A DNA stretch of 64,000 nucleotides from Sphaerisporangium perillae (GTDB taxonomy: Bacteria; Actinomycetota; Actinomycetes; Streptosporangiales; Streptosporangiaceae): contig NZ_JALLPO010000012.1 in the NCBI RefSeq assembly GCF_023276435.1, forward strand, positions 1 to 64,000, read 5' to 3'. How positions within the stretch are numbered: position 1 is the first letter of the stretch; the number at the start of each line of letters is the position of its first letter. This document shows positions 1 to 64,000 of the stretch, piece by piece. A model generated the notes under the pieces. That model did not search any database, was not told the DNA's origin, and saw nothing but the letters and a program-made list of their open reading frames with translations. The position numbers were made by a program, and so were the translations under genes.

Positions 1-605
1 ATCAGCATCGCCTTGAGAATCGCCTGCGCGTACCAATGCCGCGCTTGTGTCGCCGGTGCCGTCGGCTTGGTCTCGCCGGCGCGGCGCGGATCGGAGTACC
101 GTCGCCCCGGGTAGCCCTTCACCTCGACGGCGAGGGTCCGGTCACCACGAGTCGCAAGAACGTCGATCCCTTGTTCCTTCGTGGTCGTATCCGCGACGCG
201 CTGGATCCGCCAACCCTGACCGACGAGGTATGTCACGAGCATTGCCTGGGCCCGCGCTTCAGGCATGCCGTCTTCGACTGACGATGTTGAAACCATGATC
301 GACTGGGGCGCCGGTATGGCCGGACCGGGCCTGGGGTTCCGCGCGATGGGATGGGGACCGCCAACGATGCTTCGTGTAAATACCACTCGCCCGGCGCGTT
401 GGTCGACCGACTCGACATGCCAACCTGCGGCCCGCCACGCCTGAGCTTGGACCTTGGAGTCGTTCGCCCACCAGGCACGGTGGTCACGCGCAGAAGGGGG
501 AAGCGATCCGACGAGCGCCTCGACCTCATCGAAACTCATCGTTACGCGGCTCATCTGCTCGGGTCGTGCGGCCAGATAATTCTGCAACGGCTCGTACTTG
601 GCCAT
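1..605 (-). CDS. Partial two-domain protein: DUF7662-like N-terminus plus restriction-endonuclease-like domain
   Basis: The minus strand is open from an ATG at 603-605 to the left edge (201 codons, no stop), so the gene is truncated by the window. The start has a GGAG box 7 bases upstream. Residues 1-75 read like the small DUF7662 module (MAKYEPLQNYL, FDEVEALVG, DHRAWWAND, GWHVE). A Pro-rich linker follows. Residues from about 120 on resemble a PD-(D/E)XK nuclease fold: EARAQ, GWRI, KEQGIDVLA and then AVEVKGYPG, giving the D...ExK arrangement expected of a metal-dependent nuclease core. Inference: a DNA-acting nuclease or Mrr-like protein of unknown role. The missing C-terminus prevents a firmer call, and no partner gene is visible on this side. 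Confidence 0.6.
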   Translation of the reverse strand, partial: MAKYEPLQNYLAARPEQMSRVTMSFDEVEALVGSLPPSARDHRAWWANDSKVQAQAWRAAGWHVESVDQRAGRVVFTRSIVGGPHPIARNPRPGPAIPAPQSIMVSTSSVEDGMPEARAQAMLVTYLVGQGWRIQRVADTTTKEQGIDVLATRGDRTLAVEVKGYPGRRYSDPRRAGETKPTAPATQARHWYAQAILKAML

Positions 606-776
606 GAGGGGCTCCTACACGGGCTCCGACGCCACGCCGATCACGTTAGCCACCTCGACCAATCCACGCCATACACGTAGCGGTCATTTACACTCCGAGC
701 CCGGCCTGAACAGATCACCCGCTCATGCCGCGATCCGCAGCGTCGAGGGAATAGCGGCGTCGGGCAGGATGGCGGG

Positions 777-1392
777 GTGGTATTGACCTTCGACTGGGTG
801 GGCTTCGAGCGTGCGCTGGCGGACGCGCTGGTGCAGACCGTTCGGTCGACCATCGCTGGGCACCCTGACGAGCGGTTCTACGCCGCTGTGCTGGACCGGA
901 TCTACCGTGAGACCGACGGCCGGATCACGCTGCCCAACCTCGGGATGAACAGCGTCGAGGCGTTGGCGCCGCTTCCCGTCGAGGAGCAGGCAGATCTGCG
1001 GTGGGGCGCCGCCGACTGGGACCACTACTCCGACAAGTGGCTTCCCAAGGACCTGGCCCGGGAGTGGGAGCGGGCACTCACCGCGGAAGCCTGCCGGGGC
1101 GACCCGCCAATGGGCGTCAACGTTCCGCAGGTACCTCACGATGCTCGTCCGCGTGTGTTAGCGGGCCCGGACATCCCTTCGGACGAGCGGGATCACCGAC
1201 CGGGACTTCGTCGTGCTGCTTCTCGACGACGAGCACTACGAGACGCTGGTGAAGCGCATCCTCACCAGGAGCGAGGTGACTCGGCACTTCCCCCAGTTCG
1301 ACGCGCGGGCGGTCGAGCCGGCGCGGGTCACCGCGCTCCCGGAAGCCGAGCGCGTCGCGTACTACGTGTCCGGGCACTGGACGACGCGCTGA
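777..1392 (+). pseudogene. Decayed DUF4303-family gene
   Basis: From a GTG at 777 the first ~110 codons give a clean DUF4303-type N-terminus (FDWVGFERALADAL, ERFYAAVLDRIYRETDG, DKWLPKDLAREWERAL). The family sequence then moves to another frame near 1100 (FRRYLTMLVRVC), meets TAG at 1159-1161, and resumes in that same frame after it (SGITDRDFVVLLLDDEHYE, RILTRSEVTRHFP, EAERVAYYVS) until TGA at 1390. One frameshift plus one in-frame stop make it non-functional unless they are sequencing errors. DUF4303 has no assigned biochemical role. Its 3' end runs directly into the next remnant. Confidence 0.65.
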
Positions 1393-1995
1393 CTCGGCGC
1401 GAAGGGGCGGACCAGTCGTGGGTGGCCACAGCGCTGTCCCGACTCGGCCGGCTGGACCTGGTGCTCGACAAGGTCGACCGCCTCCCGGAGGGGGCCGTGA
1501 TCGGCGCCGTCGCCGCGCCGTACACCAGCTTCCGCAATCATGCGGTCGCCCCGCTGCAGCTGGACTACCGGCCCCTGGAGGATGTCATAGAGCGCTGGCC
1601 GGTGTACGTCCCGGCGCTGGCGGAGGGGCTCAAGCCCGGGCGGGGCTACTGCGACATCACAGTCGACGAGGTGGACGAAGCGGTCCGTGGGCTGACCTCG
1701 AAGCACGTCATCATCCGCCGGCACGCGGTGTGCTTACTCGGCGAACGGAGTCTCGGCGCGGCTGCCGCCCGGCGGGTCCTGCCGCTACTCTGCCGGTCGG
1801 TCAGCCGGGACGCGGACGCGGCAGTACGGCGGCTGGCGATCCTGTCCCTGCTGTTCTGGCAGAAGGACTCCCGCCGGTACGCGGATGTGGTCCGTGAGGC
1901 GCTCGGACGACCCGGCCGGAGAGGTCCGCGAGGCCGCTGCGTACTGGCTCCGGGAACAGGTCGCCGACCGGCATGACCGAGACCCGGCAGATTGA
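1377..1995 (+). pseudogene. Remnant of a HEAT-repeat-like protein fused to the DUF4303 remnant
   Basis: After about 1377 the reading returns to the first frame and gives alpha-helical repeat-like sequence (LDDALTRREGADQSW, ATALSRLGRLDLVLDKVDRLP, HVIIRRHAVCLLGER, AVRRLAILSLLFW). Near 1900 the coherent sequence shifts frame once more (DDPAGEVREAAAYWLREQ) to a TGA at 1993-1995. The pattern of short paired helices ending in a REAAAYWL unit is HEAT/PBS-like. No start codon belongs to it, so the 5' end was probably lost in the deletion that joined it to the DUF4303 gene. Function unknown. Confidence 0.5.
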
Positions 1996-2264
1996 ATACC
2001 GCGCGGCGGACACGGCCTCCACACACGGACCGGCGACCGTGACGCCTGGAGGTACTGCACATGTTGTGGCATCCACAGCGTCCTCAGTTCCAAATGATCT
2101 TCTAATCAAACGCACCATCATGCCGCTGTGCGCGGTCATGCCGATGAGCGGATGTTGGACTTTCGGCTATGAAGGTCGGTCTGCCGCTACGTCGCCACCG
2201 GAAACTCGGCGGCGCCATCACCGCCGAGATGCATGTTTACGGCGTCGCCTACACGGTGAACCAC

Positions 2265-2753
2265 CTAAATCCTCTCCTGTAGCGTGACGCCTCGATCGCG
2301 CAGGTCGTCGAGGGTGCTGTGGTGTCCTTCAGGTGTGTTCCCGGCGATCGCCGGCAGGAGTACGGAGACCTTGTAACCCAGCCGCAGCGCGTCGATGGCA
2401 GTACTCGCGATGCCGCCCTCAGTCACCAGCCCGGCCAGCACGACATCGCGGACCACATGGTCGCGCAGCATGCTGTCCAATGGGGTACCCGCGAAGGCAC
2501 TGCGGTCGTACTTGTTGACGACCGGCTCGCCGTCCTCGACCGTCACCGCGTCGACGAAGCGTGTCGTCGATGAGTCCGGCCCGCCGTCTGAGCCGTCGAG
2601 GGCCAGGTGGCGGACGTGGACGACAAGATTGCCGGATTCCCGGAACGAGCGCCGTGCTTGCTCGGCGGTTTGTGCCGCCGCGATGCCGCCGTCGGGTGCG
2701 TACCGCTCGACGATCCACTCCTGTAGGTCGATGAGGATTAGCGCCAATGCCAT
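2265..2753 (-). CDS. Isochorismatase-like hydrolase lacking the catalytic cysteine
   Basis: A 162-aa protein of the cysteine-hydrolase (isochorismatase/nicotinamidase) fold. The catalytic Asp is seen in LILIDLQEW and the Lys in VNKYDRSAF. The block that should carry the nucleophile, normally T-E-G-C-V/I-A-S-T-A, reads TEGGIASTA: the Cys codon position is GGC. Family members without this Cys should not form the thioester intermediate, so it is either catalytically dead or does something else. It starts with ATG at 2753 and is divergent from an aldo/keto reductase. The 61-bp gap holds a strong inverted repeat, suggesting co-control by the nearby MarR protein. Confidence 0.8.
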   Translation of the reverse strand: MALALILIDLQEWIVERYAPDGGIAAAQTAEQARRSFRESGNLVVHVRHLALDGSDGGPDSSTTRFVDAVTVEDGEPVVNKYDRSAFAGTPLDSMLRDHVVRDVVLAGLVTEGGIASTAIDALRLGYKVSVLLPAIAGNTPEGHHSTLDDLRDRGVTLQERI

Positions 2754-2767
2754 AGTCGCCCTTTAGT

Positions 2768-2793
2768 AGTATGCTGTCGTATGACAGGGTACT
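2768..2793. promoter_or_regulatory. Inverted repeat, candidate MarR operator
   Basis: Eleven-base arms AGTATGCTGTC and GACAGGGTACT flank a 4-base spacer; 9 of 11 positions are complementary. It sits in the middle of the 61-bp gap between the divergent isochorismatase-like and aldo/keto reductase genes. The MarR gene 3833-4279 lies directly downstream in the reductase operon, which makes this the natural autoregulatory site. Binding is inferred. Confidence 0.6.
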
Positions 2794-2814
2794 GCTATTC
2801 AGAGGGTGTGGGGC

Positions 2815-3831
2815 ATGCGGACGCGTGAGGTGGGTGCCACCGGACGCCACGTGGGTGTGATCGGTCTGGGCTGCATGGGCATGAGCTGGGCCTACGCCGA
2901 GAGTACGCGCAACGATGCCGCGTCACGGGACGTGGTGCGCGCCGCCGTCGACGCCGGTGTCACCTTCATCGACACTGCCGATGTCTATGGCGACGGCCAC
3001 AACGAAACCCTTCTCGGCGAGGCGTTGTCCGAGCTGCGCGACTCCGTGTTTCTGGCGACCAAGGCCGGGCTCGTGGTAGACGACATCCGCGCCAAGGGCA
3101 TGCATCGCGACGGGTCGCCCGCCCACCTGCGCGCCGCCGTCGACGCGTCGCTGAAGCGCCTCGGCACCGATCACATCGACCTGTGGTACCTGCACCGCGT
3201 CGACGACGCCGTGCCGTTGACTGAGTCCTGGGCCGCCATGGCGGATGTGGTCCGCGCGGGCAAGGTCCGTTACCTCGGCTTGTCGGAGGTCACCGTTGAG
3301 CAGGCCGCCGCCGCGGCCGCGGTGCACCCGGTGACCGCCGTGCAGTCCGAGCTGTCTCTCTGGACCCGCGACGCGCTCGGGCAGCCCGGCACGGGCGCAT
3401 CCGCGGCTGCCGTCGCCGGCGGCGGTACGTTCGACGCCGGCGACGTGGTCGGCTGGTGTGCCGCCAACGGCGCCGCGTTCGCTCCGTTCGCGCCGCTCGG
3501 CCGGGGCTTTCTGACGGGCGCGATCGACGCCTCTACCCAGTTCGAGGACAACGACCTCCGGGCCGGTAATCCGCGCTTCACCAGCGAAGCCCGCGCGTCC
3601 AATGCTCGCATCGTCGACACGGTGCGCGCCGTCGCCGCCCGCCACGGGGTGACTCCCGCACAGGTCGCGATCGCCTGGACCCTCGCGCAGGGCCCGCACG
3701 TCATCCCGATACCGGGTACGCGTCGGCTCGGGCATCTCGCGGACAACATCGGCGCCGCCGACGTCACGCTGACCGCAGCCGACCTCGCCGAGCTCGACGC
3801 CGCACCAACGGCCGTCGGCACCCGCTACTGA
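2815..3831 (+). CDS. Aldo/keto reductase
   Basis: A 338-aa NADPH-dependent aldo/keto reductase, soluble TIM barrel. The N-terminus reads MRTREVGATGRHVGVIGLG. The family catalytic tetrad is visible as FIDTADVYG (Asp and Tyr), LATKAG (Lys) and LWYLHRVD (His). The C-terminal cofactor segment VIPIPGTRR is typical of YhdN/AKR13-like members. I chose ATG 2815 because GAGGG lies 8 bases upstream; a GTG at 2806 is possible. The next gene (MarR) begins one base after its stop codon, so the two form an operon. The substrate cannot be read from sequence. Confidence 0.88.
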   Translation: MRTREVGATGRHVGVIGLGCMGMSWAYAESTRNDAASRDVVRAAVDAGVTFIDTADVYGDGHNETLLGEALSELRDSVFLATKAGLVVDDIRAKGMHRDGSPAHLRAAVDASLKRLGTDHIDLWYLHRVDDAVPLTESWAAMADVVRAGKVRYLGLSEVTVEQAAAAAAVHPVTAVQSELSLWTRDALGQPGTGASAAAVAGGGTFDAGDVVGWCAANGAAFAPFAPLGRGFLTGAIDASTQFEDNDLRAGNPRFTSEARASNARIVDTVRAVAARHGVTPAQVAIAWTLAQGPHVIPIPGTRRLGHLADNIGAADVTLTAADLAELDAAPTAVGTRY

Positions 3832-3832
3832 G

Positions 3833-4279
3833 ATGGAACGGCTCGGCCTCGTCATCAAACGCGCCGAACAGGCGCTGATTGCCGAAAAGACGCGCGTGCT
3901 GCAGGAGTTTCACCTGACTGTCCCGCAGTACGCGGTGTTGCTCGTCCTGCTGCAGACCTCGGAAGCGTCCGCCGCGCAGCTTGCCCGCGCCTGCATGGTG
4001 ACCCCGCAGACCATGGCGACCGTGCTCGCCAACCTCGAGGGGAAGGGGTTGATCGAACGGGCGGTGTCGCCGCTGCACCAGCGGGTACGGGTCGCCCGGC
4101 TGACAGCCGAGGGCACCGACCTGGTGCGCCGGGCAGACCGGGCCGTCCTCGCCGTCGAGCGGCGCCTAACCGCCGCGTTCAGCGCCGACGAACGGGAGGC
4201 GTTCACCGAGCACCTGGAGCGGGCGATCGTCACCCTGGCACCCCAGCGGATACACCGGGAGGACACACCGACGCAATAG
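3833..4279 (+). CDS. MarR-family transcriptional regulator
   Basis: A 148-aa winged-helix regulator. Helical dimerisation segments flank the DNA-binding part at roughly residues 30-100 (QYAVLLVLLQ, SAAQLARACMVTPQTMATVL, NLEGKGLIERAV, HQRVRVARLTAEG). The wing RVRVARLT and the recognition helix after TPQTM are clear. Its ATG follows the reductase stop by one base, so it is co-transcribed. It probably represses the divergent promoter through the dyad at 2768-2793 and responds to a small phenolic or oxidant ligand, as MarR proteins often do; the ligand is unknown. Confidence 0.88.
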   Translation: MERLGLVIKRAEQALIAEKTRVLQEFHLTVPQYAVLLVLLQTSEASAAQLARACMVTPQTMATVLANLEGKGLIERAVSPLHQRVRVARLTAEGTDLVRRADRAVLAVERRLTAAFSADEREAFTEHLERAIVTLAPQRIHREDTPTQ

Positions 4280-4619
4280 CCTGGCTGCGAACAGTCGTAG
4301 TGTCGCGCGCCGGTTGCGTCCACGCGGCGAGCGGTTGGGCGCCGTCGGCGTTTCCGGAGGCCCATGGGCGGTCTGGGCAAGTAGGTCTCGGTGGCTCTCG
4401 CCGCCTCACATGTGGACCCGGGGGCAATTCGCCCTAAATGTGCAGGCAGGTAGACTGATGGGGAGACATTCCGAGGTGTCGGGGTGGGCAACATCAGGGG
4501 ACGCTGAGGCCGGAAGATCGGCGGCCAACGAGGCCGCCTCGTCACACCGAGCATCATTGATCGACAGGCCCCCGGCTCCGTCCCAGTGACGTAACACCGT
4601 ATGAGGGGGGTGCTCTCCG
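4280..4619. other. Intergenic stretch upstream of catalase
   Basis: About 340 bases without a credible gene. No conserved coding remnant or clear operator was recognised. The end contains the purine-rich GAGGGGGG ahead of the catalase GTG. Confidence 0.5.
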
Positions 4620-6260
4620 GTGGCCGAGGACAAGCGCATTCTGACCAATCGTCAGGGACATCCGGTCCACGACAACCAGAACCAGCGCACGGTCGGCCCG
4701 CGCGGCCCGGCAACGTTGGAGAACTACCAGTTCCTGGAGAAAATCACCCACTTCGACCGGGAGCGCGTCCCGGAACGGGTGGTGCACGCCCGCGGGGCGC
4801 TCGCGTACGGCTTCTTCGAGGCCTACGGCAGGTGGGGTGACGAGCCCATCGCGCAATTCACCCGGGCCAAGCTATTTCAGGAGGAGGGCAAGCGCACCGA
4901 CGTGGCCGTGCGGTTCTCGACGGTGATCGGCGGCCGGGAATCCTCGGAGGCCGCCCGCGACCCGCGCGGGTTCTCGATCAAGTTCTACACCGAGGACGGC
5001 AACTGGGACCTGGTCGGCAACAACCTCGCCGTCTTCTTCATCCGGGACGCGATCAAGTTCCCGGACCTCATCCACGCGTTCAAGCCCGACCCGGTGTACT
5101 TCCGGCAGGAGCCGAAGCGGATCTTCGACTTCCTGGCGCACACACCTGAGTCGATGCACATGCTGGTCAACTTGTTCAGCCCTCGCGGCATCCCGGCGGA
5201 CTACCGGCACATGCAGGGCTTCGGCGTCAACACCTACAGGTGGGTGACCATCGACGGGGAAACTTCGCTGGTGAAGTACCACTGGATTCCCAAGCAGGGT
5301 GTCAAGAGCCTCACCGAGGACGACGCCGCGCGCATCCAAGCCCGTGACACCGGGCACGCCACCCGGGATCTGTACGGCGCGATCGAGCGCGGCGACTACC
5401 CCGAGTGGGAGCTGCTGGTGCAGATGATGAGCGACGACGAGCACCCTGAGCTCGACTTCGACCCGCTCGATGACACCAAGATCTGGCCGGAGAACGAGTT
5501 CCCGCCCAAGCCGGTCGGCCGGCTCGTGCTCAACCGGATACCGGACAACTTCTTCGCCGAAAACGAGCAGATCGCCTTCGGTACCGGTGTGCTCGTCGAC
5601 GGGCTGGACTTCTCCGACGACAAGATGCTCGTCGGGCGTACCTTCTCCTACTCCGACACTCAGCGGTACCGGGTAGGCGCGAACTATCTGCAACTGCCCG
5701 TCAACAGCCCCAAGAACGCCGAGCATCTGGCCACCAACCAGCGCGACGGCCAGATGGCCTTCTACGTCGACACCGGCGGGGAGAACCCGCACGTCAACTA
5801 CGAACCCTCCGCCCTGGGCGGGCTGTCCGAAGCGGAGGAGCCGAACTACGACGAGCTGGGTCCGCTCATCACCGGCCGGCTCACCCGCGCCCCGATCCCA
5901 CGCACCAACGACTACAAGCAGGCCGGGCAGCGCTACCGGCTGATGGAACAGTGGGAACGCGACGACCTGGTGCACAATTTCGTCACCCTGCTGTCCCAAT
6001 GTGAACCGCAGACCCGGCAGCGCATGGTTTGGCACCTCCTGCTCATGGAGGACGAACTCGGGCTACGCGTCGGCAAGGGCCTGGGCATCCGCCCCGACGA
6101 CGTCCGGCACCTGCAACCGCTGCCCAAACAGACGCTCACCGACAACGACCGCGACCGGCTGGCCAACCTCGGCAACAACGGCCCCCGCGATGTCGCCGGG
6201 CTCAAGATGACCCACTGCGTACCCAACGAACGCGTCGAGGTCCGGGCGGTGTCGCGGTGA
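4620..6260 (+). CDS. Monofunctional heme catalase
   Basis: A 546-aa cytoplasmic catalase dismutating hydrogen peroxide. The family blocks occur in order: distal His in [23 protein letters not shown], distal Asn in [27 protein letters not shown], and the proximal heme Tyr in [15 protein letters not shown] followed by NYLQLPVN. Length is between the small-subunit (~500) and large-subunit (~700) clades. GTG at 4620 is preceded by GAGGGGGG; the early [13 protein letters not shown] matches the usual N-terminus. No Fur or OxyR gene is adjacent. The unrelated MarR protein upstream might share redox control, but that is speculation. Confidence 0.95.
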
Positions 6261-6459
6261 TGACCGCCTTCCGCATCACGGAATCCGGCCGTCTCGAAGG
6301 GCGCCCATCAGTCGTTTTGCCCTCTTTCGGAGAAAACCAGCCAAACGGCGGGGGATGATCCTTACCCGACATCCCAGGTGGGCAAAGGAGATCGTTGCCA
6401 TGACTCGCGCTGGAGACGACCGAGCTCGTGCGGGACGCGGCGACACCTGCGGGTGCCGA

Positions 6460-6657
6460 TTAATCATCCAGCCAGGTCATCGCATGTCGGTACTCCTTCA
6501 GGACTCCCCCGAGTCGATCATGTCGGCGGATGTCGAGCGGCGTGATCGGGCTGGGTCGGTGCTGGGATCGGGAAGCGGTCGAAGCGGAGCTGCCTGGCGG
6601 AGAGCCCGGTGCGGCCGATGAAAGGTGCTCGTCATCGTCAGGTAGGCCATGCGCAGC
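6460..6657 (-). pseudogene. C-terminal scrap of an integrase-core transposase
   Basis: Two overlapping minus-strand frames together give the tail of an rve-type (IS3/IS481-like) transposase: HRPHRALRQAAPLRPLPDP in one frame, then after a frameshift ITPLDIRRHDRLGGVLKEY in the next. HRPHRAL and RRHDRLGG-EY are hallmarks of these transposase C-termini. No catalytic domain or terminal repeats remain. The other bases of the 6261-6771 gap hold nothing I recognise. Confidence 0.65.
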
Positions 6658-6771
6658 AACACGACCGATCATCATGCCGTTCCGTCGCAGTCCTCGCGAT
6701 TCCCAGACGGGAGCACACGATCACCCATCATCCCTGCGACCCGCACGGATGAATTTTCGGCACCCGCAGGT

Positions 6772-7869
6772 TCAGGCGCCTGGCTCGACGAATCGCCGCA
6801 GCTCAGGTCCATAGTCGAAATGGGCCGGCAACGAGATTCCCGGCCCCTGCGGGGCGTGTACCAGCCCCGCGGCGTCGACGTGCCGCTCCCGCACCACAGT
6901 GCGGGAGGTCACCAATGACTCGTAATAGGTGGTGTTCGCGATCGCCATGCAAAGGTGATGGTTCGGGATGTCCGACCCGTGCACCTCCGCACGGATCCGG
7001 TACGCGTCGGCCAGGTGGGCCGTGCGCATCGCACCGGTGATGCCGCCCCGCAGCGTCGTGCTCGTACGCACGCCGAACGTCGCGGCACCGGCCTTGATGA
7101 AGTCGGCCGAGTTCATATGCGCTCCGTCGGAGGTCTCCCCCACCAGCAGGGGAACGTCCGTCGCCTCGGCCAGCCGCTGGTATGCGCTGATGCTGAACTC
7201 GCGCATCGGCTCCTCATACCACAGGTAATCCGCCTCACTGAGGGCGCGGCCCAGCCGGATCGCATCCGGCAGGTCGAACCCGGCCGAACCGTCGTACATG
7301 AGCGGCACATCCGGGCCGACATGCTCACGCAATGCCACGCACAACGCCGCGTCCCGGGCGGCGTCGCCCCAGGCGTGCAGCTTTATGCCGCGGTATCCCA
7401 GCTCGAGGCACTGGTCGGCGACCTCGAGGAACTCCTCAGTGGTGGCGAAGGTCGACGTCGACGCGTACGCCGGGATCTGCGTACGGAAACCGCCGAGGAC
7501 CTGCCAGGTGGGCCGGCCGCTCACCCGGCCGGCCAGGTCCCACAGGGCGATGTCGATCAGGCCCAGGGTCGGCAGCGGGAGCTCCTGGATCCGGTCCAGC
7601 TCCCACACCCGGTGCCACAGCCACTCACGCTGGAACGGGTCCTGCCCGATCAGCTCCTCCCGGAACACCCGGTCCACCAGGTCCTCCAGCATCACCGCCG
7701 CACCCGGCCGGGCGAACAGCGCGACTCCCTCCGCGCCCTCGTCGGTTCCGATGCGCAGCACCGCGCCCTCGCCCGCGGGGGCGCTGCCGCCCAGCCCCTG
7801 CCGCCACTGGAACGGCGGGTCGGCCGCCGGGACGTGGAACCGGTGGACCTCAACATGCGTGATCTTCAT
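6772..7869 (-). CDS. Mandelate racemase/muconate lactonizing enzyme family protein
   Basis: A 365-aa enolase-superfamily enzyme with the N-terminal capping domain (MKITHVEVHRFHVP) and C-terminal TIM barrel. Metal ligands appear in MYDGSAGF (Asp), YEEPM (Glu) and VGETSDG (Glu). The barrel-2 base motif is KxH (GIKLHAWGD), as in rhamnonate/glucarate-type acid-sugar dehydratases rather than the KxK of racemases, and a second His is in RAEVHGSDIPNHH. Inference: a dehydratase abstracting the alpha proton of a sugar acid, probably linked to the secreted carbohydrate-active proteins that follow. It lies 43 bp downstream of the beta-helix gene on the same strand. A product of the 5-dehydro-4-deoxy type could feed kdgD 24 kb away; this is only a possibility. 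Confidence 0.88.
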   Translation of the reverse strand: MKITHVEVHRFHVPAADPPFQWRQGLGGSAPAGEGAVLRIGTDEGAEGVALFARPGAAVMLEDLVDRVFREELIGQDPFQREWLWHRVWELDRIQELPLPTLGLIDIALWDLAGRVSGRPTWQVLGGFRTQIPAYASTSTFATTEEFLEVADQCLELGYRGIKLHAWGDAARDAALCVALREHVGPDVPLMYDGSAGFDLPDAIRLGRALSEADYLWYEEPMREFSISAYQRLAEATDVPLLVGETSDGAHMNSADFIKAGAATFGVRTSTTLRGGITGAMRTAHLADAYRIRAEVHGSDIPNHHLCMAIANTTYYESLVTSRTVVRERHVDAAGLVHAPQGPGISLPAHFDYGPELRRFVEPGA

Positions 7870-7912
7870 ACTGACTCTCTGTTCAGGGGGCGCCGTCTGC
7901 CCCGGGCAGGCT

Positions 7913-9280
7913 TCAGAAACCGCCGTAGACCTGCAGTTCGTAGATGCTGCCGCCGTTCCAGTTCGACCCGGTGATGGTCAGCCGGACATACCTGGCCTGC
8001 ACCGGTGCCGGGGCGAACGAGGGGTTGGTCCGGTCCGTGGTGGCCGTGACGGTGTGGTCGTCAAAGGTCGACCACACCGTTCCGTCCTGGGAGTACTCGA
8101 GCCGGTACTTGTAACCGTTGGTCAGCTCGAACGTCGTCACGATGCTCTTCACGGAGGTGACCTGACCGAGGTCGACCTGGATCCACGACGGATCGGGAAG
8201 GCCGAGCCCCTGCGCCCACCGGGTCGAAAGATCACCGTCGACGGCCAGCGACGGGATGTTCGGGTCCGAATACGAGGACACGGTCACCGGCTTGTGCAGC
8301 GCCAGGTCGTTGTCGGCCGGTGTGGTCAGCGTCAGCTGAATCGGCGCCGACACGTTGCCCGCCGCGTCCTGCGCGGTGACCGAGAACGTGTACGGCGTCG
8401 CGGGGGTCAGCCCGGCCACGCGCAGTGTCGTCTGCCCGGTCAGCGCGATCTGCTTACCGTCCTGGGTGACCGTGTAGCCCGCGATCCCGGTGTCGTCGGT
8501 CGCGGCGGGCCAGCTGAGGTCGAGCGTGCTGGGCAGCAGCACGTTCGCCGTCGGCTTCCCCGACAGGACGGGGGCCTGCGTGTCGGTTCCCGTAGCCAGT
8601 GGAGCACCGTAGACCTGCAGTTCGTAGATGCTGCCGCCGTTGTAGTTGGAGCCGGTGACGGTCAGCCGCACATAGCGGCCGGCGATCGGCTGCGCGAGTG
8701 AGGAGTAGTTCGCCGAGGTGGTCGTGCTGGTGGCGGTGTGGTCGTCGAAGGTCACCCAGTGGCTCTGGTCGGTCGAGACCTCCAGCCGGTACTTGTAACC
8801 GCTCGACTTCTCGAAGGTGGTGATGACGCCGCTGATGTTGTGCTGCGCACCGAGGTCGACCTGGATCCACGACGGGTCGGGAAGGCCGAGCCCCTGCGCC
8901 CACCGGGTCGAAAGATCACCGTCGACGGCCAGCGACGGGATGTTCGGCTGCGAATAGGAGGACACGGTCACCGGCTTGTTCAGCGCCAGGTCGGCGCCGG
9001 CGGGCATCGTCACTGTGAGCTTCTTGCTCTTGTGTGACTCGTTGCCCGCCGCGTCTCGCGCGGTCACGGTGAAGGTGTACTTCTGTCCCGCGGTCAAGCC
9101 GGTGACGCGTGCCTGCGGGCCCTTGGAGGCGCTGACCAGGTCGCCGTCGCGGTAGATGGAGTAGCCGGTGACGCCGACGTTGTCCTGCGATGCGGGCCAG
9201 CTCAGCTGGGCGACGGTCGGGAACGCCGTCACCGCGGAGGGCGTGCCGGGAACCGACGGCGCGGACTGGTCGGCGGACGG
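7913..9280 (-). repeat. Tandem 684-bp FN3-discoidin module duplication
   Basis: Within the beta-helix protein gene two successive units are offset by exactly 684 bp (228 codons). The segments 8165-8263 and 8849-8947 are identical except for one base in 99, while surrounding parts are much more diverged. This suggests a recent duplication or gene conversion at the sugar-binding core. Confidence 0.85.
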
Positions 9281-11197
9281 CTGGTCCGGGTCGAGGTAAC
9301 GGTACTGCGGTTGCAGACCCGCGTTGTCCACGATGGACGCCGGCAACTGCTGGCAGCCGTCGACCGTGGTGTTGTTGGCGACCGTGGTGTTGAGCGTGTT
9401 GGCCTGGGTCGTGTACTGCGACTGCGTGGTGAAGTTATAGTCCGCGTCGATGTTCAGCCCGTGGTTCATCAGCAACCACTGGTAAGCCACGTTGCAGAAC
9501 GCGTTCTGCGTCGTGTGGAAGTACTGGCTGCCCTCATCGTGATAGATCGCGCCGTAGGCGGGCGCGGGTACGTCGGAGATGTAGTTGCCCGACACCACGC
9601 TGCCCGGGTTGGAGCTCAGCGTGTAGATCGCCCCGCCGTCGGCCTGGTGCTTCATGATGTCGAAGACCCGGTTGTCGGTGATGATGTTGTTCTTGGCCGT
9701 GGTGGGGGTGTCCCAGACCGGCACGCCGGAGTTGCCCGGGTAGTTGGTGTCGCCGCCCTTGTCGGTCAGACCCCAGCCCCAGCCGACCGAGATCCCGCTG
9801 TAGGGCAGGTTGTAGACCTTGTTGTGGCTGATCACGCTGTGATCGGTGTAACCGGCGAAGATGCCCAGAGAACCGCCGTACTGGTCGGCCACGTTCGTCA
9901 CCACGTTGTTGGTGACCCTGTTGTTCTTGGTGATCGACCGCGCGTCGTCCGGGTGCGCGTCGATCACGTCGGTCCCGCCGACCTGCACGCCGGTGCCGGC
10001 GATCTCCTTGAACACGTTGCCGTTGATCACCGTGCCCTGGGAACCGGTGTTGAGGTTCAGCCCGACCGCGCCGAGGTGGGTGAAGGTGTTCCCGGTGAAG
10101 GAGATGCCATGGCCGTAGGTGACGTTCACCGCGCCGGGCGTCTTGACCCACTCGAGCCGCGTGGAGTCGAAGTCGGGGTTGTCCGTGCCGACGATGCGGA
10201 AGCCCGCCTGCCCCTCGACCATGCCGTCCGCCGAACTGGGCGCCAGCCAGGTGGCGTAGGAGAAGGTGATCCCCTCGAAGCCGACGTTGCTCACCGGATG
10301 ATCGATGTCGCCGTTCAGGTCGACCAGGTCCTGCACCCGCGGCACGGTCACCGTCGCGGTGGACAGGTCCTGCCCGGACTTGGGCATGTAGTACAGGTCG
10401 CCGGTGGTCTTGTCGAGATACCACTCACCGGGGGTGTCCAGGAACTCGTAGGCGTTCTCCAGCCAGCTCGGCGTCTGGATCTCCTGCCCCTGATGCAGGT
10501 TCGCGTTGTGCCAGCACTGCTGTTGCATCGTCATCGCGGTGGCCGTGATGCTCTCCACCGGGCACCGGTACTGCATCCAACCCCAGCGGCTGTCCACCTC
10601 GATCGCCGACTGGTTCTTCAAATGCTGCAGGCTCTGGTCGGTGATCGCATACCCGGTCGCGGTCTTCGAGAAGCCGGGCGGATTGTCGCCGGTACGCGCG
10701 CGCGTCTCCAGTTCCCCATCGACATACAACTGGCGCGTGTCGATCCCGCCAACGTGGGCCTTGTAGATGTGGCGCGCCGGATCCGACAACACCCACCCGC
10801 TCACCTGGCTGCCGCCGTCGAGCACCGGGTGGGCCCCGGGCGCGGCCTTGTAGGTGATCCGGTGCCCGTTCACGCCCGAGTCGGCGCTGGTCAGCGTGAA
10901 GGTATCCGCGATCGGATAATCACCGTCGGCCAGCACGACATCGATGTCGCCATTCGTCTGCTGGGCAATGCCCCGGACGTAGTCCCTGGCATGGTCGAGC
11001 GTTTTGAACGGAGAAGCCGCGGTCCCGGAGTTGCTGTCCTGGCCGGTCGGCGAAACATACACGCTGACGGCCGCTGAAGACGTGTCATCCGCCCAGGCCG
11101 AACCTGCGGACACCAACGAGGTGACGGCCAAGGCAAGCCCGGCCGCCGCAGAGAACACTGCACGGGTAGTACGAGATGACGCAGATAATATCGACAT
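7913..11197 (-). CDS. Secreted beta-helix protein with FN3 and discoidin (F5/8 type C) modules
   Basis: A 1094-aa exported protein. The signal peptide occupies about residues 1-36 (MSILSASSRTTRAV, ending SAWA). Residues 40-600 are a right-handed parallel beta-helix of the pectate-lyase type: it opens with YVSPTGQDSNSGT and continues through many asparagine-rich turns (ITKNNRVTNNVV, GGAIYTLSSNPG). Then come FN3 (640-735), F5/8-C (735-867), FN3 (868-962) and F5/8-C (963-1094). F5/8-C modules usually bind galactose-like sugars, so the protein probably acts on extracellular polysaccharide. The open frame extends to 11359, but ATG 11197 begins the signal peptide and has GGGA 5 bases upstream. The two FN3-F5/8 units are near-identical in places. 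Confidence 0.85.
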   Translation of the reverse strand: MSILSASSRTTRAVFSAAAGLALAVTSLVSAGSAWADDTSSAAVSVYVSPTGQDSNSGTAASPFKTLDHARDYVRGIAQQTNGDIDVVLADGDYPIADTFTLTSADSGVNGHRITYKAAPGAHPVLDGGSQVSGWVLSDPARHIYKAHVGGIDTRQLYVDGELETRARTGDNPPGFSKTATGYAITDQSLQHLKNQSAIEVDSRWGWMQYRCPVESITATAMTMQQQCWHNANLHQGQEIQTPSWLENAYEFLDTPGEWYLDKTTGDLYYMPKSGQDLSTATVTVPRVQDLVDLNGDIDHPVSNVGFEGITFSYATWLAPSSADGMVEGQAGFRIVGTDNPDFDSTRLEWVKTPGAVNVTYGHGISFTGNTFTHLGAVGLNLNTGSQGTVINGNVFKEIAGTGVQVGGTDVIDAHPDDARSITKNNRVTNNVVTNVADQYGGSLGIFAGYTDHSVISHNKVYNLPYSGISVGWGWGLTDKGGDTNYPGNSGVPVWDTPTTAKNNIITDNRVFDIMKHQADGGAIYTLSSNPGSVVSGNYISDVPAPAYGAIYHDEGSQYFHTTQNAFCNVAYQWLLMNHGLNIDADYNFTTQSQYTTQANTLNTTVANNTTVDGCQQLPASIVDNAGLQPQYRYLDPDQPSADQSAPSVPGTPSAVTAFPTVAQLSWPASQDNVGVTGYSIYRDGDLVSASKGPQARVTGLTAGQKYTFTVTARDAAGNESHKSKKLTVTMPAGADLALNKPVTVSSYSQPNIPSLAVDGDLSTRWAQGLGLPDPSWIQVDLGAQHNISGVITTFEKSSGYKYRLEVSTDQSHWVTFDDHTATSTTTSANYSSLAQPIAGRYVRLTVTGSNYNGGSIYELQVYGAPLATGTDTQAPVLSGKPTANVLLPSTLDLSWPAATDDTGIAGYTVTQDGKQIALTGQTTLRVAGLTPATPYTFSVTAQDAAGNVSAPIQLTLTTPADNDLALHKPVTVSSYSDPNIPSLAVDGDLSTRWAQGLGLPDPSWIQVDLGQVTSVKSIVTTFELTNGYKYRLEYSQDGTVWSTFDDHTVTATTDRTNPSFAPAPVQARYVRLTITGSNWNGGSIYELQVYGGF

Positions 11198-11309
11198 TGA
11201 GTCCCAATCAACGCGTGCGGGAACTGGAGGGGTGATCACGCGGCAGCCCTCCGACGGAGGACTGAACTGAGCCGAACGCAACGGCTGGAACGGAACCCGG
11301 GTGCCCGGG

Positions 11310-12434
<1,125 letters not shown>

Positions 12435-12597
12435 TCAACCGCCGTGGACGAGTATTGGCACCACAGGCACCTGTGCACCGGCCCGTCCCCCGCCGGCGGC
12501 ACGACCCTCGATGCCGTCCTTCCGCTCTGACGCCCCTCTGACGCCGCCATTGACAGCGGGGCCCGGTCGATCGTAACCTCAGCGCACTACTGTTAGT

Positions 12598-12619
12598 AAA
12601 CTTTCTTATAGGAAAGCTT
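12598..12619. promoter_or_regulatory. 22-bp dyad upstream of the ThuA-ricin gene
   Basis: Arms AAACTTTCTTA and TAGGAAAGCTT abut without spacer and match at 8 of 11 positions; TTAGT directly precedes it. It lies in the otherwise gene-free interval 12417-12927, about 310 bp before the ThuA-lectin start. Similar TTAGTAAACTTTC-type elements are, as I recall, common before secreted glycoside hydrolase genes in actinobacteria. The regulator is not identified. Confidence 0.45.
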
Positions 12620-12927
12620 CCTTGGTGGCTCCTGGGCTCCCGCCGTCCCCACTCCGGCAGGGGAGGCACGGGTGCCCATCGGCGCGTAAGCGATGGCAGG
12701 CCACGGCACCGGCGGCCATCACCACTCTCGGCCCCGCTCTCGGCGGGAATTGGAGGTGGTCGGCGGATCGACGTCGGCGCGATCGAACCGCCATCTGGAC
12801 GTGCGAGCAGCCAAGCCACCTGCGATCGACGACTCGGACGGCTCATCGTGGCACGGCGTAATTCCGGCCGGGCCTTCTCGCACGCTGAGCCCGCACATCA
12901 GCCACCCCCCATCGCTGAAGGATCCCC

Positions 12928-14259
12928 GTGCCCAGGAAATTCGTGAAACGCGCCCTCGCCGCGATCTTCGGCATCACTGTCGCGGCCTCCATCGGATTCG
13001 CCGTCAGCCCGGCCAGCAGCGCCGTCACCAGGCAGGCAGCCGCCACCCCCTTCAAGGTGCTCGCCTTCTACAACGGCACCTGGGACGCCGCCCACATCGA
13101 CTTCGACAAAGAAGCCAGGGAGTGGTTCCCCACGGCCGGCGCCCAGAACGGCTTCACCTGGGAGGCGACGACCGACTGGAGCCGCCTCAGCGCCAGCGGC
13201 CTGTCGCAGTACAAGGTCATCATGTTCCTGGACGACGTCCCGCCCGCGAGCCAGCGTGCCGCGTTCCAGACCTACATGCAGAACGGCGGGGCGTGGATGG
13301 GCTTCCACGTCAGCGCGTTCACCACCGACGCCAACTCGTGGAGCTGGTACTACAACACCCTCCTCGGCTCGGGCGCGTTCCAGACCAACACCTGGGGGCC
13401 GACCGCCGAGACCCTGAAGATCGAGGATCGCGCCCACCCGTCCACGGCGGGACTGCCGGCGACCATCCAGTCCTCGGTGAGCGAGTGGTACTCGTGGAGC
13501 CGCGACCTGCGGCAGAACCCCGACATCGACATCCTTGCGTCGATCGACGCCTCCAGCTTCCCGGTCGGCAGCGACCCGAACCAGCAGTGGCGCAGCGGCT
13601 TCTACCCGATCATGTGGACCAACAAGAATTACAAGATGCTGTACGCCAACTTCGGCCACAACGACATGAACTACTCCACGAACACGCGTACGTCGTCGAC
13701 CTTCGCGAGCGCCCAGCAGAACCAGTGGCTGATCAACGGCCTGCTCTGGCTGGCCAACGCGGGCAGCACCACGCCTCCCACCACTCCGCCTCCCACCACT
13801 CCGCCTCCCACGACGGGGCCGATCTCCCCGACGACGTGGTACTCGGTCGTCAACAAGGGCAGCGGCAAGTGCGTCGACGCCCGCGCGGCCGGCACGGCCA
13901 ACGGAACCGCGATCCAGCAGTACACCTGCAACGCGAGCAACGCGCAGCAGTACCAGTTCGTGCCGACGAGCGGGAGTTTCGTTCGCGTCAACAACCGCGG
14001 CAACAGCGCCCAGGTGCTCGACGTGACGAACGTGTCGACCGCCGACAACGCCCCGATCCAGATTTGGACGTACGGCGGCGGCAACAACCAGCAGTGGCAG
14101 CCGGTGTCCGAGGGCGGCGGCTACTACCACCTCGTCAACCGCAACAGCGGCAAGTGCCTCGACGTCCCCGGCGCGTCGACCGCCGACAGCGTCCAACTCG
14201 TCCAGTACACGTGCAACGGCACGGCCGCGCAGTCCTACCAGCTGACCGCACAGGGCTGA
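12928..14259 (+). CDS. Secreted ThuA-domain protein with C-terminal ricin-type lectin domain
   Basis: A 443-aa exported protein: basic N-terminus and hydrophobic signal (MPRKFVKRALAAIFG to about residue 32), ThuA-like domain about 40-275 (KVLAFYNGTWD, YKVIMFLDDVPP, GGAWMGFHVSAF, IEDRAHPSTAGLP, LYANFGHNDM), a Pro/Thr linker about 278-300 (TTPPPTTPPP), and a beta-trefoil RICIN/CBM13 domain about 305-443 with SGKCVDAR, SGKCLDV and QQW repeats. ThuA proteins are glutamine-amidotransferase-like folds found with trehalose utilisation and 3-keto-sugar metabolism; the lectin tail suggests action at a polysaccharide. ATG follows AAGGATCCCCGTG, a modest ribosome site. It precedes a second, larger ThuA protein. 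Confidence 0.85.
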   Translation: MPRKFVKRALAAIFGITVAASIGFAVSPASSAVTRQAAATPFKVLAFYNGTWDAAHIDFDKEAREWFPTAGAQNGFTWEATTDWSRLSASGLSQYKVIMFLDDVPPASQRAAFQTYMQNGGAWMGFHVSAFTTDANSWSWYYNTLLGSGAFQTNTWGPTAETLKIEDRAHPSTAGLPATIQSSVSEWYSWSRDLRQNPDIDILASIDASSFPVGSDPNQQWRSGFYPIMWTNKNYKMLYANFGHNDMNYSTNTRTSSTFASAQQNQWLINGLLWLANAGSTTPPTTPPPTTPPPTTGPISPTTWYSVVNKGSGKCVDARAAGTANGTAIQQYTCNASNAQQYQFVPTSGSFVRVNNRGNSAQVLDVTNVSTADNAPIQIWTYGGGNNQQWQPVSEGGGYYHLVNRNSGKCLDVPGASTADSVQLVQYTCNGTAAQSYQLTAQG

Positions 14260-14290
14260 GGCGGCAGGCTCACGACGCGAAACCGGTGGC

Positions 14291-14343
14291 GGGGGGGGGG
14301 GGGGCCCCCCCGGGGGGGGGGGGCCCCCCCCCCCCCCCCCCCC
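14291..14343. repeat. 53-bp homopolymer G/C block
   Basis: The tract is 14 G, 7 C, 12 G and 20 C in succession. Such a self-complementary block is very unusual even in GC-rich DNA and lies directly against a transposase fragment. A misassembled or artefactual junction is at least as likely as a biological hairpin. Confidence 0.95.
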
Positions 14344-14448
14344 ACCGCGGCAGAGCGCCGGGAACTTCCCATCCCGGTCACGAATCAGATAGCGCACCCG
14401 GCAGCCCACACCGGCAACGCCTGCCACCAAGTCCGTGCGGCTCGACAC
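14344..14448 (-). pseudogene. Catalytic-core scrap of an integrase-type transposase
   Basis: The minus strand reads GCRVRYLIRDRDGKFPAL, the second-Asp block of rve/integrase cores (family form: FLIRDRDxKF). It is preceded by a few fitting residues and ends abruptly at the G/C homopolymer block. Together with the N-terminal scrap at 12252-12416 and the C-terminal scrap at 6460-6657 it could derive from one element broken by rearrangement. Confidence 0.6.
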
Positions 14449-14735
14449 AACGGAGCCTGGTCAACGGAGCTCTGACAGTTCGTGATCATTTTGTGTCTAC
14501 ACATGCCAGACATGAACGTGTTAGAACCACATTGATAAGTGTCCGAGGCGTAAATAGGCTGTTACTGACACGTCCCACGACCGTTCGACAGCATGACGGA
14601 GGCGGCACCCCCTCTGGCCCCCGCATCCCCCCGGCAATCAGCGTGGCGGCGCGCGCCTTGCCTGACTGAGCCATGAGGTCAGGTCGAAATGCACATGCAT
14701 ATGGGAGTTCACCTGCGCAGCGTGCGAGGTGCGGC

Positions 14736-17700
14736 ATGAGAAGAATTCTCACCGCCATGCTGCTGCTCGTCTCCACCCTCCTAGTCCCTTCGCAGGTGAT
14801 CTCGGCGCAGGCCGCGGCCGCCGCCGAACCGCCGTTCGCCGCGCTGGTCTTCTCCAAGACCGCCGGCTTCCGGCACACCTCCATCCCGGCGGGCATCGCC
14901 GCCATCAAGCAGCTCGGCCAGGAGCACGGTTTCACGGTCGACGCCACCGAGGACTCCGCCGCCTTCACCGAGGCCAACCTGGCCAAGTACCAGGTCGTGG
15001 TCTTTCTGTCCACCACGGGTGACGTGCTGGACGCCACGCAGCAGACCGCCTTCGAGCACTACATCGAGGGCGGCGGCGGGTTCGCGGGCGTGCACGCGGC
15101 GGCCGACACCGAGTACGACTGGGCCTGGTACGGCAAGCTGGTCGGCGCGTACTTCAAGCAGCACCCCGCGCCGCAGCAGGCCACCGTCAAGGTCGAGGAC
15201 CCCGCGCACCCCTCCACCGCCGGGCTGCCCGCCCAGTGGTCGCGCAACGATGAGTGGTACGACTTCCGCACCGACCCGCGTGGCGCGGTCCACGTCCTGA
15301 CCTCCATGGACGAGACCAGCTACAGCGGCGGCACGATGGGCGCCGACCACCCCAACAGCTGGTGCCAGAACTACGACGGCGGCCGCTCGTGGTACACCGC
15401 GCTGGGCCACACCGACGAGTCCTTCGCCGAGCCCAACTTCCTGAAGATGCTGCTCGGCGGCCTGCAGACCGCCGCGGGCGTGGTGCCGGCCGACTGCTCG
15501 GCGAGCCTGGACTCGGCGTTCGCCAAGGTCACCCTCGACGACAACACCTCCAACCCGATGATGCTGGACGTCGCCGCGGACGGCACCGTCTTCTACATTG
15601 ACCTGGTCGGTGACGTCAAGGCGGTCAAGCCGGGCGGCGGTGTGGTCACCTCCGGTCACCTGGACGTCTTCACCGCCAACGAGAGCGGGCTGCTGGGTCT
15701 GGCGCTCGACCCGGCGTTCGCCACCAACCGCTGGGCGTACCTGTACTACTCGCCCCAGTCCAAGGTCGTGGACCGGCTCTCACGCTTCACCGTCAAGCCG
15801 GACCTGACGCTCGACCTCACCAGCGAGAAGGTCGTGCTGGAGGTGCCGGTCCAGCGGGCGGAGTGCTGCCACCACGGCGGTGGCATGGTGTTCGACAAGG
15901 CCACCGGCGACCTGTGGCTCGCCAATGGCGACAACACCAACCCGTTCGCCTCCGATGGGTACACCCCGATCGACGAGCGCGCCGGGCGGGACGTCTGGGA
16001 CGCCCAGGGCAGCGCGGCCAACTCCAACGACCTGCGCGGCAAGGTGCTGCGCATCCACCCCCAGCCCGACGGCACGTACACCATCCCCGCGGGCAACCTG
16101 TTCCCGCCGGGCACGGCGAAGACCCGCCCGGAGATCTACGGGATGGGTTTCCGCAACCCGTTCAGGATCGGCATCGACCCCAAGACGCACAAGCTGCTGG
16201 TCGCCAACTACGGCCCGGACGCCGGCCAGCCCAGCGCCACGCGCGGCCCGGAGAACACCGTCGAGTGGGACATCCTCAACGGCCCGGGGTTCTACGGCTG
16301 GCCGTACTGCGTCGGCAACAACAAGCCCTACATCGACTTCGACTTCGCGACGAACACCTCCAAGCAGGCGTTCGACTGCGCGGCGCCGAAGAACGACTCG
16401 CCCAACAACACCGGCATCACCGACCTGCCCGCGGCCAAGGCCGCCACGGTCTACTACCACTATGCCGCCGACCCCGCGTTCCCCGAGCTCGGCGGCGGCG
16501 GCGCGCCCATGGCAGGGCCCGCCTACCGCTACGACCCGGCGCTGGTGTCCGACCGCAAGTGGCCCGCCTACTGGGACGGCAAGGCCGTCTTCGGCGAGTG
16601 GAACCAGAACTACCTGTACTCCTTCCAGCTCAGCGCCGACGGCTCGCAACTGGTCGACATCAACCCGATGCTGACCTCGATGAGCTTCAAGAAGCCGATG
16701 GACATGAAGTTCGGCCCTGACGGGGCGCTGTACCTCATCGAGTGGGGCTCGGGCTTCGGCGGCAACAACACCGACTCCGGCATCTACCGGATCGACTACA
16801 CGAAGGGCAACCGGGCGCCGATCGCCCAGGCCAAGGCCGACAAGACCTCCGGCCCCGTGCCGCTCGCCGTGAAGTTCACAAGCGCCGGGTCCGCCGACCC
16901 CGACGGCACGCCGCTCACCTACGCTTGGGACTTCGACGGCAACGGCAGCGTCGACTCCACCGAGGCGAACCCCGCCTACACCTACACCACGGCGGGCAAC
17001 TTCGCCGCCGTGCTGACCGTTAAGGACCAGGGCGGCAAGACCGCCACCGCCAATGTGCCGATCGTGGCCGGCAACACCGTGCCCACCGTGACGATCAATC
17101 TGCCGCCCAACGGCAGCCTGTTCGACTTCGGCGCCCAGGTGAAGTTCACGGTAACGGTCACCGACCCCGAGGACGGCACGATCGACTGCGCGAACGTGAA
17201 GATCCAGGCGATCCTGGGGCACGACACGCACGGCCACCCGCTCGACCAGTACACCGGCTGCTCGGGCACCGTCCAGACCACCCTGTCCTCCGGGCACAGC
17301 GACGGCGACAACATCTTCTACGTGCTCGAGGCCAGCTACACCGACCATGGCGGCGCCGGATCCTCCGGTCCGCTGACCGGCAGGGCCCAGACACTGCTGC
17401 AGCCCAAGCACAAGGAGGCCGAGTTCTTCACCACGACCGGGCGCGCCCCCGACGGCACCGGCACCGGCGACTCCGGTGTGCAGGTGGAGACGACCTCCGA
17501 CCCACAGGGCGGCTTCAACGACATCGGCTCCATCGAGGACGGCGACTACTGGACCCACGACCCGGTCAACCTGACGGGGATCGACAGCCTGAGCTTCCGC
17601 GCGGCCTCCGCCTCCACCGGCGGCACGATCGAGGTCCGGGCGGGCGCGGTGGACGGTCCGCTGGTCGGCAAGGCCACGGTGACCAGCACCGGCGGCTGGC

Positions 17701-19322
17701 AGACCTTCCAGGACTTCCCGGTAACGCTGACCAACCCGCCCACGACCAGCGGGCCGCTGTACTTCGTCGTCCGCAAGCCGGCGGGCAGCACCAACAACGG
17801 CGCGCTGCTCAACGTCAACTGGACCGACTTCATCGGCAGTGTCAACGGCATCACCCTGAGAGCCAACCCCACCAGCCTGTCCTTCGGGTCGCGCATCACC
17901 GGCACGACCAGCCCGGCGCAGGCCGTCACGGTCACCAACTCCGGAACCGCGGCGGCGACCCTGAACGGGGTCACCGTCACCGGTGACTACGCGCAGACCA
18001 ACACCTGCGGCACTTCGCTGGCCGCCGGCGCGTCGTGCACGGTCAACGTCACCTTCACCCCGACCGCCTCGGGCAGCCGTCCTGGCAGCCTCAACGTGGC
18101 GAGCAATGTGGGCGCGCTGACGGTGGGCCTTTCCGGCAGCGGCGTCACCTCGACCACCAACCTGGCGCTCGGCGCGACGATGACCGCCAGCTCCTCGGCG
18201 AGCGGCTACCCGCCGAGCAACGCCAACGACAACGACACCTCCACCTACTGGGAGTCGGCCAACAACGCCTTCCCGCAGTGGCTGCAGGCCGACCTCGGCT
18301 CCACCCAGAGCATCGGCTCCATCACCCTGAAGCTGCCGCCGCCCGCCGTGTGGGCCAGCCGGACGCAGACCCTGTCGATCCAGACCAGCACCAACAACTC
18401 CACCTGGACCACCGTCAAGCCGTCCGCCTCGTACACCTTCGACCCGGCGACCGGCAACAGCGTCACCATCCCGCTGACCACGACGGACGCCCGCCAGGTG
18501 CGGCTCAACTTCACCGCCAACACCGGCTGGCCGGCGGCGCAGGTCGCCGAGTTCCAGATCTTCCCGGGCACCGGCAACCCCACGCAGAACCCCTCCCTGT
18601 CCGCCTCGCCCGGCAGTCTGTCCTTCGCGTCGCGGGACGTCGGCAGCACCAGCCCGGCACAGGCCGTGACCGTCACCAACAACGGCACCGCCACCGCCAA
18701 CCTCGGCACGGTCGCCACCACCGGTGACTTCGCGCAGACCAAGACCTGCGGGACCACGCTCGCCGCAGGCGCGTCCTGCACGGTCAACGTCACCTTCACC
18801 CCGACGGCGTCCGGCTCCCGCACCGGCACGCTGACCGTGGCCAGCAACGACCCGAACAGCCCGCTGACCGTCACGCTCAGCGGCACGGGCGCCACGGCCT
18901 CCAACCCCAACCTCGCCCAGGGCCGCCCGACCACCGAGACCAGCCACGTGCAGACGTACGGGTCCGGTAACGCCGTGGACGGCAACGCCAGCACCTACTG
19001 GGAGTCGGCCAACAACGCCTTCCCGCAGTCCATCACCGTGGACCTCGGCTCGGCGACCAGCGTCGGCCGGATCGTGATGAAGCTGCCCCCGGCCACCGCC
19101 TGGGCCACCCGCTCCCAGACCGTCGCCGTCACCGGCAGCACCGACAACTCCACCTACACCTCGGTGGTCGGCGCCACCTCCTACACCTTCAACCCGTCGA
19201 CCGGTAACACCGCCACCATCACCTTCCCCGCCACCAGCCGCCGCTACCTGCGCCTGACCTTCTCCGCCAACACCGGCTGGCCGGCGGGCCAGCTCTCCGA
19301 ATTCGAGGTTTACGCCTCCTGA
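14736..19322 (+). CDS. Giant secreted ThuA / sugar dehydrogenase (GSDH) / PKD / CBM / discoidin protein
   Basis: A 1528-aa exported multidomain protein. Signal peptide about 1-30 (MRRILTAMLLLVSTLLVP). ThuA domain about 34-245 (ALVFSKTAGFRHTSIP, GGGGFAGVHAAADTEYDW, ALGHTDESF). A beta-propeller of the glucose/sorbosone dehydrogenase family follows at about 256-690 (ESGLLGLALDPAF, ECCHHGGGMVFD, EIYGMGFRNPFR, YLIEWGSGFGG), normally PQQ-dependent. PKD about 691-780, a CBM6-like galactose-binding fold about 890-1035, then two Hydin/choice-of-anchor-like plus F5/8-C pairs to the end. ATG 14736 is preferred over 14673 because it starts the signal peptide and has GAGG upstream. Likely role: oxidation and handling of extracellular saccharides. 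A short TGTGT-ACACA dyad lies near 14492. Confidence 0.85.
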   Translation: MRRILTAMLLLVSTLLVPSQVISAQAAAAAEPPFAALVFSKTAGFRHTSIPAGIAAIKQLGQEHGFTVDATEDSAAFTEANLAKYQVVVFLSTTGDVLDATQQTAFEHYIEGGGGFAGVHAAADTEYDWAWYGKLVGAYFKQHPAPQQATVKVEDPAHPSTAGLPAQWSRNDEWYDFRTDPRGAVHVLTSMDETSYSGGTMGADHPNSWCQNYDGGRSWYTALGHTDESFAEPNFLKMLLGGLQTAAGVVPADCSASLDSAFAKVTLDDNTSNPMMLDVAADGTVFYIDLVGDVKAVKPGGGVVTSGHLDVFTANESGLLGLALDPAFATNRWAYLYYSPQSKVVDRLSRFTVKPDLTLDLTSEKVVLEVPVQRAECCHHGGGMVFDKATGDLWLANGDNTNPFASDGYTPIDERAGRDVWDAQGSAANSNDLRGKVLRIHPQPDGTYTIPAGNLFPPGTAKTRPEIYGMGFRNPFRIGIDPKTHKLLVANYGPDAGQPSATRGPENTVEWDILNGPGFYGWPYCVGNNKPYIDFDFATNTSKQAFDCAAPKNDSPNNTGITDLPAAKAATVYYHYAADPAFPELGGGGAPMAGPAYRYDPALVSDRKWPAYWDGKAVFGEWNQNYLYSFQLSADGSQLVDINPMLTSMSFKKPMDMKFGPDGALYLIEWGSGFGGNNTDSGIYRIDYTKGNRAPIAQAKADKTSGPVPLAVKFTSAGSADPDGTPLTYAWDFDGNGSVDSTEANPAYTYTTAGNFAAVLTVKDQGGKTATANVPIVAGNTVPTVTINLPPNGSLFDFGAQVKFTVTVTDPEDGTIDCANVKIQAILGHDTHGHPLDQYTGCSGTVQTTLSSGHSDGDNIFYVLEASYTDHGGAGSSGPLTGRAQTLLQPKHKEAEFFTTTGRAPDGTGTGDSGVQVETTSDPQGGFNDIGSIEDGDYWTHDPVNLTGIDSLSFRAASASTGGTIEVRAGAVDGPLVGKATVTSTGGWQTFQDFPVTLTNPPTTSGPLYFVVRKPAGSTNNGALLNVNWTDFIGSVNGITLRANPTSLSFGSRITGTTSPAQAVTVTNSGTAAATLNGVTVTGDYAQTNTCGTSLAAGASCTVNVTFTPTASGSRPGSLNVASNVGALTVGLSGSGVTSTTNLALGATMTASSSASGYPPSNANDNDTSTYWESANNAFPQWLQADLGSTQSIGSITLKLPPPAVWASRTQTLSIQTSTNNSTWTTVKPSASYTFDPATGNSVTIPLTTTDARQVRLNFTANTGWPAAQVAEFQIFPGTGNPTQNPSLSASPGSLSFASRDVGSTSPAQAVTVTNNGTATANLGTVATTGDFAQTKTCGTTLAAGASCTVNVTFTPTASGSRTGTLTVASNDPNSPLTVTLSGTGATASNPNLAQGRPTTETSHVQTYGSGNAVDGNASTYWESANNAFPQSITVDLGSATSVGRIVMKLPPATAWATRSQTVAVTGSTDNSTYTSVVGATSYTFNPSTGNTATITFPATSRRYLRLTFSANTGWPAGQLSEFEVYAS
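17860..19320 (+). repeat. Duplicated 750-bp Hydin-like plus discoidin module
   Basis: The C-terminal third of the ThuA-GSDH gene consists of two units offset by exactly 750 bp (250 codons). Identical stretches include the TYWESANNAFPQ coding segment at 18246 and 18996, and ASCTVNVTFTPTASGSR in both Ig-like parts. The discoidin copies differ enough that they may bind different ligands. Confidence 0.8.
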
Positions 19323-19339
19323 CAGGCCCCCCGACCGGA

Positions 19340-19373
19340 CTCCGGGGACAGGAGGACGCGCCTGTCCCCGGAG
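19340..19373. terminator. Strong stem-loop terminator
   Basis: Perfect 13-bp stem CTCCGGGGACAGG / CCTGTCCCCGGAG with an 8-base loop, 18 bp after the ThuA-GSDH stop codon. No T tract follows, as is common in actinobacteria. Confidence 0.8.
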
Positions 19374-19544
19374 CCCTCTCACTGATTGACGCCCAACCTC
19401 CGACGGTAGTGACAGAGGACTGCGGGTGGGCGCGGATGGACCGGACGGTGCCCGGACGTCCCCGCCTGTGCCGCTCGACAACTCGAACCTGGCTGTGAGC
19501 TGGGGCTTTGTCTGCGGCTGCGTGAGCCTGCTTGGGAGCCTTGC

Positions 19545-19609
19545 ACGGGTCCGGCGCACCCCGCCCGGTCCTCGGCGGCCTGATCAACCAGTACACCAAC
19601 GCCGCCTGA
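19545..19609 (+). pseudogene. C-terminal tip of an integrase-type transposase
   Basis: The plus strand reads APRPVLGGLINQYTNAA then TGA (19607-19609), matching the RPVLGGLINEYERAA-type end of IS481/IS3-like transposases. Only about 20 codons remain. The rest of the 19374-19749 gap holds nothing recognisable. Confidence 0.5.
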
Positions 19610-19749
19610 CAAGCAAAGAAAGCCCAGCTCAGACCCAGAATCCTATTTTCGAGCAGGACAAGTCGGCCTCGCACTGATCTGCCGTCTCGGCCGAACCGCA
19701 GTCGTGGTGATCGCCTTTCGGACGGACGCGTGACGAGCTTGCCAGCCAG

Positions 19750-20790
19750 TCATCCGGTCACACCTGCCGTCAACTCTTCGGAATAGCTGAACAGCGCGGG
19801 AAGACCGCCGGTGTGAACGAACACCACGCGGTCACCTTCCGGGACGTGACCGGCCCGGCAGTAGTCCAGCAAGCCGGCGAACCCCTTGCCCGAGTAGACG
19901 GGGTCCAGCAAGATCCCTTCAGCCGCGCCAAGGCGGTAGATCGCCTCGACGGCTGCCGCGGTGGGCACGCCATAGCGCTCACCGACGTAGTCCTGCGTCG
20001 TGGTGATCCGGTCCGCGGTGATCTGGGTTGTGACGCCGAGAAGTTCCGCGGCGCCCTGCGCGAGTTCGGCGATCTGCTCCGGGCTCAGGTACGCCTCGTG
20101 CTCGGCTGTCATCGGGCAGACGCCGACGAGCCGAGTCGGAAGTCCGAGTAGCTCGCAGCCGAGCTGCAGTCCGGCGAGGGTGCTTCCCTGCGTCGCCGAG
20201 AAGATCCAGTCCGGAACGGCGTCCGGCCGCGCGCGCACAATCTCCAGCAGCGCCTGCACGTAGGCCACGGTGCCGAGCGTCAGGCTCCGAGTGGCCCCCA
20301 TTCCGACGACGTAGGGCCTGCGGCCCTGCGCCCGCAGCTCCTCGGCCAGCTCGGCCTTGCGGGCCGAGGTGCTCTGGCCGTCGTCGATCGGGAGGATCGT
20401 CGCGCCCATCAGGTGGTCGATGAGGTAGTTGCCCTGCACCGGCGAGCTCTTCTCGTCCAGCTTGGGCACCAGGTAGACGTCGAGGCCGAGCCGTGCGCAG
20501 GCCGCCGCGAGCTGGCGCGAGTGATTCGACTGAGCGGCCGAGCCCTGGATGACGCAGTCCGCCCCTGCGGCAATCGCGTCGGCGAGCATGAACTCGTGCT
20601 GGCGGACCTTGTTGCCGCCGAACGCCAGCCCGGTGCAGTCGTCGCGTTTGATGCTGATCGTCCGGCCCAGCTCGCGGGAGAGGTTCGGGCAGTCGTCCAG
20701 CGGGGTCGGCAGGTGCGCCAGCGACACCCTGGGGATGGCGTCTATGCGCTCCTGGACCTCGTCGACCGTGTAGGTGCGGACGCGCGTCAT
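19750..20790 (-). CDS. PLP-dependent ACC deaminase / D-cysteine desulfhydrase-family enzyme
   Basis: A 346-aa fold-type II PLP enzyme. The Schiff-base Lys is in GLAFGGNKVRQHE, followed by QGSAAQSNHSRQLAAA (phosphate/substrate binding) and TQGSTLAGLQLG. Family members release ammonia from 1-aminocyclopropane-1-carboxylate, D-cysteine or related small amino acids via aminoacrylate-type intermediates. Known activities in the family do not allow a choice here. It is the last gene of the 13-gene operon. Its ATG overlaps the RidA stop (ATGA), and RidA would detoxify exactly the enamine/imine products such an enzyme makes. Confidence 0.85.
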   Translation of the reverse strand: MTRVRTYTVDEVQERIDAIPRVSLAHLPTPLDDCPNLSRELGRTISIKRDDCTGLAFGGNKVRQHEFMLADAIAAGADCVIQGSAAQSNHSRQLAAACARLGLDVYLVPKLDEKSSPVQGNYLIDHLMGATILPIDDGQSTSARKAELAEELRAQGRRPYVVGMGATRSLTLGTVAYVQALLEIVRARPDAVPDWIFSATQGSTLAGLQLGCELLGLPTRLVGVCPMTAEHEAYLSPEQIAELAQGAAELLGVTTQITADRITTTQDYVGERYGVPTAAAVEAIYRLGAAEGILLDPVYSGKGFAGLLDYCRAGHVPEGDRVVFVHTGGLPALFSYSEELTAGVTG

Positions 20791-21260
20791 GCCATCTCCT
20801 TGCCTTCTCCGGACACGATCGCTTCGACCTCCACCGCCGCGTTGCCAGGCAGCCAGGCGACGCCGACCGCCGAGCGCGCGTGGCGGCCGGCGTCGCCCAG
20901 CACGTCCACGAGCAGTTGGGATGCGGCGTCGACGACCTTGGGCTGCTCGACGAAACCGTCGGCGCTCGCGACGAATCCGGTAATCTTCAGGACGCGGGTG
21001 ACGTTCTCGAGCCCGAGTTCGGTGTCGATCGCCGCGAGGAGGTTCAACGCGGCGATGCGGGCCGCCTGCTGACCCTCGTCGACGGAGAGGTCCCCGAGCC
21101 GGCCCGGGTGCTGCACGGTGCCGGCGACGATCGGCGTCTTGCCGGAGAAGAACCAGAGATCGCCCGTCCGGGTCGCGGGCTCGTACTGGTAGCGCGGCGC
21201 GGGCAGCCGCGGCAGTTCCAGTCCGAGGTCGGCGAGCCGCTGCCTGATCTGTTCGTTCAC
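20787..21260 (-). CDS. RidA (YjgF/YER057c/UK114) family protein
   Basis: A 157-aa cytoplasmic protein of the RidA family, which hydrolyses reactive enamine/imine intermediates released by PLP enzymes. The central FFSGKTPIVAG, a helix EGQQAARIAALNLLAAI, and the C-terminal ARSAVGVAWLPGNAAVEVE with the conserved Arg are visible. I chose GTG 21260, which overlaps the upstream amidohydrolase stop (GTGA); the longer open frame upstream is antisense-like noise. Placed between a PLP lyase and an amidohydrolase, it supports imine chemistry in this pathway. Confidence 0.85.
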   Translation of the reverse strand: MNEQIRQRLADLGLELPRLPAPRYQYEPATRTGDLWFFSGKTPIVAGTVQHPGRLGDLSVDEGQQAARIAALNLLAAIDTELGLENVTRVLKITGFVASADGFVEQPKVVDAASQLLVDVLGDAGRHARSAVGVAWLPGNAAVEVEAIVSGEGKEMA

Positions 21261-22531
21261 GATGTCACCTCCAGGACGGCCACCCGGCCGCCATCTATTA
21301 CCACGGCGCCGTCGCGCCATACCTGGCGGATCGGTGCGATGCGCCGCGTCGCCTCGTTGGCGAGACCGTCGAGCACCACCAGATCCGCGGCCTTGCCCAC
21401 CTCGATGCTGCCGATCTGGCCGGCCAGCCCCAGCGACTCGGCCGAGCGCAGCGTCGACATCGCGATCGCCTCGCTGTACGACAAGCCGAGCGCCTCCATC
21501 GTGCACTCCACCGACCGGCCGAACTCGCGAAACGGCGTGAACCGGACGCCCGCATCGCTCGCGACGGACATGTGCACGCCGGCCGTGCGCATGGTGCGTG
21601 CGAAGGCGAAGTCGTCGTACAGATTGCCGGTCGCGGACATGGCGTGCGCCGCGCCCAGCTCCACCGCGTCCGCGGGATCGGCGTCGGGCAGCAGCACCCG
21701 GGCGATGCCGGCCATCGTCAACGTCGCCGACACCGGGAGCCGCGCCATCTCGTCCACCAGATCAAGGTCGAGGTCGGGCGCGCCCTTCTCATCGACCCAG
21801 ATGCAGTGCTCCAGGGTGTCCACCCCGGCGGCCACGGCGCGGCGGATGCTCTCGGTGTTCAGGGCGTGGGCGGCCACCCGCCGGCCTAGCCGGTGCGCCT
21901 CCTCCACCACGACCCGCATCTCGTGCGTCTGGAATTGCGGCTGCAGCTTGTTCGAGCCACGGGTCATGTTGCCGCCGCTGGCCATCACCTTGATGACGTC
22001 CACTCCGCGCGTGCAGAGCCGGCGGGTGGCCTTGCGGATCTCGTCGACGGAGTCGGCCGCGTTGCCGCACCAATGCAGGTGCCCGCCCGTCGTGGTGATC
22101 GGCGGGCCGGCGGCGAGGATCCGCGGTCCCGGCACCCGGCCGGCGTTGACCGCATCCCGTATTTCGAGGGTGACATAGTCGATGTCGCCGCAGTCGCGCA
22201 CGGTGGTCACGCCGCCGAGCAGGCACTCCGTCGCACTACGCGCGCCGATCAACGCCAGCGCCGCCGGGGTGGAGTTCTCGACGCCGGCGCGCGTGCGTTC
22301 GTGATCGAGGTCGCAGGTGAACAGCAGGTGCACGTGCGCATCGACGAAGCCGGGGACGACCGTCGCGGTCGAGTGGTCGACGAGGCGGCCGGGGCCGGCG
22401 TCCTTGGGCAACTCGGCCGCGGTGTGCACGCCCGCGATCACGCCGTCGACGACGTGCACCACCGCGTCACGACGCAGCGGTTCGCCCGTTCCGGTGACGA
22501 GGACGCCGCAGCGGATCCAGTGCTCGGTCAC
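21257..22531 (-). CDS. Amidohydrolase-superfamily metal-dependent hydrolase
   Basis: A 424-aa member of the amidohydrolase superfamily (imidazolonepropionase/dihydroorotase-like). The metal HxH is in FVDAHVHLLF, a likely carboxylated Lys in VIKVMASGGN, His ligands in VAAHALNTES and TLEHCIWVD, and the catalytic Asp in SVASDAGVRF. Such enzymes open cyclic amides or cleave amide bonds. GTG 22531 overlaps the stop of the cysteine hydrolase (GTGA). In this operon it probably performs one of the C-N cleavages of the imported substrate; the substrate is unknown. Confidence 0.86.
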   Translation of the reverse strand: MTEHWIRCGVLVTGTGEPLRRDAVVHVVDGVIAGVHTAAELPKDAGPGRLVDHSTATVVPGFVDAHVHLLFTCDLDHERTRAGVENSTPAALALIGARSATECLLGGVTTVRDCGDIDYVTLEIRDAVNAGRVPGPRILAAGPPITTTGGHLHWCGNAADSVDEIRKATRRLCTRGVDVIKVMASGGNMTRGSNKLQPQFQTHEMRVVVEEAHRLGRRVAAHALNTESIRRAVAAGVDTLEHCIWVDEKGAPDLDLDLVDEMARLPVSATLTMAGIARVLLPDADPADAVELGAAHAMSATGNLYDDFAFARTMRTAGVHMSVASDAGVRFTPFREFGRSVECTMEALGLSYSEAIAMSTLRSAESLGLAGQIGSIEVGKAADLVVLDGLANEATRRIAPIRQVWRDGAVVIDGGRVAVLEVTS

Positions 22532-23301
22532 GCCGACGTCCCCGTCGTGTGCGCGTCGCAGGCCGCGACCCACTGCTCGCTCGTCGCGGTGTAGCCGACG
22601 TTGGTCTCGATGAACCGCACCGCGTTGGCGTCGGCCCACTTTCCGTCGCCGGTCTCGGCGTCGTCGCCGTTGGCCAGCGGCGAGGTGCCGATCGCGTCCC
22701 GCAGCGCGATCACCCGGTAGTTGCGGTACATCGCGTCGATCACCGTCGTGTGCAGGCAGATCCGGCTGTCGAAGCCGACGGTGACCAGGTTGTAGATGTC
22801 CAGGCTACGCAGCAGCGAGTCCAGTTGGGTCTCGAAGAAGCCGCTGTAGAGCTGCTTCTTCACGAGGTACTCCCCTGGCCGAGGCGCGACCACGTCGGAG
22901 TAGGCCAAGATGTCGTTCGGCTCCTGCCAGCTCTGCAGGACGTCGATGTTGTGCACGCGCAGCGACATGTTGCGCCATTCGCTGCGCTCGTTCAGCGTCG
23001 GCGACAGGTGGTTGGAGAGGTAGACAATCGGTATGCCGGCTCGGACGGCCGCCTGCTTGGCCGGGACGATGTGGTCGACGACGATCCCGCGGCTGGCCTT
23101 GGCCTGGTCGGCGTACAACGCGGGCAGGTCCGGCGACGGCGCCGGCTCATCGCGGTCGAAGCCGAGACCGTTCACGTCGACGAGCAGGAAGGCGGTCCGG
23201 CGCGGGTCGAGGTCTAGCGTCTCCTCCGTGTGGCCGAGCGGCGCCTCGACCGGGAAGGTGCGGTAGTAGCGCGCGGCCAGTTGGAGCGGGGCAGTTGTCA
23301 C
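22528..23301 (-). CDS. Cysteine hydrolase, isochorismatase superfamily
   Basis: A 257-aa isochorismatase-fold amidase, longer than the average nicotinamidase and similar in length to RutB-like ureidoacrylate amidohydrolases. The triad is intact: Asp in FLLVDVNGLGFD, Lys in LVKKQLYSGFFET, and nucleophile Cys in DSRICLHTTVIDAM. This contrasts with the Cys-less homologue at 2265-2753. GTG 23301 overlaps the preceding gene's stop. Probably deaminates or decarbamoylates an amide intermediate. Confidence 0.85.
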   Translation of the reverse strand: MTTAPLQLAARYYRTFPVEAPLGHTEETLDLDPRRTAFLLVDVNGLGFDRDEPAPSPDLPALYADQAKASRGIVVDHIVPAKQAAVRAGIPIVYLSNHLSPTLNERSEWRNMSLRVHNIDVLQSWQEPNDILAYSDVVAPRPGEYLVKKQLYSGFFETQLDSLLRSLDIYNLVTVGFDSRICLHTTVIDAMYRNYRVIALRDAIGTSPLANGDDAETGDGKWADANAVRFIETNVGYTATSEQWVAACDAHTTGTSA

Positions 23302-24152
23302 GGTTTCGACCCTTCGGTGAGTGCTGGCAGTCGGTAAATTGCGGCGGCGGTGCCGGACAGGATCTGGATACGGTCGGCGCTGCCGAGCTCGCACGCGTCG
23401 AGGACGGTGCGTGCCTGCGCGTACCCGTTCACGTCGGTCGTGTACGGGAAGTCCGAACCCCACATCAGGCGTCGCGCGCCGAACTCGGCCAGGACGGTGC
23501 GCACCCACGGCCACACGTCCTCGTGCGGGTAGGCGCGAGTCGACATCTCCGGCAGCGCGGAGAGCTTGATGTGGACATTGTCGAAGCGGGCGAGCCGCAG
23601 CAGATCGTCGGAGACCGTCCCCGGACGCTGCGGGTCAAGGTCGGGGCGGGCGAGATGGTCGATGACGATCGTCAGGTCGGGATGCGCAGCGACCCACCGG
23701 TCCACCACTGGCAGGACGGCCGGAGGGATCAAAAGGTTCGCGCTCAGCTCCAGAGAGGCGGCCGCCTTGTACAGCGGCTCGGCCGCCGCGTCGAACCAAC
23801 TCAGGTCCGGCGCGATCAGCGGAGCGAGCCGGAACCCCCGGATCGGCGCGCGCTGCACCAGCTCGCGGAGCCGGTCCACGAAACGCGGATCCACCGGGTC
23901 GGCCAAGGCGATGCCGACGAACCGGTCCGGTTGCGCCTCGAGGCAGCGCAGCAGCTGCGAGTGGTCGAATCCGTAGAGGCTCGGCTGGATGAGAACGGCC
24001 TGGGCGACCCCGGTCGCGTCCATCGCTTCCAGCAGCTGCTCGACTGGCGCCGTGAACGTCGGCGCGCTTGGGAACCGCGAGCTGCGCGGCACGCCGCTGC
24101 CGGCGGCGGCGGTGACGTGGGTGTGCGCGTCGATGATGGACGAGCCGGTCAC
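23298..24152 (-). CDS. Amidohydrolase 2-family (TIM-barrel) hydrolase
   Basis: A 284-aa TIM-barrel hydrolase of the amidohydrolase-2/lactonase group. It begins with SIIDAHTHVTAA (HxH), continues with VLIQPSLYGFDHSQL and LTIVIDHLARPD, and ends with MWGSDFPYTTDVNGY, carrying the metal/catalytic Asp. Members include 2-pyrone-4,6-dicarboxylate and sugar-lactone hydrolases. GTG 24152 overlaps the aminotransferase stop. A lactone- or lactam-opening step is plausible. Confidence 0.83.
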   Translation of the reverse strand: MTGSSIIDAHTHVTAAAGSGVPRSSRFPSAPTFTAPVEQLLEAMDATGVAQAVLIQPSLYGFDHSQLLRCLEAQPDRFVGIALADPVDPRFVDRLRELVQRAPIRGFRLAPLIAPDLSWFDAAAEPLYKAAASLELSANLLIPPAVLPVVDRWVAAHPDLTIVIDHLARPDLDPQRPGTVSDDLLRLARFDNVHIKLSALPEMSTRAYPHEDVWPWVRTVLAEFGARRLMWGSDFPYTTDVNGYAQARTVLDACELGSADRIQILSGTAAAIYRLPALTEGSKP

Positions 24153-25306
24153 TGTTGCACCTCATTCAGGACGGGCGCCAAGTGGCGCAGGAACTCCTGC
24201 ACGTCGGCGACGGTGTTGTAGATGTGCGGCGAGATGCGAACCCGGCCGTCGCGCCCCCACACACTGACACCGTGCTCGCCGAGACGGCGAGTGATCTCCG
24301 CCTCCCGCGAGGTGGCGAAGGAGACGATCGACCCGCGACGCCCGGGCTCGCGCGGCGTCAGCGGCGCCACCCCGAGGTCGGCCAGCCCTTGCATCGCCAC
24401 CGCCACCAGTTCGGCGTTATGTGACGCGATGGCCTCGACCCCGATGGACAGCACGAACTCCAGAGCGTTCTCCAGCACGTGCAGACCGAGGTAGTTGGGC
24501 ATGCCTTCCTCGAACCGGCGCGCGTCCGGGTACAGCTCGAAGCGTTCCAGCCGGTCGGCCGCGAACAGGTCGGTGACGCCCCGGTACGCGACGTACGGCG
24601 GGGCGAGTCGGTCGAGGGCGTCCGGGTTGACATAGAAGATCGCCAGGCCGTGCGCTCCGAGCAGCCACTTGTACGTCCCGGCGCAGAGGAAGTCTGCGAC
24701 ACCGGCGTCGAACGGAACCGCGCCCGCGGCTTGCACGGCGTCGACGAAAAGCAGCGCGCCGCGCTCGTGGGCTGCGGCGGCGAGCGCGGGGAGGTCTACC
24801 AGGAAGCCGTTCTCGTAGCTGACCAGGCTGGCGACGACGAGCCGCGTACGCTCGTCCATCTGGGCGGCGTAGGTCTCGGTGGGCACGAGGCCGTCCTCCC
24901 CGGTCACCACCCGCCGCTCGACGCCGAGCTCCGCCAGGTGCACGGCCGCGAACGCGGTGCTCGGGAACTCCGACTGGGCGAAGACGATGTTGTCGCCCGG
25001 CATCCAGCGGATCGTCTTGATAACCGCGTCGAGACCGCGGGAGGTGCTGGCGAGGAAGGCAACCTGCCGGCCGTCCACCGAGAGCAACTCGCCGGCCAGC
25101 GCGCGGCAGTGGGCCTCGACCTCGGCGCAGGCGTCCCGGCCGCGCGCGCCGAGGTTCTTGCGCGCGGCGTAGTCGTTCATCGCGCGTACGTGCGAGCCGA
25201 GGAACAGGCTCTCCGCCGCGCTGTTGAGGTAGACGCCGGAACCGGTCCCGGGGAACTGGTGACGAACCCGCGTGGCGAGGTCCGGCGATTGGGTCGGTGC
25301 GGTCAT
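24149..25306 (-). CDS. Class V aminotransferase-family PLP enzyme
   Basis: A 385-aa fold-type I PLP enzyme of the aminotransferase V/NifS/isopenicillin-N-epimerase group. YLNSAAESLFLG is the typical start, LLFVDAVQAAGAVP carries the cofactor Asp, and the Schiff-base Lys is in LCAGTYKWLLGAHG. RISPHIYNT near the C-terminus is characteristic. Activities range from desulfuration to transamination and epimerisation. ATG 25306 overlaps the Gfo/Idh stop (ATGA), fixing the start. Probably acts on the amine carried by the imported substrate. Confidence 0.86.
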   Translation of the reverse strand: MTAPTQSPDLATRVRHQFPGTGSGVYLNSAAESLFLGSHVRAMNDYAARKNLGARGRDACAEVEAHCRALAGELLSVDGRQVAFLASTSRGLDAVIKTIRWMPGDNIVFAQSEFPSTAFAAVHLAELGVERRVVTGEDGLVPTETYAAQMDERTRLVVASLVSYENGFLVDLPALAAAAHERGALLFVDAVQAAGAVPFDAGVADFLCAGTYKWLLGAHGLAIFYVNPDALDRLAPPYVAYRGVTDLFAADRLERFELYPDARRFEEGMPNYLGLHVLENALEFVLSIGVEAIASHNAELVAVAMQGLADLGVAPLTPREPGRRGSIVSFATSREAEITRRLGEHGVSVWGRDGRVRISPHIYNTVADVQEFLRHLAPVLNEVQQ

Positions 25307-26243
25307 GCGGTGAAGCCCTCCTGACGGATCTGGTCGTCGATCTGCTGGATCACGCGATAGGTCGGCAGCACGTCGGAGAACGACGGCCAGGAGCCGGACC
25401 GGTCGGCGATCGCACGCAGGAACGTCTGGGCCTGCGCGAACACCGCGTCCCCGAGCAGGTCGTTGGGATCGGACGCCGCCGCGGGCGAGGGTTGCCAGCC
25501 GCTGATCCGTACGGTCTCCGAACGGCCGAAGACCGACACCTCGCTCACCGGGCGCATCGCGTTGTAGGACATGGCGATCGTCGCGAGGCGGCCGGTGCGG
25601 GTCCGCAGTCCGACCGCGAGGTCCAGCGGGCGTCCGGTCTCCGGGTCCGCCGGACCGGCCAGGGCCCGGACCGACTCGATGGTGTCGTCGAGCAGCCGCA
25701 AGCTGGTGTCCACCGCGTGGGTCGTGTGGTGCCAGACGATGTCGTCGACCCAGGTGCGCCGCTCTCCCGTCCAGCCGACGTTCGAGCGGCGGTAGATCGC
25801 CGAGGTGGTCGAGATGCTGAACGGTTCGAAGTCGCCGGCGACGACCCTCGCGCGTAGTTCCGACACCACAGGGAAATGGCGCTGGGTGTGGCACGCCATC
25901 GCGATCAGATCGCCCGCCGCTTCGGCGGCGGCGGTGACCTCGGCCAGGGACAGCCCGATAGGTACCTCGCAGAGCACATGCTTCCCGCCGGACAGCGCGG
26001 CGAGAGCCTGCCGGGCGTGCTCGCCGCTGGGCGAGGCGATGACCACCGCGTCGACGTCTTCGGCGTCCACGATGCCGGCGACCGAGTCCGTCGCGCGGCC
26101 CACCGCGTGCTCCTCGGCGAACTTTCCCGCCGCCTCGGCGTCCGGGCCCATGACCGCCGCGAGGGTGCAGCCCGCTCGCCGGAACGCGCGCGCGTGCTCT
26201 ACCGCGATGGCGCCATGCCCGAGAAACCCGATCCGTGGCAGAG

Positions 26244-26247
<4 letters not shown>
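25303..26247 (-). CDS. Gfo/Idh/MocA-family oxidoreductase
   Basis: A 314-aa NAD(P)-dependent oxidoreductase: Rossmann start RIGFLGHGAIAVEHARAF, VDAVVIASPSGEHARQAL, and the catalytic-type block KHVLCEVPIGLSLAEV, where family members have an EKP motif and this one has E-V-P, lacking the Lys. DDIVWHHTTHAVD follows. Family members oxidise sugars, inositols or amino-sugars. The EKP change to EVP may alter activity. ATG 26247 overlaps the ABC ATPase stop. Presumed to oxidise or reduce an intermediate of the operon's substrate. Confidence 0.84.
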
Positions 26248-27279
<1,032 letters not shown>

Positions 27280-27287
<8 letters not shown>

Positions 27288-28335
27288 CGACACGCACCGA
27301 ACCCCTTCCGGTCCCTACCGCGTCCTCGCCCGGAAAGTGACAGGCGATAGCGTGCGCGCCCACATCGCGCAATGCGGGTTCCTCCGCCTCGCAGATGGCG
27401 GGATCGCCGAGCGCGGCGCGGCGCGGGCAGCGCGGGTTGAACCGGCACCCGCTGGGCCACTCGTTCGGCTGCGGAGTCTGGCCGGGAAGCGCCTGGAGCA
27501 CCGGCGGCGGCGCGCCTCGCAGCGGCAGCAGCGCCGCCAGCAGCGCGACGGTGTACGGATGGCGCGGCGAGGTGAAGATCTGCCGGACCGGCCCGCTCTC
27601 CACCACTCTCCCCGCGTACATCACCATCACCCGGTCGCAGGTCTCGGCGACGACGCCGAGGTCGTGGGTGATGAGCAGCACGCTCGTTCCCTGCGTCCGG
27701 CAGGCGCTGGTCAGCAACTGCAGCACCTGCGCCTGCACGGTCACGTCCAGCGCGGTCGTCGGCTCGTCGGCGATGATCAGCCGCGGTCCGAGCAGCAGGC
27801 TCTGGGCGATCGAGACCCGCTGCTGCATGCCGCCGCTGAGCTGGTGGGGGTAGGAGTGCAGGCTGTGCGCCGGCCGCGGGAAGCCCACCGAGGCCAGCAC
27901 GTCCCGCGCCCGCACCAGCCGGTCGGCCCGGCCGGCCTGTCCGTGGTCGCGGAGCACCTCGGTCAGCTGTTCCCCGACGCGCGTCACGGGGTTCATCACG
28001 GCCAGCGCGTTCTGGACGACAAGCGAGATGTCCCGGCCTCGTATCCGGCGCAGCTCCTTCTCCGGGAGCGGAACGAGGTCGCGGCCGTCGAAGATGACCT
28101 CTCCGCCGACGATCTCGCCGGGTGCTTCGATGAGCCGCAGCAGCGACATGCCGAGGGTGCTCTTGCCGCATCCCGACTCGCCCACCAGCCCCACGATCTC
28201 GCCGCGGCCGATCGACAGCGAGACGTCGTCCACCGCTCGCACGGTCGTGTCGCCGGTACGGAAGTGCACGGAGAGGTTGCGCACCGTGAGCAGCGCCTCG
28301 GGCGTCTCGCGTTTCGTGGTGGTCGCCCCTGTCAT
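27280..28335 (-). CDS. Oligopeptide/dipeptide-type ABC transporter ATPase (DppD/OppD-like)
   Basis: A 351-aa ATPase with Walker A GESGCGKST, Q-loop LVVQNALAVMNP, signature LSGGMQQR, Walker B LIIADEPTTALD and the C-terminal RHPYTVALL plus CRFNPRCPRR. It energises the two permeases encoded next to it. ATG 28335 overlaps the DppC-like stop by the usual ATGA. Together with its partner it forms the nucleotide-binding pair of the importer. Confidence 0.9.
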
Positions 28336-29246
28336 TTCGCACCGCCCTTTCGGTAGCTGTGTCGCCGGGTCCACGCCCTCGGGTCGAGCACGTCCCGAAG
28401 CCCGTCACCGAGGATGTTCACGCCGAGCACCGCGACGACGACGAAGGCGCCCGCGCCGATCGGCAGCCATGGCGCGTCGTACATGTACTGGCGGCCCTCG
28501 ATGAGCAACGAACCCCATGACGGCGCGGGCGGCTGCACACCCAGACCGAGAAAGCCCAGGCTCGCCTCGTCGAGGATCCCCCAGGCGAGCGAGGTGGTGA
28601 CCTGCACGACCATGATCGGCAGCACGGGTGGCAGCAGGTCCTTGACCACGACGACGATCGCCGGGAGTCCGAGCCCGCGGGAGGCCTCGACGTAGGTCTG
28701 GTCTCGTGCCGCCACCACAACGCCGCGGAAGACCCGCGAGAACTGCGGCGTGTACGCCACCGCCAGCGCCACCGTCACCGACGTGGCCGACGCGCCCAGC
28801 ATCGCGACGATGCCCAGCGCGACGACCAGCGCGGGAACCGCGAGCATCGCGTCGATGACCCGGCTGAGCACGATGTCGATGACGCCGCGCATGTAACCGG
28901 TGAGAAAGCCGATGACCGTACCGATCGCCGCCGCGATCCCGACCGCGCACGCAGAGATGATCAGCGAGGTCTGTGCGCCGACCATGGCGCGGCTGAGGAT
29001 GTCGCGGCCGAGTTCGTCGGTGCCGATCAGGTGAAGCCACTGTGGCGCGGCGAAGCGCGCCTGCAGGTTCGTCGCGTCCGCCGGGTACGGCGTCCACACC
29101 AACCCCACCACGGCGACGGCGACCACGATGAACAGGAGGGTGCCGCCGAACACGACCCGTCCGTTGAGCAGGCCGCGAGAGCGGAGCGTGCCGCGCCGCC
29201 TCTGGGCCGTGACCGGCGTGGCGGCCGACGCCGCGGGCGCGGTCAC
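28332..29246 (-). CDS. Peptide-type ABC transporter permease (DppC/OppC-like)
   Basis: A 304-aa inner-membrane permease: first TM after about residue 30 (GGTLLFIVVAVAVVGLVW), the OppC periplasmic signature GTDELGRDILSR, then four or five further TM segments. The EAA loop appears as EASRGLGLPAIVVVVKDLLP. GTG 29246 overlaps the DppB-like stop. Confidence 0.9.
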   Translation of the reverse strand: MTAPAASAATPVTAQRRRGTLRSRGLLNGRVVFGGTLLFIVVAVAVVGLVWTPYPADATNLQARFAAPQWLHLIGTDELGRDILSRAMVGAQTSLIISACAVGIAAAIGTVIGFLTGYMRGVIDIVLSRVIDAMLAVPALVVALGIVAMLGASATSVTVALAVAYTPQFSRVFRGVVVAARDQTYVEASRGLGLPAIVVVVKDLLPPVLPIMVVQVTTSLAWGILDEASLGFLGLGVQPPAPSWGSLLIEGRQYMYDAPWLPIGAGAFVVVAVLGVNILGDGLRDVLDPRAWTRRHSYRKGGAK

Positions 29247-30187
29247 AGCCGGATCCTCGGGTCGAGGGCGGCGTGCGCCAGTTCCGCCGCGAGGTTGAGC
29301 ACGACGTAGAGCACCGCGATGACCAAGATGACCGCCTGCACCATGTAGTAGTCGCGTTGGACGGCGCCTTCGATGAGCAGCCGGCTCAGGCCCGGCCAGT
29401 TGAACAGTTGTTCCACGACCACCTGGCCACCGATCAGCGCTCCGAGCTGCAGGCCTATGACCACGATGGTCGACGGCACCGCGTTGCGCGCCGCGTAACG
29501 CAGCAGCATCGTGCGTCCACGCAGGCCCTTGGCGCGCGCGTGCCGCAGGAACGGCTCGTGCTGCACTTCGACCGTCGCCGCCCGGGTCATCCGCGCGAGG
29601 TAGGGCGCGAGGCCGAGCCCCATCGCGAAGCCGGGCATCAAGCTGTCCTTGATGCTCTGCACCGGATCAACGGCGAGCGGGACGTAACCTCCCGCGGGCA
29701 GCCACCGCAGGTGCACGGCGAACACCAGGATCAGGATCGTGCCGATCCAGAACACGGGGGTCGACAGGCCGACCAGTGTGATGCCGGACAGCATCCGGTC
29801 GGCCCAGGTGTCCTTGAACGCGCCCGCGAGGAAGCCGCCCAGCCAGCCCAGGGCCACCGTGAAGATCAGTCCCGTCACGGTGAGCTGCAGCGTCGCCGGT
29901 ATGCGGTCCATCAGCACCGGCGTGATCGGCTGGCGTGTGATGAAGGAGATACCGAGGTCACCGTGGGCGAACAGGTTCGACAGCCAGTGCCAGTACTGGC
30001 TGGGAAGGGACTGATCCAGGCCCAGTTCGTGGCGTAGCTGCGCGACGAGCGCAGGAGTTCCACCCGGGCCGAGCATGCCGGCCACCGGGTCGCCAGGAAT
30101 GATCTGGATGTAGACGAACGTCAGGATGGACAACAAGAACAGCAGCGGCACCGCAAGGCAAAGCCGGTAAAGCGCGTACTTGAGCAA
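29243..30187 (-). CDS. Peptide-type ABC transporter permease (DppB/OppB-like)
   Basis: A 314-aa six-TM permease with the classic N-terminus LLKYALYRLCLAVPLLF, IIPGDPVAGMLG, the LGLDQSLPSQYWHWL block and the EAA-type loop HARAKGLRGRTMLLRYAARN. The start must be TTG 30187, because an in-frame TGA lies immediately upstream and the N-terminus aligns with the family. The 83-bp gap to the binding-protein gene contains no obvious terminator. Confidence 0.88.
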   Translation of the reverse strand: MLKYALYRLCLAVPLLFLLSILTFVYIQIIPGDPVAGMLGPGGTPALVAQLRHELGLDQSLPSQYWHWLSNLFAHGDLGISFITRQPITPVLMDRIPATLQLTVTGLIFTVALGWLGGFLAGAFKDTWADRMLSGITLVGLSTPVFWIGTILILVFAVHLRWLPAGGYVPLAVDPVQSIKDSLMPGFAMGLGLAPYLARMTRAATVEVQHEPFLRHARAKGLRGRTMLLRYAARNAVPSTIVVIGLQLGALIGGQVVVEQLFNWPGLSRLLIEGAVQRDYYMVQAVILVIAVLYVVLNLAAELAHAALDPRIRL

Positions 30188-30270
30188 TCAGATCACCGGA
30201 GTCGTTTCGCTAGCCATGAGCGGCACCGGGTGGCCGGACAGCGTTCCCGCCGACCACCCGGGCCCGCTTC

Positions 30271-31881
30271 CTAACCCAAGGTCGCCTCGATCAACGGCCG
30301 ATTCGATCCGTCGGTGCGCGCGACGTAGCCGTGCACCCGCTTCGCCAAGCCCACCACGGCGTACTGGTTGCCGGTCACGATCAGCGGCACCTGGTCCTGT
30401 ACGATCTGCTGAACCTGCGCGTAGAGCTGCTTCGCCTTGGCGAGATCGAGCGTCGCCTGCGCCTGCGCGATCAGGTCGTCCACCTGGGGATCGCACCACT
30501 TCGCCATGATGTTGGTGGCCTGTCCCTTACAGGTGAAGGCCTGGGACATCTCGTCGTCGACCGTCGCCCACTGGTTGCCCGCGTGGTACATCTGGAACTT
30601 GTTCTTCCCCGCGTCGGCATAGAACGTCGCGTCATCGTAGGCCTGAGGGGTGATCGCCGCACCGAGCGGCTTCAGGTCCGACTGGAGCAACTGGGTGTGG
30701 CAGCGCGACTGCGCCCAGTGGTTCTCGTACGGCACGGTGACAGCGAGCTTCGTCCCGTCGGCGACGCCCTTGACGCCCTGGGCCTGCCGGACACCGTCCG
30801 GCCCCATCTTCCACCCGGCCTCGTCGAGCAGCGCGCCCGCCTTGGCGAGAGCCTCGTCCTTGCTCACCCCGTACTTGTCGAACCCGGGCGTGTACGCCCA
30901 GTTGCCTTCGAAGATCAGCTCGCCGGTCGCGTCGACGCCGATGCCGTTCCAGCACGCGGTCTGCTTATCCGCACGCGGAACCATGTAGGCCACGGCCTGC
31001 CGCACCCGGACGTCGTCGAACGGCGCCTTCGTCTTGTCCAGGCCCCACATGATCACGCCAGGGGTCGGCGTCGGGTAGTTATCGATCACGCCGGCTTTCT
31101 GCAGCCGGACGGCGTCCTCGGGGGCCATCGGGAAGGTCATGTCCGCGGTGCCGGCCTGCAGCGCCGACGCGATGGTCGTACTGTCGCCACTGAACGTGTA
31201 GTTGATCGTCTTGATCTTCGGGAACCCCGTGTGCCAGTACGAGTCGTTGGCGGTGAGCGCCAGACTGCTCTTCGGCGTCCACTGCTGCAGTGACCAGGGC
31301 CCGGACGTCGCCGTCGGCTTGGTGAAGTACGACTGGCCGCCGGCGGTGACGGCCTTTTCCGACAGGATCGCGGCGTTGCCGACCCGGGCCAGCGCGTTGA
31401 GGAACACGCGGGACGGTTCCTTGAGGTTCACCTTCACCGTGGACGGGTCGACGACGTCCACCGAGTTCATGTCCGACAGCGCCGCGCCGAGCGCGGCTCC
31501 CTTCGCCGCACGCTCGAGAGAGAACTTGACGTCGTTCGCCGTGATCGCGGAGCCGTCGCTGAACTTGGCTCCGTCGCGGAGGGCGAATGTGTAGCTCGCG
31601 CCGTCGGCGCCTGACGTCCACTTCGTCGCCAGGTCAGGAACCAGGTTGCCCTTGGCGTCGTAGTCGATCAGTGTGTCGTAGATGAGCTCCATGACGCGCA
31701 GCGACGTCTGCGTCACCGCGGTGTTGGGGTCCAGGCCACTGGTGGGCTCGGCGGTGATGATGTTCAACCCCCCTGACGAGCCCGAACTCCCGCTGGACGA
31801 GCAGGCCGCCGCCGCGCCGGCGGCCAGCGCCGTCACCACAGCCATGGTCGTAGTTCGCCTAACGACGCTTCGAAGGTTCAC
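30271..31881 (-). CDS. Family 5 extracellular solute-binding lipoprotein
   Basis: A 536-aa SBP_bac_5 protein (DppA/OppA/NikA type). Lipoprotein signal with lipobox AAAACS, Cys at residue 27, then a Ser/Gly tether. Core blocks: GLDPNTAVTQTSLRVMELIYDTL, SYTFALRDGAKFSDGSAITANDVKFSLERA and FDDVRVRQAVAYMVPR. GTG 31881 has GAGGA just upstream. This family binds peptides but also opines, nickel chelates and oligosaccharides, so the ligand is open. It is the second gene of the operon, 43 bp after kdgD. Confidence 0.9.
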   Translation of the reverse strand: MNLRSVVRRTTTMAVVTALAAGAAAACSSSGSSGSSGGLNIITAEPTSGLDPNTAVTQTSLRVMELIYDTLIDYDAKGNLVPDLATKWTSGADGASYTFALRDGAKFSDGSAITANDVKFSLERAAKGAALGAALSDMNSVDVVDPSTVKVNLKEPSRVFLNALARVGNAAILSEKAVTAGGQSYFTKPTATSGPWSLQQWTPKSSLALTANDSYWHTGFPKIKTINYTFSGDSTTIASALQAGTADMTFPMAPEDAVRLQKAGVIDNYPTPTPGVIMWGLDKTKAPFDDVRVRQAVAYMVPRADKQTACWNGIGVDATGELIFEGNWAYTPGFDKYGVSKDEALAKAGALLDEAGWKMGPDGVRQAQGVKGVADGTKLAVTVPYENHWAQSRCHTQLLQSDLKPLGAAITPQAYDDATFYADAGKNKFQMYHAGNQWATVDDEMSQAFTCKGQATNIMAKWCDPQVDDLIAQAQATLDLAKAKQLYAQVQQIVQDQVPLIVTGNQYAVVGLAKRVHGYVARTDGSNRPLIEATLG

Positions 31882-31924
31882 GCTTCCTCATTTCCGCTCC
31901 GCGAGCCCAGTGGCGCAGCTGGGG

Positions 31925-32896
31925 TTAGTGTTGCCTGGTGTCCTGATCAGCAGCGATGAACGGAGAGTCGCCGGACGAACTCTCCTCGATGATCCGGCGG
32001 AGTTCCTCCAGGTGCTCTGGGGTGGGATCGACCAGCGGCGGGCGCACGCCGCCGACGTCGAGTCCCCTGAGCCGCACGCCGGCCTTCACCAGTGACACGG
32101 CGTATCCGGGAACCTTCGAGCGCAGGGCCACCAGAGGCACGAAGAAGGTGTCCAGCAGCCGCTGCACGAGCTTCACGTCCTGCGTGGTGACCGCATGGTG
32201 GAAGCGCAGTGCGACCTCGGGGGCGAAGCAGAAGACGGCGGACGAGTACAGGTGCACGCCGAGGCCCGCATACGCGGGGACGGTGACCTCTGCCGTGGGA
32301 AGTCCGTTGAAGAAGTGGAACGACTTGTCGCTACCGTCCAGCGTGGTGCGGACCGAGGAGATGATCCGCGTCATGAGCTCGACATCGCCGATGCCCTCCT
32401 TCAGCCCGATGACCGAGGGCAGCTCGGCGATCGTCGCGGCGGACTCCGGGTCGAACCGGGCGTTGCCGCGGTGGTAGACGATCACCGGTAGGTCCGTCGC
32501 GGCGGCGACGGTCTCGACGTAGCGGGCCAGTCCTCGAGGCGGCCCCTCCACCAGGTAGGGCGGCATCAGCAACAGGCCGTCGGCACCGGCCCGCGCCGCG
32601 GCGCGGGCCTGCTCGACCGCGACGCTGACCTGGCCGCCCGCGCCGGCGAACACCGGTACCTGCCCGGCCACGACTTGCACCGCCGTCTCCACCACCTGGG
32701 CCGACTCGGCGGGGCCCAACGAATGGAACTCGCCGGTGCCGCAGGCGGCGAAGACGCCGCCCGGCCCGGCGGACAGTCCGTCCTCCAGATGCTTCCGCAG
32801 GACGGGGAGGTTGAGGTCCCCGGTAGGCGAGAACGGTGTCACAGGAAAAAACAACACTCCGCTGAGTTGCGGCAAGATCCCTCCATGTGTTCTCAT
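31925..32896 (-). CDS. kdgD: 5-dehydro-4-deoxyglucarate dehydratase (DapA superfamily)
   Basis: A 323-aa class I aldolase-fold enzyme. KdgD-specific blocks are visible: LSGVLFFPVTPFSPTGD, GGVFAACGTGEFHSL, catalytic Tyr in PVIVYHRGNARFD, Schiff-base Lys in VIGLKEGIGD, LYSSAVFCFAPEVA, and GYAVSLVKAGVRLRG with VRPPLVDPT. It dehydrates and decarboxylates 5-dehydro-4-deoxy-D-glucarate to 2,5-dioxopentanoate. It is the promoter-proximal gene of the leftward operon and divergent from the IclR-dehydrogenase pair that takes its product to 2-oxoglutarate. The ATG 32896 lies inside a 16-bp dyad; a downstream TTG could be the true start. Confidence 0.85.
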   Translation of the reverse strand: MRTHGGILPQLSGVLFFPVTPFSPTGDLNLPVLRKHLEDGLSAGPGGVFAACGTGEFHSLGPAESAQVVETAVQVVAGQVPVFAGAGGQVSVAVEQARAAARAGADGLLLMPPYLVEGPPRGLARYVETVAAATDLPVIVYHRGNARFDPESAATIAELPSVIGLKEGIGDVELMTRIISSVRTTLDGSDKSFHFFNGLPTAEVTVPAYAGLGVHLYSSAVFCFAPEVALRFHHAVTTQDVKLVQRLLDTFFVPLVALRSKVPGYAVSLVKAGVRLRGLDVGGVRPPLVDPTPEHLEELRRIIEESSSGDSPFIAADQDTRQH

Positions 32897-32904
32897 ATGT
32901 GAAC
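32889..32904. promoter_or_regulatory. Inverted repeat, candidate IclR operator
   Basis: GTTCTCATATGTGAAC: fully symmetric except one mismatched pair. It covers the kdgD start codon and faces the divergent IclR gene, so occupancy would block the kdgD operon and possibly iclR transcription. IclR proteins usually bind such short dyads upstream of their targets; binding here is inferred. Confidence 0.6.
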
Positions 32905-32990
32905 CATGTTCGAGCTGCTGACCAGGTGTGCAAGAATATGGTCACTGTTCATTGCGGTCAAATGTCCGAATGATTACAGAAAGGCAACAC

Positions 32991-33812
32991 ATGTCGGAGT
33001 TCCCCCCCCTGGCCGATGATGTGCGCACGAACAGAATCAGCCGGGCGACGACCGCTGCCGGGCCCGTGAAGTCCGCTGATCGCACGATCGACGTGCTCGA
33101 GCTGCTCGCCGGCGCACCGCGCCGGCTCACCCTCAGCGAGATCCATCGCGAACTTGGAGTACCGAAGTCGAGCCTGCACAACCTGCTGCAGACGCTCGTC
33201 TCCCGCTCCTGGCTGGAAACCGACGAGCGGAACTCCACCTACGCGATCGGGCTGCGCGCGCTACGCGCCGGCGCCTCCTACCTCGATCGCGACCCGGTGA
33301 TCGAGGCCGCAGGGCCCCTGCTGTCCCAAATGCGCAACGAGCTCAACGAGACAGTGCACCTGGCGCGGCTCGACGGGTCTGACATCGTCTACCTCGCGAG
33401 CCGCGAGTCCGCTCATCACCTCCGCAGCAGCTCCCGCATCGGACGCCGCCTGCCCGCTCACGCCACCGCCCTCGGCAAGGCACTGCTCGCCGTCCGCAGC
33501 GACGAGGAGGTGGCCACGCTGCTGCCGAAGGACCTCGAGCGGTTGACCCCCGACACCGTCACCGACCTGGAGACGCTCATCGGGGAACTGAACCAGGCGC
33601 GACGAGACGGATACAGCTTCGAACAAGCGCAGAACACGCCGGGCCTCGGCTGCTTCGCCGTGGCCGTGCCCGGACGACAGCCCGCGATCGACGCGCTGAG
33701 TTGCTCCGTCCCCCTGGTGCGCCTCATCGACGAACACCGGCCGCAGATCGTCTCCGCACTCGTGCACGCCGCCGAGGAGCTGGGGCACATCGCACGACGG
33801 CAGGCACGGTGA
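32991..33812 (+). CDS. IclR-family transcriptional regulator
   Basis: A 273-aa regulator: N-terminal winged helix (SADRTIDVLELLA, RLTLSEIHRELGVPKSSLHNLLQTL) and C-terminal IclR effector domain (NETVHLARLDGSDIVYL, GRRLPAHATALGKALLA, DGYSFEQAQNTPGLGCFAV). ATG 32991 is chosen because AAAGG precedes it; upstream ATGs at 32970 and 32928 are possible. IclR members often control sugar-acid and aromatic catabolism. Its place between kdgD and the semialdehyde dehydrogenase makes it the pathway regulator. Confidence 0.88.
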   Translation: MSEFPPLADDVRTNRISRATTAAGPVKSADRTIDVLELLAGAPRRLTLSEIHRELGVPKSSLHNLLQTLVSRSWLETDERNSTYAIGLRALRAGASYLDRDPVIEAAGPLLSQMRNELNETVHLARLDGSDIVYLASRESAHHLRSSSRIGRRLPAHATALGKALLAVRSDEEVATLLPKDLERLTPDTVTDLETLIGELNQARRDGYSFEQAQNTPGLGCFAVAVPGRQPAIDALSCSVPLVRLIDEHRPQIVSALVHAAEELGHIARRQAR

Positions 33813-33840
33813 GTTGACCCCTACCCCGAACAGGAGCCCG

Positions 33841-35343
33841 ATGACCCAGGACACTCAACTGGAACCGCTGTTCAGCTTCGATCCGCACACCGGCCGGCGG
33901 GTGTACGACCCGGTGGCGCAGACCACCTCCGCCGAACTCGCCGCGACGGTCGAGCGCGCCGCCCTCGCCGATGCGACATGGGCACAGACGCCGCGGAGGC
34001 AACGCGCGTCCTGTCTCGAAGCGATCGCCGCCGCACTGGACGCCGCGGCGCCCGGCCTCGTCGACACCGCGATGGCCGAATCAGGCCTACCCTCCGCGCG
34101 GCTCACAGGCGAGGTGAGCCGCACCACCGGCCAGCTGCGGATGTTCGCCGACGTGATCCGCGACGGCGGCTATCTCGGCGCGATCATCTGTCCGCACGAC
34201 GCAGCACGCAACCAGCCCGATGTGCGCCGCGTGCTGCGTCCGATCGGGCCGGTCGGCGTCTTCAGCGCGTCCAACTTTCCTTTCGCCTTCTCGGTCGCCG
34301 GTGGTGATACCGCCTCCGCGTTGGCCGCCGGCAGCGCCGTCGTCGTCAAGGCGCACGAGGGGCATCCGCGCACGTCGGCACAGGTAGCCGCTGTGGTACG
34401 CCAGGCGCTCCACGATGCCGGCGCGCCAACCGACATCCTGCAGGTCGTGTACGGCAAGTCCGCCGGGAGCGAGCTGGTGCGGCATCCAGCCATTCGCGCG
34501 GTCGGATTCACCGGCTCGCTCGCCGGCGGGCGGGCACTGTTCGACATCGCCTCCGGCCGTCCGGACCCCATCCCGTTCTTCGGCGAGCTGGGGAGCATCA
34601 ACCCAGTCGTCGTGCTCCCCTCCGCCGCGCAGCTACGGCGCACGGAACTGGCGGACGGCTACGCTGCCTCGCTTACCTTGGGCTCGGGTCAATTCTGCAC
34701 AAACCCCGGCGTCATCTTCGTGCCGGACGATGCCGCGTTGCTGACCGCGATCGCCGATGCGGTCGGGGCCACCACCGTAGGGCCGCTGCTGACCGAACGG
34801 ATCCACGACGGGTTCCAGGCCGCAGTGACCGACGAAGTGTGGGCATCCCTGCCGCTCCTGGCGAGCGGAACGTCCGACGGCGCATGGAGCGTCCCGGCGC
34901 AGATCCGCCGGGCATCGCTGGACCAGTTCCACAGCGCACGCGACATCCTCACCGAGGAGCGCTTCGGTCCGGCCGGTCTCGTCGTGACGTACTCGGACGC
35001 GTCGCAGCTGCTGCCGGTGCTCACGCAGCTCCCGGGCAGCCTGACGGCCTCGGTGCACGCAGAAGACGGTGACGCAGAGCTTGCCGCGCCGATCGCAGAG
35101 GCGCTCTCGGCCAAAGTAGGACGGCTCATCTGGAACGGCTGGCCGACTGGTGTCGCGGTAAGCTGGGCGATGCATCACGGCGGGCCGTGGCCAGCGAGCA
35201 CCGCGGCGTCGCACACATCCGTCGGCGCTACCGCAATCGCGCGCTGGCTGCGACCAATCGCCTACCAGGACTGGCCACAGTCCCTGTTGCCCGAGGAACT
35301 CCTCGACGACAACCCAACCGGCGTGCTGCAACTGCGCCGGTGA
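33841..35343 (+). CDS. 2,5-dioxovalerate (alpha-ketoglutarate semialdehyde) dehydrogenase, ALDH family
   Basis: A 500-aa NAD(P)-dependent aldehyde dehydrogenase. The nucleophile Cys is in LGSGQFCTNPGV and the general-base Glu in FFGELGSINPVVVLP; VFSASNFPFAFSVAGGDTASALAAGSAVVVKAHEGHP is split over typical cofactor loops (residues about 140-180). These blocks are those of KGSADH enzymes acting after KdgD. It is 28 bp downstream of iclR with AGGAG before ATG 33841, so the two are co-transcribed. Product: 2-oxoglutarate, entering the TCA cycle. Confidence 0.85.
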   Translation: MTQDTQLEPLFSFDPHTGRRVYDPVAQTTSAELAATVERAALADATWAQTPRRQRASCLEAIAAALDAAAPGLVDTAMAESGLPSARLTGEVSRTTGQLRMFADVIRDGGYLGAIICPHDAARNQPDVRRVLRPIGPVGVFSASNFPFAFSVAGGDTASALAAGSAVVVKAHEGHPRTSAQVAAVVRQALHDAGAPTDILQVVYGKSAGSELVRHPAIRAVGFTGSLAGGRALFDIASGRPDPIPFFGELGSINPVVVLPSAAQLRRTELADGYAASLTLGSGQFCTNPGVIFVPDDAALLTAIADAVGATTVGPLLTERIHDGFQAAVTDEVWASLPLLASGTSDGAWSVPAQIRRASLDQFHSARDILTEERFGPAGLVVTYSDASQLLPVLTQLPGSLTASVHAEDGDAELAAPIAEALSAKVGRLIWNGWPTGVAVSWAMHHGGPWPASTAASHTSVGATAIARWLRPIAYQDWPQSLLPEELLDDNPTGVLQLRR

Positions 35344-35666
35344 CAGCAGACGCCCGACAGTAGATGGGGCATTGCTGCTCACCGCCCCGTTCGCGGTCGG
35401 TCAGGCCGAAGTGGGCGAGAGGTCGGGGTTCTCCGGCTGAAGGATGGGGCGTGCGGTCCCCTGGCCGGGCGTGTTCCCGGCCTCCGCCGCTTCGTCGTCG
35501 TGCAACCGCGGCCGCGTAGGGGGCGATCTTGTCCTCGATGCGGCGGGACACCGTCTCGCCACTGACAGCAACGCTGACCAGTCGACGCCCTGAGATCACC
35601 ATCCGCCCTGTGGGTATCCGCCGCGTGGGTAGTGGTGCGCGATGACCAACGCCACCCCGACCGACG
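35344..35666. other. Gene-free interval with unrecognised open frame
   Basis: About 320 bases between convergent genes. A minus-strand open frame gives the coherent-looking piece MVISGRRLVSVAVSGETV then RRIEDKIAPYAAAVARRR, which I could not assign to a family; it may be a gene remnant. No terminator hairpin was noticed. Confidence 0.4.
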
Positions 35667-36296
35667 TCAAGGCGTTGACACGCGAAAACGTTGGTCAGCG
35701 TTTTGTTCGTTGATGCCGACCAGCACGGCGGCGATCTTCTCAACTCGCTCGTCAAGATCGTGGGGGCTGGACCGGCCGGTGGCGAAGAGGTGGTGCAGTG
35801 CGCCGACGAACATCAGGGCCAGTGTCTCCGCGTCGGCGTGCAGCTTGATCCGTCCCAGCTCCTTCTCCGCCGCGAAGTACTCGGTGAAGGTGCGTTCCAG
35901 GTCCTCGATGCCGCCGCTGCCCTCGACCGCAAGCGCCTCTTGTACCCGCGACTGGAGCTGCGGTTGAGACATCAGCAGGCTCGCGATCGCCACTGACCTG
36001 GAACCGAACACCGAGACCGCCGTCGTCGTGAGGTTCCCGATCACGGTTCCTTCGCCGGCCCGTGCGGCCAGTTGAGTGGCGTTCTTCAGCAGTTGACGAA
36101 GGCGGTCGGCCGCGAATGCCGTCAAGAAACCGTCGAGACTGCCGAAGTGGTTGTGCAGGACCCCCTTCGCGCAGCCGGCTTCGGACGTGATGCTCCGGCT
36201 ATCCAGCGCGGAGGGGCCATCGCGGACGAGCAGTTGCTCCGCCGCATCGAAGAGCCGCTCGTGGAGCCCGGCGACGGGCACGCCTCGTGGTGACAT
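35667..36296 (-). CDS. TetR-family transcriptional regulator
   Basis: A 209-aa TetR repressor. The HTH lies at about residues 12-58 (ERLFDAAEQLLVRDGPSALDSRSITSEAGCAKGVLHNHFGSLD in pieces), with the VLHNHFGSLDGFLTAF end typical of TetR_N. The C-terminal helical ligand domain includes VAIASLLMSQPQLQ and LALMFVGALHHLF. ATG 36296 is favoured over longer options, since upstream sequence is the operator region. It is divergent from a methyltransferase, with twin operators between them. Confidence 0.87.
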   Translation of the reverse strand: MSPRGVPVAGLHERLFDAAEQLLVRDGPSALDSRSITSEAGCAKGVLHNHFGSLDGFLTAFAADRLRQLLKNATQLAARAGEGTVIGNLTTTAVSVFGSRSVAIASLLMSQPQLQSRVQEALAVEGSGGIEDLERTFTEYFAAEKELGRIKLHADAETLALMFVGALHHLFATGRSSPHDLDERVEKIAAVLVGINEQNADQRFRVSTP

Positions 36297-36322
36297 CCGT
36301 TGATCCCCGCCACCTCTTGAAA

Positions 36323-36363
36323 GTATGGGCGTTCGCCCATACAGTTTGGGCAACTGCCCATAC
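36323..36363. promoter_or_regulatory. Two tandem TetR operators
   Basis: First site 36323-36342: perfect 9-base arms GTATGGGCG and CGCCCATAC around TT. Second site 36344-36363: GTTTGGGCA and TGCCCATAC around AC, one mismatch. Centres are 21 bp apart, two helical turns. They lie between the divergent TetR and methyltransferase genes, an arrangement suited to cooperative repression of both. Confidence 0.8.
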
Positions 36364-36430
36364 ATTAGCAGCGACGCCCCGGCGTGCGTCCGACACGTCC
36401 TTCGCACCGGGGGGAAGGAACGCGTGGCCC

Positions 36431-37084
36431 ATGCCTGAGCGACGCTCACGCGGTGTGATCAACTTCTCGGCCCGCTACTACGACCTGATCGTGCAGTGGT
36501 TCGTCATGCGCGGTAAGGAGCAGACGTTCCGCTCCATGACCGCCGATATCGCCCACCTGCAGCCCAGCGAGGAGGTACTGGACATCGGATGCGGCACCGG
36601 AACGATGGCTGTCGCCGCCAAGCGGAGGGTCGGCGAATCGGGGCATGTGGTCGGCATCGACCCGTCGGCTCAACTGCTCGCCGGCGCACGACGCAAAGCC
36701 GCCCGGCAGGGCCTCACGATCGACTTCCGGCTCGCTGGAGTCGAGGAACTGGACTTTCCCGACGACTCGTTTGACGTCGCGATGGGCACCTTCATGATCC
36801 ATCATTTGCCCGACGACGTCATCCGGAGGGGGCTCGCGGAGCTTGGCCGCGTGCTCAGACCTGGCGGACGCCTCCTCCTGATCGACTTCAAGCGGCCGGA
36901 GGACCACCACGTTCGGCCCGAGCGCTTCGGCGAAACCGCGATCGGCATTCAGGACCTGCCCCCACTCCTGGAGACAGCGGGTTTCTCCCGGCTCGAGTCC
37001 GGCGAGATGCCGTTCAGGATCCGGAGCGTTTCCAGGGAACACAAGTCGTACGGCTACGTCCGGGCGGTGCGGGGGTCTCGCTGA
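36431..37084 (+). CDS. Class I SAM-dependent methyltransferase
   Basis: A 217-aa UbiE/MenG-like methyltransferase: SAM motif I VLDIGCGTGTMAVAAKR, acidic motif VVGIDPSAQLL, motif II DSFDVAMGTFMIHHLPDD and motif III LRPGGRLLLIDFKRP. The N-terminus NFSARYYDLIVQW is common in small-molecule or lipid methyltransferases. ATG 36431 follows GGGGGGAAGGAA. Repressed by the adjacent TetR, it may modify an incoming toxic or signal molecule; substrate unknown. Confidence 0.86.
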   Translation: MPERRSRGVINFSARYYDLIVQWFVMRGKEQTFRSMTADIAHLQPSEEVLDIGCGTGTMAVAAKRRVGESGHVVGIDPSAQLLAGARRKAARQGLTIDFRLAGVEELDFPDDSFDVAMGTFMIHHLPDDVIRRGLAELGRVLRPGGRLLLIDFKRPEDHHVRPERFGETAIGIQDLPPLLETAGFSRLESGEMPFRIRSVSREHKSYGYVRAVRGSR

Positions 37085-37296
37085 CGGTTCGACCCGGACA
37101 CCAGCGCGAACGGCAGTAGCCGATGAGGGTGAGTTGTTCGATGGATGTGGGGAGGTGTTGCGAGCAAGTGGTGCACGGGAGGTTGGTACCCGGCGTGGCC
37201 GGCGCTGTCGGTGAGGTTCCATGGCGCCGCGTCTCGAGCACGGCGCGGCCTCGGAAGCGCTGGTTCAGGTGATGCTGAATTTCGCTACCGGAACGG

Positions 37297-37653
37297 TCAG
37301 CCAAGGATGCCGGCCTCGACCTCGGGGATCGGCAACTCCTCAAGGACAGTGATGGCGCAGGACTCGGCCCACTGCAGGTGATGGTGATCGCGGACCATCC
37401 CGAGCGCGTCTTCCATGGTGTCGGCCTGCAGGATCGTCATTCCGATGACCTCGGTCGGCGCCGCCGTGATGCCGCTGCGGGTCACGGTCCTCGCATTACC
37501 GAGGGGACGGCCGGGGTCAACCAGCGCCGAGCCGAGTTGGTCGAACCATTCCGTCCAGAGCCGTACGCCGGCCTGGGCCTCCTCGGTTGTGGCCGTTGCG
37601 AAACGTTCCGCGGCCTCTTGTGGAGCGCGGTACAACACGATGAACCGTGCCAT
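37297..37653 (-). CDS. YCII-related domain protein
   Basis: A 118-aa YCII/DGPF-type alpha-beta barrel protein (MARFIVLYRAPQEAAERF, WTEWFDQLGSALVDPGRPLG, MTILQADTMEDALGMVRDHHHLQ). Family role is uncertain; some members have weak hydrolase or dehydrochlorination-like activity. The two consecutive His in DHHHL replace the more usual single His-Pro region. It lies 20 bp downstream of a MarR gene on the same strand and is probably its target. Confidence 0.82.
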   Translation of the reverse strand: MARFIVLYRAPQEAAERFATATTEEAQAGVRLWTEWFDQLGSALVDPGRPLGNARTVTRSGITAAPTEVIGMTILQADTMEDALGMVRDHHHLQWAESCAITVLEELPIPEVEAGILG

Positions 37654-37673
37654 TTCGTTGTCTCCCTAGTGAG

Positions 37674-38138
37674 TTATGACGCCTGTTCTTCATTACTCAT
37701 GCTCGATGCAAGGGCTTGCGAGACCTCATTGAGCGAGGTCGTCAGTTCACGCAATGTGGCCTCGCTCAGCCGTGACGCGATCTCGGCGAACCATGCCACC
37801 TGCCGCTGGTAGATCTCACCGAGCACCTCGTGTCCACGGGGCGTGAGTTCGACCAGCTTTGTGCGACGGTCGGTAGGGAGTGGCCGATACGCGATCAGTC
37901 CCTCCCGCTCGAGTACGTCGGCCACCCGCTGAACGCTCTGTCGTGCGTGCCCCATCTCGGCCGCCATCTGAGCGACGGTCTGCGGCTGGAACGCTCGCCC
38001 GAGCACGTGCCACCGCGCCGAGCTCTGCCCCAAGGGGCGCGAGATGCGCTCGCCTGCCTGGGTTATCAAGCCGTTGACGTCGAAGACGGCCAGTACGAAC
38101 TCGCTCCACGCGTCCTCGGGTCCGCGCCGATCGCTCAC
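37674..38138 (-). CDS. MarR-family transcriptional regulator
   Basis: A 154-aa MarR protein: LGQSSARWHVLGRA, VAQMAAEMGHARQSVQRVADVLEREGL (HTH in two helices), wing PTDRRTKLVELTPRG, and C-terminal dimer helices. GTG 38138 is chosen because it lies 14 bp inside a 28-bp palindrome and no RBS supports the longer frame. Likely autorepresses and controls the downstream YCII gene. Confidence 0.86.
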   Translation of the reverse strand: MSDRRGPEDAWSEFVLAVFDVNGLITQAGERISRPLGQSSARWHVLGRAFQPQTVAQMAAEMGHARQSVQRVADVLEREGLIAYRPLPTDRRTKLVELTPRGHEVLGEIYQRQVAWFAEIASRLSEATLRELTTSLNEVSQALASSMSNEEQAS

Positions 38139-38152
38139 GCGGCCAGCATCAC

Positions 38153-38180
38153 ACGATCGACAGCATGCTGTCAATCGTGG
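38153..38180. promoter_or_regulatory. 28-bp near-perfect palindrome, candidate MarR operator
   Basis: Arms CACGATCGACAGCA and TGCTGTCAATCGTG match at 13 of 14 pairs. It lies just upstream of the MarR GTG and 112 bp before the rightward membrane-protein gene at 38293, so it could control both directions. Confidence 0.75.
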
Positions 38181-38292
38181 GCGGGCGCCGGACGCCGGAC
38201 CGGCGATCCCGACCGGCCGTGGGCGGCCTTCCCCGGCCAATCGGGAGATCCGCCTCATGCCCGCGGGAACGAGGGCGCAGCACCCTGGGCCC

Positions 38293-38877
38293 ATGAAACA
38301 GCTCGCGCACATCGCGTATCCGATGCTCACGGCCGCCGGACTGCTGCTGCTCGTGGCAGCGCCCTTCGAGGTGCTGACCGAGATCGACGACCGCCCCTAC
38401 TCCCAGCAGGCACTGGCCTCGACCTATCACGTCGACAGCCTGCTCGGCCTCGTCTCCACGCTCTGCCTCTTCCTCGGAGTCGCCGCCGTGGCCGGCCGCA
38501 CGGGGCCGGGGGGCCGCATGATCAGCGGCCCCGCGTGCGTGACGGTCCTCCTCGGCCTGATGGGCGCGGCCTTCCTCCAGGCCGTCAGCGTCTTCCTCGT
38601 CCCCTCGCTGGCCACCTCGGCTCCGGCCGTGCTCGACGCGCCTCCCTCCGGCTGGCACGCGGCGGGGGTGATCGTCAGCCTCGCGCTCTGGGTCGTGGGG
38701 ATCGTCTGGCTGTCGGTCTCCGCGTTCCGCTCCCGCGTGTTCCCCAGGATCGCCGCCGTCGTGCTCGGTGTCGGCGGAGCGGCCACGTTCTTCGGCCCGA
38801 TCAGCGGGTTCCTCATGGGGATCGGACTGCTGTGGATCGGCATCGCCGGGATTAGGCTGAAGCAGGGTGGCGCATGA
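38293..38877 (+). CDS. Small multi-pass membrane protein
   Basis: A 194-aa hydrophobic protein with about five predicted TM segments (MLTAAGLLLLVAAPF, VDSLLGLVSTLCLFLGVAAVAG, MISGPACVTVLLGLMGAAFL, VIVSLALWVVGIVWLSV, IAAVVLGVGGAATFFGP). No enzyme motif is seen. The start is ATG 38293 or possibly 38257, which has a better GGAG. Its TGA overlaps the histidine kinase ATG (ATGA), so it may be the stimulus sensor partner of the two-component system. Confidence 0.75.
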   Translation: MKQLAHIAYPMLTAAGLLLLVAAPFEVLTEIDDRPYSQQALASTYHVDSLLGLVSTLCLFLGVAAVAGRTGPGGRMISGPACVTVLLGLMGAAFLQAVSVFLVPSLATSAPAVLDAPPSGWHAAGVIVSLALWVVGIVWLSVSAFRSRVFPRIAAVVLGVGGAATFFGPISGFLMGIGLLWIGIAGIRLKQGGA

Positions 38878-40850
38878 CACGACGGTTGTGGACCTCCATC
38901 GTCCTCGGCGGCCAGGCGGCGATGACCGCCTGGCTTGTCGTGTTCTTCGCTGGCTTCGGGCGTGTCGTCCCCGCGTCCGGCCCGGAACAGGCGGTCCCGA
39001 TCGGCATCGGCGTGGCGGGCTTCACCGGCCTGGTCGTCGTCGGCGTCCTGCTCGGGCGACGCCAGCCGGCTCATCCCCTGGCGCCGTTCCTGATCGTCCC
39101 CTTCATGCTGTCGACCGCCGCCTTCGCCCTCACGGCATGGGTGCTGGTCGCCCACGCGTACGGCCGGCCCGAGCTGGACGCCGTGCTCTGGGTGGCCGGA
39201 TGGATCTGGACGGCGCCCGTCTTCGGCCTCATCTTCCTGGTCTTCCGTTTCCCGACCGGGCGACCGGCGGGCCGCTGGTGGCGACGGTACGAGTACCTGG
39301 TCGTGGCCACGATGGTGCTGGGGACCGTGCTCGCCGCGTTCAGCCCAAGCACCAGCGGGGCCCCGGCGCCGCTCGACCTGCCCAATCCCCTGGGCATCGC
39401 CGCGCTGGGCGGCCTGGACCGGCTGCTCAACGTGCTGACCGGTCTCTACGTCGTGCACGCCGCGGTCGGGCTGGCCTGCATGGTCACCCGGTATGTGCGC
39501 GGCGACGAGGTGGAGCGCCAGCAGCTCCGGTGGGTGGCTGCCGCCGGAGCGCTGCTGATCACGGTCACCGTCGCGGACGCGTACGTCACGACGTGGCTGC
39601 CCGAGGCGATCGCCATCGTCCTCCTCCCCGTCGTGATCGGTGTCGCGGTGCTGCGGTACCGGCTGTGGGACCTCGGGCTGGTCATCCGCCGGGCCGTCGT
39701 GTACGCGCTACTCACCGGCCTTCTGCTGCTGGCCTACATCGGCCTGGTCCTGGTGCTCAGGTCGCTGCTGCCCGGCCTGGCGCCGGAGATCCTGGTGACC
39801 GGCCTGATCGCCATCGTGGCGCTGCCCCTGCGCGAACTGCTCCAGACAGCGCTCGACCGGATCCTGTACGGCTCCCGGCGCGACCCCTATGCGGTCGTCC
39901 GGATGCTGGGTCACCGGCTGGAGGCCGGGGCCGAGCCGCTGCTGCCGATGGTGGTCAGAGAGCTGGCCGAGGCGCTGCGCCTGCCGTACGTGGCGATCGT
40001 ACTGACCGACGGCGGCGTGGTGGTGGCCCACGGGTCCCGCCCGGCGTGGGAGGTGGAGCCCATGGCCCTGCACCACGGCGGGAAGCCGGTCGGTGAGATC
40101 CTCGCCGCGCGCCGCCACCCGGCCGAGTCCCTGACGGCACGCGACCGGGAGCTCCTCGGCGGTCTGGCCGGCCATCTCGGCGTCGCCGTGCGGGCCGCCG
40201 CCCTGGATGAGGAACTGCGGCAGAGCCACGCGCGGCTGCTCGCCGCCAGGGAGGAGGAACGGACCAGGATCCAGCGCGATCTGCACGACGAGCTGGGCCC
40301 GCTGCTCGGGGCCGCATCACTCCGCGCCGAGGCTGCCAGGAACCTCCTCTCGGGCCAGGACCGCATCAGCGACGTGCTGACCGCCCTCGGCACCGATCTC
40401 ACCAGAGCCATGGGAGAGATCCGCCGCATCCTTGCCGACCTCGCCCCAAGCCCGCTCGACGGGCAGGGGCTCATCGCGGCGCTCCGGCAGCACGCCGCCT
40501 CCTGGACCGGCGGGATGAACCTCGGCCTGGACCTCCCCGAGACGCTGCCGCCGCTCGATCCGCCGGTCGAGGCTGCCGCGTACCGGATCGCCGTCGAGGC
40601 CCTCCACAACGCTCAGCGGCACAGCTCGGGGTCGAGGGTCACCCTGCGCCTCCGCCTCACCGGCGAGACCCTGGAAGTGCGGGTGACCGATGACGGGACG
40701 GGGTTCCCCGTCCAGGCGGAGGCGGGCGTCGGGCTCCGCTCCATGCGGACGCGGGCGCAACAGCTCGGTGGATCGCTGGTCCTCGAGTCGGGCGAGCGGG
40801 GCGGCGTCGTCGTGCACGGGCTGCTTCCGGCGAGGGCGGTGACCCCGTGA
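38874..40850 (+). CDS. Membrane sensor histidine kinase (HisKA_3 type)
   Basis: A 658-aa kinase. N-terminal half has about eight TM segments (for example WLVVFFAGF, FLIVPFMLSTAAFAL, GLIFLVFRFPTG, GLLLLAYIGLVLVL). A GAF-like region lies around 345-440. Phospho-acceptor His471 is in RTRIQRDLHDELGPLLG, and the ATPase domain has EALHNAQRHSSGS (N box) and DDGTGFP (G box). This is the NarL/DesK class partnering LuxR-type regulators, and such a regulator follows with a GTGA overlap. Signal unknown. Confidence 0.88.
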   Translation: MTRRLWTSIVLGGQAAMTAWLVVFFAGFGRVVPASGPEQAVPIGIGVAGFTGLVVVGVLLGRRQPAHPLAPFLIVPFMLSTAAFALTAWVLVAHAYGRPELDAVLWVAGWIWTAPVFGLIFLVFRFPTGRPAGRWWRRYEYLVVATMVLGTVLAAFSPSTSGAPAPLDLPNPLGIAALGGLDRLLNVLTGLYVVHAAVGLACMVTRYVRGDEVERQQLRWVAAAGALLITVTVADAYVTTWLPEAIAIVLLPVVIGVAVLRYRLWDLGLVIRRAVVYALLTGLLLLAYIGLVLVLRSLLPGLAPEILVTGLIAIVALPLRELLQTALDRILYGSRRDPYAVVRMLGHRLEAGAEPLLPMVVRELAEALRLPYVAIVLTDGGVVVAHGSRPAWEVEPMALHHGGKPVGEILAARRHPAESLTARDRELLGGLAGHLGVAVRAAALDEELRQSHARLLAAREEERTRIQRDLHDELGPLLGAASLRAEAARNLLSGQDRISDVLTALGTDLTRAMGEIRRILADLAPSPLDGQGLIAALRQHAASWTGGMNLGLDLPETLPPLDPPVEAAAYRIAVEALHNAQRHSSGSRVTLRLRLTGETLEVRVTDDGTGFPVQAEAGVGLRSMRTRAQQLGGSLVLESGERGGVVVHGLLPARAVTP

Positions 40851-41494
40851 CCATCCGGGTCCTGCTCGCCGACGATCACCCCGTCTACATGGAAGGGTTG
40901 CGCATGTTGCTCGGCACCATCGACGGGATGGAGGTCGTGGGCGCAGCCGTGGACGGCGCCTCCCTTGTCGATCTCGCCGATCAGGTCGACGCCGACGTCG
41001 CCGTGGTCGATCTCGACATGCCGGGCATGGACGGTGCGACCGCGTCGGCCCTGCTGCGCGAGCGGCATCCGGATCTCGACGTCCTGGTCCTCACGATGCA
41101 CGAGGAAGAGGCGATGGTGATCCGGGCACTTCGTGCCGGAGTCAGAGGGTACGTCCTCAAAAGCGCCGGTCCCGGCGCCATCGCCCGCGCCATCCAAACG
41201 GTCGCCGAAGGAGACACGGTGCTCGGCGGCGGCGTGGGCACCTGGGCGCGGACCGCGGCGGCTCGCGCGTCCGCGACCGGACCTTTCCCGGAGCTATCCA
41301 CTCGCGAGACCGAGATCCTCGACCTGGTGGCGCGCGGCCTGTCGAACCCGCAGATCGCTCAGCGGCTGTTCATCTCGGTGAAGACGGTCGGCAACCACCT
41401 AAGCAACATCCTCACCAAGCTGAGCGCGGCAAGCCGGGCCGAGGCGGTCGCCCGGGCCCGTGACGCCGGCCTGGGAACCGACTCCCGCGCCTAG
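40847..41494 (+). CDS. NarL/LuxR-family response regulator
   Basis: A 215-aa regulator. Receiver domain: acidic pair in VLLADDHPVYMEGL, phospho-acceptor Asp55 in AVVDLDMPGMDG, Thr/Lys switch region LVLTMHEEEAM and YVLKSAG. The C-terminal LuxR HTH is about 155-210 (LSTRETEILDLVARGLS, IAQRLFISVKTVGNHLSNIL). GTG overlaps the kinase stop, giving a classic two-component operon. Targets may include its own operon. Confidence 0.9.
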   Translation: MTIRVLLADDHPVYMEGLRMLLGTIDGMEVVGAAVDGASLVDLADQVDADVAVVDLDMPGMDGATASALLRERHPDLDVLVLTMHEEEAMVIRALRAGVRGYVLKSAGPGAIARAIQTVAEGDTVLGGGVGTWARTAAARASATGPFPELSTRETEILDLVARGLSNPQIAQRLFISVKTVGNHLSNILTKLSAASRAEAVARARDAGLGTDSRA

Positions 41495-41517
41495 CTTCGC
41501 CGGTCCCGGCGATTGCC

Positions 41518-41720
41518 TATTTGGTCGCAGCCGATGAAGACACCGTGCGCGATGTCATCCATGCCTCAGCGACAACGGGCTTGATGCACTGGACCCTAAA
41601 TGGGCGGGTGGCCGTCCCCGCCTGATCAGTACCGACGATGAGGCGTTCGCCTCGCAACGGCCGTGACGCGCCCGGAGAAGCTGGGTCGTCCGTTCACGCA
41701 GTCGTCATCGAGGTCTGGGT
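41518..41720 (+). pseudogene. IS630-family transposase remnant
   Basis: Three frames together give the N-terminal part of an IS630 transposase: YLVAADEDTVRDVIHA, then NGLDALDPKWAGGRPRLIS, then TRPEKLGRPFT. Each fits the family but frameshifts and a stop separate them. No DDE domain or inverted repeats follow. It lies at the edge of a cluster of gene fragments. Confidence 0.7.
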
Positions 41721-41781
41721 GGGCGGCGGTGGCGGGCGCCGCCGGTGAGGTTGGTCTGTTTAGCGCCCTGCGGCCGCTCAG

Positions 41782-42145
41782 TTACCGGCGTGCCTTGGTC
41801 AGTTGGGCGCGCATATTGGGGTCGAGTGGTGCCCGGTCGAGCAGCCAGCCCAGCCATTGTTCGAGGCCGGAGACGAGTCGCAGCTACGCGCTCGGCTGGG
41901 ATCTTTCGTGGCTCGCGCGGTATCCGGCTGGATCGCGCCGCCATGCTTTCGAAGAACTCGGTGTGGACGTCGCCGCAGCGCAGGAGACTGACGTGGACAC
42001 CGGTGCGGCGCAGCTCGCGGTGGACCGCGGTGCTGTATGCCGCGAGGAACGCTTTCGTGCCGGTGTACATCGCGAGTCCGGGGAAGTGCACGTGCGCGCC
42101 GCCCGAGCCGATGTTGACGATGTGACCGCCGTCGGCCGGATGCGG
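41782..42145 (-). pseudogene. Short-chain dehydrogenase fragment
   Basis: The minus strand encodes GHIVNIGSGGAHVHFPGLAMYTGTKAFLAAY then HRELRRTGVHVSLLRCGDV, with the SDR Ser and YxxxK (YTGTK) catalytic motifs. The N-terminal Rossmann part is missing, and the C-terminus continues in another frame (LRLVSGLEQWLGWLLDRAP, MRAQLTKARR, TAA). At about 42140 it is joined in frame to an unrelated membrane-protein gene. Confidence 0.7.
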
Positions 42146-42567
42146 AGCTCCATGTCCGTGACGAACTCGGCTTTCTCCGTTTTCTCCGGTGTGCTGAACG
42201 TCGGCTGAAGGTAGAGCCATGCGGAGGTTCCCTGAGCCATCCGCAAGTAGGCCGGCAGGGTGAGCGTGACATCGGGCTCGCGATTCAGCGTGCTCCAGTT
42301 GTCGAGCGACAACACGAGGGCGACGACTCCGGTTACGACTCCGGTCCAGATCTGGATGAGCTCCAGCCACCCTTTCCCGCTCCGGCTTCTGCCCGTGGCA
42401 CCGGACGGCCCCCCCGGGATGGGTTCCTCGGCCATCCTGGGCCGGGGGCCCGGTTTCGTCGTTCTGGAGGAGAGCGGAGGTGCGGCGCCACCTTCCTGGC
42501 GAGTTTCGCCGGCCGCTCCTGCCGGATCCGGGTTCATTGCGGAAGGGCCGGTCGACGCAGAGGTCAT
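42140..42567 (-). pseudogene. 3'-truncated membrane-anchored protein gene
   Basis: From ATG 42567 about 142 codons: a Pro/Gly-rich cytosolic start, then WLELIQIWTGVVTGVVALVL (one TM segment) and an extracytoplasmic-looking part (REPDVTLTLPAYLRMAQG, SAWLYLQPTFSTPEKTEKAE). The frame then runs into the SDR fragment. The original 3' end is lost. Function unknown; no family recognised. Confidence 0.55.
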
Positions 42568-42653
42568 GCCCTTTCCATTCGTTCGCCGGAGAACCCTGCG
42601 TGGCATAGGACGCGAGCGGCGTCCTTCCGGATGACCCTGCGAGGAGCCGCGTC

Positions 42654-42945
42654 TCAGTGGGGGCAGGCCTCCTCGAGCAGCAGGGCGGCGCGGTCGAGAG
42701 CTTCCGGTGGGGCTGTATAGGGGAGGCGTAGCCACTGGGTCAAGGTGCCGTCCGGGGAGAATCGGGGCCGGGGAGTAATTCGAGTCCCGCCGACGCCGCC
42801 TTCCGGGCCACCGTCTCCGGGGACACGCCAGCGAGCCGGAGCCGTCGCCCACCCAGGGCCCCGGCGAGTTTGCAGATCCGCGTGACGGCATCGTCGACGA
42901 GATCGTCCCCGAACACCCGACGGGCCACTGCTCTCCTGTGATGAC
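42654..42945 (-). pseudogene. C-terminal fragment of a MocR/aminotransferase-fold protein
   Basis: Two frames joined near 42775 give ALGGRRLRLAGVSPETVARK, SAGLELLPGP, then SPDGTLTQWLRLPYTAPPEALDRAALLL. RLPYTAPPE-L is the typical end of MocR-type GntR-aminotransferase fusions. The DNA-binding and PLP-binding parts are absent. A divergent origin from a class I aminotransferase is possible. Confidence 0.5.
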
Positions 42946-43172
42946 AACCGGACCGCAATGCAAAGCTGGACCGCTCACAGATACTCCCGCGCCGTCGGGT
43001 TTGGAGAGGCAAGGCGGTCGAGCCATCTTTCCGGGCCGGAGTGATGATCACCTCCGTGTGCGGTGATGCCTGATGAGAAACGTTACGACGTCCCGGTCCG
43101 GAGCGGTTGTAACTCATAGTGATAGCAATACTCTAGGAACCAAAGAATGCATGATCCTGACGTGAGGTGCCT

Positions 43173-43610
43173 ATGACCCCGAGGTCAACGCCCCTCCTGC
43201 TCCTGCACACCTGGGGCGGCGACGCCGCCACCTGGGCGCGGCACTGCCGCACCTGCGTGCCGGCGACCGGCCCGCCGAGGCGCCCGACCTGCCGGGTCAC
43301 GGCGTCCGCGCCGCCGAACCGTTCATCCTGGCCGACGCCGTTGCCACGGCCGCGGCGGCCCTCGACCGGCTGGACCCCCGGGGTCGCGGGTCGCGGCGCC
43401 GCCGGGCCCCGCCCGCTCGACATCATGAGCTCGGGACCGCGGAGGTCGCTCGCCCGGCAGCTCGGCGCCACGCCCGCCACCGTGCCCGGAGCGGGCCACA
43501 TCGCGTACCTGGATGAGCCGGAAGCCTTCGCCGCCACGCCGGCGGCCTTCCACCGCGGCTTCGACGCGGCGTCCGGTGGGCCGTCGGCCGCGCTCGGCGG
43601 CTGCCCCGTT
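43173..43610 (+). pseudogene. Alpha/beta-hydrolase remnant
   Basis: Starts with ATG and PRSTPLLLLHTWGGDAATW (oxyanion loop), shifts frame into LRAGDRPAEAPDLPGHG and ILADAVATAAAALDRLDP, then shifts again to SLARQLGATPATVPGAGHIAYLDEPEAF (C-terminal His). The nucleophile-elbow region is missing. Upstream, 42946-43172 is AT-richer and looks like a promoter (AATGCATGATC at 43146). Confidence 0.65.
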
Positions 43611-43780
43611 CGGGACGCCGGCCTTACGGCGAGCCCCCTGGACCGGTACGTGATGGGCGGCGTCGACATGGTCCACAATAGATCGCATCGCCGAGCCACC
43701 GCAGCGGCGCGTCGATACGACACTCATCAGTCCCGCCAATCCGACGCTCCCCCGAGCGCTTACCGATCAAGGACAGATCC

Positions 43781-44455
43781 ATGCCGAAACCGCTGACCAA
43801 GCGCGATCGCATCGCCAACGAGCTGCGGCGGATGATCAGCGAGGGGGAGCTGCCCCGCGGCAGCCGCATCCAACAGGACGTGCTCGCCTCGATGTTCGAC
43901 ACCAGCATCACGCCGGTCCGCGAGGCGCTACGCCTGCTCGAGGCCGAGGGCGTGCTGGTCGGCGAGCCATACAAGGGCCTCCGGGTCGCCGACGCCGACT
44001 ACGAGCAGGTCAAGACCGTCTACATGCTGCGCCGCCTCGTGGAGCCGTACGCCATGCAGCGGGCCGCCCGGCGTCTCTCGCCCCGCGACATCGACCTCGC
44101 CGAACGTCTGGTCGCGGAGATGGAGCAGGCCGCTGCCGAGGGGGACCTGGCGCGGCTAAACGCCACAAACCACCGGTTCCACTTCCTCTTCTACGCCAAG
44201 TGCGGCAACGAGGGACTGGCCGATGAGATCGATCAGCTCTGGCAGAAGTTCCCCTGGGACATGCTGCAGGTGCTCGACGACCGCGTCGACGAAACCCCCA
44301 ACGAGCACCGGGCGATGCTGGCCGCGGCCCGGCTCGGCGACGGCGACGCGCTGGCCAAGGCGACGGAGTGGCACCTCTCCCGGAGCTTCCTGGCGCTGGG
44401 CCGGCACCTGACCGGGCACAAGATCGCCGATCCGTTCGAAGTCGACAACGACTGA
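43781..44455 (+). CDS. GntR-family regulator, FCD type
   Basis: A 224-aa regulator: wHTH (KRDRIANELRRMISEGELPRGS, ITPVREALRLLEAEGVL) and FCD domain (RRLVEPYAMQRAARRLS, NATNHRFHFLFYAKCGN, EHRAMLAAARLGDGDAL) with the metal-type Asp/His positions expected for this class. It is clearly paralogous to the GntR at 52702-53394 (both start KRDRI, share ITPVREALRLLEAEG, FPWD and HLTG..IDPF/IADPF). A terminator abuts its stop. It probably controls the CoA-transferase/MBL genes transcribed towards it or from the 46.8-kb promoter. Confidence 0.87.
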   Translation: MPKPLTKRDRIANELRRMISEGELPRGSRIQQDVLASMFDTSITPVREALRLLEAEGVLVGEPYKGLRVADADYEQVKTVYMLRRLVEPYAMQRAARRLSPRDIDLAERLVAEMEQAAAEGDLARLNATNHRFHFLFYAKCGNEGLADEIDQLWQKFPWDMLQVLDDRVDETPNEHRAMLAAARLGDGDALAKATEWHLSRSFLALGRHLTGHKIADPFEVDND

Positions 44456-44458
44456 TCG

Positions 44459-44517
44459 CCACCACAGCCCGGGCCGGTGCCGCAACCAACGGCCCGCGTC
44501 GGCCCGGGCTGTGGTGG
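44459..44517. terminator. Bidirectional stem-loop terminator
   Basis: Perfect 17-bp arms CCACCACAGCCCGGGCC and GGCCCGGGCTGTGGTGG around a 25-base loop, exactly between the convergent GntR and CoA-transferase stop codons. Confidence 0.85.
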
Positions 44518-44518
44518 C

Positions 44519-45733
44519 CTACCGCGCGGCCGGTGCGGACGGTGGTGTGGTGGGCATCGCGGACGGCTCGAGCAGCTCGGCGATCTCGGTCTCGGACAGG
44601 CCCAGCTCGCGCAGCACCTCCGCGGTGTGCTCGCCCAGCAACGGCACCCGCCGGCCACCGGGCGGCTCCGGCTCGCGATGCAGCGGCGAGGTGACCACCC
44701 GGACCGCCCGCCCGGACGGCAGCGTCGCCTCCGACCAGCGGCCGGTCGCTTCCGCCTGCGGGTGGACGAGGACGTCGGCGATCTGGTTCAGCTGTGCGTA
44801 CGGCACGTCCGCCCGCTCCAGCCGGTTGATGACCTCGGCGGTGGACAGGGTAACCAGCCGCGCCTGCACCGTCCGCTCGGTGCGCTCGCGGTGCCGTACC
44901 CGGGCGCTGTTCGACGCGAACGCCGGGTCCTCCAGCAGCGCCGGGTCGTCCAGCACGGTCCGGCACAGCCGGCGCCACTGCCCCTCGTTCTGCACCGCGA
45001 TCAGCACGTCCTGGCCATCGGCCGTCGTGTACGGCCCGTACGGGACGATGCTGGCGTGCCGCAGCCCGGCCGGCTGGGGAGCCGAGCCCGAATGCAGCTC
45101 GGCCAGCAGGAGCGGGCTCATCCACTCCAGCAGTACGTCGAACAGGGCCACGTCGATCCGCTTGCCCAACCCGGTCCGCTCCCGCGCGTACAGGGCGGCG
45201 GTTACGGCGGTGAGCGCGTACGTCCCACCTGCCAGGTCGGCCAGGGAGACCCCGGGCTTGGCGGGCGTCTCGGGGGTACCGGTGGCCATGATCGTCCCGG
45301 CCTCGCCCTGCACAAGCGCGTCGTACGCCTTGCGGGTGGCGTACGGGCCGGTCGCTCCGTACCCGGACAGGTAGCAGCGCACGAGGCGCGGGTTCAGCTC
45401 GGCCAGCTCGTCGTCGGAAACGATCCGATCCAGGGCGCCCGGGGCGAGGTTGCACACCAGTACGTCGGCTTTGCGCAGCAGCCGGCGCAGTATCTGCCGG
45501 CCCGTCTCCGCCTTCAGGTCGAGTACGACGCTGCGCTTGCCCCGGTTCAGCCAGACGAAGTGGCTCGCCTCGCCGTAGACGGTTTCGTCGTAGCCGCGGG
45601 CGAAGTCCCCGCCTCCCGGCCGCTCGATCTTGACCACCTCGGCGCCGAGGTCGGCAAGATGCCGGGTGCACAGCGGGCCGGCGACAGCCTGCTCGACCGC
45701 GATGACGCGGATGCCCCGCAGATCCGCCGTCAT
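44519..45733 (-). CDS. Family III CoA-transferase (CaiB/BaiF)
   Basis: A 404-aa CoA-transferase. Start LRGIRVIAVEQAVAGPLCTRHLADLGAEVVKIERPGGGD (in pieces), acylated catalytic Asp in RKAYDALVQGEAG, then GTPETPAKPGVSLADLAGG. These enzymes move CoA between carboxylic acids in catabolism of carnitine, oxalate, aromatic or dicarboxylic acids. The stop of the upstream MBL gene overlaps its start by one base (TGATG). A decayed paralogue of its N-terminus is found at 52190-52325. Confidence 0.9.
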   Translation of the reverse strand: MTADLRGIRVIAVEQAVAGPLCTRHLADLGAEVVKIERPGGGDFARGYDETVYGEASHFVWLNRGKRSVVLDLKAETGRQILRRLLRKADVLVCNLAPGALDRIVSDDELAELNPRLVRCYLSGYGATGPYATRKAYDALVQGEAGTIMATGTPETPAKPGVSLADLAGGTYALTAVTAALYARERTGLGKRIDVALFDVLLEWMSPLLLAELHSGSAPQPAGLRHASIVPYGPYTTADGQDVLIAVQNEGQWRRLCRTVLDDPALLEDPAFASNSARVRHRERTERTVQARLVTLSTAEVINRLERADVPYAQLNQIADVLVHPQAEATGRWSEATLPSGRAVRVVTSPLHREPEPPGGRRVPLLGEHTAEVLRELGLSETEIAELLEPSAMPTTPPSAPAAR

Positions 45734-46725
45734 CAGCGGGCGAAATGCAGCACGGTGCCTACCGCGGGCTGCACGTAGTTCGCGGGCAGGTCACGGGACA
45801 GGTGCGCATGGGTGCGCAACCCGCTGCAATGCATCGGCATGACCGTCGCCACCTCAAGCTCCGTGAGCGCGGTCGCGGTCAGGTCGACGTTCTCGGCCGG
45901 GGTGGTGGGAAAGCCGAGGTGGAAGCCGCCCATCACCGCCCTTACCGGCTTGGGTCCGCACACCGCACGGGCCTGGGCGATCGTGTTGATGACGCCGGCG
46001 TGGGCGCAGCCGGTCAGGATCACCAACCCGACATCGCGCACGTCCACCACCAGGCCCATCTCGTCCATGACCTCGTCCCGGCGTAGCTTGCCCTGCGCCG
46101 AGACCTGGTAGAGCCCGGGGTCCCCGGGCTTGAAGGCGGGCGCCGCGCCGGCCTCGAAGGCGACCTTCCGGGGGATCTCCCCGGTGGTGTGCACGCCCCA
46201 GCCAAGGTCGAGCGAATCCCGGGTCAGCACGGGTACGCCGCCTGACCGCTCGACCTCACCAAACCCAAACGCGGCGTTGTAGACCGGTGAGGTCCGACCG
46301 TCTCCCATGACCGCGTACCTCGGCAGTTCCGCGTCGGCGTGCGTGGCGACGGGGATGCGGCGTCCGGCGAGGCCGAGGAAGCGGTGGATCCCACCGAAAT
46401 GGTCCGGGTGGCCGTGGCTGATCACGACGTGGTCGATCGTGGTGGGGTCGACGCCGAGCACCCGCATGTTGTGTTCGAGCACCGTGCCGGTCAGGCCGAC
46501 GTCGAACAGCACGCGCAGGGTGTGCCGGCCCCGGACTGCCTCCACCAGGAAGCTGATGCCGTTCTCCGCCTGCGGCGGGACGCGCTTCGGGTCGAAGTGC
46601 TCGATGAGCCCGTACCGGGTGACGCAGTGGTCGTCCCCGTCGGCGGGGCTGGCCTGGTCGGGCAGCAGCATGTCCACCTGGTTCTCGACCAGCACGGTTA
46701 TCGTGACGCTGTCGGCTTCGAACAC
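45733..46725 (-). CDS. MBL-fold metallo-hydrolase
   Basis: A 330-aa metallo-beta-lactamase-fold hydrolase. The metal motif is SHGHPDHFGG; other ligands fit ILTGCAHAGVINTI and GGFHLG; the N-terminal TITVLVENQVD and RYGLIEHF are as in the group annotated near methanopterin RFA-P synthase, which is a fold relation and not evidence for that pathway. Translationally coupled to the CoA-transferase. Likely hydrolyses a thioester, lactone or phosphoester intermediate. Divergent from the CitE remnant with an AT-rich 166-bp promoter. Confidence 0.83.
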   Translation of the reverse strand: MFEADSVTITVLVENQVDMLLPDQASPADGDDHCVTRYGLIEHFDPKRVPPQAENGISFLVEAVRGRHTLRVLFDVGLTGTVLEHNMRVLGVDPTTIDHVVISHGHPDHFGGIHRFLGLAGRRIPVATHADAELPRYAVMGDGRTSPVYNAAFGFGEVERSGGVPVLTRDSLDLGWGVHTTGEIPRKVAFEAGAAPAFKPGDPGLYQVSAQGKLRRDEVMDEMGLVVDVRDVGLVILTGCAHAGVINTIAQARAVCGPKPVRAVMGGFHLGFPTTPAENVDLTATALTELEVATVMPMHCSGLRTHAHLSRDLPANYVQPAVGTVLHFAR

Positions 46726-46853
46726 GCCGCGATCCTCTCCTCGTGGGCGGGACTGACCGCAGTCCCACGCCTCGCCACGGCCCGGGTGGCCCGCCTGGTC
46801 AGCGTGGCTCGGCCCGAATTATCTTGACTGTAAACTACATGATCTAATCAGAA

Positions 46854-46882
46854 AATGCATCATCTACCTCTTTATGTATGAG
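46854..46882. promoter_or_regulatory. AT-rich promoter element with ATGCAT and ATGTAT half-sites
   Basis: AATGCATCATC (46854-46864) and TTATGTATGAG (46872-46882) lie upstream of the CitE-like gene in the divergent promoter. Similar elements occur at 49072-49100 (TTATGTATCAG with GATGCATC) before the ABC importer and at 43146 (AATGCATGATC). Candidate binding site for the FCD-GntR paralogues; inferred from recurrence only. Confidence 0.4.
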
Positions 46883-46891
46883 GAGTAGCCG

Positions 46892-47242
46892 GTGTCCCCT
46901 CGACCACCCCGTTCGCACCTCTACGTTCCCGCCGACCAGCCCCGCTTCCTGCGCAGCGCCCTGCGCACCGCCGCCGACGCGCTCATCCTCGACCTCGAGG
47001 ACGCCCACCTGCGCAGCCTCGGCTTCCAGGGCCGTGCCTGCATTCACCCCGACCAGGTCACCATCGCCAACGAGGTGTTCGGCGTCGACGACGCCGAACT
47101 GGCCGACGCCCACGCCCTCCTCGACCTCTTCGAGCGACACCAGCGCTCTGGCAGTGGTGCGTTCCGCGACGCGCACGGCGCGATGGTCGATGCGGCGACC
47201 GTACGCCGTGCCCGGGACCTCACCGGACGGACCGCGACCTGA
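46892..47242 (+). pseudogene. Internally deleted HpcH/HpaI-CitE-like lyase
   Basis: GTG 46892 with GAGGAG upstream; 116 aa versus about 270-290 for the family. The N-terminus RSHLYVPADQPRFLR and DALILDLEDA (metal Glu/Asp region) is joined in frame to the C-terminal block GFQGRACIHPDQVTIANEVF. The central barrel with the catalytic Arg and CoA-binding strands is gone. The frame is intact, so it may be translated, but it cannot be a normal lyase. Ancestral role: malyl- or citramalyl-CoA type cleavage, fitting the neighbouring CoA-transferase. Confidence 0.75.
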
Positions 47243-47353
47243 CTGCGTCCGACTGGTGTGCTGCCGCTCTGCCATCCGAAAGGCCTGGCCTTGGCGCCGG
47301 CTGGGCTTGCCTCCGCCCGTCGCTCACGTACTTCCCCCTTCGCGCCGCCTTCG

Positions 47354-47794
47354 TCACAGTTCCACGGGGCTGTCCGGTTCCGGTTGTGACCCGGCGAGCC
47401 GGACGCCATAGATGGCGCACGCCTCGTCCACGTCGGACAGGTCACCGCTGACACCCACGGCGCCGAGTAGCACACCGTCGGTGTTCCGGATCAGTACGCC
47501 ACCCGGGACCGGAACGACGCGGCCATCGGAGGCGACGGAGATCGCGGCGAAGAAGCCCGGCATCGACTCGGCGCGCCGCGCCTGCTCGCGCGAGTTGAAA
47601 CCCATGCCCAGGGAGCCCCAGGCCTTACCCACGGCGATCTGTGGCCGCAGAATGCCGGATCCGTTCTGGCGCTTCAGGACGACCACATGTCCACCGGGAT
47701 CCAGCACGGCCACAGTCAGTGGAGCCGCTCCGAGCTGCCGCCCGCGATCGAGGGTGCCAGATACGATCTCGTCCGCGTGCTCAAGGGTGATCAT
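47354..47794 (-). CDS. GlcG/HbpS-family heme-binding-like protein
   Basis: A 146-aa GlcG/HbpS-fold protein (TVAVLDPGGHVVVLKRQNGSG, ILRPQIAVGKAWGSLGMG, VPVPGGVLIRNTDGVLLGAVGVSGD). Family members bind heme or cobalamin or occur in glycolate/diol operons; the function is often unknown. Its ATG overlaps the oxidoreductase stop (ATGA), so it is the second gene of that pair. Confidence 0.84.
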   Translation of the reverse strand: MITLEHADEIVSGTLDRGRQLGAAPLTVAVLDPGGHVVVLKRQNGSGILRPQIAVGKAWGSLGMGFNSREQARRAESMPGFFAAISVASDGRVVPVPGGVLIRNTDGVLLGAVGVSGDLSDVDEACAIYGVRLAGSQPEPDSPVEL

Positions 47795-48693
47795 GCCTTG
47801 TCCTCCTGTGCCGGGGTGTGGTGGGAACCGATGCGGTCTGAGCCCATCACAGTGAGCAGAGCCGCGGCGTCGTCGTCGGCGAGTCCATGATCGATCGCTC
47901 GACGGTAGAGGTCTCGGGTAGCGCTCAGCATCGGTGTCGGCAGGTCCAGCTCCTCGGCGTAGGCGGTGATCACGTCGACGTCCTTGAGGAACATGCTGAG
48001 CTTGGCAGACGGCGGTTGGTACTGGCGCCGAGCCATGAGCAGCCCGCGCTTTTCGAAGATGACCGAGCTTCCGGCCCCGTCCTGGATGACGTCGAGGATC
48101 TGAGCCGGGTCCAGACCTGCTCGCTCACCCAGCGCGAATGCCTCTGCGGTGGCGACGTTGTGGATGGCCACGAGCAGGTTGGCCACGAACTTCATGGTGG
48201 ACCCGCGACCGAACTCTCCGAGGTATCGCACCGAGCGGGCGAATGCCTCGAGTACTGGGCGCACCGCCTCGAAGGCGTCCTCGTCCCCGCTGCCCAGGAC
48301 CACGAGATCCCGCTCGAGTGCCTGCGCGCCGGTGCCGCTCAACGGGCAGTCGAGCAGTGTCATCCGCGCGTCGGCGAGCAGTCGACGGCACTGCTGTTTC
48401 ACGTCCATGGGCAGTGTCGATGTCTCGACCACGGTGAGCCCCGCAGGCCCGGACGTGGCGACCCGCGCGCACACGTCTAGGGCGGCGGACGCGCTCGGCA
48501 GGGATGTGATGGCGAAGTCGCAGCGACGAGAAAGCACCTCAACGGACTGCTCCGCGTGACCACCGGCGGCCGAGAGAGCGGCGGCGCGCTCGGGTAGGGG
48601 GTCGTAACCGACCACGTCGAAGCCGCGTGCGAGCAGGTGGCCCGACATGGCCGAACCCATGATCCCGAGACCCAGCATCCCCACAGTCGTCAC
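47791..48693 (-). CDS. 3-hydroxyisobutyrate dehydrogenase-family NAD(P) oxidoreductase
   Basis: A 300-aa beta-hydroxyacid dehydrogenase: cofactor start TVGMLGLGIMGSAMSGHLL, substrate motif LLDCPLSGTGAQALERD, and catalytic Lys in STMKFVANLLVAIHNVATAEA. It would oxidise a short beta-hydroxy acid. GTG 48693 has AGGAG 5 bases upstream. It forms an operon with the GlcG-like gene and is divergent from the ABC importer. It fits degradation of a branched or hydroxylated acid handled by the nearby CoA enzymes. Confidence 0.87.
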   Translation of the reverse strand: MTTVGMLGLGIMGSAMSGHLLARGFDVVGYDPLPERAAALSAAGGHAEQSVEVLSRRCDFAITSLPSASAALDVCARVATSGPAGLTVVETSTLPMDVKQQCRRLLADARMTLLDCPLSGTGAQALERDLVVLGSGDEDAFEAVRPVLEAFARSVRYLGEFGRGSTMKFVANLLVAIHNVATAEAFALGERAGLDPAQILDVIQDGAGSSVIFEKRGLLMARRQYQPPSAKLSMFLKDVDVITAYAEELDLPTPMLSATRDLYRRAIDHGLADDDAAALLTVMGSDRIGSHHTPAQEDKA

Positions 48694-49361
48694 TGGTGCT
48701 CCTTATCGTCATCGTCGCTCTGGGCTCCGAACGATCGGAGCGCTACCGCGTCGACAGAGACGCCTCCGTCGCGAGAGTGCACTATATTCCACTTGAGGCA
48801 TCACCATAAGGTCTGGTGCCCGTTCTCGTACATCTGACCTCAGATGCGCCCTGCTGCGGCCAAGTCCGGTGGGGCTTGCCGCAACCGGCCGTCGCAGCGC
48901 CGAAGTCGCTGCCTCTCCCAACCGTCCGGGCGCCTGCCGGTCTGGCCGCCGGCTGCCCGTCCGAGGTGCGCCGGCGCCCCTGGTGGGCGGCCGTGCGCCC
49001 GGGAACTGGGTTTTTGTGCATCACCCGAGGCGAACGTGCCACATCGCTGGTGTGACGCATCAAGAATAAAATTATGTATCAGACGTAGACACGATGCATC
49101 GGATGACCTAGCGTCGCACTACCGAAATACGCCGGAAACAGTCCCGTCGAGAAACACTTCCGCCCCTGAATGGCAGGCCGCTCAGACGCTCGCCTCCGAG
49201 CTCTCCGGCCGCTCCGACAGGTACGTCAACGTCCAACCGGACGTCGGCGCTGACTGCGTTCCGGCGCCTAGAGGCCGGTTGCCATGAGCAGACCCGACCA
49301 CACCAGACACACCACCCATTCGTCCAACGTCGCCCTCCGGCGCAACTTCAGAGGAGGAGCT
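48694..49361. other. Long divergent promoter region
   Basis: About 670 bases without a recognised gene. GC-rich middle, then an AT-rich patch around 49060-49100 with TTATGTATCAG and GATGCATC that resembles the 46.85-kb promoter element. The last 20 bases hold the strong GAGGAGG site of the binding-protein gene. Confidence 0.5.
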
Positions 49362-50456
49362 ATGAGGCCCTCAATCAGGAAGCTCATACCTGCGCTCGTG
49401 ATACCGCTGCTCGTCGGGCTTGCCGGCTGCGGGGGTCCCGGTGGCGCGGGATCGGGGGAGGGCGGTACGCCGCTCACCTTCGTCTTGCCCGCCGGAAGCG
49501 TGATGCAGTTCCACCCGTGGTACCTCGCCGAGCGGCTCGGCTTTTTCAAGGACGAGGGAGTGCAGGTCAAGCTCGTCGCCGGTGACGGCTCGAGCAGCAT
49601 CATCCAGCAGATCATCGCCGGCAACGCCGACGCCGGCGTCCCCTCTCCGGCCGCGATCCTCGTCGCGGCCGACAGCGGTCGAGAGCTCACCGGCATCTTC
49701 CAGTACTTCCAGTCGAACGTCTTCACCTTGGCCGCACCCACAAGCGGGGGTCTGACCAGCGTCGACCAGTTGCGCGGTAAGGCCGTCGGCGTCTCAGACC
49801 TTGCAGGCGGCGAGGTTCCCCTTGTGCGGGCGGCGCTGCGTGAGGCCGGCCTGAAGGATGGCACGGACGTAAAGATCACTCCGGTTGGTGAGGGTGGTGC
49901 CCTGACTCTGGAGGCGCTGCGCAAGGATCGGGTACAGGCCTACGCTTCGTCCTTGTTCGACGTCGCCCTGGTCGGGGCAACGGGCGCACCCATGACGAAC
50001 ATCCTGCCCGAGAACCTCCGGTCCTTTCCTGCCAACACCGTGATCACCACGCCGGACACGCTCAAAGCCAAAAGAGCAGCTCTGACGAAGATGATGAGGG
50101 CCGTGGCGAAGGCCATGGTGTGGACGAAGGCCAACCCCGACGCGGCTAAGGCCCTGTCAGCCAAGGAGGCGCCGGAGGAGTTCGACAACCCCGCCGTCGC
50201 GGACAGCGGTTGGAAGGCCGCGGAGACGTTGAAGGAGCTGCCGCAACAGATCCAGGGCCAACCTCTCGGCACGTTCGTCCCGCAGAACTGGGAGCAGTAC
50301 CAGCAGTTCCTGCTGCAGGGGACGCGTGAAGAAGGTGCCCTGTCGCGGCCGGTCGACCTGAAGAAGCTGCTGGACAGCTCGCTGCTTGCCGACATCAACA
50401 AGTTCGACCAGGCCGCAGTGATCCAGCAGGCCAAGGCGTACAAGGTTACGTCATGA
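49362..50456 (+). CDS. ABC transporter substrate-binding lipoprotein (NMT1/SsuA-like)
   Basis: A 364-aa exported lipoprotein; lipobox LAGC with Cys23. The NMT1/THI5-like core is visible: MQFHPWYLAERLGFFKDEG, GDGSSSIIQQIIAGNADAGVPS, and DQLRGKAVGVSDLAGG. Such proteins bind sulfonates, nitrate, pyrimidines or aromatic acids. ATG 49362 follows GAGGAGGAGC; the longer frame from 49284 lacks a signal context. First gene of an importer operon with 4-base overlaps. Confidence 0.88.
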   Translation: MRPSIRKLIPALVIPLLVGLAGCGGPGGAGSGEGGTPLTFVLPAGSVMQFHPWYLAERLGFFKDEGVQVKLVAGDGSSSIIQQIIAGNADAGVPSPAAILVAADSGRELTGIFQYFQSNVFTLAAPTSGGLTSVDQLRGKAVGVSDLAGGEVPLVRAALREAGLKDGTDVKITPVGEGGALTLEALRKDRVQAYASSLFDVALVGATGAPMTNILPENLRSFPANTVITTPDTLKAKRAALTKMMRAVAKAMVWTKANPDAAKALSAKEAPEEFDNPAVADSGWKAAETLKELPQQIQGQPLGTFVPQNWEQYQQFLLQGTREEGALSRPVDLKKLLDSSLLADINKFDQAAVIQQAKAYKVTS

Positions 50457-51268
50457 TCGCGGACAAGGGCACTTCCGCAAAGGCCACCAAGACCGTGGTG
50501 GAAGCTGGTCGACCGCTGATCGAGATCCAGGGCGTCCGCAAGTCGTACGTGACGCAGGAGAAGACCGTGAAAGCTCTGGCCGAGGTCAACCTGGACATCC
50601 ACGCGGGCGAGTTCATGTCCTTCGTCGGACCGAGCGGTTGTGGCAAGTCGACTCTGCTGAACATCGTAGCCGGGTTGTTGGACGCGAGTGAGGGCACCGT
50701 TCTGGTCGGCGGCGAGCACCTGACCAAACCTCGCAGGGACATGGGCTTCATGTTCCAGGCGCCGGTGCTTCTTCCGTGGCGGAGCGTCGAGCGAAACGTC
50801 ATGATGCCCGCTGAGGTCTTCGGACTGCCCCAGGAGGAGATACGGCCCAAGGCCCGCCGGATCCTGACTACCGTCGGGCTGGGCGACTTCCTCGACGCGC
50901 TGCCTTCCGAGCTTTCCGGCGGCATGCAGCAGCGCGCGTCGTTGGCGCGAGTGCTCACCTACGAACCCCGGGTTCTCCTGATGGACGAGCCGTTCGGCGC
51001 TCTGGACGAGTTCACTCGGGAGGCGATGAACCTGGAGCTGATGCGCATCGCGGCGGAGACGGGAATCACCATCCTCTTCGTGACGCATAACATCAGCGAG
51101 GCGGTATTCCTGAGCCACCGCGTCGTCGTCATGAGCGCACGGCCGAGTCGGGTGGCTGGTGTCGTCGAGGTCCCCTTCGAGTATCCGAGAACGGTGGACG
51201 TCATGCACGACCCCCAGTTCACGGACTTGACCTTCCAGATCCGCCAACTCCTGGGGGAGTCTGTATGA
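50453..51268 (+). CDS. ABC transporter ATPase (SsuB/TauB-like)
   Basis: A 271-aa ATPase: Walker A GPSGCGKST, Q-loop GFMFQAPVLLPWR, signature LSGGMQQR, Walker B VLLMDEPFGALDEF, H-loop FVTHNISEAVFLS. The QAPVLLPWR form is typical of the nitrate/sulfonate/taurine group. ATG overlaps both neighbours' coding ends (ATGA). Confidence 0.92.
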   Translation: MIADKGTSAKATKTVVEAGRPLIEIQGVRKSYVTQEKTVKALAEVNLDIHAGEFMSFVGPSGCGKSTLLNIVAGLLDASEGTVLVGGEHLTKPRRDMGFMFQAPVLLPWRSVERNVMMPAEVFGLPQEEIRPKARRILTTVGLGDFLDALPSELSGGMQQRASLARVLTYEPRVLLMDEPFGALDEFTREAMNLELMRIAAETGITILFVTHNISEAVFLSHRVVVMSARPSRVAGVVEVPFEYPRTVDVMHDPQFTDLTFQIRQLLGESV

Positions 51269-52092
51269 CCAGCAGCACACTGCGACGGTTCAGGCATCGT
51301 CGCGCGCCCGCCTCGAGCCGGCAGCAGATCTCCCGAGCACAGCGGTGGAAATATCGCGGGGCCAGCCTGCTCATCACCGCGGCGATCCTCGGGTTCTGGG
51401 AGCTGCTTCCGCGGACCGGGCTCGTGTCGGAGATCGTCCTCCCACCTCTGCACGAGGTGATCACGGCACTGGGCCTGCTCCTACAGCAAAGCACCTTCTA
51501 CGGACATCTCGCCGTCACGCTGCGCGAGATCATGGGTGGCTTCCTCGCGGGTACCATCATCGGGCTGGTCGGCGGTATCGGGCTGGCCGTGTGGCAGCCC
51601 GTGAAGCAGGTCACCTATCCCTACGTGGTCGGTTTCCAAGCGATCCCCAAGATCGTCTTTGCTCCCCTGTTCATCGCCTGGTTCGGCTACGGCGAGGGGT
51701 CGAAGGTCGTGATGGGTATCGCGATCGCCTTCTTCCCGGTTCTGATCAACACTCTGGTCGGTCTGGAGTCGGTCCCCACGGACTCCGTCAAGCTGATGCG
51801 CTCTCTGCGTGCGACCTCGTTGCAGATCTTCCGCAAGGTGTCGTTCCCACATGCTCTGCCGCTCATCTTCGCCGGTATCAAGCAGGCACTCACCTATGCC
51901 GTCATCGGTGCGCTCGTCGGAGAGTTCGTCGGGGCTTCAGCGGGTCTTGGCTACCTGTTGGACTCCTACAACTACCAGCTGCGGATCGACTATGTCTTCG
52001 CCCTGATCGTCGTCCTCGCGGCAATCGGAGCGGCCCTCTACTTCATCGTGGAGTGGCTCGACAACCGGCTCATCTACTGGCGAGAGCAGTAG
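51265..52092 (+). CDS. ABC transporter permease (SsuC/TauC-like)
   Basis: A 275-aa permease with about six TM segments: SLLITAAILGFWELLP, MGGFLAGTIIGLVGGIGLA, LFIAWFGYGEGSKVVMGIAIAFFP, and the EAA loop RSLRATSLQIFRKVSFPHALP. It completes the SsuABC-like importer. No other enzyme gene follows in the operon; only a CoA-transferase scrap lies downstream. Confidence 0.92.
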   Translation: MTSSTLRRFRHRRAPASSRQQISRAQRWKYRGASLLITAAILGFWELLPRTGLVSEIVLPPLHEVITALGLLLQQSTFYGHLAVTLREIMGGFLAGTIIGLVGGIGLAVWQPVKQVTYPYVVGFQAIPKIVFAPLFIAWFGYGEGSKVVMGIAIAFFPVLINTLVGLESVPTDSVKLMRSLRATSLQIFRKVSFPHALPLIFAGIKQALTYAVIGALVGEFVGASAGLGYLLDSYNYQLRIDYVFALIVVLAAIGAALYFIVEWLDNRLIYWREQ

Positions 52093-52189
52093 ATCGGCCG
52101 AACCGTGCCCCCGCGCACCACCCACGTCCAGCAAGGAGTCCGTAATCGAGCGGTCAGAGAGGCCGCCCGCCCCGGCCGGCCCGAATCAC

Positions 52190-52325
52190 AGTCTTGCGCG
52201 ATAGAGCAGGCGGTGGCGGGACCTCTCTGCACTCGTCACGTGCCCGAACTGGGCACCGACTTATCAGAATCGAACGTCCGGGAAAGGGAGATACCGGGTT
52301 GCGACGACGAACCATCATGCGACTA
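52190..52325 (+). pseudogene. N-terminal CoA-transferase remnant
   Basis: CAIEQAVAGPLCTRHVPELGTDL is nearly the same as the start of the intact CoA-transferase at 44519-45733; after a frameshift RIERPGKG continues it. Only about 45 codons remain. It follows the ABC permease by 100 bp, suggesting the importer was once co-transcribed with a CoA-transferase. The remaining bases to 52701 hold no feature I can assign. Confidence 0.7.
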
Positions 52326-52701
52326 CGATTTGCTGAGGCCGCGTCAGAAATGACCATCCCGGCAAAATGAGGTCATCGATGTAGCGGTACTTGCCAGGTG
52401 TTCGGCCGTCGTGGGTAAATTCCGCCGCGCGTTTTCGCTCAGTGACGATATGACTCCAGGTCAAATCGCAATGGTGCGTTCTCGGCCGGTGGCCGACGGG
52501 CTTCACGGCCATACGCATCCGTCCGCGACCGGGAGCCCCCCGCAGCGCGGGCGGCAGCCTGCCCAGGTGGATGCGGCGACCCCGACGCATTACGCGGTCC
52601 AGCGCGTGCGGCAGCCCCCGCTCGACGCCAGCCACACTTGGAAATATCGCATTCGTCGATACAACCCAGCAAAGCACTTTCAGGAACGGTGAGGAGACGG
52701 T

Positions 52702-53394
52702 ATGGGCGAGCGCGAAGCAGGTCAGACAAAGCGAGATCGCATCGTGCACGAGCTTCGTTCGCTGATCGCCTCGGGGGAACTGCCCCGCGGCGCGTGGGTG
52801 CGTCAGCTGGAACTCGCGAAGCGGTTCTCGACCAGCATCACACCGGTCCGGGAAGCTTTACGTCTACTCGAGGCCGAGGGTCTGGTGACCGCCGAGCCGC
52901 GGCGTGGGGTGCGCGTAGCGTCCGCGGACCTGGAACAGGTCGGTGGTTCGTACATCGCCAGACGGCTGATCGAGGCATATGCGACTCAGCGCGCCGCCCT
53001 GCGGATGTCACAGCGCGATCTGCAGAAGGCGCAGGCCTACCTGGATATGCAGCGGCAGGCATACGAGAACGGGGACCGCAACGCGGTCCTCGTGGCCAAT
53101 CGCTCCTTCCATTTCCACTTCTTCGAGAGGTCGGAGATCCCGAGCCTCGTGGACATAATCGACGGACTGTGGACAGCCTTCCCCTGGGACGTCACGAATC
53201 TCAACAACGAGCGCGTTGAGGCATCCCTGGCCGAGCACGCGCAGATCCTCGCGATGGTGCGTGCCGGAGATCTCGATGCGGTCGGGGCCGCGGCCGCGGA
53301 GCACGTCAAGAACAGCTATTTGGCGCTCGTCGAGCACCTCACCGGTAAGCCGGCGATCGATCCTTTCCCGGTGGACGGCGACGTCATGGAGTGA
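52702..53394 (+). CDS. GntR-family regulator, FCD type (paralogue)
   Basis: A 230-aa FCD-GntR: TKRDRIVHELRSLIASGELPRGAW, ITPVREALRLLEAEGLV, FCD part ARRLIEAYATQRAALRMS, NRSFHFHFFERSEIPSLV, EHAQILAMVRAGDLDAV. It shares length, motif order and the C-terminal HLTGKPAIDPFPVD with the regulator at 43781-44455. ATG 52702 has GAGGAG 9 bases upstream. It lies between the importer and the enoyl-CoA hydratase/amidohydrolase genes and probably regulates one or both. Confidence 0.87.
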   Translation: MGEREAGQTKRDRIVHELRSLIASGELPRGAWVRQLELAKRFSTSITPVREALRLLEAEGLVTAEPRRGVRVASADLEQVGGSYIARRLIEAYATQRAALRMSQRDLQKAQAYLDMQRQAYENGDRNAVLVANRSFHFHFFERSEIPSLVDIIDGLWTAFPWDVTNLNNERVEASLAEHAQILAMVRAGDLDAVGAAAAEHVKNSYLALVEHLTGKPAIDPFPVDGDVME

Positions 53395-53461
53395 CCATGT
53401 CGGACTCGTAAACGGGTCAAGCCTGTGAGCCGCCGAGACTCGGATCGACCCGACCGAGTGC

Positions 53462-53614
53462 CTGGCATGGACGTGTCGCCGGGTGGCCGGCATTGGTGGG
53501 CGCCTGGTCGCACCGCGAGACGTGACCGAGGCGGCCGTTTTCCTCGCGTCCCCACGTGCCGCCTCGATCGCGGGTGAGGACCTCAATGTCAGCGCCGGCT
53601 TGGTCATGCACTGA
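53462..53614 (+). pseudogene. C-terminal short-chain dehydrogenase fragment
   Basis: GRLVAPRDVTEAAVFLASPRAASIAGEDLNVSAGLVMH then TGA is the canonical SDR C-terminus (shown here in two pieces: GRLVAPRDVTEAAVFLASP and AGEDLNVSAGLVMH). The catalytic part is missing. It is on the same strand and 23 bp before the hydratase, so it was probably part of the same operon. Confidence 0.75.
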
Positions 53615-53637
53615 CGTACAAGAGAAAGGCTTAACTG

Positions 53638-54369
53638 ATGTCGAATCCTCCAGCCACCGAGGGCCTCGTCGTCGAGCAGCGCGGTGACGTGCTTGAGGTG
53701 ACGATCGACCGCGGCGACGAGAACCTGCTGTCGATGCCGATGTGCGAGACCCTGACGGAGTTGCTCCGTCGCCCGCCGGCCGGGTCACGCATCATGCGCC
53801 TGCGGGCCAACGGCCCCAACTTCTGCCTTGGCCGGGACCGGGGCGAGCGCGACCCCGACGCCCTGCGCCACCAGGCGAACATGCTCATCGAGCTCAACCA
53901 GGCGTTGCAGGGCGGCGAACTGGTGACGGTCGCGGAGGTCACGGGCGGCGCGGCCGGCTTCGGCGTCGGGCTGGCCGCCTTGTGCGACCTGTCCTACGCG
54001 TCCCCCTCGGCGCAGTTCTGGTTCCCGGAGGTCAACGCGGGCTGGGCGCCTTCCGTGGTCCTGGCCTGGCTGCCCCGCATGGTCGGCCGCTCCCAGGCTT
54101 TCCGGCTGACAGCCACAGGATCCCGGCTGGATGCTGAGGCGGCTGCCGGGCTCGGCCTGATCACCGAGGTGGCCAAGGGGGATGAGGACCTGTCAGACCT
54201 CGTCGAGTCGGAGATCGCGGCGCTGCTGCCGCACGACTCCCGGACCCACCACGAGATCCGGTCGTTCCTGCGGGACACCGCGAGCGCCAGCGTCGACCAG
54301 GCATACCGGTTGGGCGTCGAGCGCCTGACGCTTGGGGTGCTGCGCCGTCTCGGATCGGCCGGCAGCTAG
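53638..54369 (+). CDS. Enoyl-CoA hydratase/isomerase family protein
   Basis: A 243-aa crotonase-fold protein. First oxyanion loop RANGPNFCLGRDRGERD, second GGAAGFGVGLAALCDLSYAS, then FWFPEVNAGWAPSVVLAWLPRMVGR. The usual Glu of hydratases in the second active-site loop appears as PEVNAGWAPS, so chemistry could be hydration, isomerisation or ring cleavage of a CoA ester. ATG 53638 sits after AAGAGAAAGG. Shares an operon with the amidohydrolase downstream. Confidence 0.85.
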   Translation: MSNPPATEGLVVEQRGDVLEVTIDRGDENLLSMPMCETLTELLRRPPAGSRIMRLRANGPNFCLGRDRGERDPDALRHQANMLIELNQALQGGELVTVAEVTGGAAGFGVGLAALCDLSYASPSAQFWFPEVNAGWAPSVVLAWLPRMVGRSQAFRLTATGSRLDAEAAAGLGLITEVAKGDEDLSDLVESEIAALLPHDSRTHHEIRSFLRDTASASVDQAYRLGVERLTLGVLRRLGSAGS

Positions 54370-54371
54370 CC

Positions 54372-54500
54372 ACTGTGGTCAGCGCGAAGGTGGCCGGCGT
54401 CGAGCGCGTCACGGCGTGCACGCCTCCCATCCGGGCAAGATCCCCGCGGCGACCGTGGCGGTACTGGCGCTCGCCGGCGCCGCACCACTGTCAGACCTAT
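54372..54500 (+). pseudogene. Histidinol dehydrogenase-family fragment
   Basis: VVSAKVAGVERVTACTPP followed, after a frameshift, by HPGKIPAATVAVLALAGA matches the VIPAxVAGV-RI--CTPP...ATLVALxLAGA block of histidinol dehydrogenase-like proteins. Only about 42 codons survive between two intact genes. Paralogues outside histidine synthesis act in diol and sulfonate catabolism; which type this was is unclear. Confidence 0.6.
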
Positions 54501-54527
54501 TGATTGACCGAGAGGAACCTTAGAAAC

Positions 54528-55538
54528 ATGAGCGGGAACAACCGCCGCACCGTGGACCTCCACGCGCACGTGTTCACCCCTGCGTGCCTGGAGCTGGTCG
54601 AGGGCCTGATGGCGCCGGAGATGGAGCCCTTCTCCTACTTCGGCGGCCAGGAAACCAACGCCTACCAGGTCGGGCATGTGAAGAGCATCATGCCCAAGCT
54701 CACGGATCCGGCAGTGCGCATCGCCGACATGGACCGCATGGGCATCGACGTGCAGGCACTGTCGGTGGCACCGCCGCAGTTCTACTACTGGACCGATCCC
54801 GAGCTCGGCCGCCGGCTGGCCCGCTTGCAGAACGAGCACCTCGCCGAGCTGGTTGCCGGCAACCCCGACCGGTTCGTCGGGTTGGCGACGGTGCCCATGC
54901 AGGACGTCTCGTCCGCGGTTGCCGAGCTGGAGTACGCGGTGCGCGAGCTCGGCTTCCGGGGAGCTGAGATCAACACGAACATCGCCGGGCTGGACCTCGA
55001 CGACCGCCGCTACCGCCCGTTCTTCGCCAAGGCCGAGGAGCTGGACGTTGTGGTGCTCCTCCACCCGAACGGCTTCACCCACGGTGAGCGACTGATGAAG
55101 TACTACCTCACCAACGTCCTCGGGAACCCGCTCGACACCACTGTCGCGCTGACGCGGATCATCCACGGCGGCGTACTCGAGGACCACCCCGAGCTCAAAC
55201 TGTGCTTCGTGCACGGCGGCGGCTACCTGCCGTTCTACTCCTCGCGGATGGACCACGCGTACGAGGAGCGCCCCGAGGGCCGCCACCACATCTCGCGCCC
55301 ACCGAGCACCTACCTGAAGCAGGTCTACGTCGACTGCCTTGTGTTCGACGAGGTCCACCTCGAGTTCCTGCTGAAGAAGATGGGACCCGACCACGTCGTG
55401 GTCGGAACCGACTACCCCTTCGACATGGGGTACTACGACCCGCTCGGCCAGCTCGACAGGGTCCCCGGCCTCAGCGACGAGGAGCGCGAGATGGTCCGGG
55501 GTGGCACGGCCGCCCGGCTGCTGAAGCTGGACCGCTGA
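54528..55538 (+). CDS. Amidohydrolase family 2 protein (ACMSD/resorcylate decarboxylase-like)
   Basis: A 336-aa metal-dependent TIM barrel. HxH in TVDLHAHVFTP, His in VVLLHPNGFTHG and LCFVHGGGYLPF, catalytic Asp in VVVGTDYPFDMGYYD. This arrangement is that of nonoxidative decarboxylases such as ACMSD and gamma-resorcylate decarboxylase and related hydratases. ATG 54528 is favoured (GAGAGGAA upstream). With the hydratase, CoA-transferase and importer it suggests breakdown of an aromatic or unsaturated carboxylic acid. A terminator follows. Confidence 0.86.
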   Translation: MSGNNRRTVDLHAHVFTPACLELVEGLMAPEMEPFSYFGGQETNAYQVGHVKSIMPKLTDPAVRIADMDRMGIDVQALSVAPPQFYYWTDPELGRRLARLQNEHLAELVAGNPDRFVGLATVPMQDVSSAVAELEYAVRELGFRGAEINTNIAGLDLDDRRYRPFFAKAEELDVVVLLHPNGFTHGERLMKYYLTNVLGNPLDTTVALTRIIHGGVLEDHPELKLCFVHGGGYLPFYSSRMDHAYEERPEGRHHISRPPSTYLKQVYVDCLVFDEVHLEFLLKKMGPDHVVVGTDYPFDMGYYDPLGQLDRVPGLSDEEREMVRGGTAARLLKLDR

Positions 55539-55558
55539 CCGCGGCTCAGCCGTCCCAG

Positions 55559-55595
55559 GGCGCCGCACACCTGCTCTCCGCAAGAGTGCGGCGCC
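55559..55595. terminator. Stem-loop terminator
   Basis: Perfect 10-bp arms GGCGCCGCAC and GTGCGGCGCC around a 17-base loop, 21 bp after the amidohydrolase stop and before the convergent ABC permease. Confidence 0.7.
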
Positions 55596-55738
55596 GCTCG
55601 TCTGCGTGCCATGTCGATCCCGCGCCACCCCGTTCGGGCCCGACATGGCTCCCCCGACGGGAGGCCCGCCCGTCTGGACCTCAAGCACAGCACGGCGTCG
55701 AAATCCGTGTCGAAGGCGCGGGCCGGCCGGTGAAGTCC

Positions 55739-58309
55739 TCACTCACGAGCGCCGATGACTGATATGGCGCTCGGCCGTACTGCCATTCGCGCTGGAAGCA
55801 GGGTCGCGGCCAGGCCCAGAACGACTGCCAGAGCCACGATGGTGAGGTAGATCAGCGGAGGGGCGGCGAACGCGGGGGTTCGGGCGAGCGCCAGGCTCGA
55901 GCTCACCAGTGTGGTGGCGGCGATGAGCGTGCCGAGAAGGACACCGATCACCACGGTGATCAGGGCCTCCCCTCCGACCATGGTCAGCACCTGACGCCGC
56001 GTTGACCCGGCAAGGCGCAGGGCCGCGAACTCGCGGGTACGGGCCGCGGTCGCCGCGGCCAGCGTGTTCATCACGGATATCGCTGTGTACAGGCCGATCA
56101 GCATGATGAAGAGGTAGACGGCGGTCGTCTGGGAGTCATTGCTCCTCTGTAATTGCGACAGGTATGCGCCCCGCGAGAGCGTGACCAGAGTGGGGTGGTC
56201 TTTCGTGAGCGCGCTTAGGCTGTCTGCCGTCGAACGGCCGTCGTCCTTGACGTAGATCGCCGACGCGAGCGCCTGGGGTGCGTAACGCGCGGCCAAGTCC
56301 GCCGACACAAGCACGTCGCTCAGGCCCAGGCTCCGCTCGTATGTCGCCACGAGATGCAGTTCCTTGCGGGTGCCGTCTGGCAACGCCACTGGCAAGCTGT
56401 CACCCACGTGCCAGCGGCTTTCCCTCGCCAAGGATGAGCTGGCGGCGATGCCGTCATCGGTCAGCGTACTGAGGTGACCCACGCTGACATCGAGATCCAG
56501 AAGCGCCGGCACCTCACCGGGTTCGACAGCGAGCGCCATCAGTGTTCGCGTCAGCACAGGACCACCGGCTGCACCCATGCCCAGACGCACGGGGATCGGA
56601 GTCGTCGCGGCGACGGCGCTGACACCGGGAAGGCGGGCGACGTCCCTGGTGACGGCGGAGGGCAGACCCTGCCCGTCTGCTGAGACGAGTACGTGGTCGG
56701 CATGGATACGCAGCAGGCTCTCCTGGAGGGTGAGCATCTGCACGGTCTGTGGCATGAAGATCATGATGCAGGTGAACGTCACCGCGAGGGTGATCGGTAT
56801 GCTCGCCGAAGCGATACGCCACGGATTGGCTTTGGCGTTGGCGGCGGCGAGGAATCCCTGCCCCCGCCCCAGAATGACGATCAGCGGGGCGACCAGGCGG
56901 GCTAGCTGTGCGGTGATCAACGGCCCGAGCAACGTGACCGTGATCATGAGCGTGAAGCTCACGACGAAGGCGTCTCCCGACCCCTTGTTACCGCCGGTGG
57001 CGATGCTGTTGACGACGATGAACGCGCTCAGGGCTCCGAAGGCGGCACCGGCCAGCAGCCGCAAGCGGGACAGGCGCTTGAGTGGGGCCGCCGACTCACG
57101 GAGCGCCTCTGTCGGGCGCACCCGCGCGGCACGGTTCCCAGCGGTGAAGGCCGCGAGCTGAGTGAGTCCGACCCCCGCCGCCGCCGTCACGATCAGCGGG
57201 ATGGCCCCGTAGACGGGGTGGAAGCCCGCAGGGGCCACCCCCAGCGATACCAGAAGGCCTGCGAGTGGCCGGGACAGGGCGAGCCCGGCGGGCACTCCTG
57301 CCACCAGAGCGATCGCGGACACCACCAGGCCCTCGGCGGCGATCATGCGCCGAACCTGTCCGCCTGTGGCGCCGATCGCCCGGAGCAGCGCGATCTCCCG
57401 GCGTCGCTGCACGACCAGGAGGGAGAAGGTCCCCGCGATAACGAAGATCGCGACGAACCCGGCGACGGCACTCATAATGCCGAGGAACGCGGTAGTCGCA
57501 ACGTAGGCGCCGGAGTCGGCCGACGGCTCGGCTTGAGAGGTGTCGGTGAGCACCAGGGTCCCGTCCCCGGCGGCGTCCCGGACACGAGAGGCCAACTGTG
57601 CGATGTCCACGTGCGGCTCGGCGAACACCGCGACCGCATCAACGCCGGTCGAGTCTCCGGACAACCGCGCGACGGTCTGATCGGTGAAGAAGACGGTGGC
57701 GTGAAGAGGCCCAGGCAGGGCTGGATGGGCTACACCTGCCACCCGGTAGCGGCGCGAGCCGTCGACCGCTGTCACAACGTCCGCGAAGTCCCCCGTGCCG
57801 AGACCCGTGCGAGCCGCGACACCGCCGTCCAGGACGATCTCATCTGGTTTGACCGGTGGATGGCCCTCCCGCAGCCGGTACGGCGTGAGCCGGCTACTGC
57901 TCCAGCCATGACCCCGCGTGGCACCATCCGCGTTCAGGCGGGACGACGGCCCGCCGGCCTTGACGACATGGCTGTAGATAGAGACATCCGTCACCACCTC
58001 CCGCACGCCGGGCACCTGTGCGACGCGATGCGCCACGCTGAGAGGAAGCCGCGGGGGTGGAAGCCGGTCCCCGACGGGATCGGCTCCAGAATCGATCGGC
58101 CGGCCACCCGGCGCCACGGATATGTGCGGGTTCCCGGTCACGACCAGGGTGACGGCGTGAAACCGCCGGGATCCCCCATCACCGGTCACCGCGGACTGCA
58201 GCAGGACGCCTCCGGTGGTGATGACGGTCACGGCAAGTGCGACGGCAAGCAGCGAGCCCGCGAAACGCGCCTTGCGCGTGCGAACGGATCTCAGGCCGAG
58301 ACGTAGCAC
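55739..58309 (-). CDS. ABC exporter permease with two FtsX-like domains
   Basis: An 856-aa permease. N-terminal TM (RFAGSLLAVALAVTVITTGGV), a large periplasmic domain about 45-260, first FtsX block about 265-400 (VAIFVIAGTFSLLVVQRRRE), middle TM pair, second extracytoplasmic domain about 520-720, and C-terminal FtsX block (EFAALRLAGSTRRQVLTMVGGEALITVV). This is the actinobacterial macrolide/bacteriocin-exporter or lipoprotein-release type. GTG 58309 lies 3 bases after the ATPase stop, so the pair is co-transcribed. Substrate unknown. Confidence 0.9.
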   Translation of the reverse strand: MLRLGLRSVRTRKARFAGSLLAVALAVTVITTGGVLLQSAVTGDGGSRRFHAVTLVVTGNPHISVAPGGRPIDSGADPVGDRLPPPRLPLSVAHRVAQVPGVREVVTDVSIYSHVVKAGGPSSRLNADGATRGHGWSSSRLTPYRLREGHPPVKPDEIVLDGGVAARTGLGTGDFADVVTAVDGSRRYRVAGVAHPALPGPLHATVFFTDQTVARLSGDSTGVDAVAVFAEPHVDIAQLASRVRDAAGDGTLVLTDTSQAEPSADSGAYVATTAFLGIMSAVAGFVAIFVIAGTFSLLVVQRRREIALLRAIGATGGQVRRMIAAEGLVVSAIALVAGVPAGLALSRPLAGLLVSLGVAPAGFHPVYGAIPLIVTAAAGVGLTQLAAFTAGNRAARVRPTEALRESAAPLKRLSRLRLLAGAAFGALSAFIVVNSIATGGNKGSGDAFVVSFTLMITVTLLGPLITAQLARLVAPLIVILGRGQGFLAAANAKANPWRIASASIPITLAVTFTCIMIFMPQTVQMLTLQESLLRIHADHVLVSADGQGLPSAVTRDVARLPGVSAVAATTPIPVRLGMGAAGGPVLTRTLMALAVEPGEVPALLDLDVSVGHLSTLTDDGIAASSSLARESRWHVGDSLPVALPDGTRKELHLVATYERSLGLSDVLVSADLAARYAPQALASAIYVKDDGRSTADSLSALTKDHPTLVTLSRGAYLSQLQRSNDSQTTAVYLFIMLIGLYTAISVMNTLAAATAARTREFAALRLAGSTRRQVLTMVGGEALITVVIGVLLGTLIAATTLVSSSLALARTPAFAAPPLIYLTIVALAVVLGLAATLLPARMAVRPSAISVIGARE

Positions 58310-58312
58310 AGC

Positions 58313-59098
58313 TCACGCGTCCAACCGGGACAGCCAGGCCGAGGTCCGTTCGACCGTTGGACTGCTCATCTCGTCCACGATGCCTCCGTCCACAAGGAAG
58401 ACGACCCGATCGGCATATGTGGCAGCGCGCGGGTCGTGAGTAACCATGATCAGAGTGCGGCCGAAGCCGTCCACGGTCTCCCTGAGCAGGCGCAGGATGC
58501 CGGCCCCGGTCTGGGTGTCGAGCGCGCCGGTGGGCTCGTCGGCGAAGATCACCTGCGGTCGGGTGACAAGAGCCCTCGCGATGGACACCCGCTGCTGCTG
58601 TCCCCCGGAGAGTTCGGCGGGAAGATGGTCCATCCGCTCGGCAAGACCCACCCTCTCCACGATCTCGTCGACCCATTTCCCGTCAGCCCGCCGACCGTTG
58701 AGCAGAAAAGGGAGCGTGACGTTCTGCCGGACCGTGAGGGAGGAGAGAAGGTTGAAGGACTGGAACACAAAGCCCATGTTGTTACGCCGGAAAACCGTCA
58801 GCCGACTCTCGCGCATTTTCGTGATGTCCGTTCCCGCGAGGAACACGGCGCCGGCGTCCGGCCGTTCCAGGCCGGCGGCACAATGCATGAACGTACTCTT
58901 TCCCGATCCCGAAGGGCCCATCAAGGCGGTGAAGGTGCCCTCGGGGAAGGCCATGGAGACGTCGCGGAGCGCGGCTACCGAGGTCAGGCCCGTGCCGAAG
59001 GACTTGGAGACACCCTGAAGGGCCACGGATAACGCCTGCCCGCCTGATGGTGCCGGATCCGGCATCTGAGGGGCGGAGGACGCGGTGGAACGAGCCAC
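58313..59098 (-). CDS. ABC transporter ATPase (MacB/LolD-like)
   Basis: A 261-aa ATPase: [19 protein letters not shown], Walker [29 protein letters not shown], signature LSGGQQQR, Walker [14 protein letters not shown]-loop [15 protein letters not shown]. These are LolD/MacB-class features and fit the FtsX-like permease downstream. The start is uncertain: GTG 59098 (used) or ATG 59065; the open frame to 59227 looks non-coding. Confidence 0.88.
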
Positions 59099-59321
59099 AG
59101 ATGTATCCCATCGATAGTAAATACGCGAAGCAGGACCAAGCACATGCCGACGGCAGCTGAAACCGAAGGTGACGGCGTGGTGAGGATTTGAGGAGCGGCG
59201 AGGCTTTCCATGGAAGCACCCCGCCACCTGTCCATTCGCCGGCCCGATCTCCTGGCCATATTCGACTGATACGAAGTCGGCGGCTATCGGGTACGACCCT
59301 GGAATAACCCTCAGGCGTCCC

Positions 59322-59489
59322 TTACGGCCGATGGGACTTCCGCGGGGTCATGGAGGCATGGGGTCGGATCGTGGTTCGGCATCTGACCGGGGCGTCCATC
59401 ATCAGCCCGTGCAGCAGCACGATCGTGGGGCCGTCGCCGCCGGTGTCCTGGTATTCGATGGTCCCGGCGGACAGCTCGATCTCCTTCAT
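59322..59489 (-). pseudogene. Truncated alpha/beta-hydrolase N-terminus
   Basis: ATG 59489, then MKEIELSAGTIEYQDTGGD and PTIVLLHGLMMDA, the first strand and oxyanion loop of a hydrolase; it loses homology after 34 codons and stops at 59322. Its ATG overlaps the stop of the preceding hydrolase fragment (ATGA), a relic of an operon. Confidence 0.6.
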
Positions 59490-59683
59490 GCCGGTCGGTG
59501 CAGCGAGGATGCCGCGGCGGCGGGGTCGTCCGCCGGTGGATGATCGAGCAGGTGCCGGCGCAGGAAGGACAGCTCGACGTCGACGGCCTGCTCGTGCCCG
59601 CCCAGGAAGGATTCGTAGTGGCCGCCGGGCATCCGGACGAGCTCTCCGCCGGGGGCTCGCCGCGCCGCGCCGGCCATGATCAC
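59486..59683 (-). pseudogene. C-terminal alpha/beta-hydrolase fragment
   Basis: PGGELVRMPGGHYESFLGGHEQAVDVELSFLRRHL in pieces (LVRMPGGHYESFLGG, DVELSFLRRHLLDH): the catalytic-His end of an alpha/beta hydrolase. The N-terminal two-thirds are missing. Downstream it is coupled to another hydrolase fragment. The rest of the 59099-59865 interval holds nothing else recognised. Confidence 0.55.
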
Positions 59684-59865
59684 GCAGGCACCGTTGGTTC
59701 CCGGATAGTGCCAGCGCCCCGGGCATACCTGGCCAGCAGGGCCACCACGCGATTACCCCCTAGAGCCGGGTGGGGGTGCCAGGTGTGACATCCGCCCGCG
59801 ATCTGTGATCCGGATCTCAGTCGTCCGAGCTGATGACAAGGTTCCCGGCCCCCGCAGGCTTGGAC

Positions 59866-59886
59866 AAGATTATGCAGACCGGTCTA
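59866..59886. promoter_or_regulatory. TetR operator copy 1 (LmrA/YxaF-box-like)
   Basis: AAGATTATG followed by CAGACCGGTCTA, 10 bp before the TetR GTG. Core CAGACCGGTCTA is palindromic apart from its outermost pair. 19 of 21 bases match copy 2. It resembles the LmrA/YxaF box of Bacillus (ending TAGA-N-Y-G-G-TCTA) as I recall it. Confidence 0.8.
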
Positions 59887-59896
59887 TTCTCCTACT

Positions 59897-60472
59897 GTGG
59901 CGGTCAAGGGTGATGAGACGCGGGCGCGGCTGATCGAGGCGGCTCGGACGCTTGTGGAGGCGAAGGGCTACCACGGCACCGGGCTCAACGAGGTGCTCGC
60001 GGTGGCCGGCGCTCCCCGGGGTTCGCTCTATCACCACTTCCCCGGCGGCAAGGACCAGCTGGTCGGCGAGGCCCTCGCCGCCGCGGGCCGGGAGGTCGAC
60101 GGCATCGTAGGAGAGCTGACCGCGACGGCGCCCACCTCCCGCGAGCTCGTGCTGGCTCTGCTGGAAGGGCTGGCCGACAGGATGGTGGCGGCCGGCTATG
60201 CCAAGGGCTGTCCGGTGGCGACCGTGGCCCTGGAGGTCGCCTCGACCAACGACCATCTACAGCCGATCTGCGGCGGCATCTACACGGGCTGGCAGCGGCC
60301 GCTGGCCGATGCTCTCCGGGCCGACGGTCACGACGCGGCCGAGGCGGATGAGCTCGCGGTGACGGTGCTCGCCCTGATCGAAGGCGCGCTGGTACTGGCC
60401 CGCGCCGGCCGCAGCCGGATCCCCATCGAGCAGACCGGCCGGCGCATCGCCAAGCTGCTCGGCACCGACTGA
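59897..60472 (+). CDS. TetR-family regulator (LmrA/YxaF-like)
   Basis: A 191-aa TetR protein: GDETRARLIEAARTLVEAKGYHGTGLNEVL, then VAGAPRGSLYHHFPGGKDQLVGEAL, the PRGSLYHHFPGGKDQL form being typical of the LmrA/YxaF subgroup. C-terminal GCPVATVALEVAS and EGALVLARAGRS fit its TetR_C domain. Start GTG 59897. One operator lies over its own promoter and a second before the downstream fusion gene, indicating a two-unit local regulon. Confidence 0.88.
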   Translation: MAVKGDETRARLIEAARTLVEAKGYHGTGLNEVLAVAGAPRGSLYHHFPGGKDQLVGEALAAAGREVDGIVGELTATAPTSRELVLALLEGLADRMVAAGYAKGCPVATVALEVASTNDHLQPICGGIYTGWQRPLADALRADGHDAAEADELAVTVLALIEGALVLARAGRSRIPIEQTGRRIAKLLGTD

Positions 60473-60507
60473 CCATCGTGGAGGTGCCGGGCGCGTTTTG
60501 CCGGCCA

Positions 60508-60528
60508 AAGATTATGTAGATCGGTCTA
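60508..60528. promoter_or_regulatory. TetR operator copy 2
   Basis: AAGATTATG followed by TAGATCGGTCTA, 14 bp upstream of the SDR-hydrolase fusion ATG. It differs from copy 1 by only two C/T changes. Overlap with the ribosome-site region (GAGAGG) suggests tight repression. Confidence 0.8.
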
Positions 60529-60542
60529 GAGAGGAATCTGAC

Positions 60543-62462
60543 ATGGAAGAGACTTCGGCTCGCGCGCCGGACGCCGTGGTGTTCGGCGCGACCGGCTTCA
60601 TCGGCAGGTGGACGGTGCTGCACCTGCTGGATCAGGGCCGTACGATCGCGGCCGTCGTCCGCGAACCGGCTCGTGGCCGCATGGGCGCAGGCGCCGAGGG
60701 CGAGCCCGTCGCCGGCCGGGAAAGCGAATTACGCGCCTGGCTTCAAGATCATGGCGTGGCCGCCGAGCGGCTCGCGGTCGTGGACGGTGATCTCACGGCG
60801 GGTGCGGGCCTGGGGCTGAGCGCGGCGGACGACGAGCGACTTGCCGACGTACGGGATGTTTTCCACACAGCCGGCATCTACCGATTCGGGCTGGGGCGCG
60901 AGGAGGCCAGGGCGGTCAACGTCGAGGGCGCCCTCAACGTGCTGCGCTGGGCCGCAACCCGGCCCGGCCTGCGCAGGCTGATCCACGTGTCGGGCTACCG
61001 GGTCGGGCTGGCCCCGCGAGCGCGCTATCCGCTTCCGGAGGCCGAACTGGTGAAGCTCTACCGCGACAAAGGGGCTTATGAAGGCTCCAAGACCGAGGCG
61101 GATGCCGCCGTACGGGTCGTCGCGGCCCAGTTGGGGGTCCCGCTGACCGTGGTGAATCCGAGCAGCGTGATCGGCCACTCGACCACGGGCGAGGCCGGTC
61201 AGTACATCGGTCTGGCCGAACTGGTCCGCGACCTGTGGACCGGCCGGCTTCCGGCGCTGCCGGGAACCGCCCGTACGTTCGTGCCCGTGGTGACCGTAGA
61301 TCATTTCGCGAAGTTCATGGCCGCGATTCCCGAACACGACCCCGAGCCCGGCGGGCTGCACTGGGTACTCGATGAGAACACCCCGGACCTGCCCGACCTG
61401 ATTCGGCTGCTCGCCGGCCACCTGGGCGTACGCGCGCCGAAGACCCTCGTGCCGGTGGCCCTGATCCGCCGCCTCCCAGCGGCGCTTACCGGAGCCAACT
61501 CTGAGACCCTGGCCTTCCTGACCGAGGACCGTTACGACACGGCCTCAGCCGAAAAGGTCGCCGAGGTCGCCGGGCTCCGGCAGCCTCCCGCCGAGACCGC
61601 GCTGCGCCGCTGGGCCGATCGGCTGGTGGCGGACAGATTCGGGACGGCCTCGGCCGCGCTTCCTGGCGGCTTCCACGAAGTCGGCGGATCCCGGACCTAC
61701 GTCACCGGGGACCTGACCTCGCCCGACTTCGTTCTCCTGCACGGACTTCCCCTCGACGGCGAGTCCTGGCAGGGAGTACTCAGCGAGCTGGACGGAGCAT
61801 CCGCCCTCGTCGCCGATCTGCCGGGACTCGGCCGTTCGGCCCCCACGGCGGCCACCCCGCCGGACTGGCTCACCGATCTGCTGGCGCCCGTACGAACCCG
61901 GCCCATCATCGTCGCCCACTCGGCGGCCGCCGCACCGGCGCTCCGCTACGCCGCCGCGCATCCCGATCGCATCACGGCCTTGCTCCTCATCTCCCCCTAT
62001 TTCCTCCAGGAGCAGCCCTCAAGGTTGCTCCGCACACCGGTGCTCGCCGCACCACTCCTCAGGAGGATCTCCGCCGACCGTCTCGCGATCTCACTCCTCG
62101 GCGCGAACGGCGGCGTTTCCTCAGACCAAGCCCGTCCGGCCATTGCGAGTGCCGCCGCCCAACTGCACCGGCCCGGCGTCGCCCGCCGTACGGCCCACCG
62201 GCTCCGGGCCGCGAACCACCCCACCGAACGCGCCGCTCTCCAAGCCCTGCTCAGCGGGACAAAGCCGGTCTCAGTCCCGGTCCACATCGTCGCCGGGCAG
62301 CTGGATCCGCTGGTCGGCGATCCCGGCCCGGCCACCGTCACGACCATCCCCGCCACCGGACACCACCCGCACCTCACCCACCCCTCCGCCATCGCCACGA
62401 TCATGCGGGGCATCATCGACGGATCGGGGCCGGGTGAGTCGGTGGCAGGCCGAACCTCGTGA
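60543..62462 (+). CDS. NAD-dependent epimerase/SDR fused to alpha/beta hydrolase
   Basis: A 639-aa fusion. Residues about 10-365 form an extended SDR: VVFGATGFIGRWTVLHLL, DVFHTAGIYRFGL, LIHVSGYRVG and YEGSK (YxxxK). Residues about 375-630 are an alpha/beta hydrolase: VLLHGLPLDGESW, nucleophile region IIVAHSAAAAPALRYA, acid in VAGQLDPLVGD and base in ATGHHPHLT. The elbow is A-H-S-A-A rather than G-x-S-x-G. ATG 60543 with GAGAGGAA upstream; the earlier start at 60498 would include the operator. It could reduce and then hydrolyse one compound. TetR-controlled; substrate unknown. Confidence 0.87.
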   Translation: MEETSARAPDAVVFGATGFIGRWTVLHLLDQGRTIAAVVREPARGRMGAGAEGEPVAGRESELRAWLQDHGVAAERLAVVDGDLTAGAGLGLSAADDERLADVRDVFHTAGIYRFGLGREEARAVNVEGALNVLRWAATRPGLRRLIHVSGYRVGLAPRARYPLPEAELVKLYRDKGAYEGSKTEADAAVRVVAAQLGVPLTVVNPSSVIGHSTTGEAGQYIGLAELVRDLWTGRLPALPGTARTFVPVVTVDHFAKFMAAIPEHDPEPGGLHWVLDENTPDLPDLIRLLAGHLGVRAPKTLVPVALIRRLPAALTGANSETLAFLTEDRYDTASAEKVAEVAGLRQPPAETALRRWADRLVADRFGTASAALPGGFHEVGGSRTYVTGDLTSPDFVLLHGLPLDGESWQGVLSELDGASALVADLPGLGRSAPTAATPPDWLTDLLAPVRTRPIIVAHSAAAAPALRYAAAHPDRITALLLISPYFLQEQPSRLLRTPVLAAPLLRRISADRLAISLLGANGGVSSDQARPAIASAAAQLHRPGVARRTAHRLRAANHPTERAALQALLSGTKPVSVPVHIVAGQLDPLVGDPGPATVTTIPATGHHPHLTHPSAIATIMRGIIDGSGPGESVAGRTS

Positions 62463-62507
62463 ACACCGCGGGGTCGTGGAAGGCGTGGGCCCGGCCCAGA
62501 CTCGGCC

Positions 62508-63272
62508 TCACCGGGTAGCCCGCTCTACGCCCCCTGTGCCCGCGAGCGTGGCCTTCTGCGGCACCCGGGACAGGACTGCCGCGGTGACCAGGCCGCACAC
62601 CAAGGCGACGCCGTGGTGGTCGGCGAAGGCCACCAGGACGAGACCGGCGACGGCGCCGATGGCAGGAAAGGCCCACCGGGGGAACCGCTCCCGGCGGGCG
62701 ACCATCTGCACGCCGAGCGCGCTGATCACCGCCGTGGCTATCACCCCTGCGATGGAGTACCCGAGCACCCCGGTCCCCACGCTAGCGAGGGCGTAGTACG
62801 CGCCGGCCGCGCCCGCGAGCCCGCCGTCCGGGACTGCCGCCAGCAGTCCCTTCCCGGAGGCCGTCGTACCCCTGGCGGTCGGCTCGCCTGACAGGGCGGC
62901 GATCATCAGGCCGCCCGCGAGCCCGCAGACGGCGATCGAGTTGCCGGCGCCGGCGTGACCGAACAGGCAGCCGGCCGCCTGGCCGCCCGCCGCGCCCGCC
63001 GCGTACAGCAGGAGCCACCGCGCGCGCCCGAGGAGGCGTTCGGCCAGGAAGCCCAGCACCGCGAGCGTCGCGAGGTTGTAGACGGTGCCGAAGACGCCGC
63101 CGTCCTGGAAGACCAGCGAAGTCAGCAGCCGCCACCACTCGCCCGCCGCGATGGCCGAGAGGTCGCGCCTGAACGCCTTCTCCAACGCGGGGTGGGCGAG
63201 CTGAAGCAGGCTCGGCACCGCCGTGATGACGAAGGCGGCGAGGGTCAGGCCTGGGAAGCGGGTCTTGGTCAC
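62508..63272 (-). CDS. Rhomboid-like membrane protein
   Basis: A 254-aa protein with about six or seven TM segments: TLAAFVITAVPSLLQL, the rhomboid entry GEWWRLLTSLVFQDGGVFGTVYNLATLAVLG, GNSIAVCGLAGGLMIA, and FADHHGVALVCGLVTA. The Ser of GNSIAVCG and the His of ADHHG could form the rhomboid dyad, and the TM2 Asn is kept (VYNL) although its usual His partner is absent. Start taken as GTG 63272. A degenerate intramembrane protease is possible; activity not certain. Confidence 0.7.
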   Translation of the reverse strand: MTKTRFPGLTLAAFVITAVPSLLQLAHPALEKAFRRDLSAIAAGEWWRLLTSLVFQDGGVFGTVYNLATLAVLGFLAERLLGRARWLLLYAAGAAGGQAAGCLFGHAGAGNSIAVCGLAGGLMIAALSGEPTARGTTASGKGLLAAVPDGGLAGAAGAYYALASVGTGVLGYSIAGVIATAVISALGVQMVARRERFPRWAFPAIGAVAGLVLVAFADHHGVALVCGLVTAAVLSRVPQKATLAGTGGVERATR

Positions 63273-63449
63273 GGCAAGAATCGTGCCAGGAACGGCTCTG
63301 TCCCGGCAGAGAGCGATATCGCACGTGTGCCGGGACAAATGTCACATCAACCGGGGACGGGCAGGATTGACCGGCCGAGAGCGGCAGGCGGCGGGCCCTC
63401 GCGGCCATTCAGGCGGGGGCCCCGCGGCCGGTCAGGCGGGTGGCGAGGC

Positions 63450-64000
63450 TCAACCGATGGTGAGGACGACTCTGCCGCGGCCGTGTCCGGTCTCCACCTC
63501 ACGGTGCGCGTCGGCCGCGCCATCCAATGGGAAGGTGCTACGGACGTGGATGCGCAGTTTCCCCTGCGTGTACAGGTCGGCGAGCTCGGCGAGCCGAGCC
63601 GCCGAGCGCAGGTTGGGCGTGACCCGGATACCGAGTTCCCGCGCCCTGCCGTGCTCGACGAGCGTAAGGATCCGATCCCGGTCGGCTACCAGGGCCAGCG
63701 ACACGGTCAGCGCGTCGCCGCCGGCTCCGTCCAGGGCGGCGTCCACGCCGTCGGGTGCGACCGCCTGCACCCGTTCCAGCAGGCCATCGCCGTACGCGAC
63801 CGGGATCGCGCCGAGCGAGCGGAGGTAGTCGTGGTTCGCCTCGCTGCCGGTGCCGATGACGGTGGCCCCCCACTGCGCCGCCAACTGGACCGCGACCGTG
63901 CCGACCGCGCCGGCCGCCCCATGGACGAGCACGGTGTCGCCCTTGCCGGCGCGCAACTCCTGCAGCGCGATGTGCGCGGTCTGCGCCCCGGCACTGAACC
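63450..64000 (-). CDS. Partial NADP-dependent MDR-family oxidoreductase (quinone reductase-like)
   Basis: The 3' part of a zinc-independent medium-chain dehydrogenase/reductase, open to the right edge (183 codons seen; about 125 N-terminal residues missing). Visible: AGAQTAHIALQEL, nucleotide loop VLVHGAAGAVGTVAVQLA, GATVIGTGSEANHDYLRSLGA, DAALDGAGGDAL, and C-terminal FPLDGAADAHREVETGHGRGRVVLTIG. The last block is standard for QOR-type enzymes. No zinc-ligand Cys cluster is seen in this part. Confidence 0.88.
   Translation of the reverse strand, partial: FSAGAQTAHIALQELRAGKGDTVLVHGAAGAVGTVAVQLAAQWGATVIGTGSEANHDYLRSLGAIPVAYGDGLLERVQAVAPDGVDAALDGAGGDALTVSLALVADRDRILTLVEHGRARELGIRVTPNLRSAARLAELADLYTQGKLRIHVRSTFPLDGAADAHREVETGHGRGRVVLTIG

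Follow-up and report, generated by a model that had tools for sequence, protein, structure and literature searches.

A cluster of 15 genes in Sphaerisporangium perillae may, on the reading that we tentatively prefer, encode the oxidative, non-phosphorylating breakdown of an amino-hexuronic acid that bears an amide, or of a close relative, the activities and the substrate both being predictions. Still more cautiously, we suggest that this could be an undescribed amino-hexuronate route, in which a PmdC-type Gfo/Idh/MocA protein (Gfo) would be the uronate C1 dehydrogenase, a fold-type-II PLP lyase (ACCD) and RidA would replace the aldarate dehydratase, taking 2-amino-2-deoxy-aldarate directly to 5-keto-4-deoxyglucarate, and several amidase families would feed in amide-bearing uronates. 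The window analysed here comprises positions 1 to 64,000 of contig NZ_JALLPO010000012.1 (assembly GCF_023276435.1).

Organization and conservation of the cluster

Open reading frames and codon-position composition delineate 13 leftward genes (19750-32896) and two divergent rightward genes, iclR and an aldehyde dehydrogenase gene (32928-35343), which confirms the arrangement claimed in an earlier sequence-only reading of this DNA. With the start codons listed below, successive genes overlap at 10 of the 12 leftward junctions, by 4 bp at nine of them and by 8 bp between the two ATPase genes; the only leftward gaps are those between kdgD and the gene for the solute-binding protein (SBP), about 43 bp, and between the latter and permease 1, 83 bp, and a single base pair separates the iclR stop from the dehydrogenase start. 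A codon-usage gene caller returned the same gene set, an agreement that is not independent because the caller was trained on these same genes; it favoured alternative starts for kdgD (32857), SBP (31845), iclR (32991) and the dehydrogenase (33841), and some starts are unsure. A single 829-aa open reading frame at 24149-26638 was rejected because it represents the AT5 frame running through the adjoining Gfo/Idh gene, so that two genes, not one, are present. The features are as follows:

19750-20790, minus strand: ACCD, fold-type-II PLP lyase of the D-cysteine desulfhydrase/ACC deaminase family (PALP, 158 bits)
20787-21260, minus strand: RidA-family enamine/imine hydrolase (PF14588, 70 bits; PF01042, 58.5 bits)
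21257-22531, minus strand: AH1, metal-dependent amidohydrolase of the Xaa-Pro dipeptidase/carboxypeptidase type (PF01979, 152.7 bits)
22528-23301, minus strand: CysH, isochorismatase-fold cysteine hydrolase (PF00857, 68 bits)
23298-24152, minus strand: AH2, amidohydrolase-2 of the 2-pyrone-4,6-dicarboxylate (PDC) hydrolase group (PF04909, 152.6 bits)
24149-25306, minus strand: AT5, class V (fold type I) PLP enzyme (PF00266, 132.6 bits)
25303-26247, minus strand: Gfo, Gfo/Idh/MocA protein, PmdC/LigC-type cyclic-hemiacetal dehydrogenase (top profile match PmdC)
26244-27287, minus strand: ABC ATPase 2, oligopeptide type (PF00005, 116.5 bits; PF08352, 54.1 bits)
27280-28335, minus strand: ABC ATPase 1, oligopeptide type (PF00005, 97.9 bits; PF08352, 58.7 bits)
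28332-29246, minus strand: ABC permease 2 (PF00528, 84.8 bits)
29243-30187, minus strand: ABC permease 1, TTG start (PF00528, 117.7 bits; PF19300, 68.3 bits)
30271-31881, minus strand: solute-binding lipoprotein, SBP family 5 (SBP_bac_5; PF00496, 248 bits)
31925-32896, minus strand: KdgD, 5-keto-4-deoxyglucarate dehydratase/decarboxylase at the subfamily level (PRK03620, 417.8 bits)
32890-32903, no strand: candidate operator TTCTCATATGTGAA (TTCNCN4GTGAA) in the kdgD-iclR spacer, a tentative pattern drawn by eye
32928-33812, plus strand: IclR-family regulator, ATG at 32991 the likelier start (IclR_C, 134.5 bits; HTH_IclR, 65.9 bits)
33814-35343, plus strand: NADP-type aldehyde dehydrogenase, ATG at 33841 possible (PF00171, 174 bits)

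In one metagenome-assembled genome of Actinomycetota (locus L021), homologues of all 15 genes, with 29.9-53.5% identity to the cluster proteins, form a single rearranged block of ~21 kb, in which the genes for RidA and ACCD are still neighbours and kdgD and iclR still diverge. The existence of this second block argues that the cluster is not a chance assemblage and, judged by its gene content, the 15 genes form a real module. Each of the other 86 loci in the comparison contains one to nine homologues, and partial versions of the set are present in five further genomes. The prediction that the same 13-gene order would recur in many genomes was not borne out, in that the one other complete set found, that of L021, differs in gene order.

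Predicted activities of the encoded proteins

KdgD, a DHDPS-family protein, exceeds the NCBIfam cut-off for its subfamily (PRK03620, 417.8 vs 278 bits), the only protein in the host genome to do so, but falls under the equivalog cut-off (TIGR03249, 317.8 vs 373.95 bits); its best solved relative is 4ur7. The dehydrogenase, with a 42% identical homologue in the L021 block, is closest among solved structures to 1eyy (386 bits) and 3v4c (375 bits) and lies far below the cut-offs of the KGSADH-type models (DioxValDhHalo, 108.7 of 750 bits; GucD, 87.9 of 770 bits; among the best 25 of 43 families); at the family level, we propose that it is a 2-oxoglutarate semialdehyde dehydrogenase. Both families of the previously suggested KdgD-KGSADH pair are present, KdgD at the subfamily level, with the equivalog cut-off missed, and KGSADH by family only. 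Family scans of the cluster and the L021 block detected neither an MR/MLE protein nor an aldarate dehydratase, there was no Gci among the 15 genes, and neither GudD nor GarD had a match in the host genome at E<=0.001, with models that each gave a signal in 5 of 14 controls. Elsewhere in the window, at 6772-7869, an MR/MLE protein is encoded (TalGalacDh, 113 bits vs a cut-off of 500), which could feed KdgD instead of ACCD and RidA.

The best profile match of Gfo is PmdC (219.6 bits, the next match scoring 101.7), and both Foldseek and VIA-align ranked PmdC first, as the closest fold, for the AF2 model of Gfo (pLDDT 81.4), at only 24-25% identity. PmdC converts a cyclic hemiacetal with a ring carboxylate to a lactone and, in a docked model, two of its arginines lie on the carboxylate beside the ring oxygen, with Phe155 described as stacking on the ring (PMC11489326). 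Six of the seven published PmdC active-site residues that were compared, including both carboxylate-contacting arginines, are kept in all five aligned Gfo homologues (L009 and L011 left out): R153, R164, D168, H173, H174 and H177 of Gfo equate to R157, R168, D172, H177, H178 and H181 of PmdC on the basis of a motif common to both and an offset that stays at 4, rather than by direct alignment with PmdC, a mapping that leaves out Arg126 and Thr240. The seventh, Phe155, is kept in none of the five. The invariant R123 of Gfo could correspond to Arg126, implying a second acidic substituent on the ring. AH2 groups with lactonases, matching PDC hydrolases first (best 2ffi, 130 bits), and its H10, H12, H166 and D234 are present in all five aligned sequences (L009 and L011 left out). 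We propose that Gfo is a uronate C1 dehydrogenase yielding a lactone and that AH2 is an aldarolactone hydrolase.

ACCD misses the cut-off of every NCBIfam model that it hits, the top match being CuyA (285.9 bits, cut-off 450), followed by TIGR01275 (247 of 289) and PRK03910.1-3 (229 of 429), so a C-S substrate is possible. The hallmark of ACC deaminase is the Glu295/Leu322 pair; where the ACC deaminase 1rqx carries these residues, ACCD has S300 and T327, and neither E nor L occupies the respective positions in any of the 82 alignment rows. Of the two halves of its earlier label, the residues of ACCD are therefore of the D-cysteine desulfhydrase type, as seen in the S/T pair, and not those of ACC deaminase; the PLP lysine of the family is present. 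ACCD forms a clade with the L018 and L021 homologues (support 100/99), and we propose that it is a dehydrative deaminase of a 2-amino-2-deoxy sugar di-acid. In RidA, the Arg of the HAR motif and the first Glu of E(V/L/I)(E/D), which we take to be the active-site Glu, are kept in all four aligned sequences. A conserved Arg and Glu have been used as a criterion for the imine-hydrolysing group of Rid proteins (PMC4433059). In two other phyla the RidA-ACCD pair is accompanied by sugar-acid genes: in L042 by those for a KDPG/KHG aldolase that exceeds its cut-off, a PRK09061-type amidohydrolase and an HpaI/GarL-type protein that stays below its cut-offs, and in L044 by those for a sugar isomerase, an ABC ATPase and a member of the gluconolactonase family. 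The type C locus, L018, has ACCD without RidA, along with an SDR that matches Azf best (55.1 bits vs a cut-off of 400), and the compared stretches of 77 of the 80 loci from genome contigs contain no RidA homologue. The lyase and RidA probably stand in, as a pair, for the absent sugar-acid dehydratase.

The best solved relatives of AH1 are the Cc2672 carboxypeptidase and prolidases, and its top model is Xaa-Pro dipeptidase (218 bits vs a cut-off of 500); H66, H68, K181, H222, H242 and D326, presumably the metal ligands, are identical in L018. CysH matches the profiles of the 3irv cysteine hydrolase, N-carbamoylsarcosine amidase, RutB and biuret hydrolase, with D42, K149 and C182 present in all five aligned sequences (L011 left out). 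An amide hydrolase and an amidase, respectively, are the functions that we propose for these proteins. The best solved relatives of AT5 are cysteine desulfurases, in which the catalytic Cys is located in the C-terminal part; AT5 has Cys only at positions 60, 67 and 208 of 385, and two aligned relatives have none past residue 85, which speaks against this assignment. AT5 may be a lyase or an epimerase; of its former description as a class V aminotransferase, the class V fold stands, and 'aminotransferase' names the fold only. The oligopeptide-type importer is complete (SBP family 5, two BPD permeases, and two ATPases with ABC_tran and oligo_HPY domains). IclR scores 172 bits against the BhcR model, below the cut-off of 350. 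The candidate operator overlaps the kdgD start if this is the ATG at 32896; the same pattern occurs in L021, in the kdgD-iclR spacer and about 90 bp upstream of the dehydrogenase gene.

A putative pathway and the alternatives

Under the proposed scheme, the importer would take up an amide-bearing amino-hexuronate, and CysH and/or AH1 would cut the amide bonds. Gfo would then oxidize the cyclic hemiacetal of the uronic acid at C1 to a lactone, the type of reaction suggested by homology and the conserved residues, and AH2, by the reaction type of its homologues, would open the lactone to yield a 2-amino-2-deoxy-aldarate. ACCD might eliminate the amine together with the beta-hydroxyl in a single step, and RidA would hydrolyse the resulting enamine/imine to 5-keto-4-deoxyglucarate. 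By the known reactions of their families, KdgD would dehydrate and decarboxylate this compound to 2-oxoglutarate semialdehyde, and the divergent dehydrogenase would convert the latter to 2-oxoglutarate; both transcription units would be controlled by IclR. The 15 genes include none for a glycosidase, a polysaccharide lyase or a classical deacetylase. The scheme is strengthened by the conservation of the 15 genes, the PmdC/LigI-type pair, the RidA-lyase pairs near sugar-acid genes in two phyla, and the unmatched GudD and GarD. The original idea, that a nitrogen-containing sugar acid is imported, hydrolysed, deaminated and funnelled to 2-oxoglutarate, fits these observations; it is largely though not fully supported and made specific, with the substrate itself a prediction. 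That reading assigned no individual roles to Gfo, AH2 and ACCD.

The alternative that survives best, albeit an unlikely one, involves an amide-linked plain hexuronate: CysH/AH1 would free the hexuronic acid from a uronamide or uronyl-peptide, Gfo and AH2 would produce the aldarate, an unlinked MR/MLE dehydratase would feed KdgD, and ACCD and RidA would only dispose of a released D-amino acid. Such a route is consistent with the type B loci (L009-L012), which have the importer, CysH, Gfo and AH2 in common with the cluster and no match to ACCD or RidA; an amino-aldarate may therefore not be what the common importer and amidase encounter. In L010, on which the families were scanned, these genes are joined by those for three proteins that each fall short of the relevant cut-off: a member of the DHDPS family, an enzyme like tartronate semialdehyde reductase, and an MR/MLE protein resembling acid sugar dehydratases. 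Together they would make another aldarate ending. The MR/MLE protein at 6772-7869 and the carboxypeptidase and prolidase relatives of AH1 point the same way. However, an MR/MLE protein or aldarate dehydratase is missing from both the cluster and the L021 block, GudD and GarD are unmatched in the genome, and RidA-ACCD pairs elsewhere adjoin sugar-acid genes. These unmatched dehydratases, together with the rearranged but complete set in L021, also make it improbable that the cluster combines two unrelated functions, namely, the import of peptides and cleavage of amides on the one hand and a glucarate/galactarate branch with KdgD and KGSADH on the other, even if a family 5 SBP and oligo_HPY ATPases are what a peptide importer would typically have.

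Slightly less probable still is the degradation of an aromatic compound or N-heterocycle via a pyrone-dicarboxylate-like lactone, with Gfo and AH2 being true homologues of LigC/PmdC and LigI, as their nearest solved relatives would suggest: no ring-cleaving oxygenase is found among the 15 genes or the scanned extra genes of L021, Phe155 of PmdC is changed, and KdgD and the dehydrogenase would lack an explanation. KdgD would be similarly orphaned if the substrate were a sulfo-amino acid or thiol, a reading that we consider very improbable, with ACCD cleaving a C-S bond, as a D-cysteate sulfo-lyase would, and AT5 being a cysteine-type enzyme; the CuyA match, the S300/T327 pair and the desulfurase relatives of AT5 are compatible with this possibility, but the CuyA cut-off is missed, AT5 lacks the C-terminal Cys, and no sulfite or sulfonate gene is present among the 15. 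Finally, hydroxyproline-peptide catabolism, which also ends with a DHDPS-family deaminase and KGSADH and would accommodate the prolidase-like AH1, is hardly credible given that the DHDPS protein exceeds the KdgD-subfamily cut-off and that hydroxyproline epimerase and D-hydroxyproline dehydrogenase are absent among the 15 genes.

Some antibiotics and the surface polysaccharides of bacteria contain amino-uronic acids and uronamides, for which a limited literature search found no catabolic route. If the amino-hexuronate reading is correct, it provides a testable pathway, adds a new reaction to the repertoire of the D-cysteine desulfhydrase family, extends the PmdC-type dehydrogenases to a new substrate class, and offers a reason for the location of RidA beside a lyase of this family in some lineages. 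Labels such as ACC deaminase, inositol dehydrogenase and cysteine desulfurase, which automatic pipelines may attach to related proteins, could also be put right.

Comparison with known systems

With the activities predicted here, the cluster would share its skeleton with the oxidative hexuronate pathway of Agrobacterium and Pseudomonas (Udh; Gli, an amidohydrolase, or a lactonase; Gci or an aldarate dehydratase; KdgD; KGSADH). Family scans found no Udh (SDR) family uronate dehydrogenase among the 15 genes, and the cluster has the PmdC-type Gfo/Idh dehydrogenase instead; the PLP lyase and RidA would take the place of Gci or the dehydratase, and amide hydrolases and an oligopeptide-type importer are added. 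The pathway as outlined in the source consists of lactone-forming uronate oxidation, a lactone step and the KdgD-KGSADH end (PMC6353982). In the account of the ong pathway of oxidative chitin utilization, GlcNAc1A is converted to 2-keto-3-deoxygluconate (KDG) via a deacetylase, a PLP deaminase and RidA, and the RidA protein, OngD, is needed for growth, yet KDG was formed by the lyase on its own, and what OngD does is given as unknown (PMC9537276). As far as that account goes, both systems would handle an N-acyl amino-sugar acid as a D-amino acid. However, OngC is of fold type III and ACCD of fold type II, the ong product is phosphorylated whereas the di-acid would pass through KdgD, and the transporters and regulator also differ; of the ong set (fold-type-III PLP deaminase, KdgK, D-aminoacylase and RidA), only RidA is found among the 15 genes. 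With PmdC/LigC and LigI of protocatechuate 4,5-cleavage, the cluster shares the pair of hemiacetal dehydrogenase and lactonase but differs in the 24-25% identity, the changed Phe155 and the absence of a ring-cleavage gene. With the CuyA/D-cysteine desulfhydrase/ACC deaminase family, ACCD shares the PLP lysine and the S/T pair but belongs to a clade of its own.

Gene content and layout

All 15 genes named in the sequence-only reading were recovered, in the order claimed, from open reading frames and family profiles:

19750-32896, leftward genes, in order: kdgD; solute-binding lipoprotein (SBP); permease 1; permease 2; ATPase 1; ATPase 2; Gfo/Idh/MocA dehydrogenase (Gfo); class V PLP enzyme (AT5); Amidohydro_2 protein (AH2); isochorismatase-fold cysteine hydrolase (CysH); Amidohydro_1 protein (AH1); RidA; PLP lyase of the D-cysteine desulfhydrase/ACC deaminase family (ACCD)
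32928-35343, rightward genes: iclR; NADP-type aldehyde dehydrogenase
32890-32903: candidate operator in the kdgD-iclR spacer

From the coordinates, 10 of the 12 junctions among the leftward genes overlap, which fits the prediction of a single transcript. KdgD is the sole copy above the subfamily cut-off in the host genome; the AF2 model of the SBP (mean pLDDT 54.6) was set aside as too poor. Convergent with the operon end is the gene (14673-19322) for a 1549-aa protein that contains ThuA, glucose/sorbosone dehydrogenase, PKD, CBM6 and two F5/8 type C stretches. A second catabolic-looking cluster, several labels of which were assigned by eye, is located further along the window:

43781-55538: GntR; CaiB-type CoA-transferase; threonate-dehydrogenase-like protein; SBP/ATPase/permease importer; GntR; enoyl-CoA hydratase family; amidohydrolase-like protein

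Distribution of the gene set and the candidate operator

Genome contigs were scanned for ACCD with a two-row ACCD alignment as the query, and the best 80 of the 588 confirmed loci were taken. One of these, L021, a block from an Actinomycetota MAG with 46% G+C (VGAE01000015.1), contains homologues of all 15 genes, with the AT5 homologue, at full length, at the left contig end; the remaining 79 of the best 80 contain 1 to 5 of the 15 each, counts that are too low for the short contigs (46 of the 80 loci are at least 15 kb), and seven additional loci that we compared (L009-L012 and L018-L020) contain 2 to 9 each. The block is flanked by a membrane protein and an ABC exporter (both labelled by eye), and includes extra genes for an M20 hydrolase, a creatininase-family protein, a nitrilase-family protein and a second AH2. 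The search for conservation of the whole set, proposed in the earlier reading, did turn up a complete set, but with gene order and strands unlike those of the window; common to both are the order SBP, permeases 1 and 2, ATPases 1 and 2, the adjacency of RidA and ACCD, and the divergent kdgD-iclR pair. Given that the set is retained though shuffled, at 30-54% identity, it is most simply interpreted as a pathway. In L021, the homologues of permease 2 and ATPase 1 share a single open 648-aa frame (1903-3849) and so are seemingly fused. The complete cluster also encodes a diaminopropionate ammonia-lyase-type enzyme (16821-18005; 302.4 bits against a cut-off of 276), a possible hint that 2,3-diamino-uronic acids serve as substrates.

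Other searches yielded partial versions. At E<=1e-40, CysH was detected in 5 of 200 genomes of the family, namely, its own and four others, and in none of the 10 other same-genus genomes within this draw. Type B (L009-L012) has a single layout across all four loci and matches 9 of the 15 genes: SBP, two permeases, two ATPases, CysH, AH2, Gfo and a DHDPS-family protein. In L010, the type B locus scanned for families, the latter protein scores 122.6 bits against a cut-off of 278 and is rejected as KdgD; also present there are a GntR protein, a reductase with tartronate-semialdehyde reductase as the top model (226 bits, cut-off 341), an MR/MLE protein that matches the galactonate dehydratase model (278 bits, cut-off 311), and a PRK09061-type amidohydrolase (198 bits, cut-off 340). 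The ACCD search of 394 class genomes (E<=1e-100) returned the own genome and G368, the source of the type C locus L018, in which ACCD (62% identity) and AH1 (53%) are accompanied by Gfo, AH2, KdgD, an MR/MLE protein, a nitrilase-family protein, an SDR, a creatininase-family protein (labelled through its homologue in L021, which has a PF02633 score of 210 bits) and GntR (by eye). Only the own copy was found for AH1 in 345 order genomes (E<=1e-80) and for ACCD in 396 phylum genomes (E<=1e-85), and only G368 for ACCD in 22 genomes of its family (E<=1e-90), all strict cut-offs that relatives as remote as L021 could escape. The AT5 search of 394 class genomes (E<=1e-60) recovered, in addition to the own copy, relatives with 37-38% identity in G315 and G414 (L019 and L020); both belong to clusters of another make-up, where AT5 and IclR are the only two of the 15 genes to find a match at 60 bits, and are therefore excluded as versions of the pathway. 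The L020 cluster (6830-20000) includes several Gfo/Idh proteins, creatininase- and M20-type proteins, the AT5 relative, a BhcC-like PLP protein and a PRK09061-type amidohydrolase fragment, and is, possibly, another N-acyl amino-sugar pathway. Adjoining the AT5 relative is a 387-aa protein (L020:11896-13059) that matches neither Pfam nor NCBIfam models at the cut-offs applied; a similar protein, by eye, is encoded in L019 at 13075-14265.

The pattern TTCNCN4GTGAA, present in the kdgD-iclR spacers of both the window and L021, was drawn by eye from these two spacers, so that only a third site, approximately 90 bp upstream of the dehydrogenase gene in L021, is independent. The window contains 2 matches (one in the spacer, the other 14-base match at 57135) against 0.15 expected by chance, and L021 contains 3 listed matches, representing 2 distinct sites, against 0.27. 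Because the whole genome contains 18 distinct copies of the 16-base form (0 for the reversed-pattern control) and the matches in L009, L011 and L012 are inside MR/MLE genes, the pattern is only a hint that IclR might control both transcription units. A single promoter-like site was found, in the kdgD-iclR spacer (0.8 expected), along with 6 terminator-like sites (4.7 expected).

Predicted enzymatic functions of the core genes

When a five-row Gfo profile was compared with solved proteins, PmdC came out on top with 219.6 bits, the runner-up scoring 101.7, and both Foldseek and VIA-align ranked PmdC first for the AF2 model (mean pLDDT 81.4). PmdC is reported to oxidise CHMS, a cyclic hemiacetal, to a lactone; mutants in H177, H178 or H181 lose 83-98% of the activity, D172 is an interaction partner of H177, and docking has the C6 carboxylate held by R157 and R168, C6 adjoining the ring oxygen (PMC11489326). 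These six residues are identical in all five Gfo homologues aligned (L009 and L011 were left out), with R153, R164, D168, H173, H174 and H177 as the window equivalents, a mapping based on the common motif R-x-W-x-D-x3-W-H-H-x2-H-x2-D, with the numbering offset by 4 throughout. Phe155, reported to stack on the CHMS ring (PMC11489326), is not kept in the five homologues (I, Q, Q, L and M instead). The invariant R123 may be the equivalent of Arg126, described as holding the second CHMS carboxylate (PMC11489326), so a second acidic substituent on the Gfo substrate is possible. By analogy, a pyranuronic acid would match the CHMS arrangement of hemiacetal carbon, ring oxygen and carbon bearing COOH. 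For the AH2 profile, 2-pyrone-4,6-dicarboxylate hydrolases occupy ranks 1 and 3-5; together, these two likenesses are most simply explained if Gfo and AH2 are a lactone-forming dehydrogenase and its lactonase.

The oxidative hexuronate pathway requires an aldarate dehydratase or Gci between the lactone and KdgD. Neither was detected in the window cluster by family scans or found in the L021 block, and the models for glucarate dehydratase (TIGR03247) and galactarate dehydratase (TIGR03248), each of which matches in 5 of 14 control genomes, have no match at E<=0.001 in the host genome (99.28% complete). Outside the cluster, at 6772-7869, the window encodes an MR/MLE acid-sugar-dehydratase-like protein (top model L-talarate/galactarate dehydratase, TalGalacDh, 113 bits against a cut-off of 500) that could feed KdgD.

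ACCD carries S300 and T327 at the positions occupied by E and L in ACC deaminase 1rqx, a pair that tells ACC deaminase (E/L) from D-cysteine-desulfhydrase-type activity (S/T); ACC deaminase identity was thus rejected, and ACCD is, judging from these residues, of the D-amino-acid lyase type. The window RidA retains the Arg and Glu that are tied to imine hydrolysis in accounts of the Rid family (PMC4433059). In the ACCD tree, the window, L018 and L021 forms comprise one clade (100/99), and those of L042 (Aerophobetes) and L044 (Stahlbacteria) form a separate pair (98/88). In 77 of the best 80 of the 588 ACCD loci, no RidA homologue was found in the DNA covered, and L018 has ACCD without RidA; the four clusters in which RidA was observed next to ACCD (window, L021, L042 and L044) have sugar-acid-type neighbours. 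The L042 order (46-4731) is RidA, ACCD, an HpaI/GarL-type protein (191/369 and 163/407 bits, both below the cut-off), a KDPG/KHG aldolase above its cut-off (PRK06552, 246 against 238) and an amidohydrolase with PRK09061 as the best model (226/340), as in type B; this run resembles a compact amino-sugar-acid pathway, parallel to the ong pathway. In L044 (420-5260), RidA and ACCD are followed by a member of the SMP-30/gluconolactonase family (251 bits), a fucose-isomerase-type enzyme and an ABC ATPase that scores highest, though below the cut-off, against sugar transporter models.

With regard to nitrogen, CysH, which resembles cysteine hydrolase, N-carbamoylsarcosine amidase, RutB and biuret hydrolase, has D42, K149 and C182, presumably the catalytic residues, in all five aligned sequences; AH1 resembles carboxypeptidases and prolidases, with presumed metal ligands common to the window and L018; and nitrilase- and creatininase-family proteins are added in type C and L021. 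The presence of several amidases around one core suggests that the substrates carry amides, for example as uronamides, uronyl-amino acids or N-acylated amino-uronic acids. AT5 is similar to cysteine desulfurases, but its last Cys is residue 208 and hence it is unlikely to be one. The hydroxyproline pathway was rejected given that the kdgD product of the window scores above the KdgD-subfamily cut-off.

The proposed pathway and known systems

The earlier interpretation, import of a nitrogen-containing sugar-acid-like compound that is hydrolysed, deaminated and funnelled to KdgD, appears largely right in the light of the family, residue and neighbourhood evidence, with the substrate, step order and all activities inferred. 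What is new is the specific mechanism that we infer, in which a PmdC-type dehydrogenase (Gfo) and a lactonase (AH2) would act first, the PLP lyase (ACCD) with RidA would then substitute for the sugar-acid dehydratase, and KdgD followed by the semialdehyde dehydrogenase would finish the pathway. Among the literature matches listed, from open papers, with subscription papers mostly outside the coverage, there was no such pathway, and the term 'aminouronic acid' was absent from the matches listed in a search aimed at it.

Two known systems are the most relevant here. The oxidative hexuronate pathway, as described in PMC6353982, opens with the steps predicted for Gfo and AH2 and ends in KdgD and KGSADH. 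The proposed ACCD and RidA step has an experimentally tested parallel in the ong pathway, in which GlcNAc1A is reported to be deacetylated and then deaminated by a PLP enzyme to 2-keto-3-deoxygluconate; the ong RidA protein is required for growth, in a role given as unknown, and the PLP enzyme is active without RidA in vitro (PMC9537276). An ong-type elimination on a 2-amino-2-deoxy-aldarate would yield 5-keto-4-deoxyglucarate, the substrate of KdgD.
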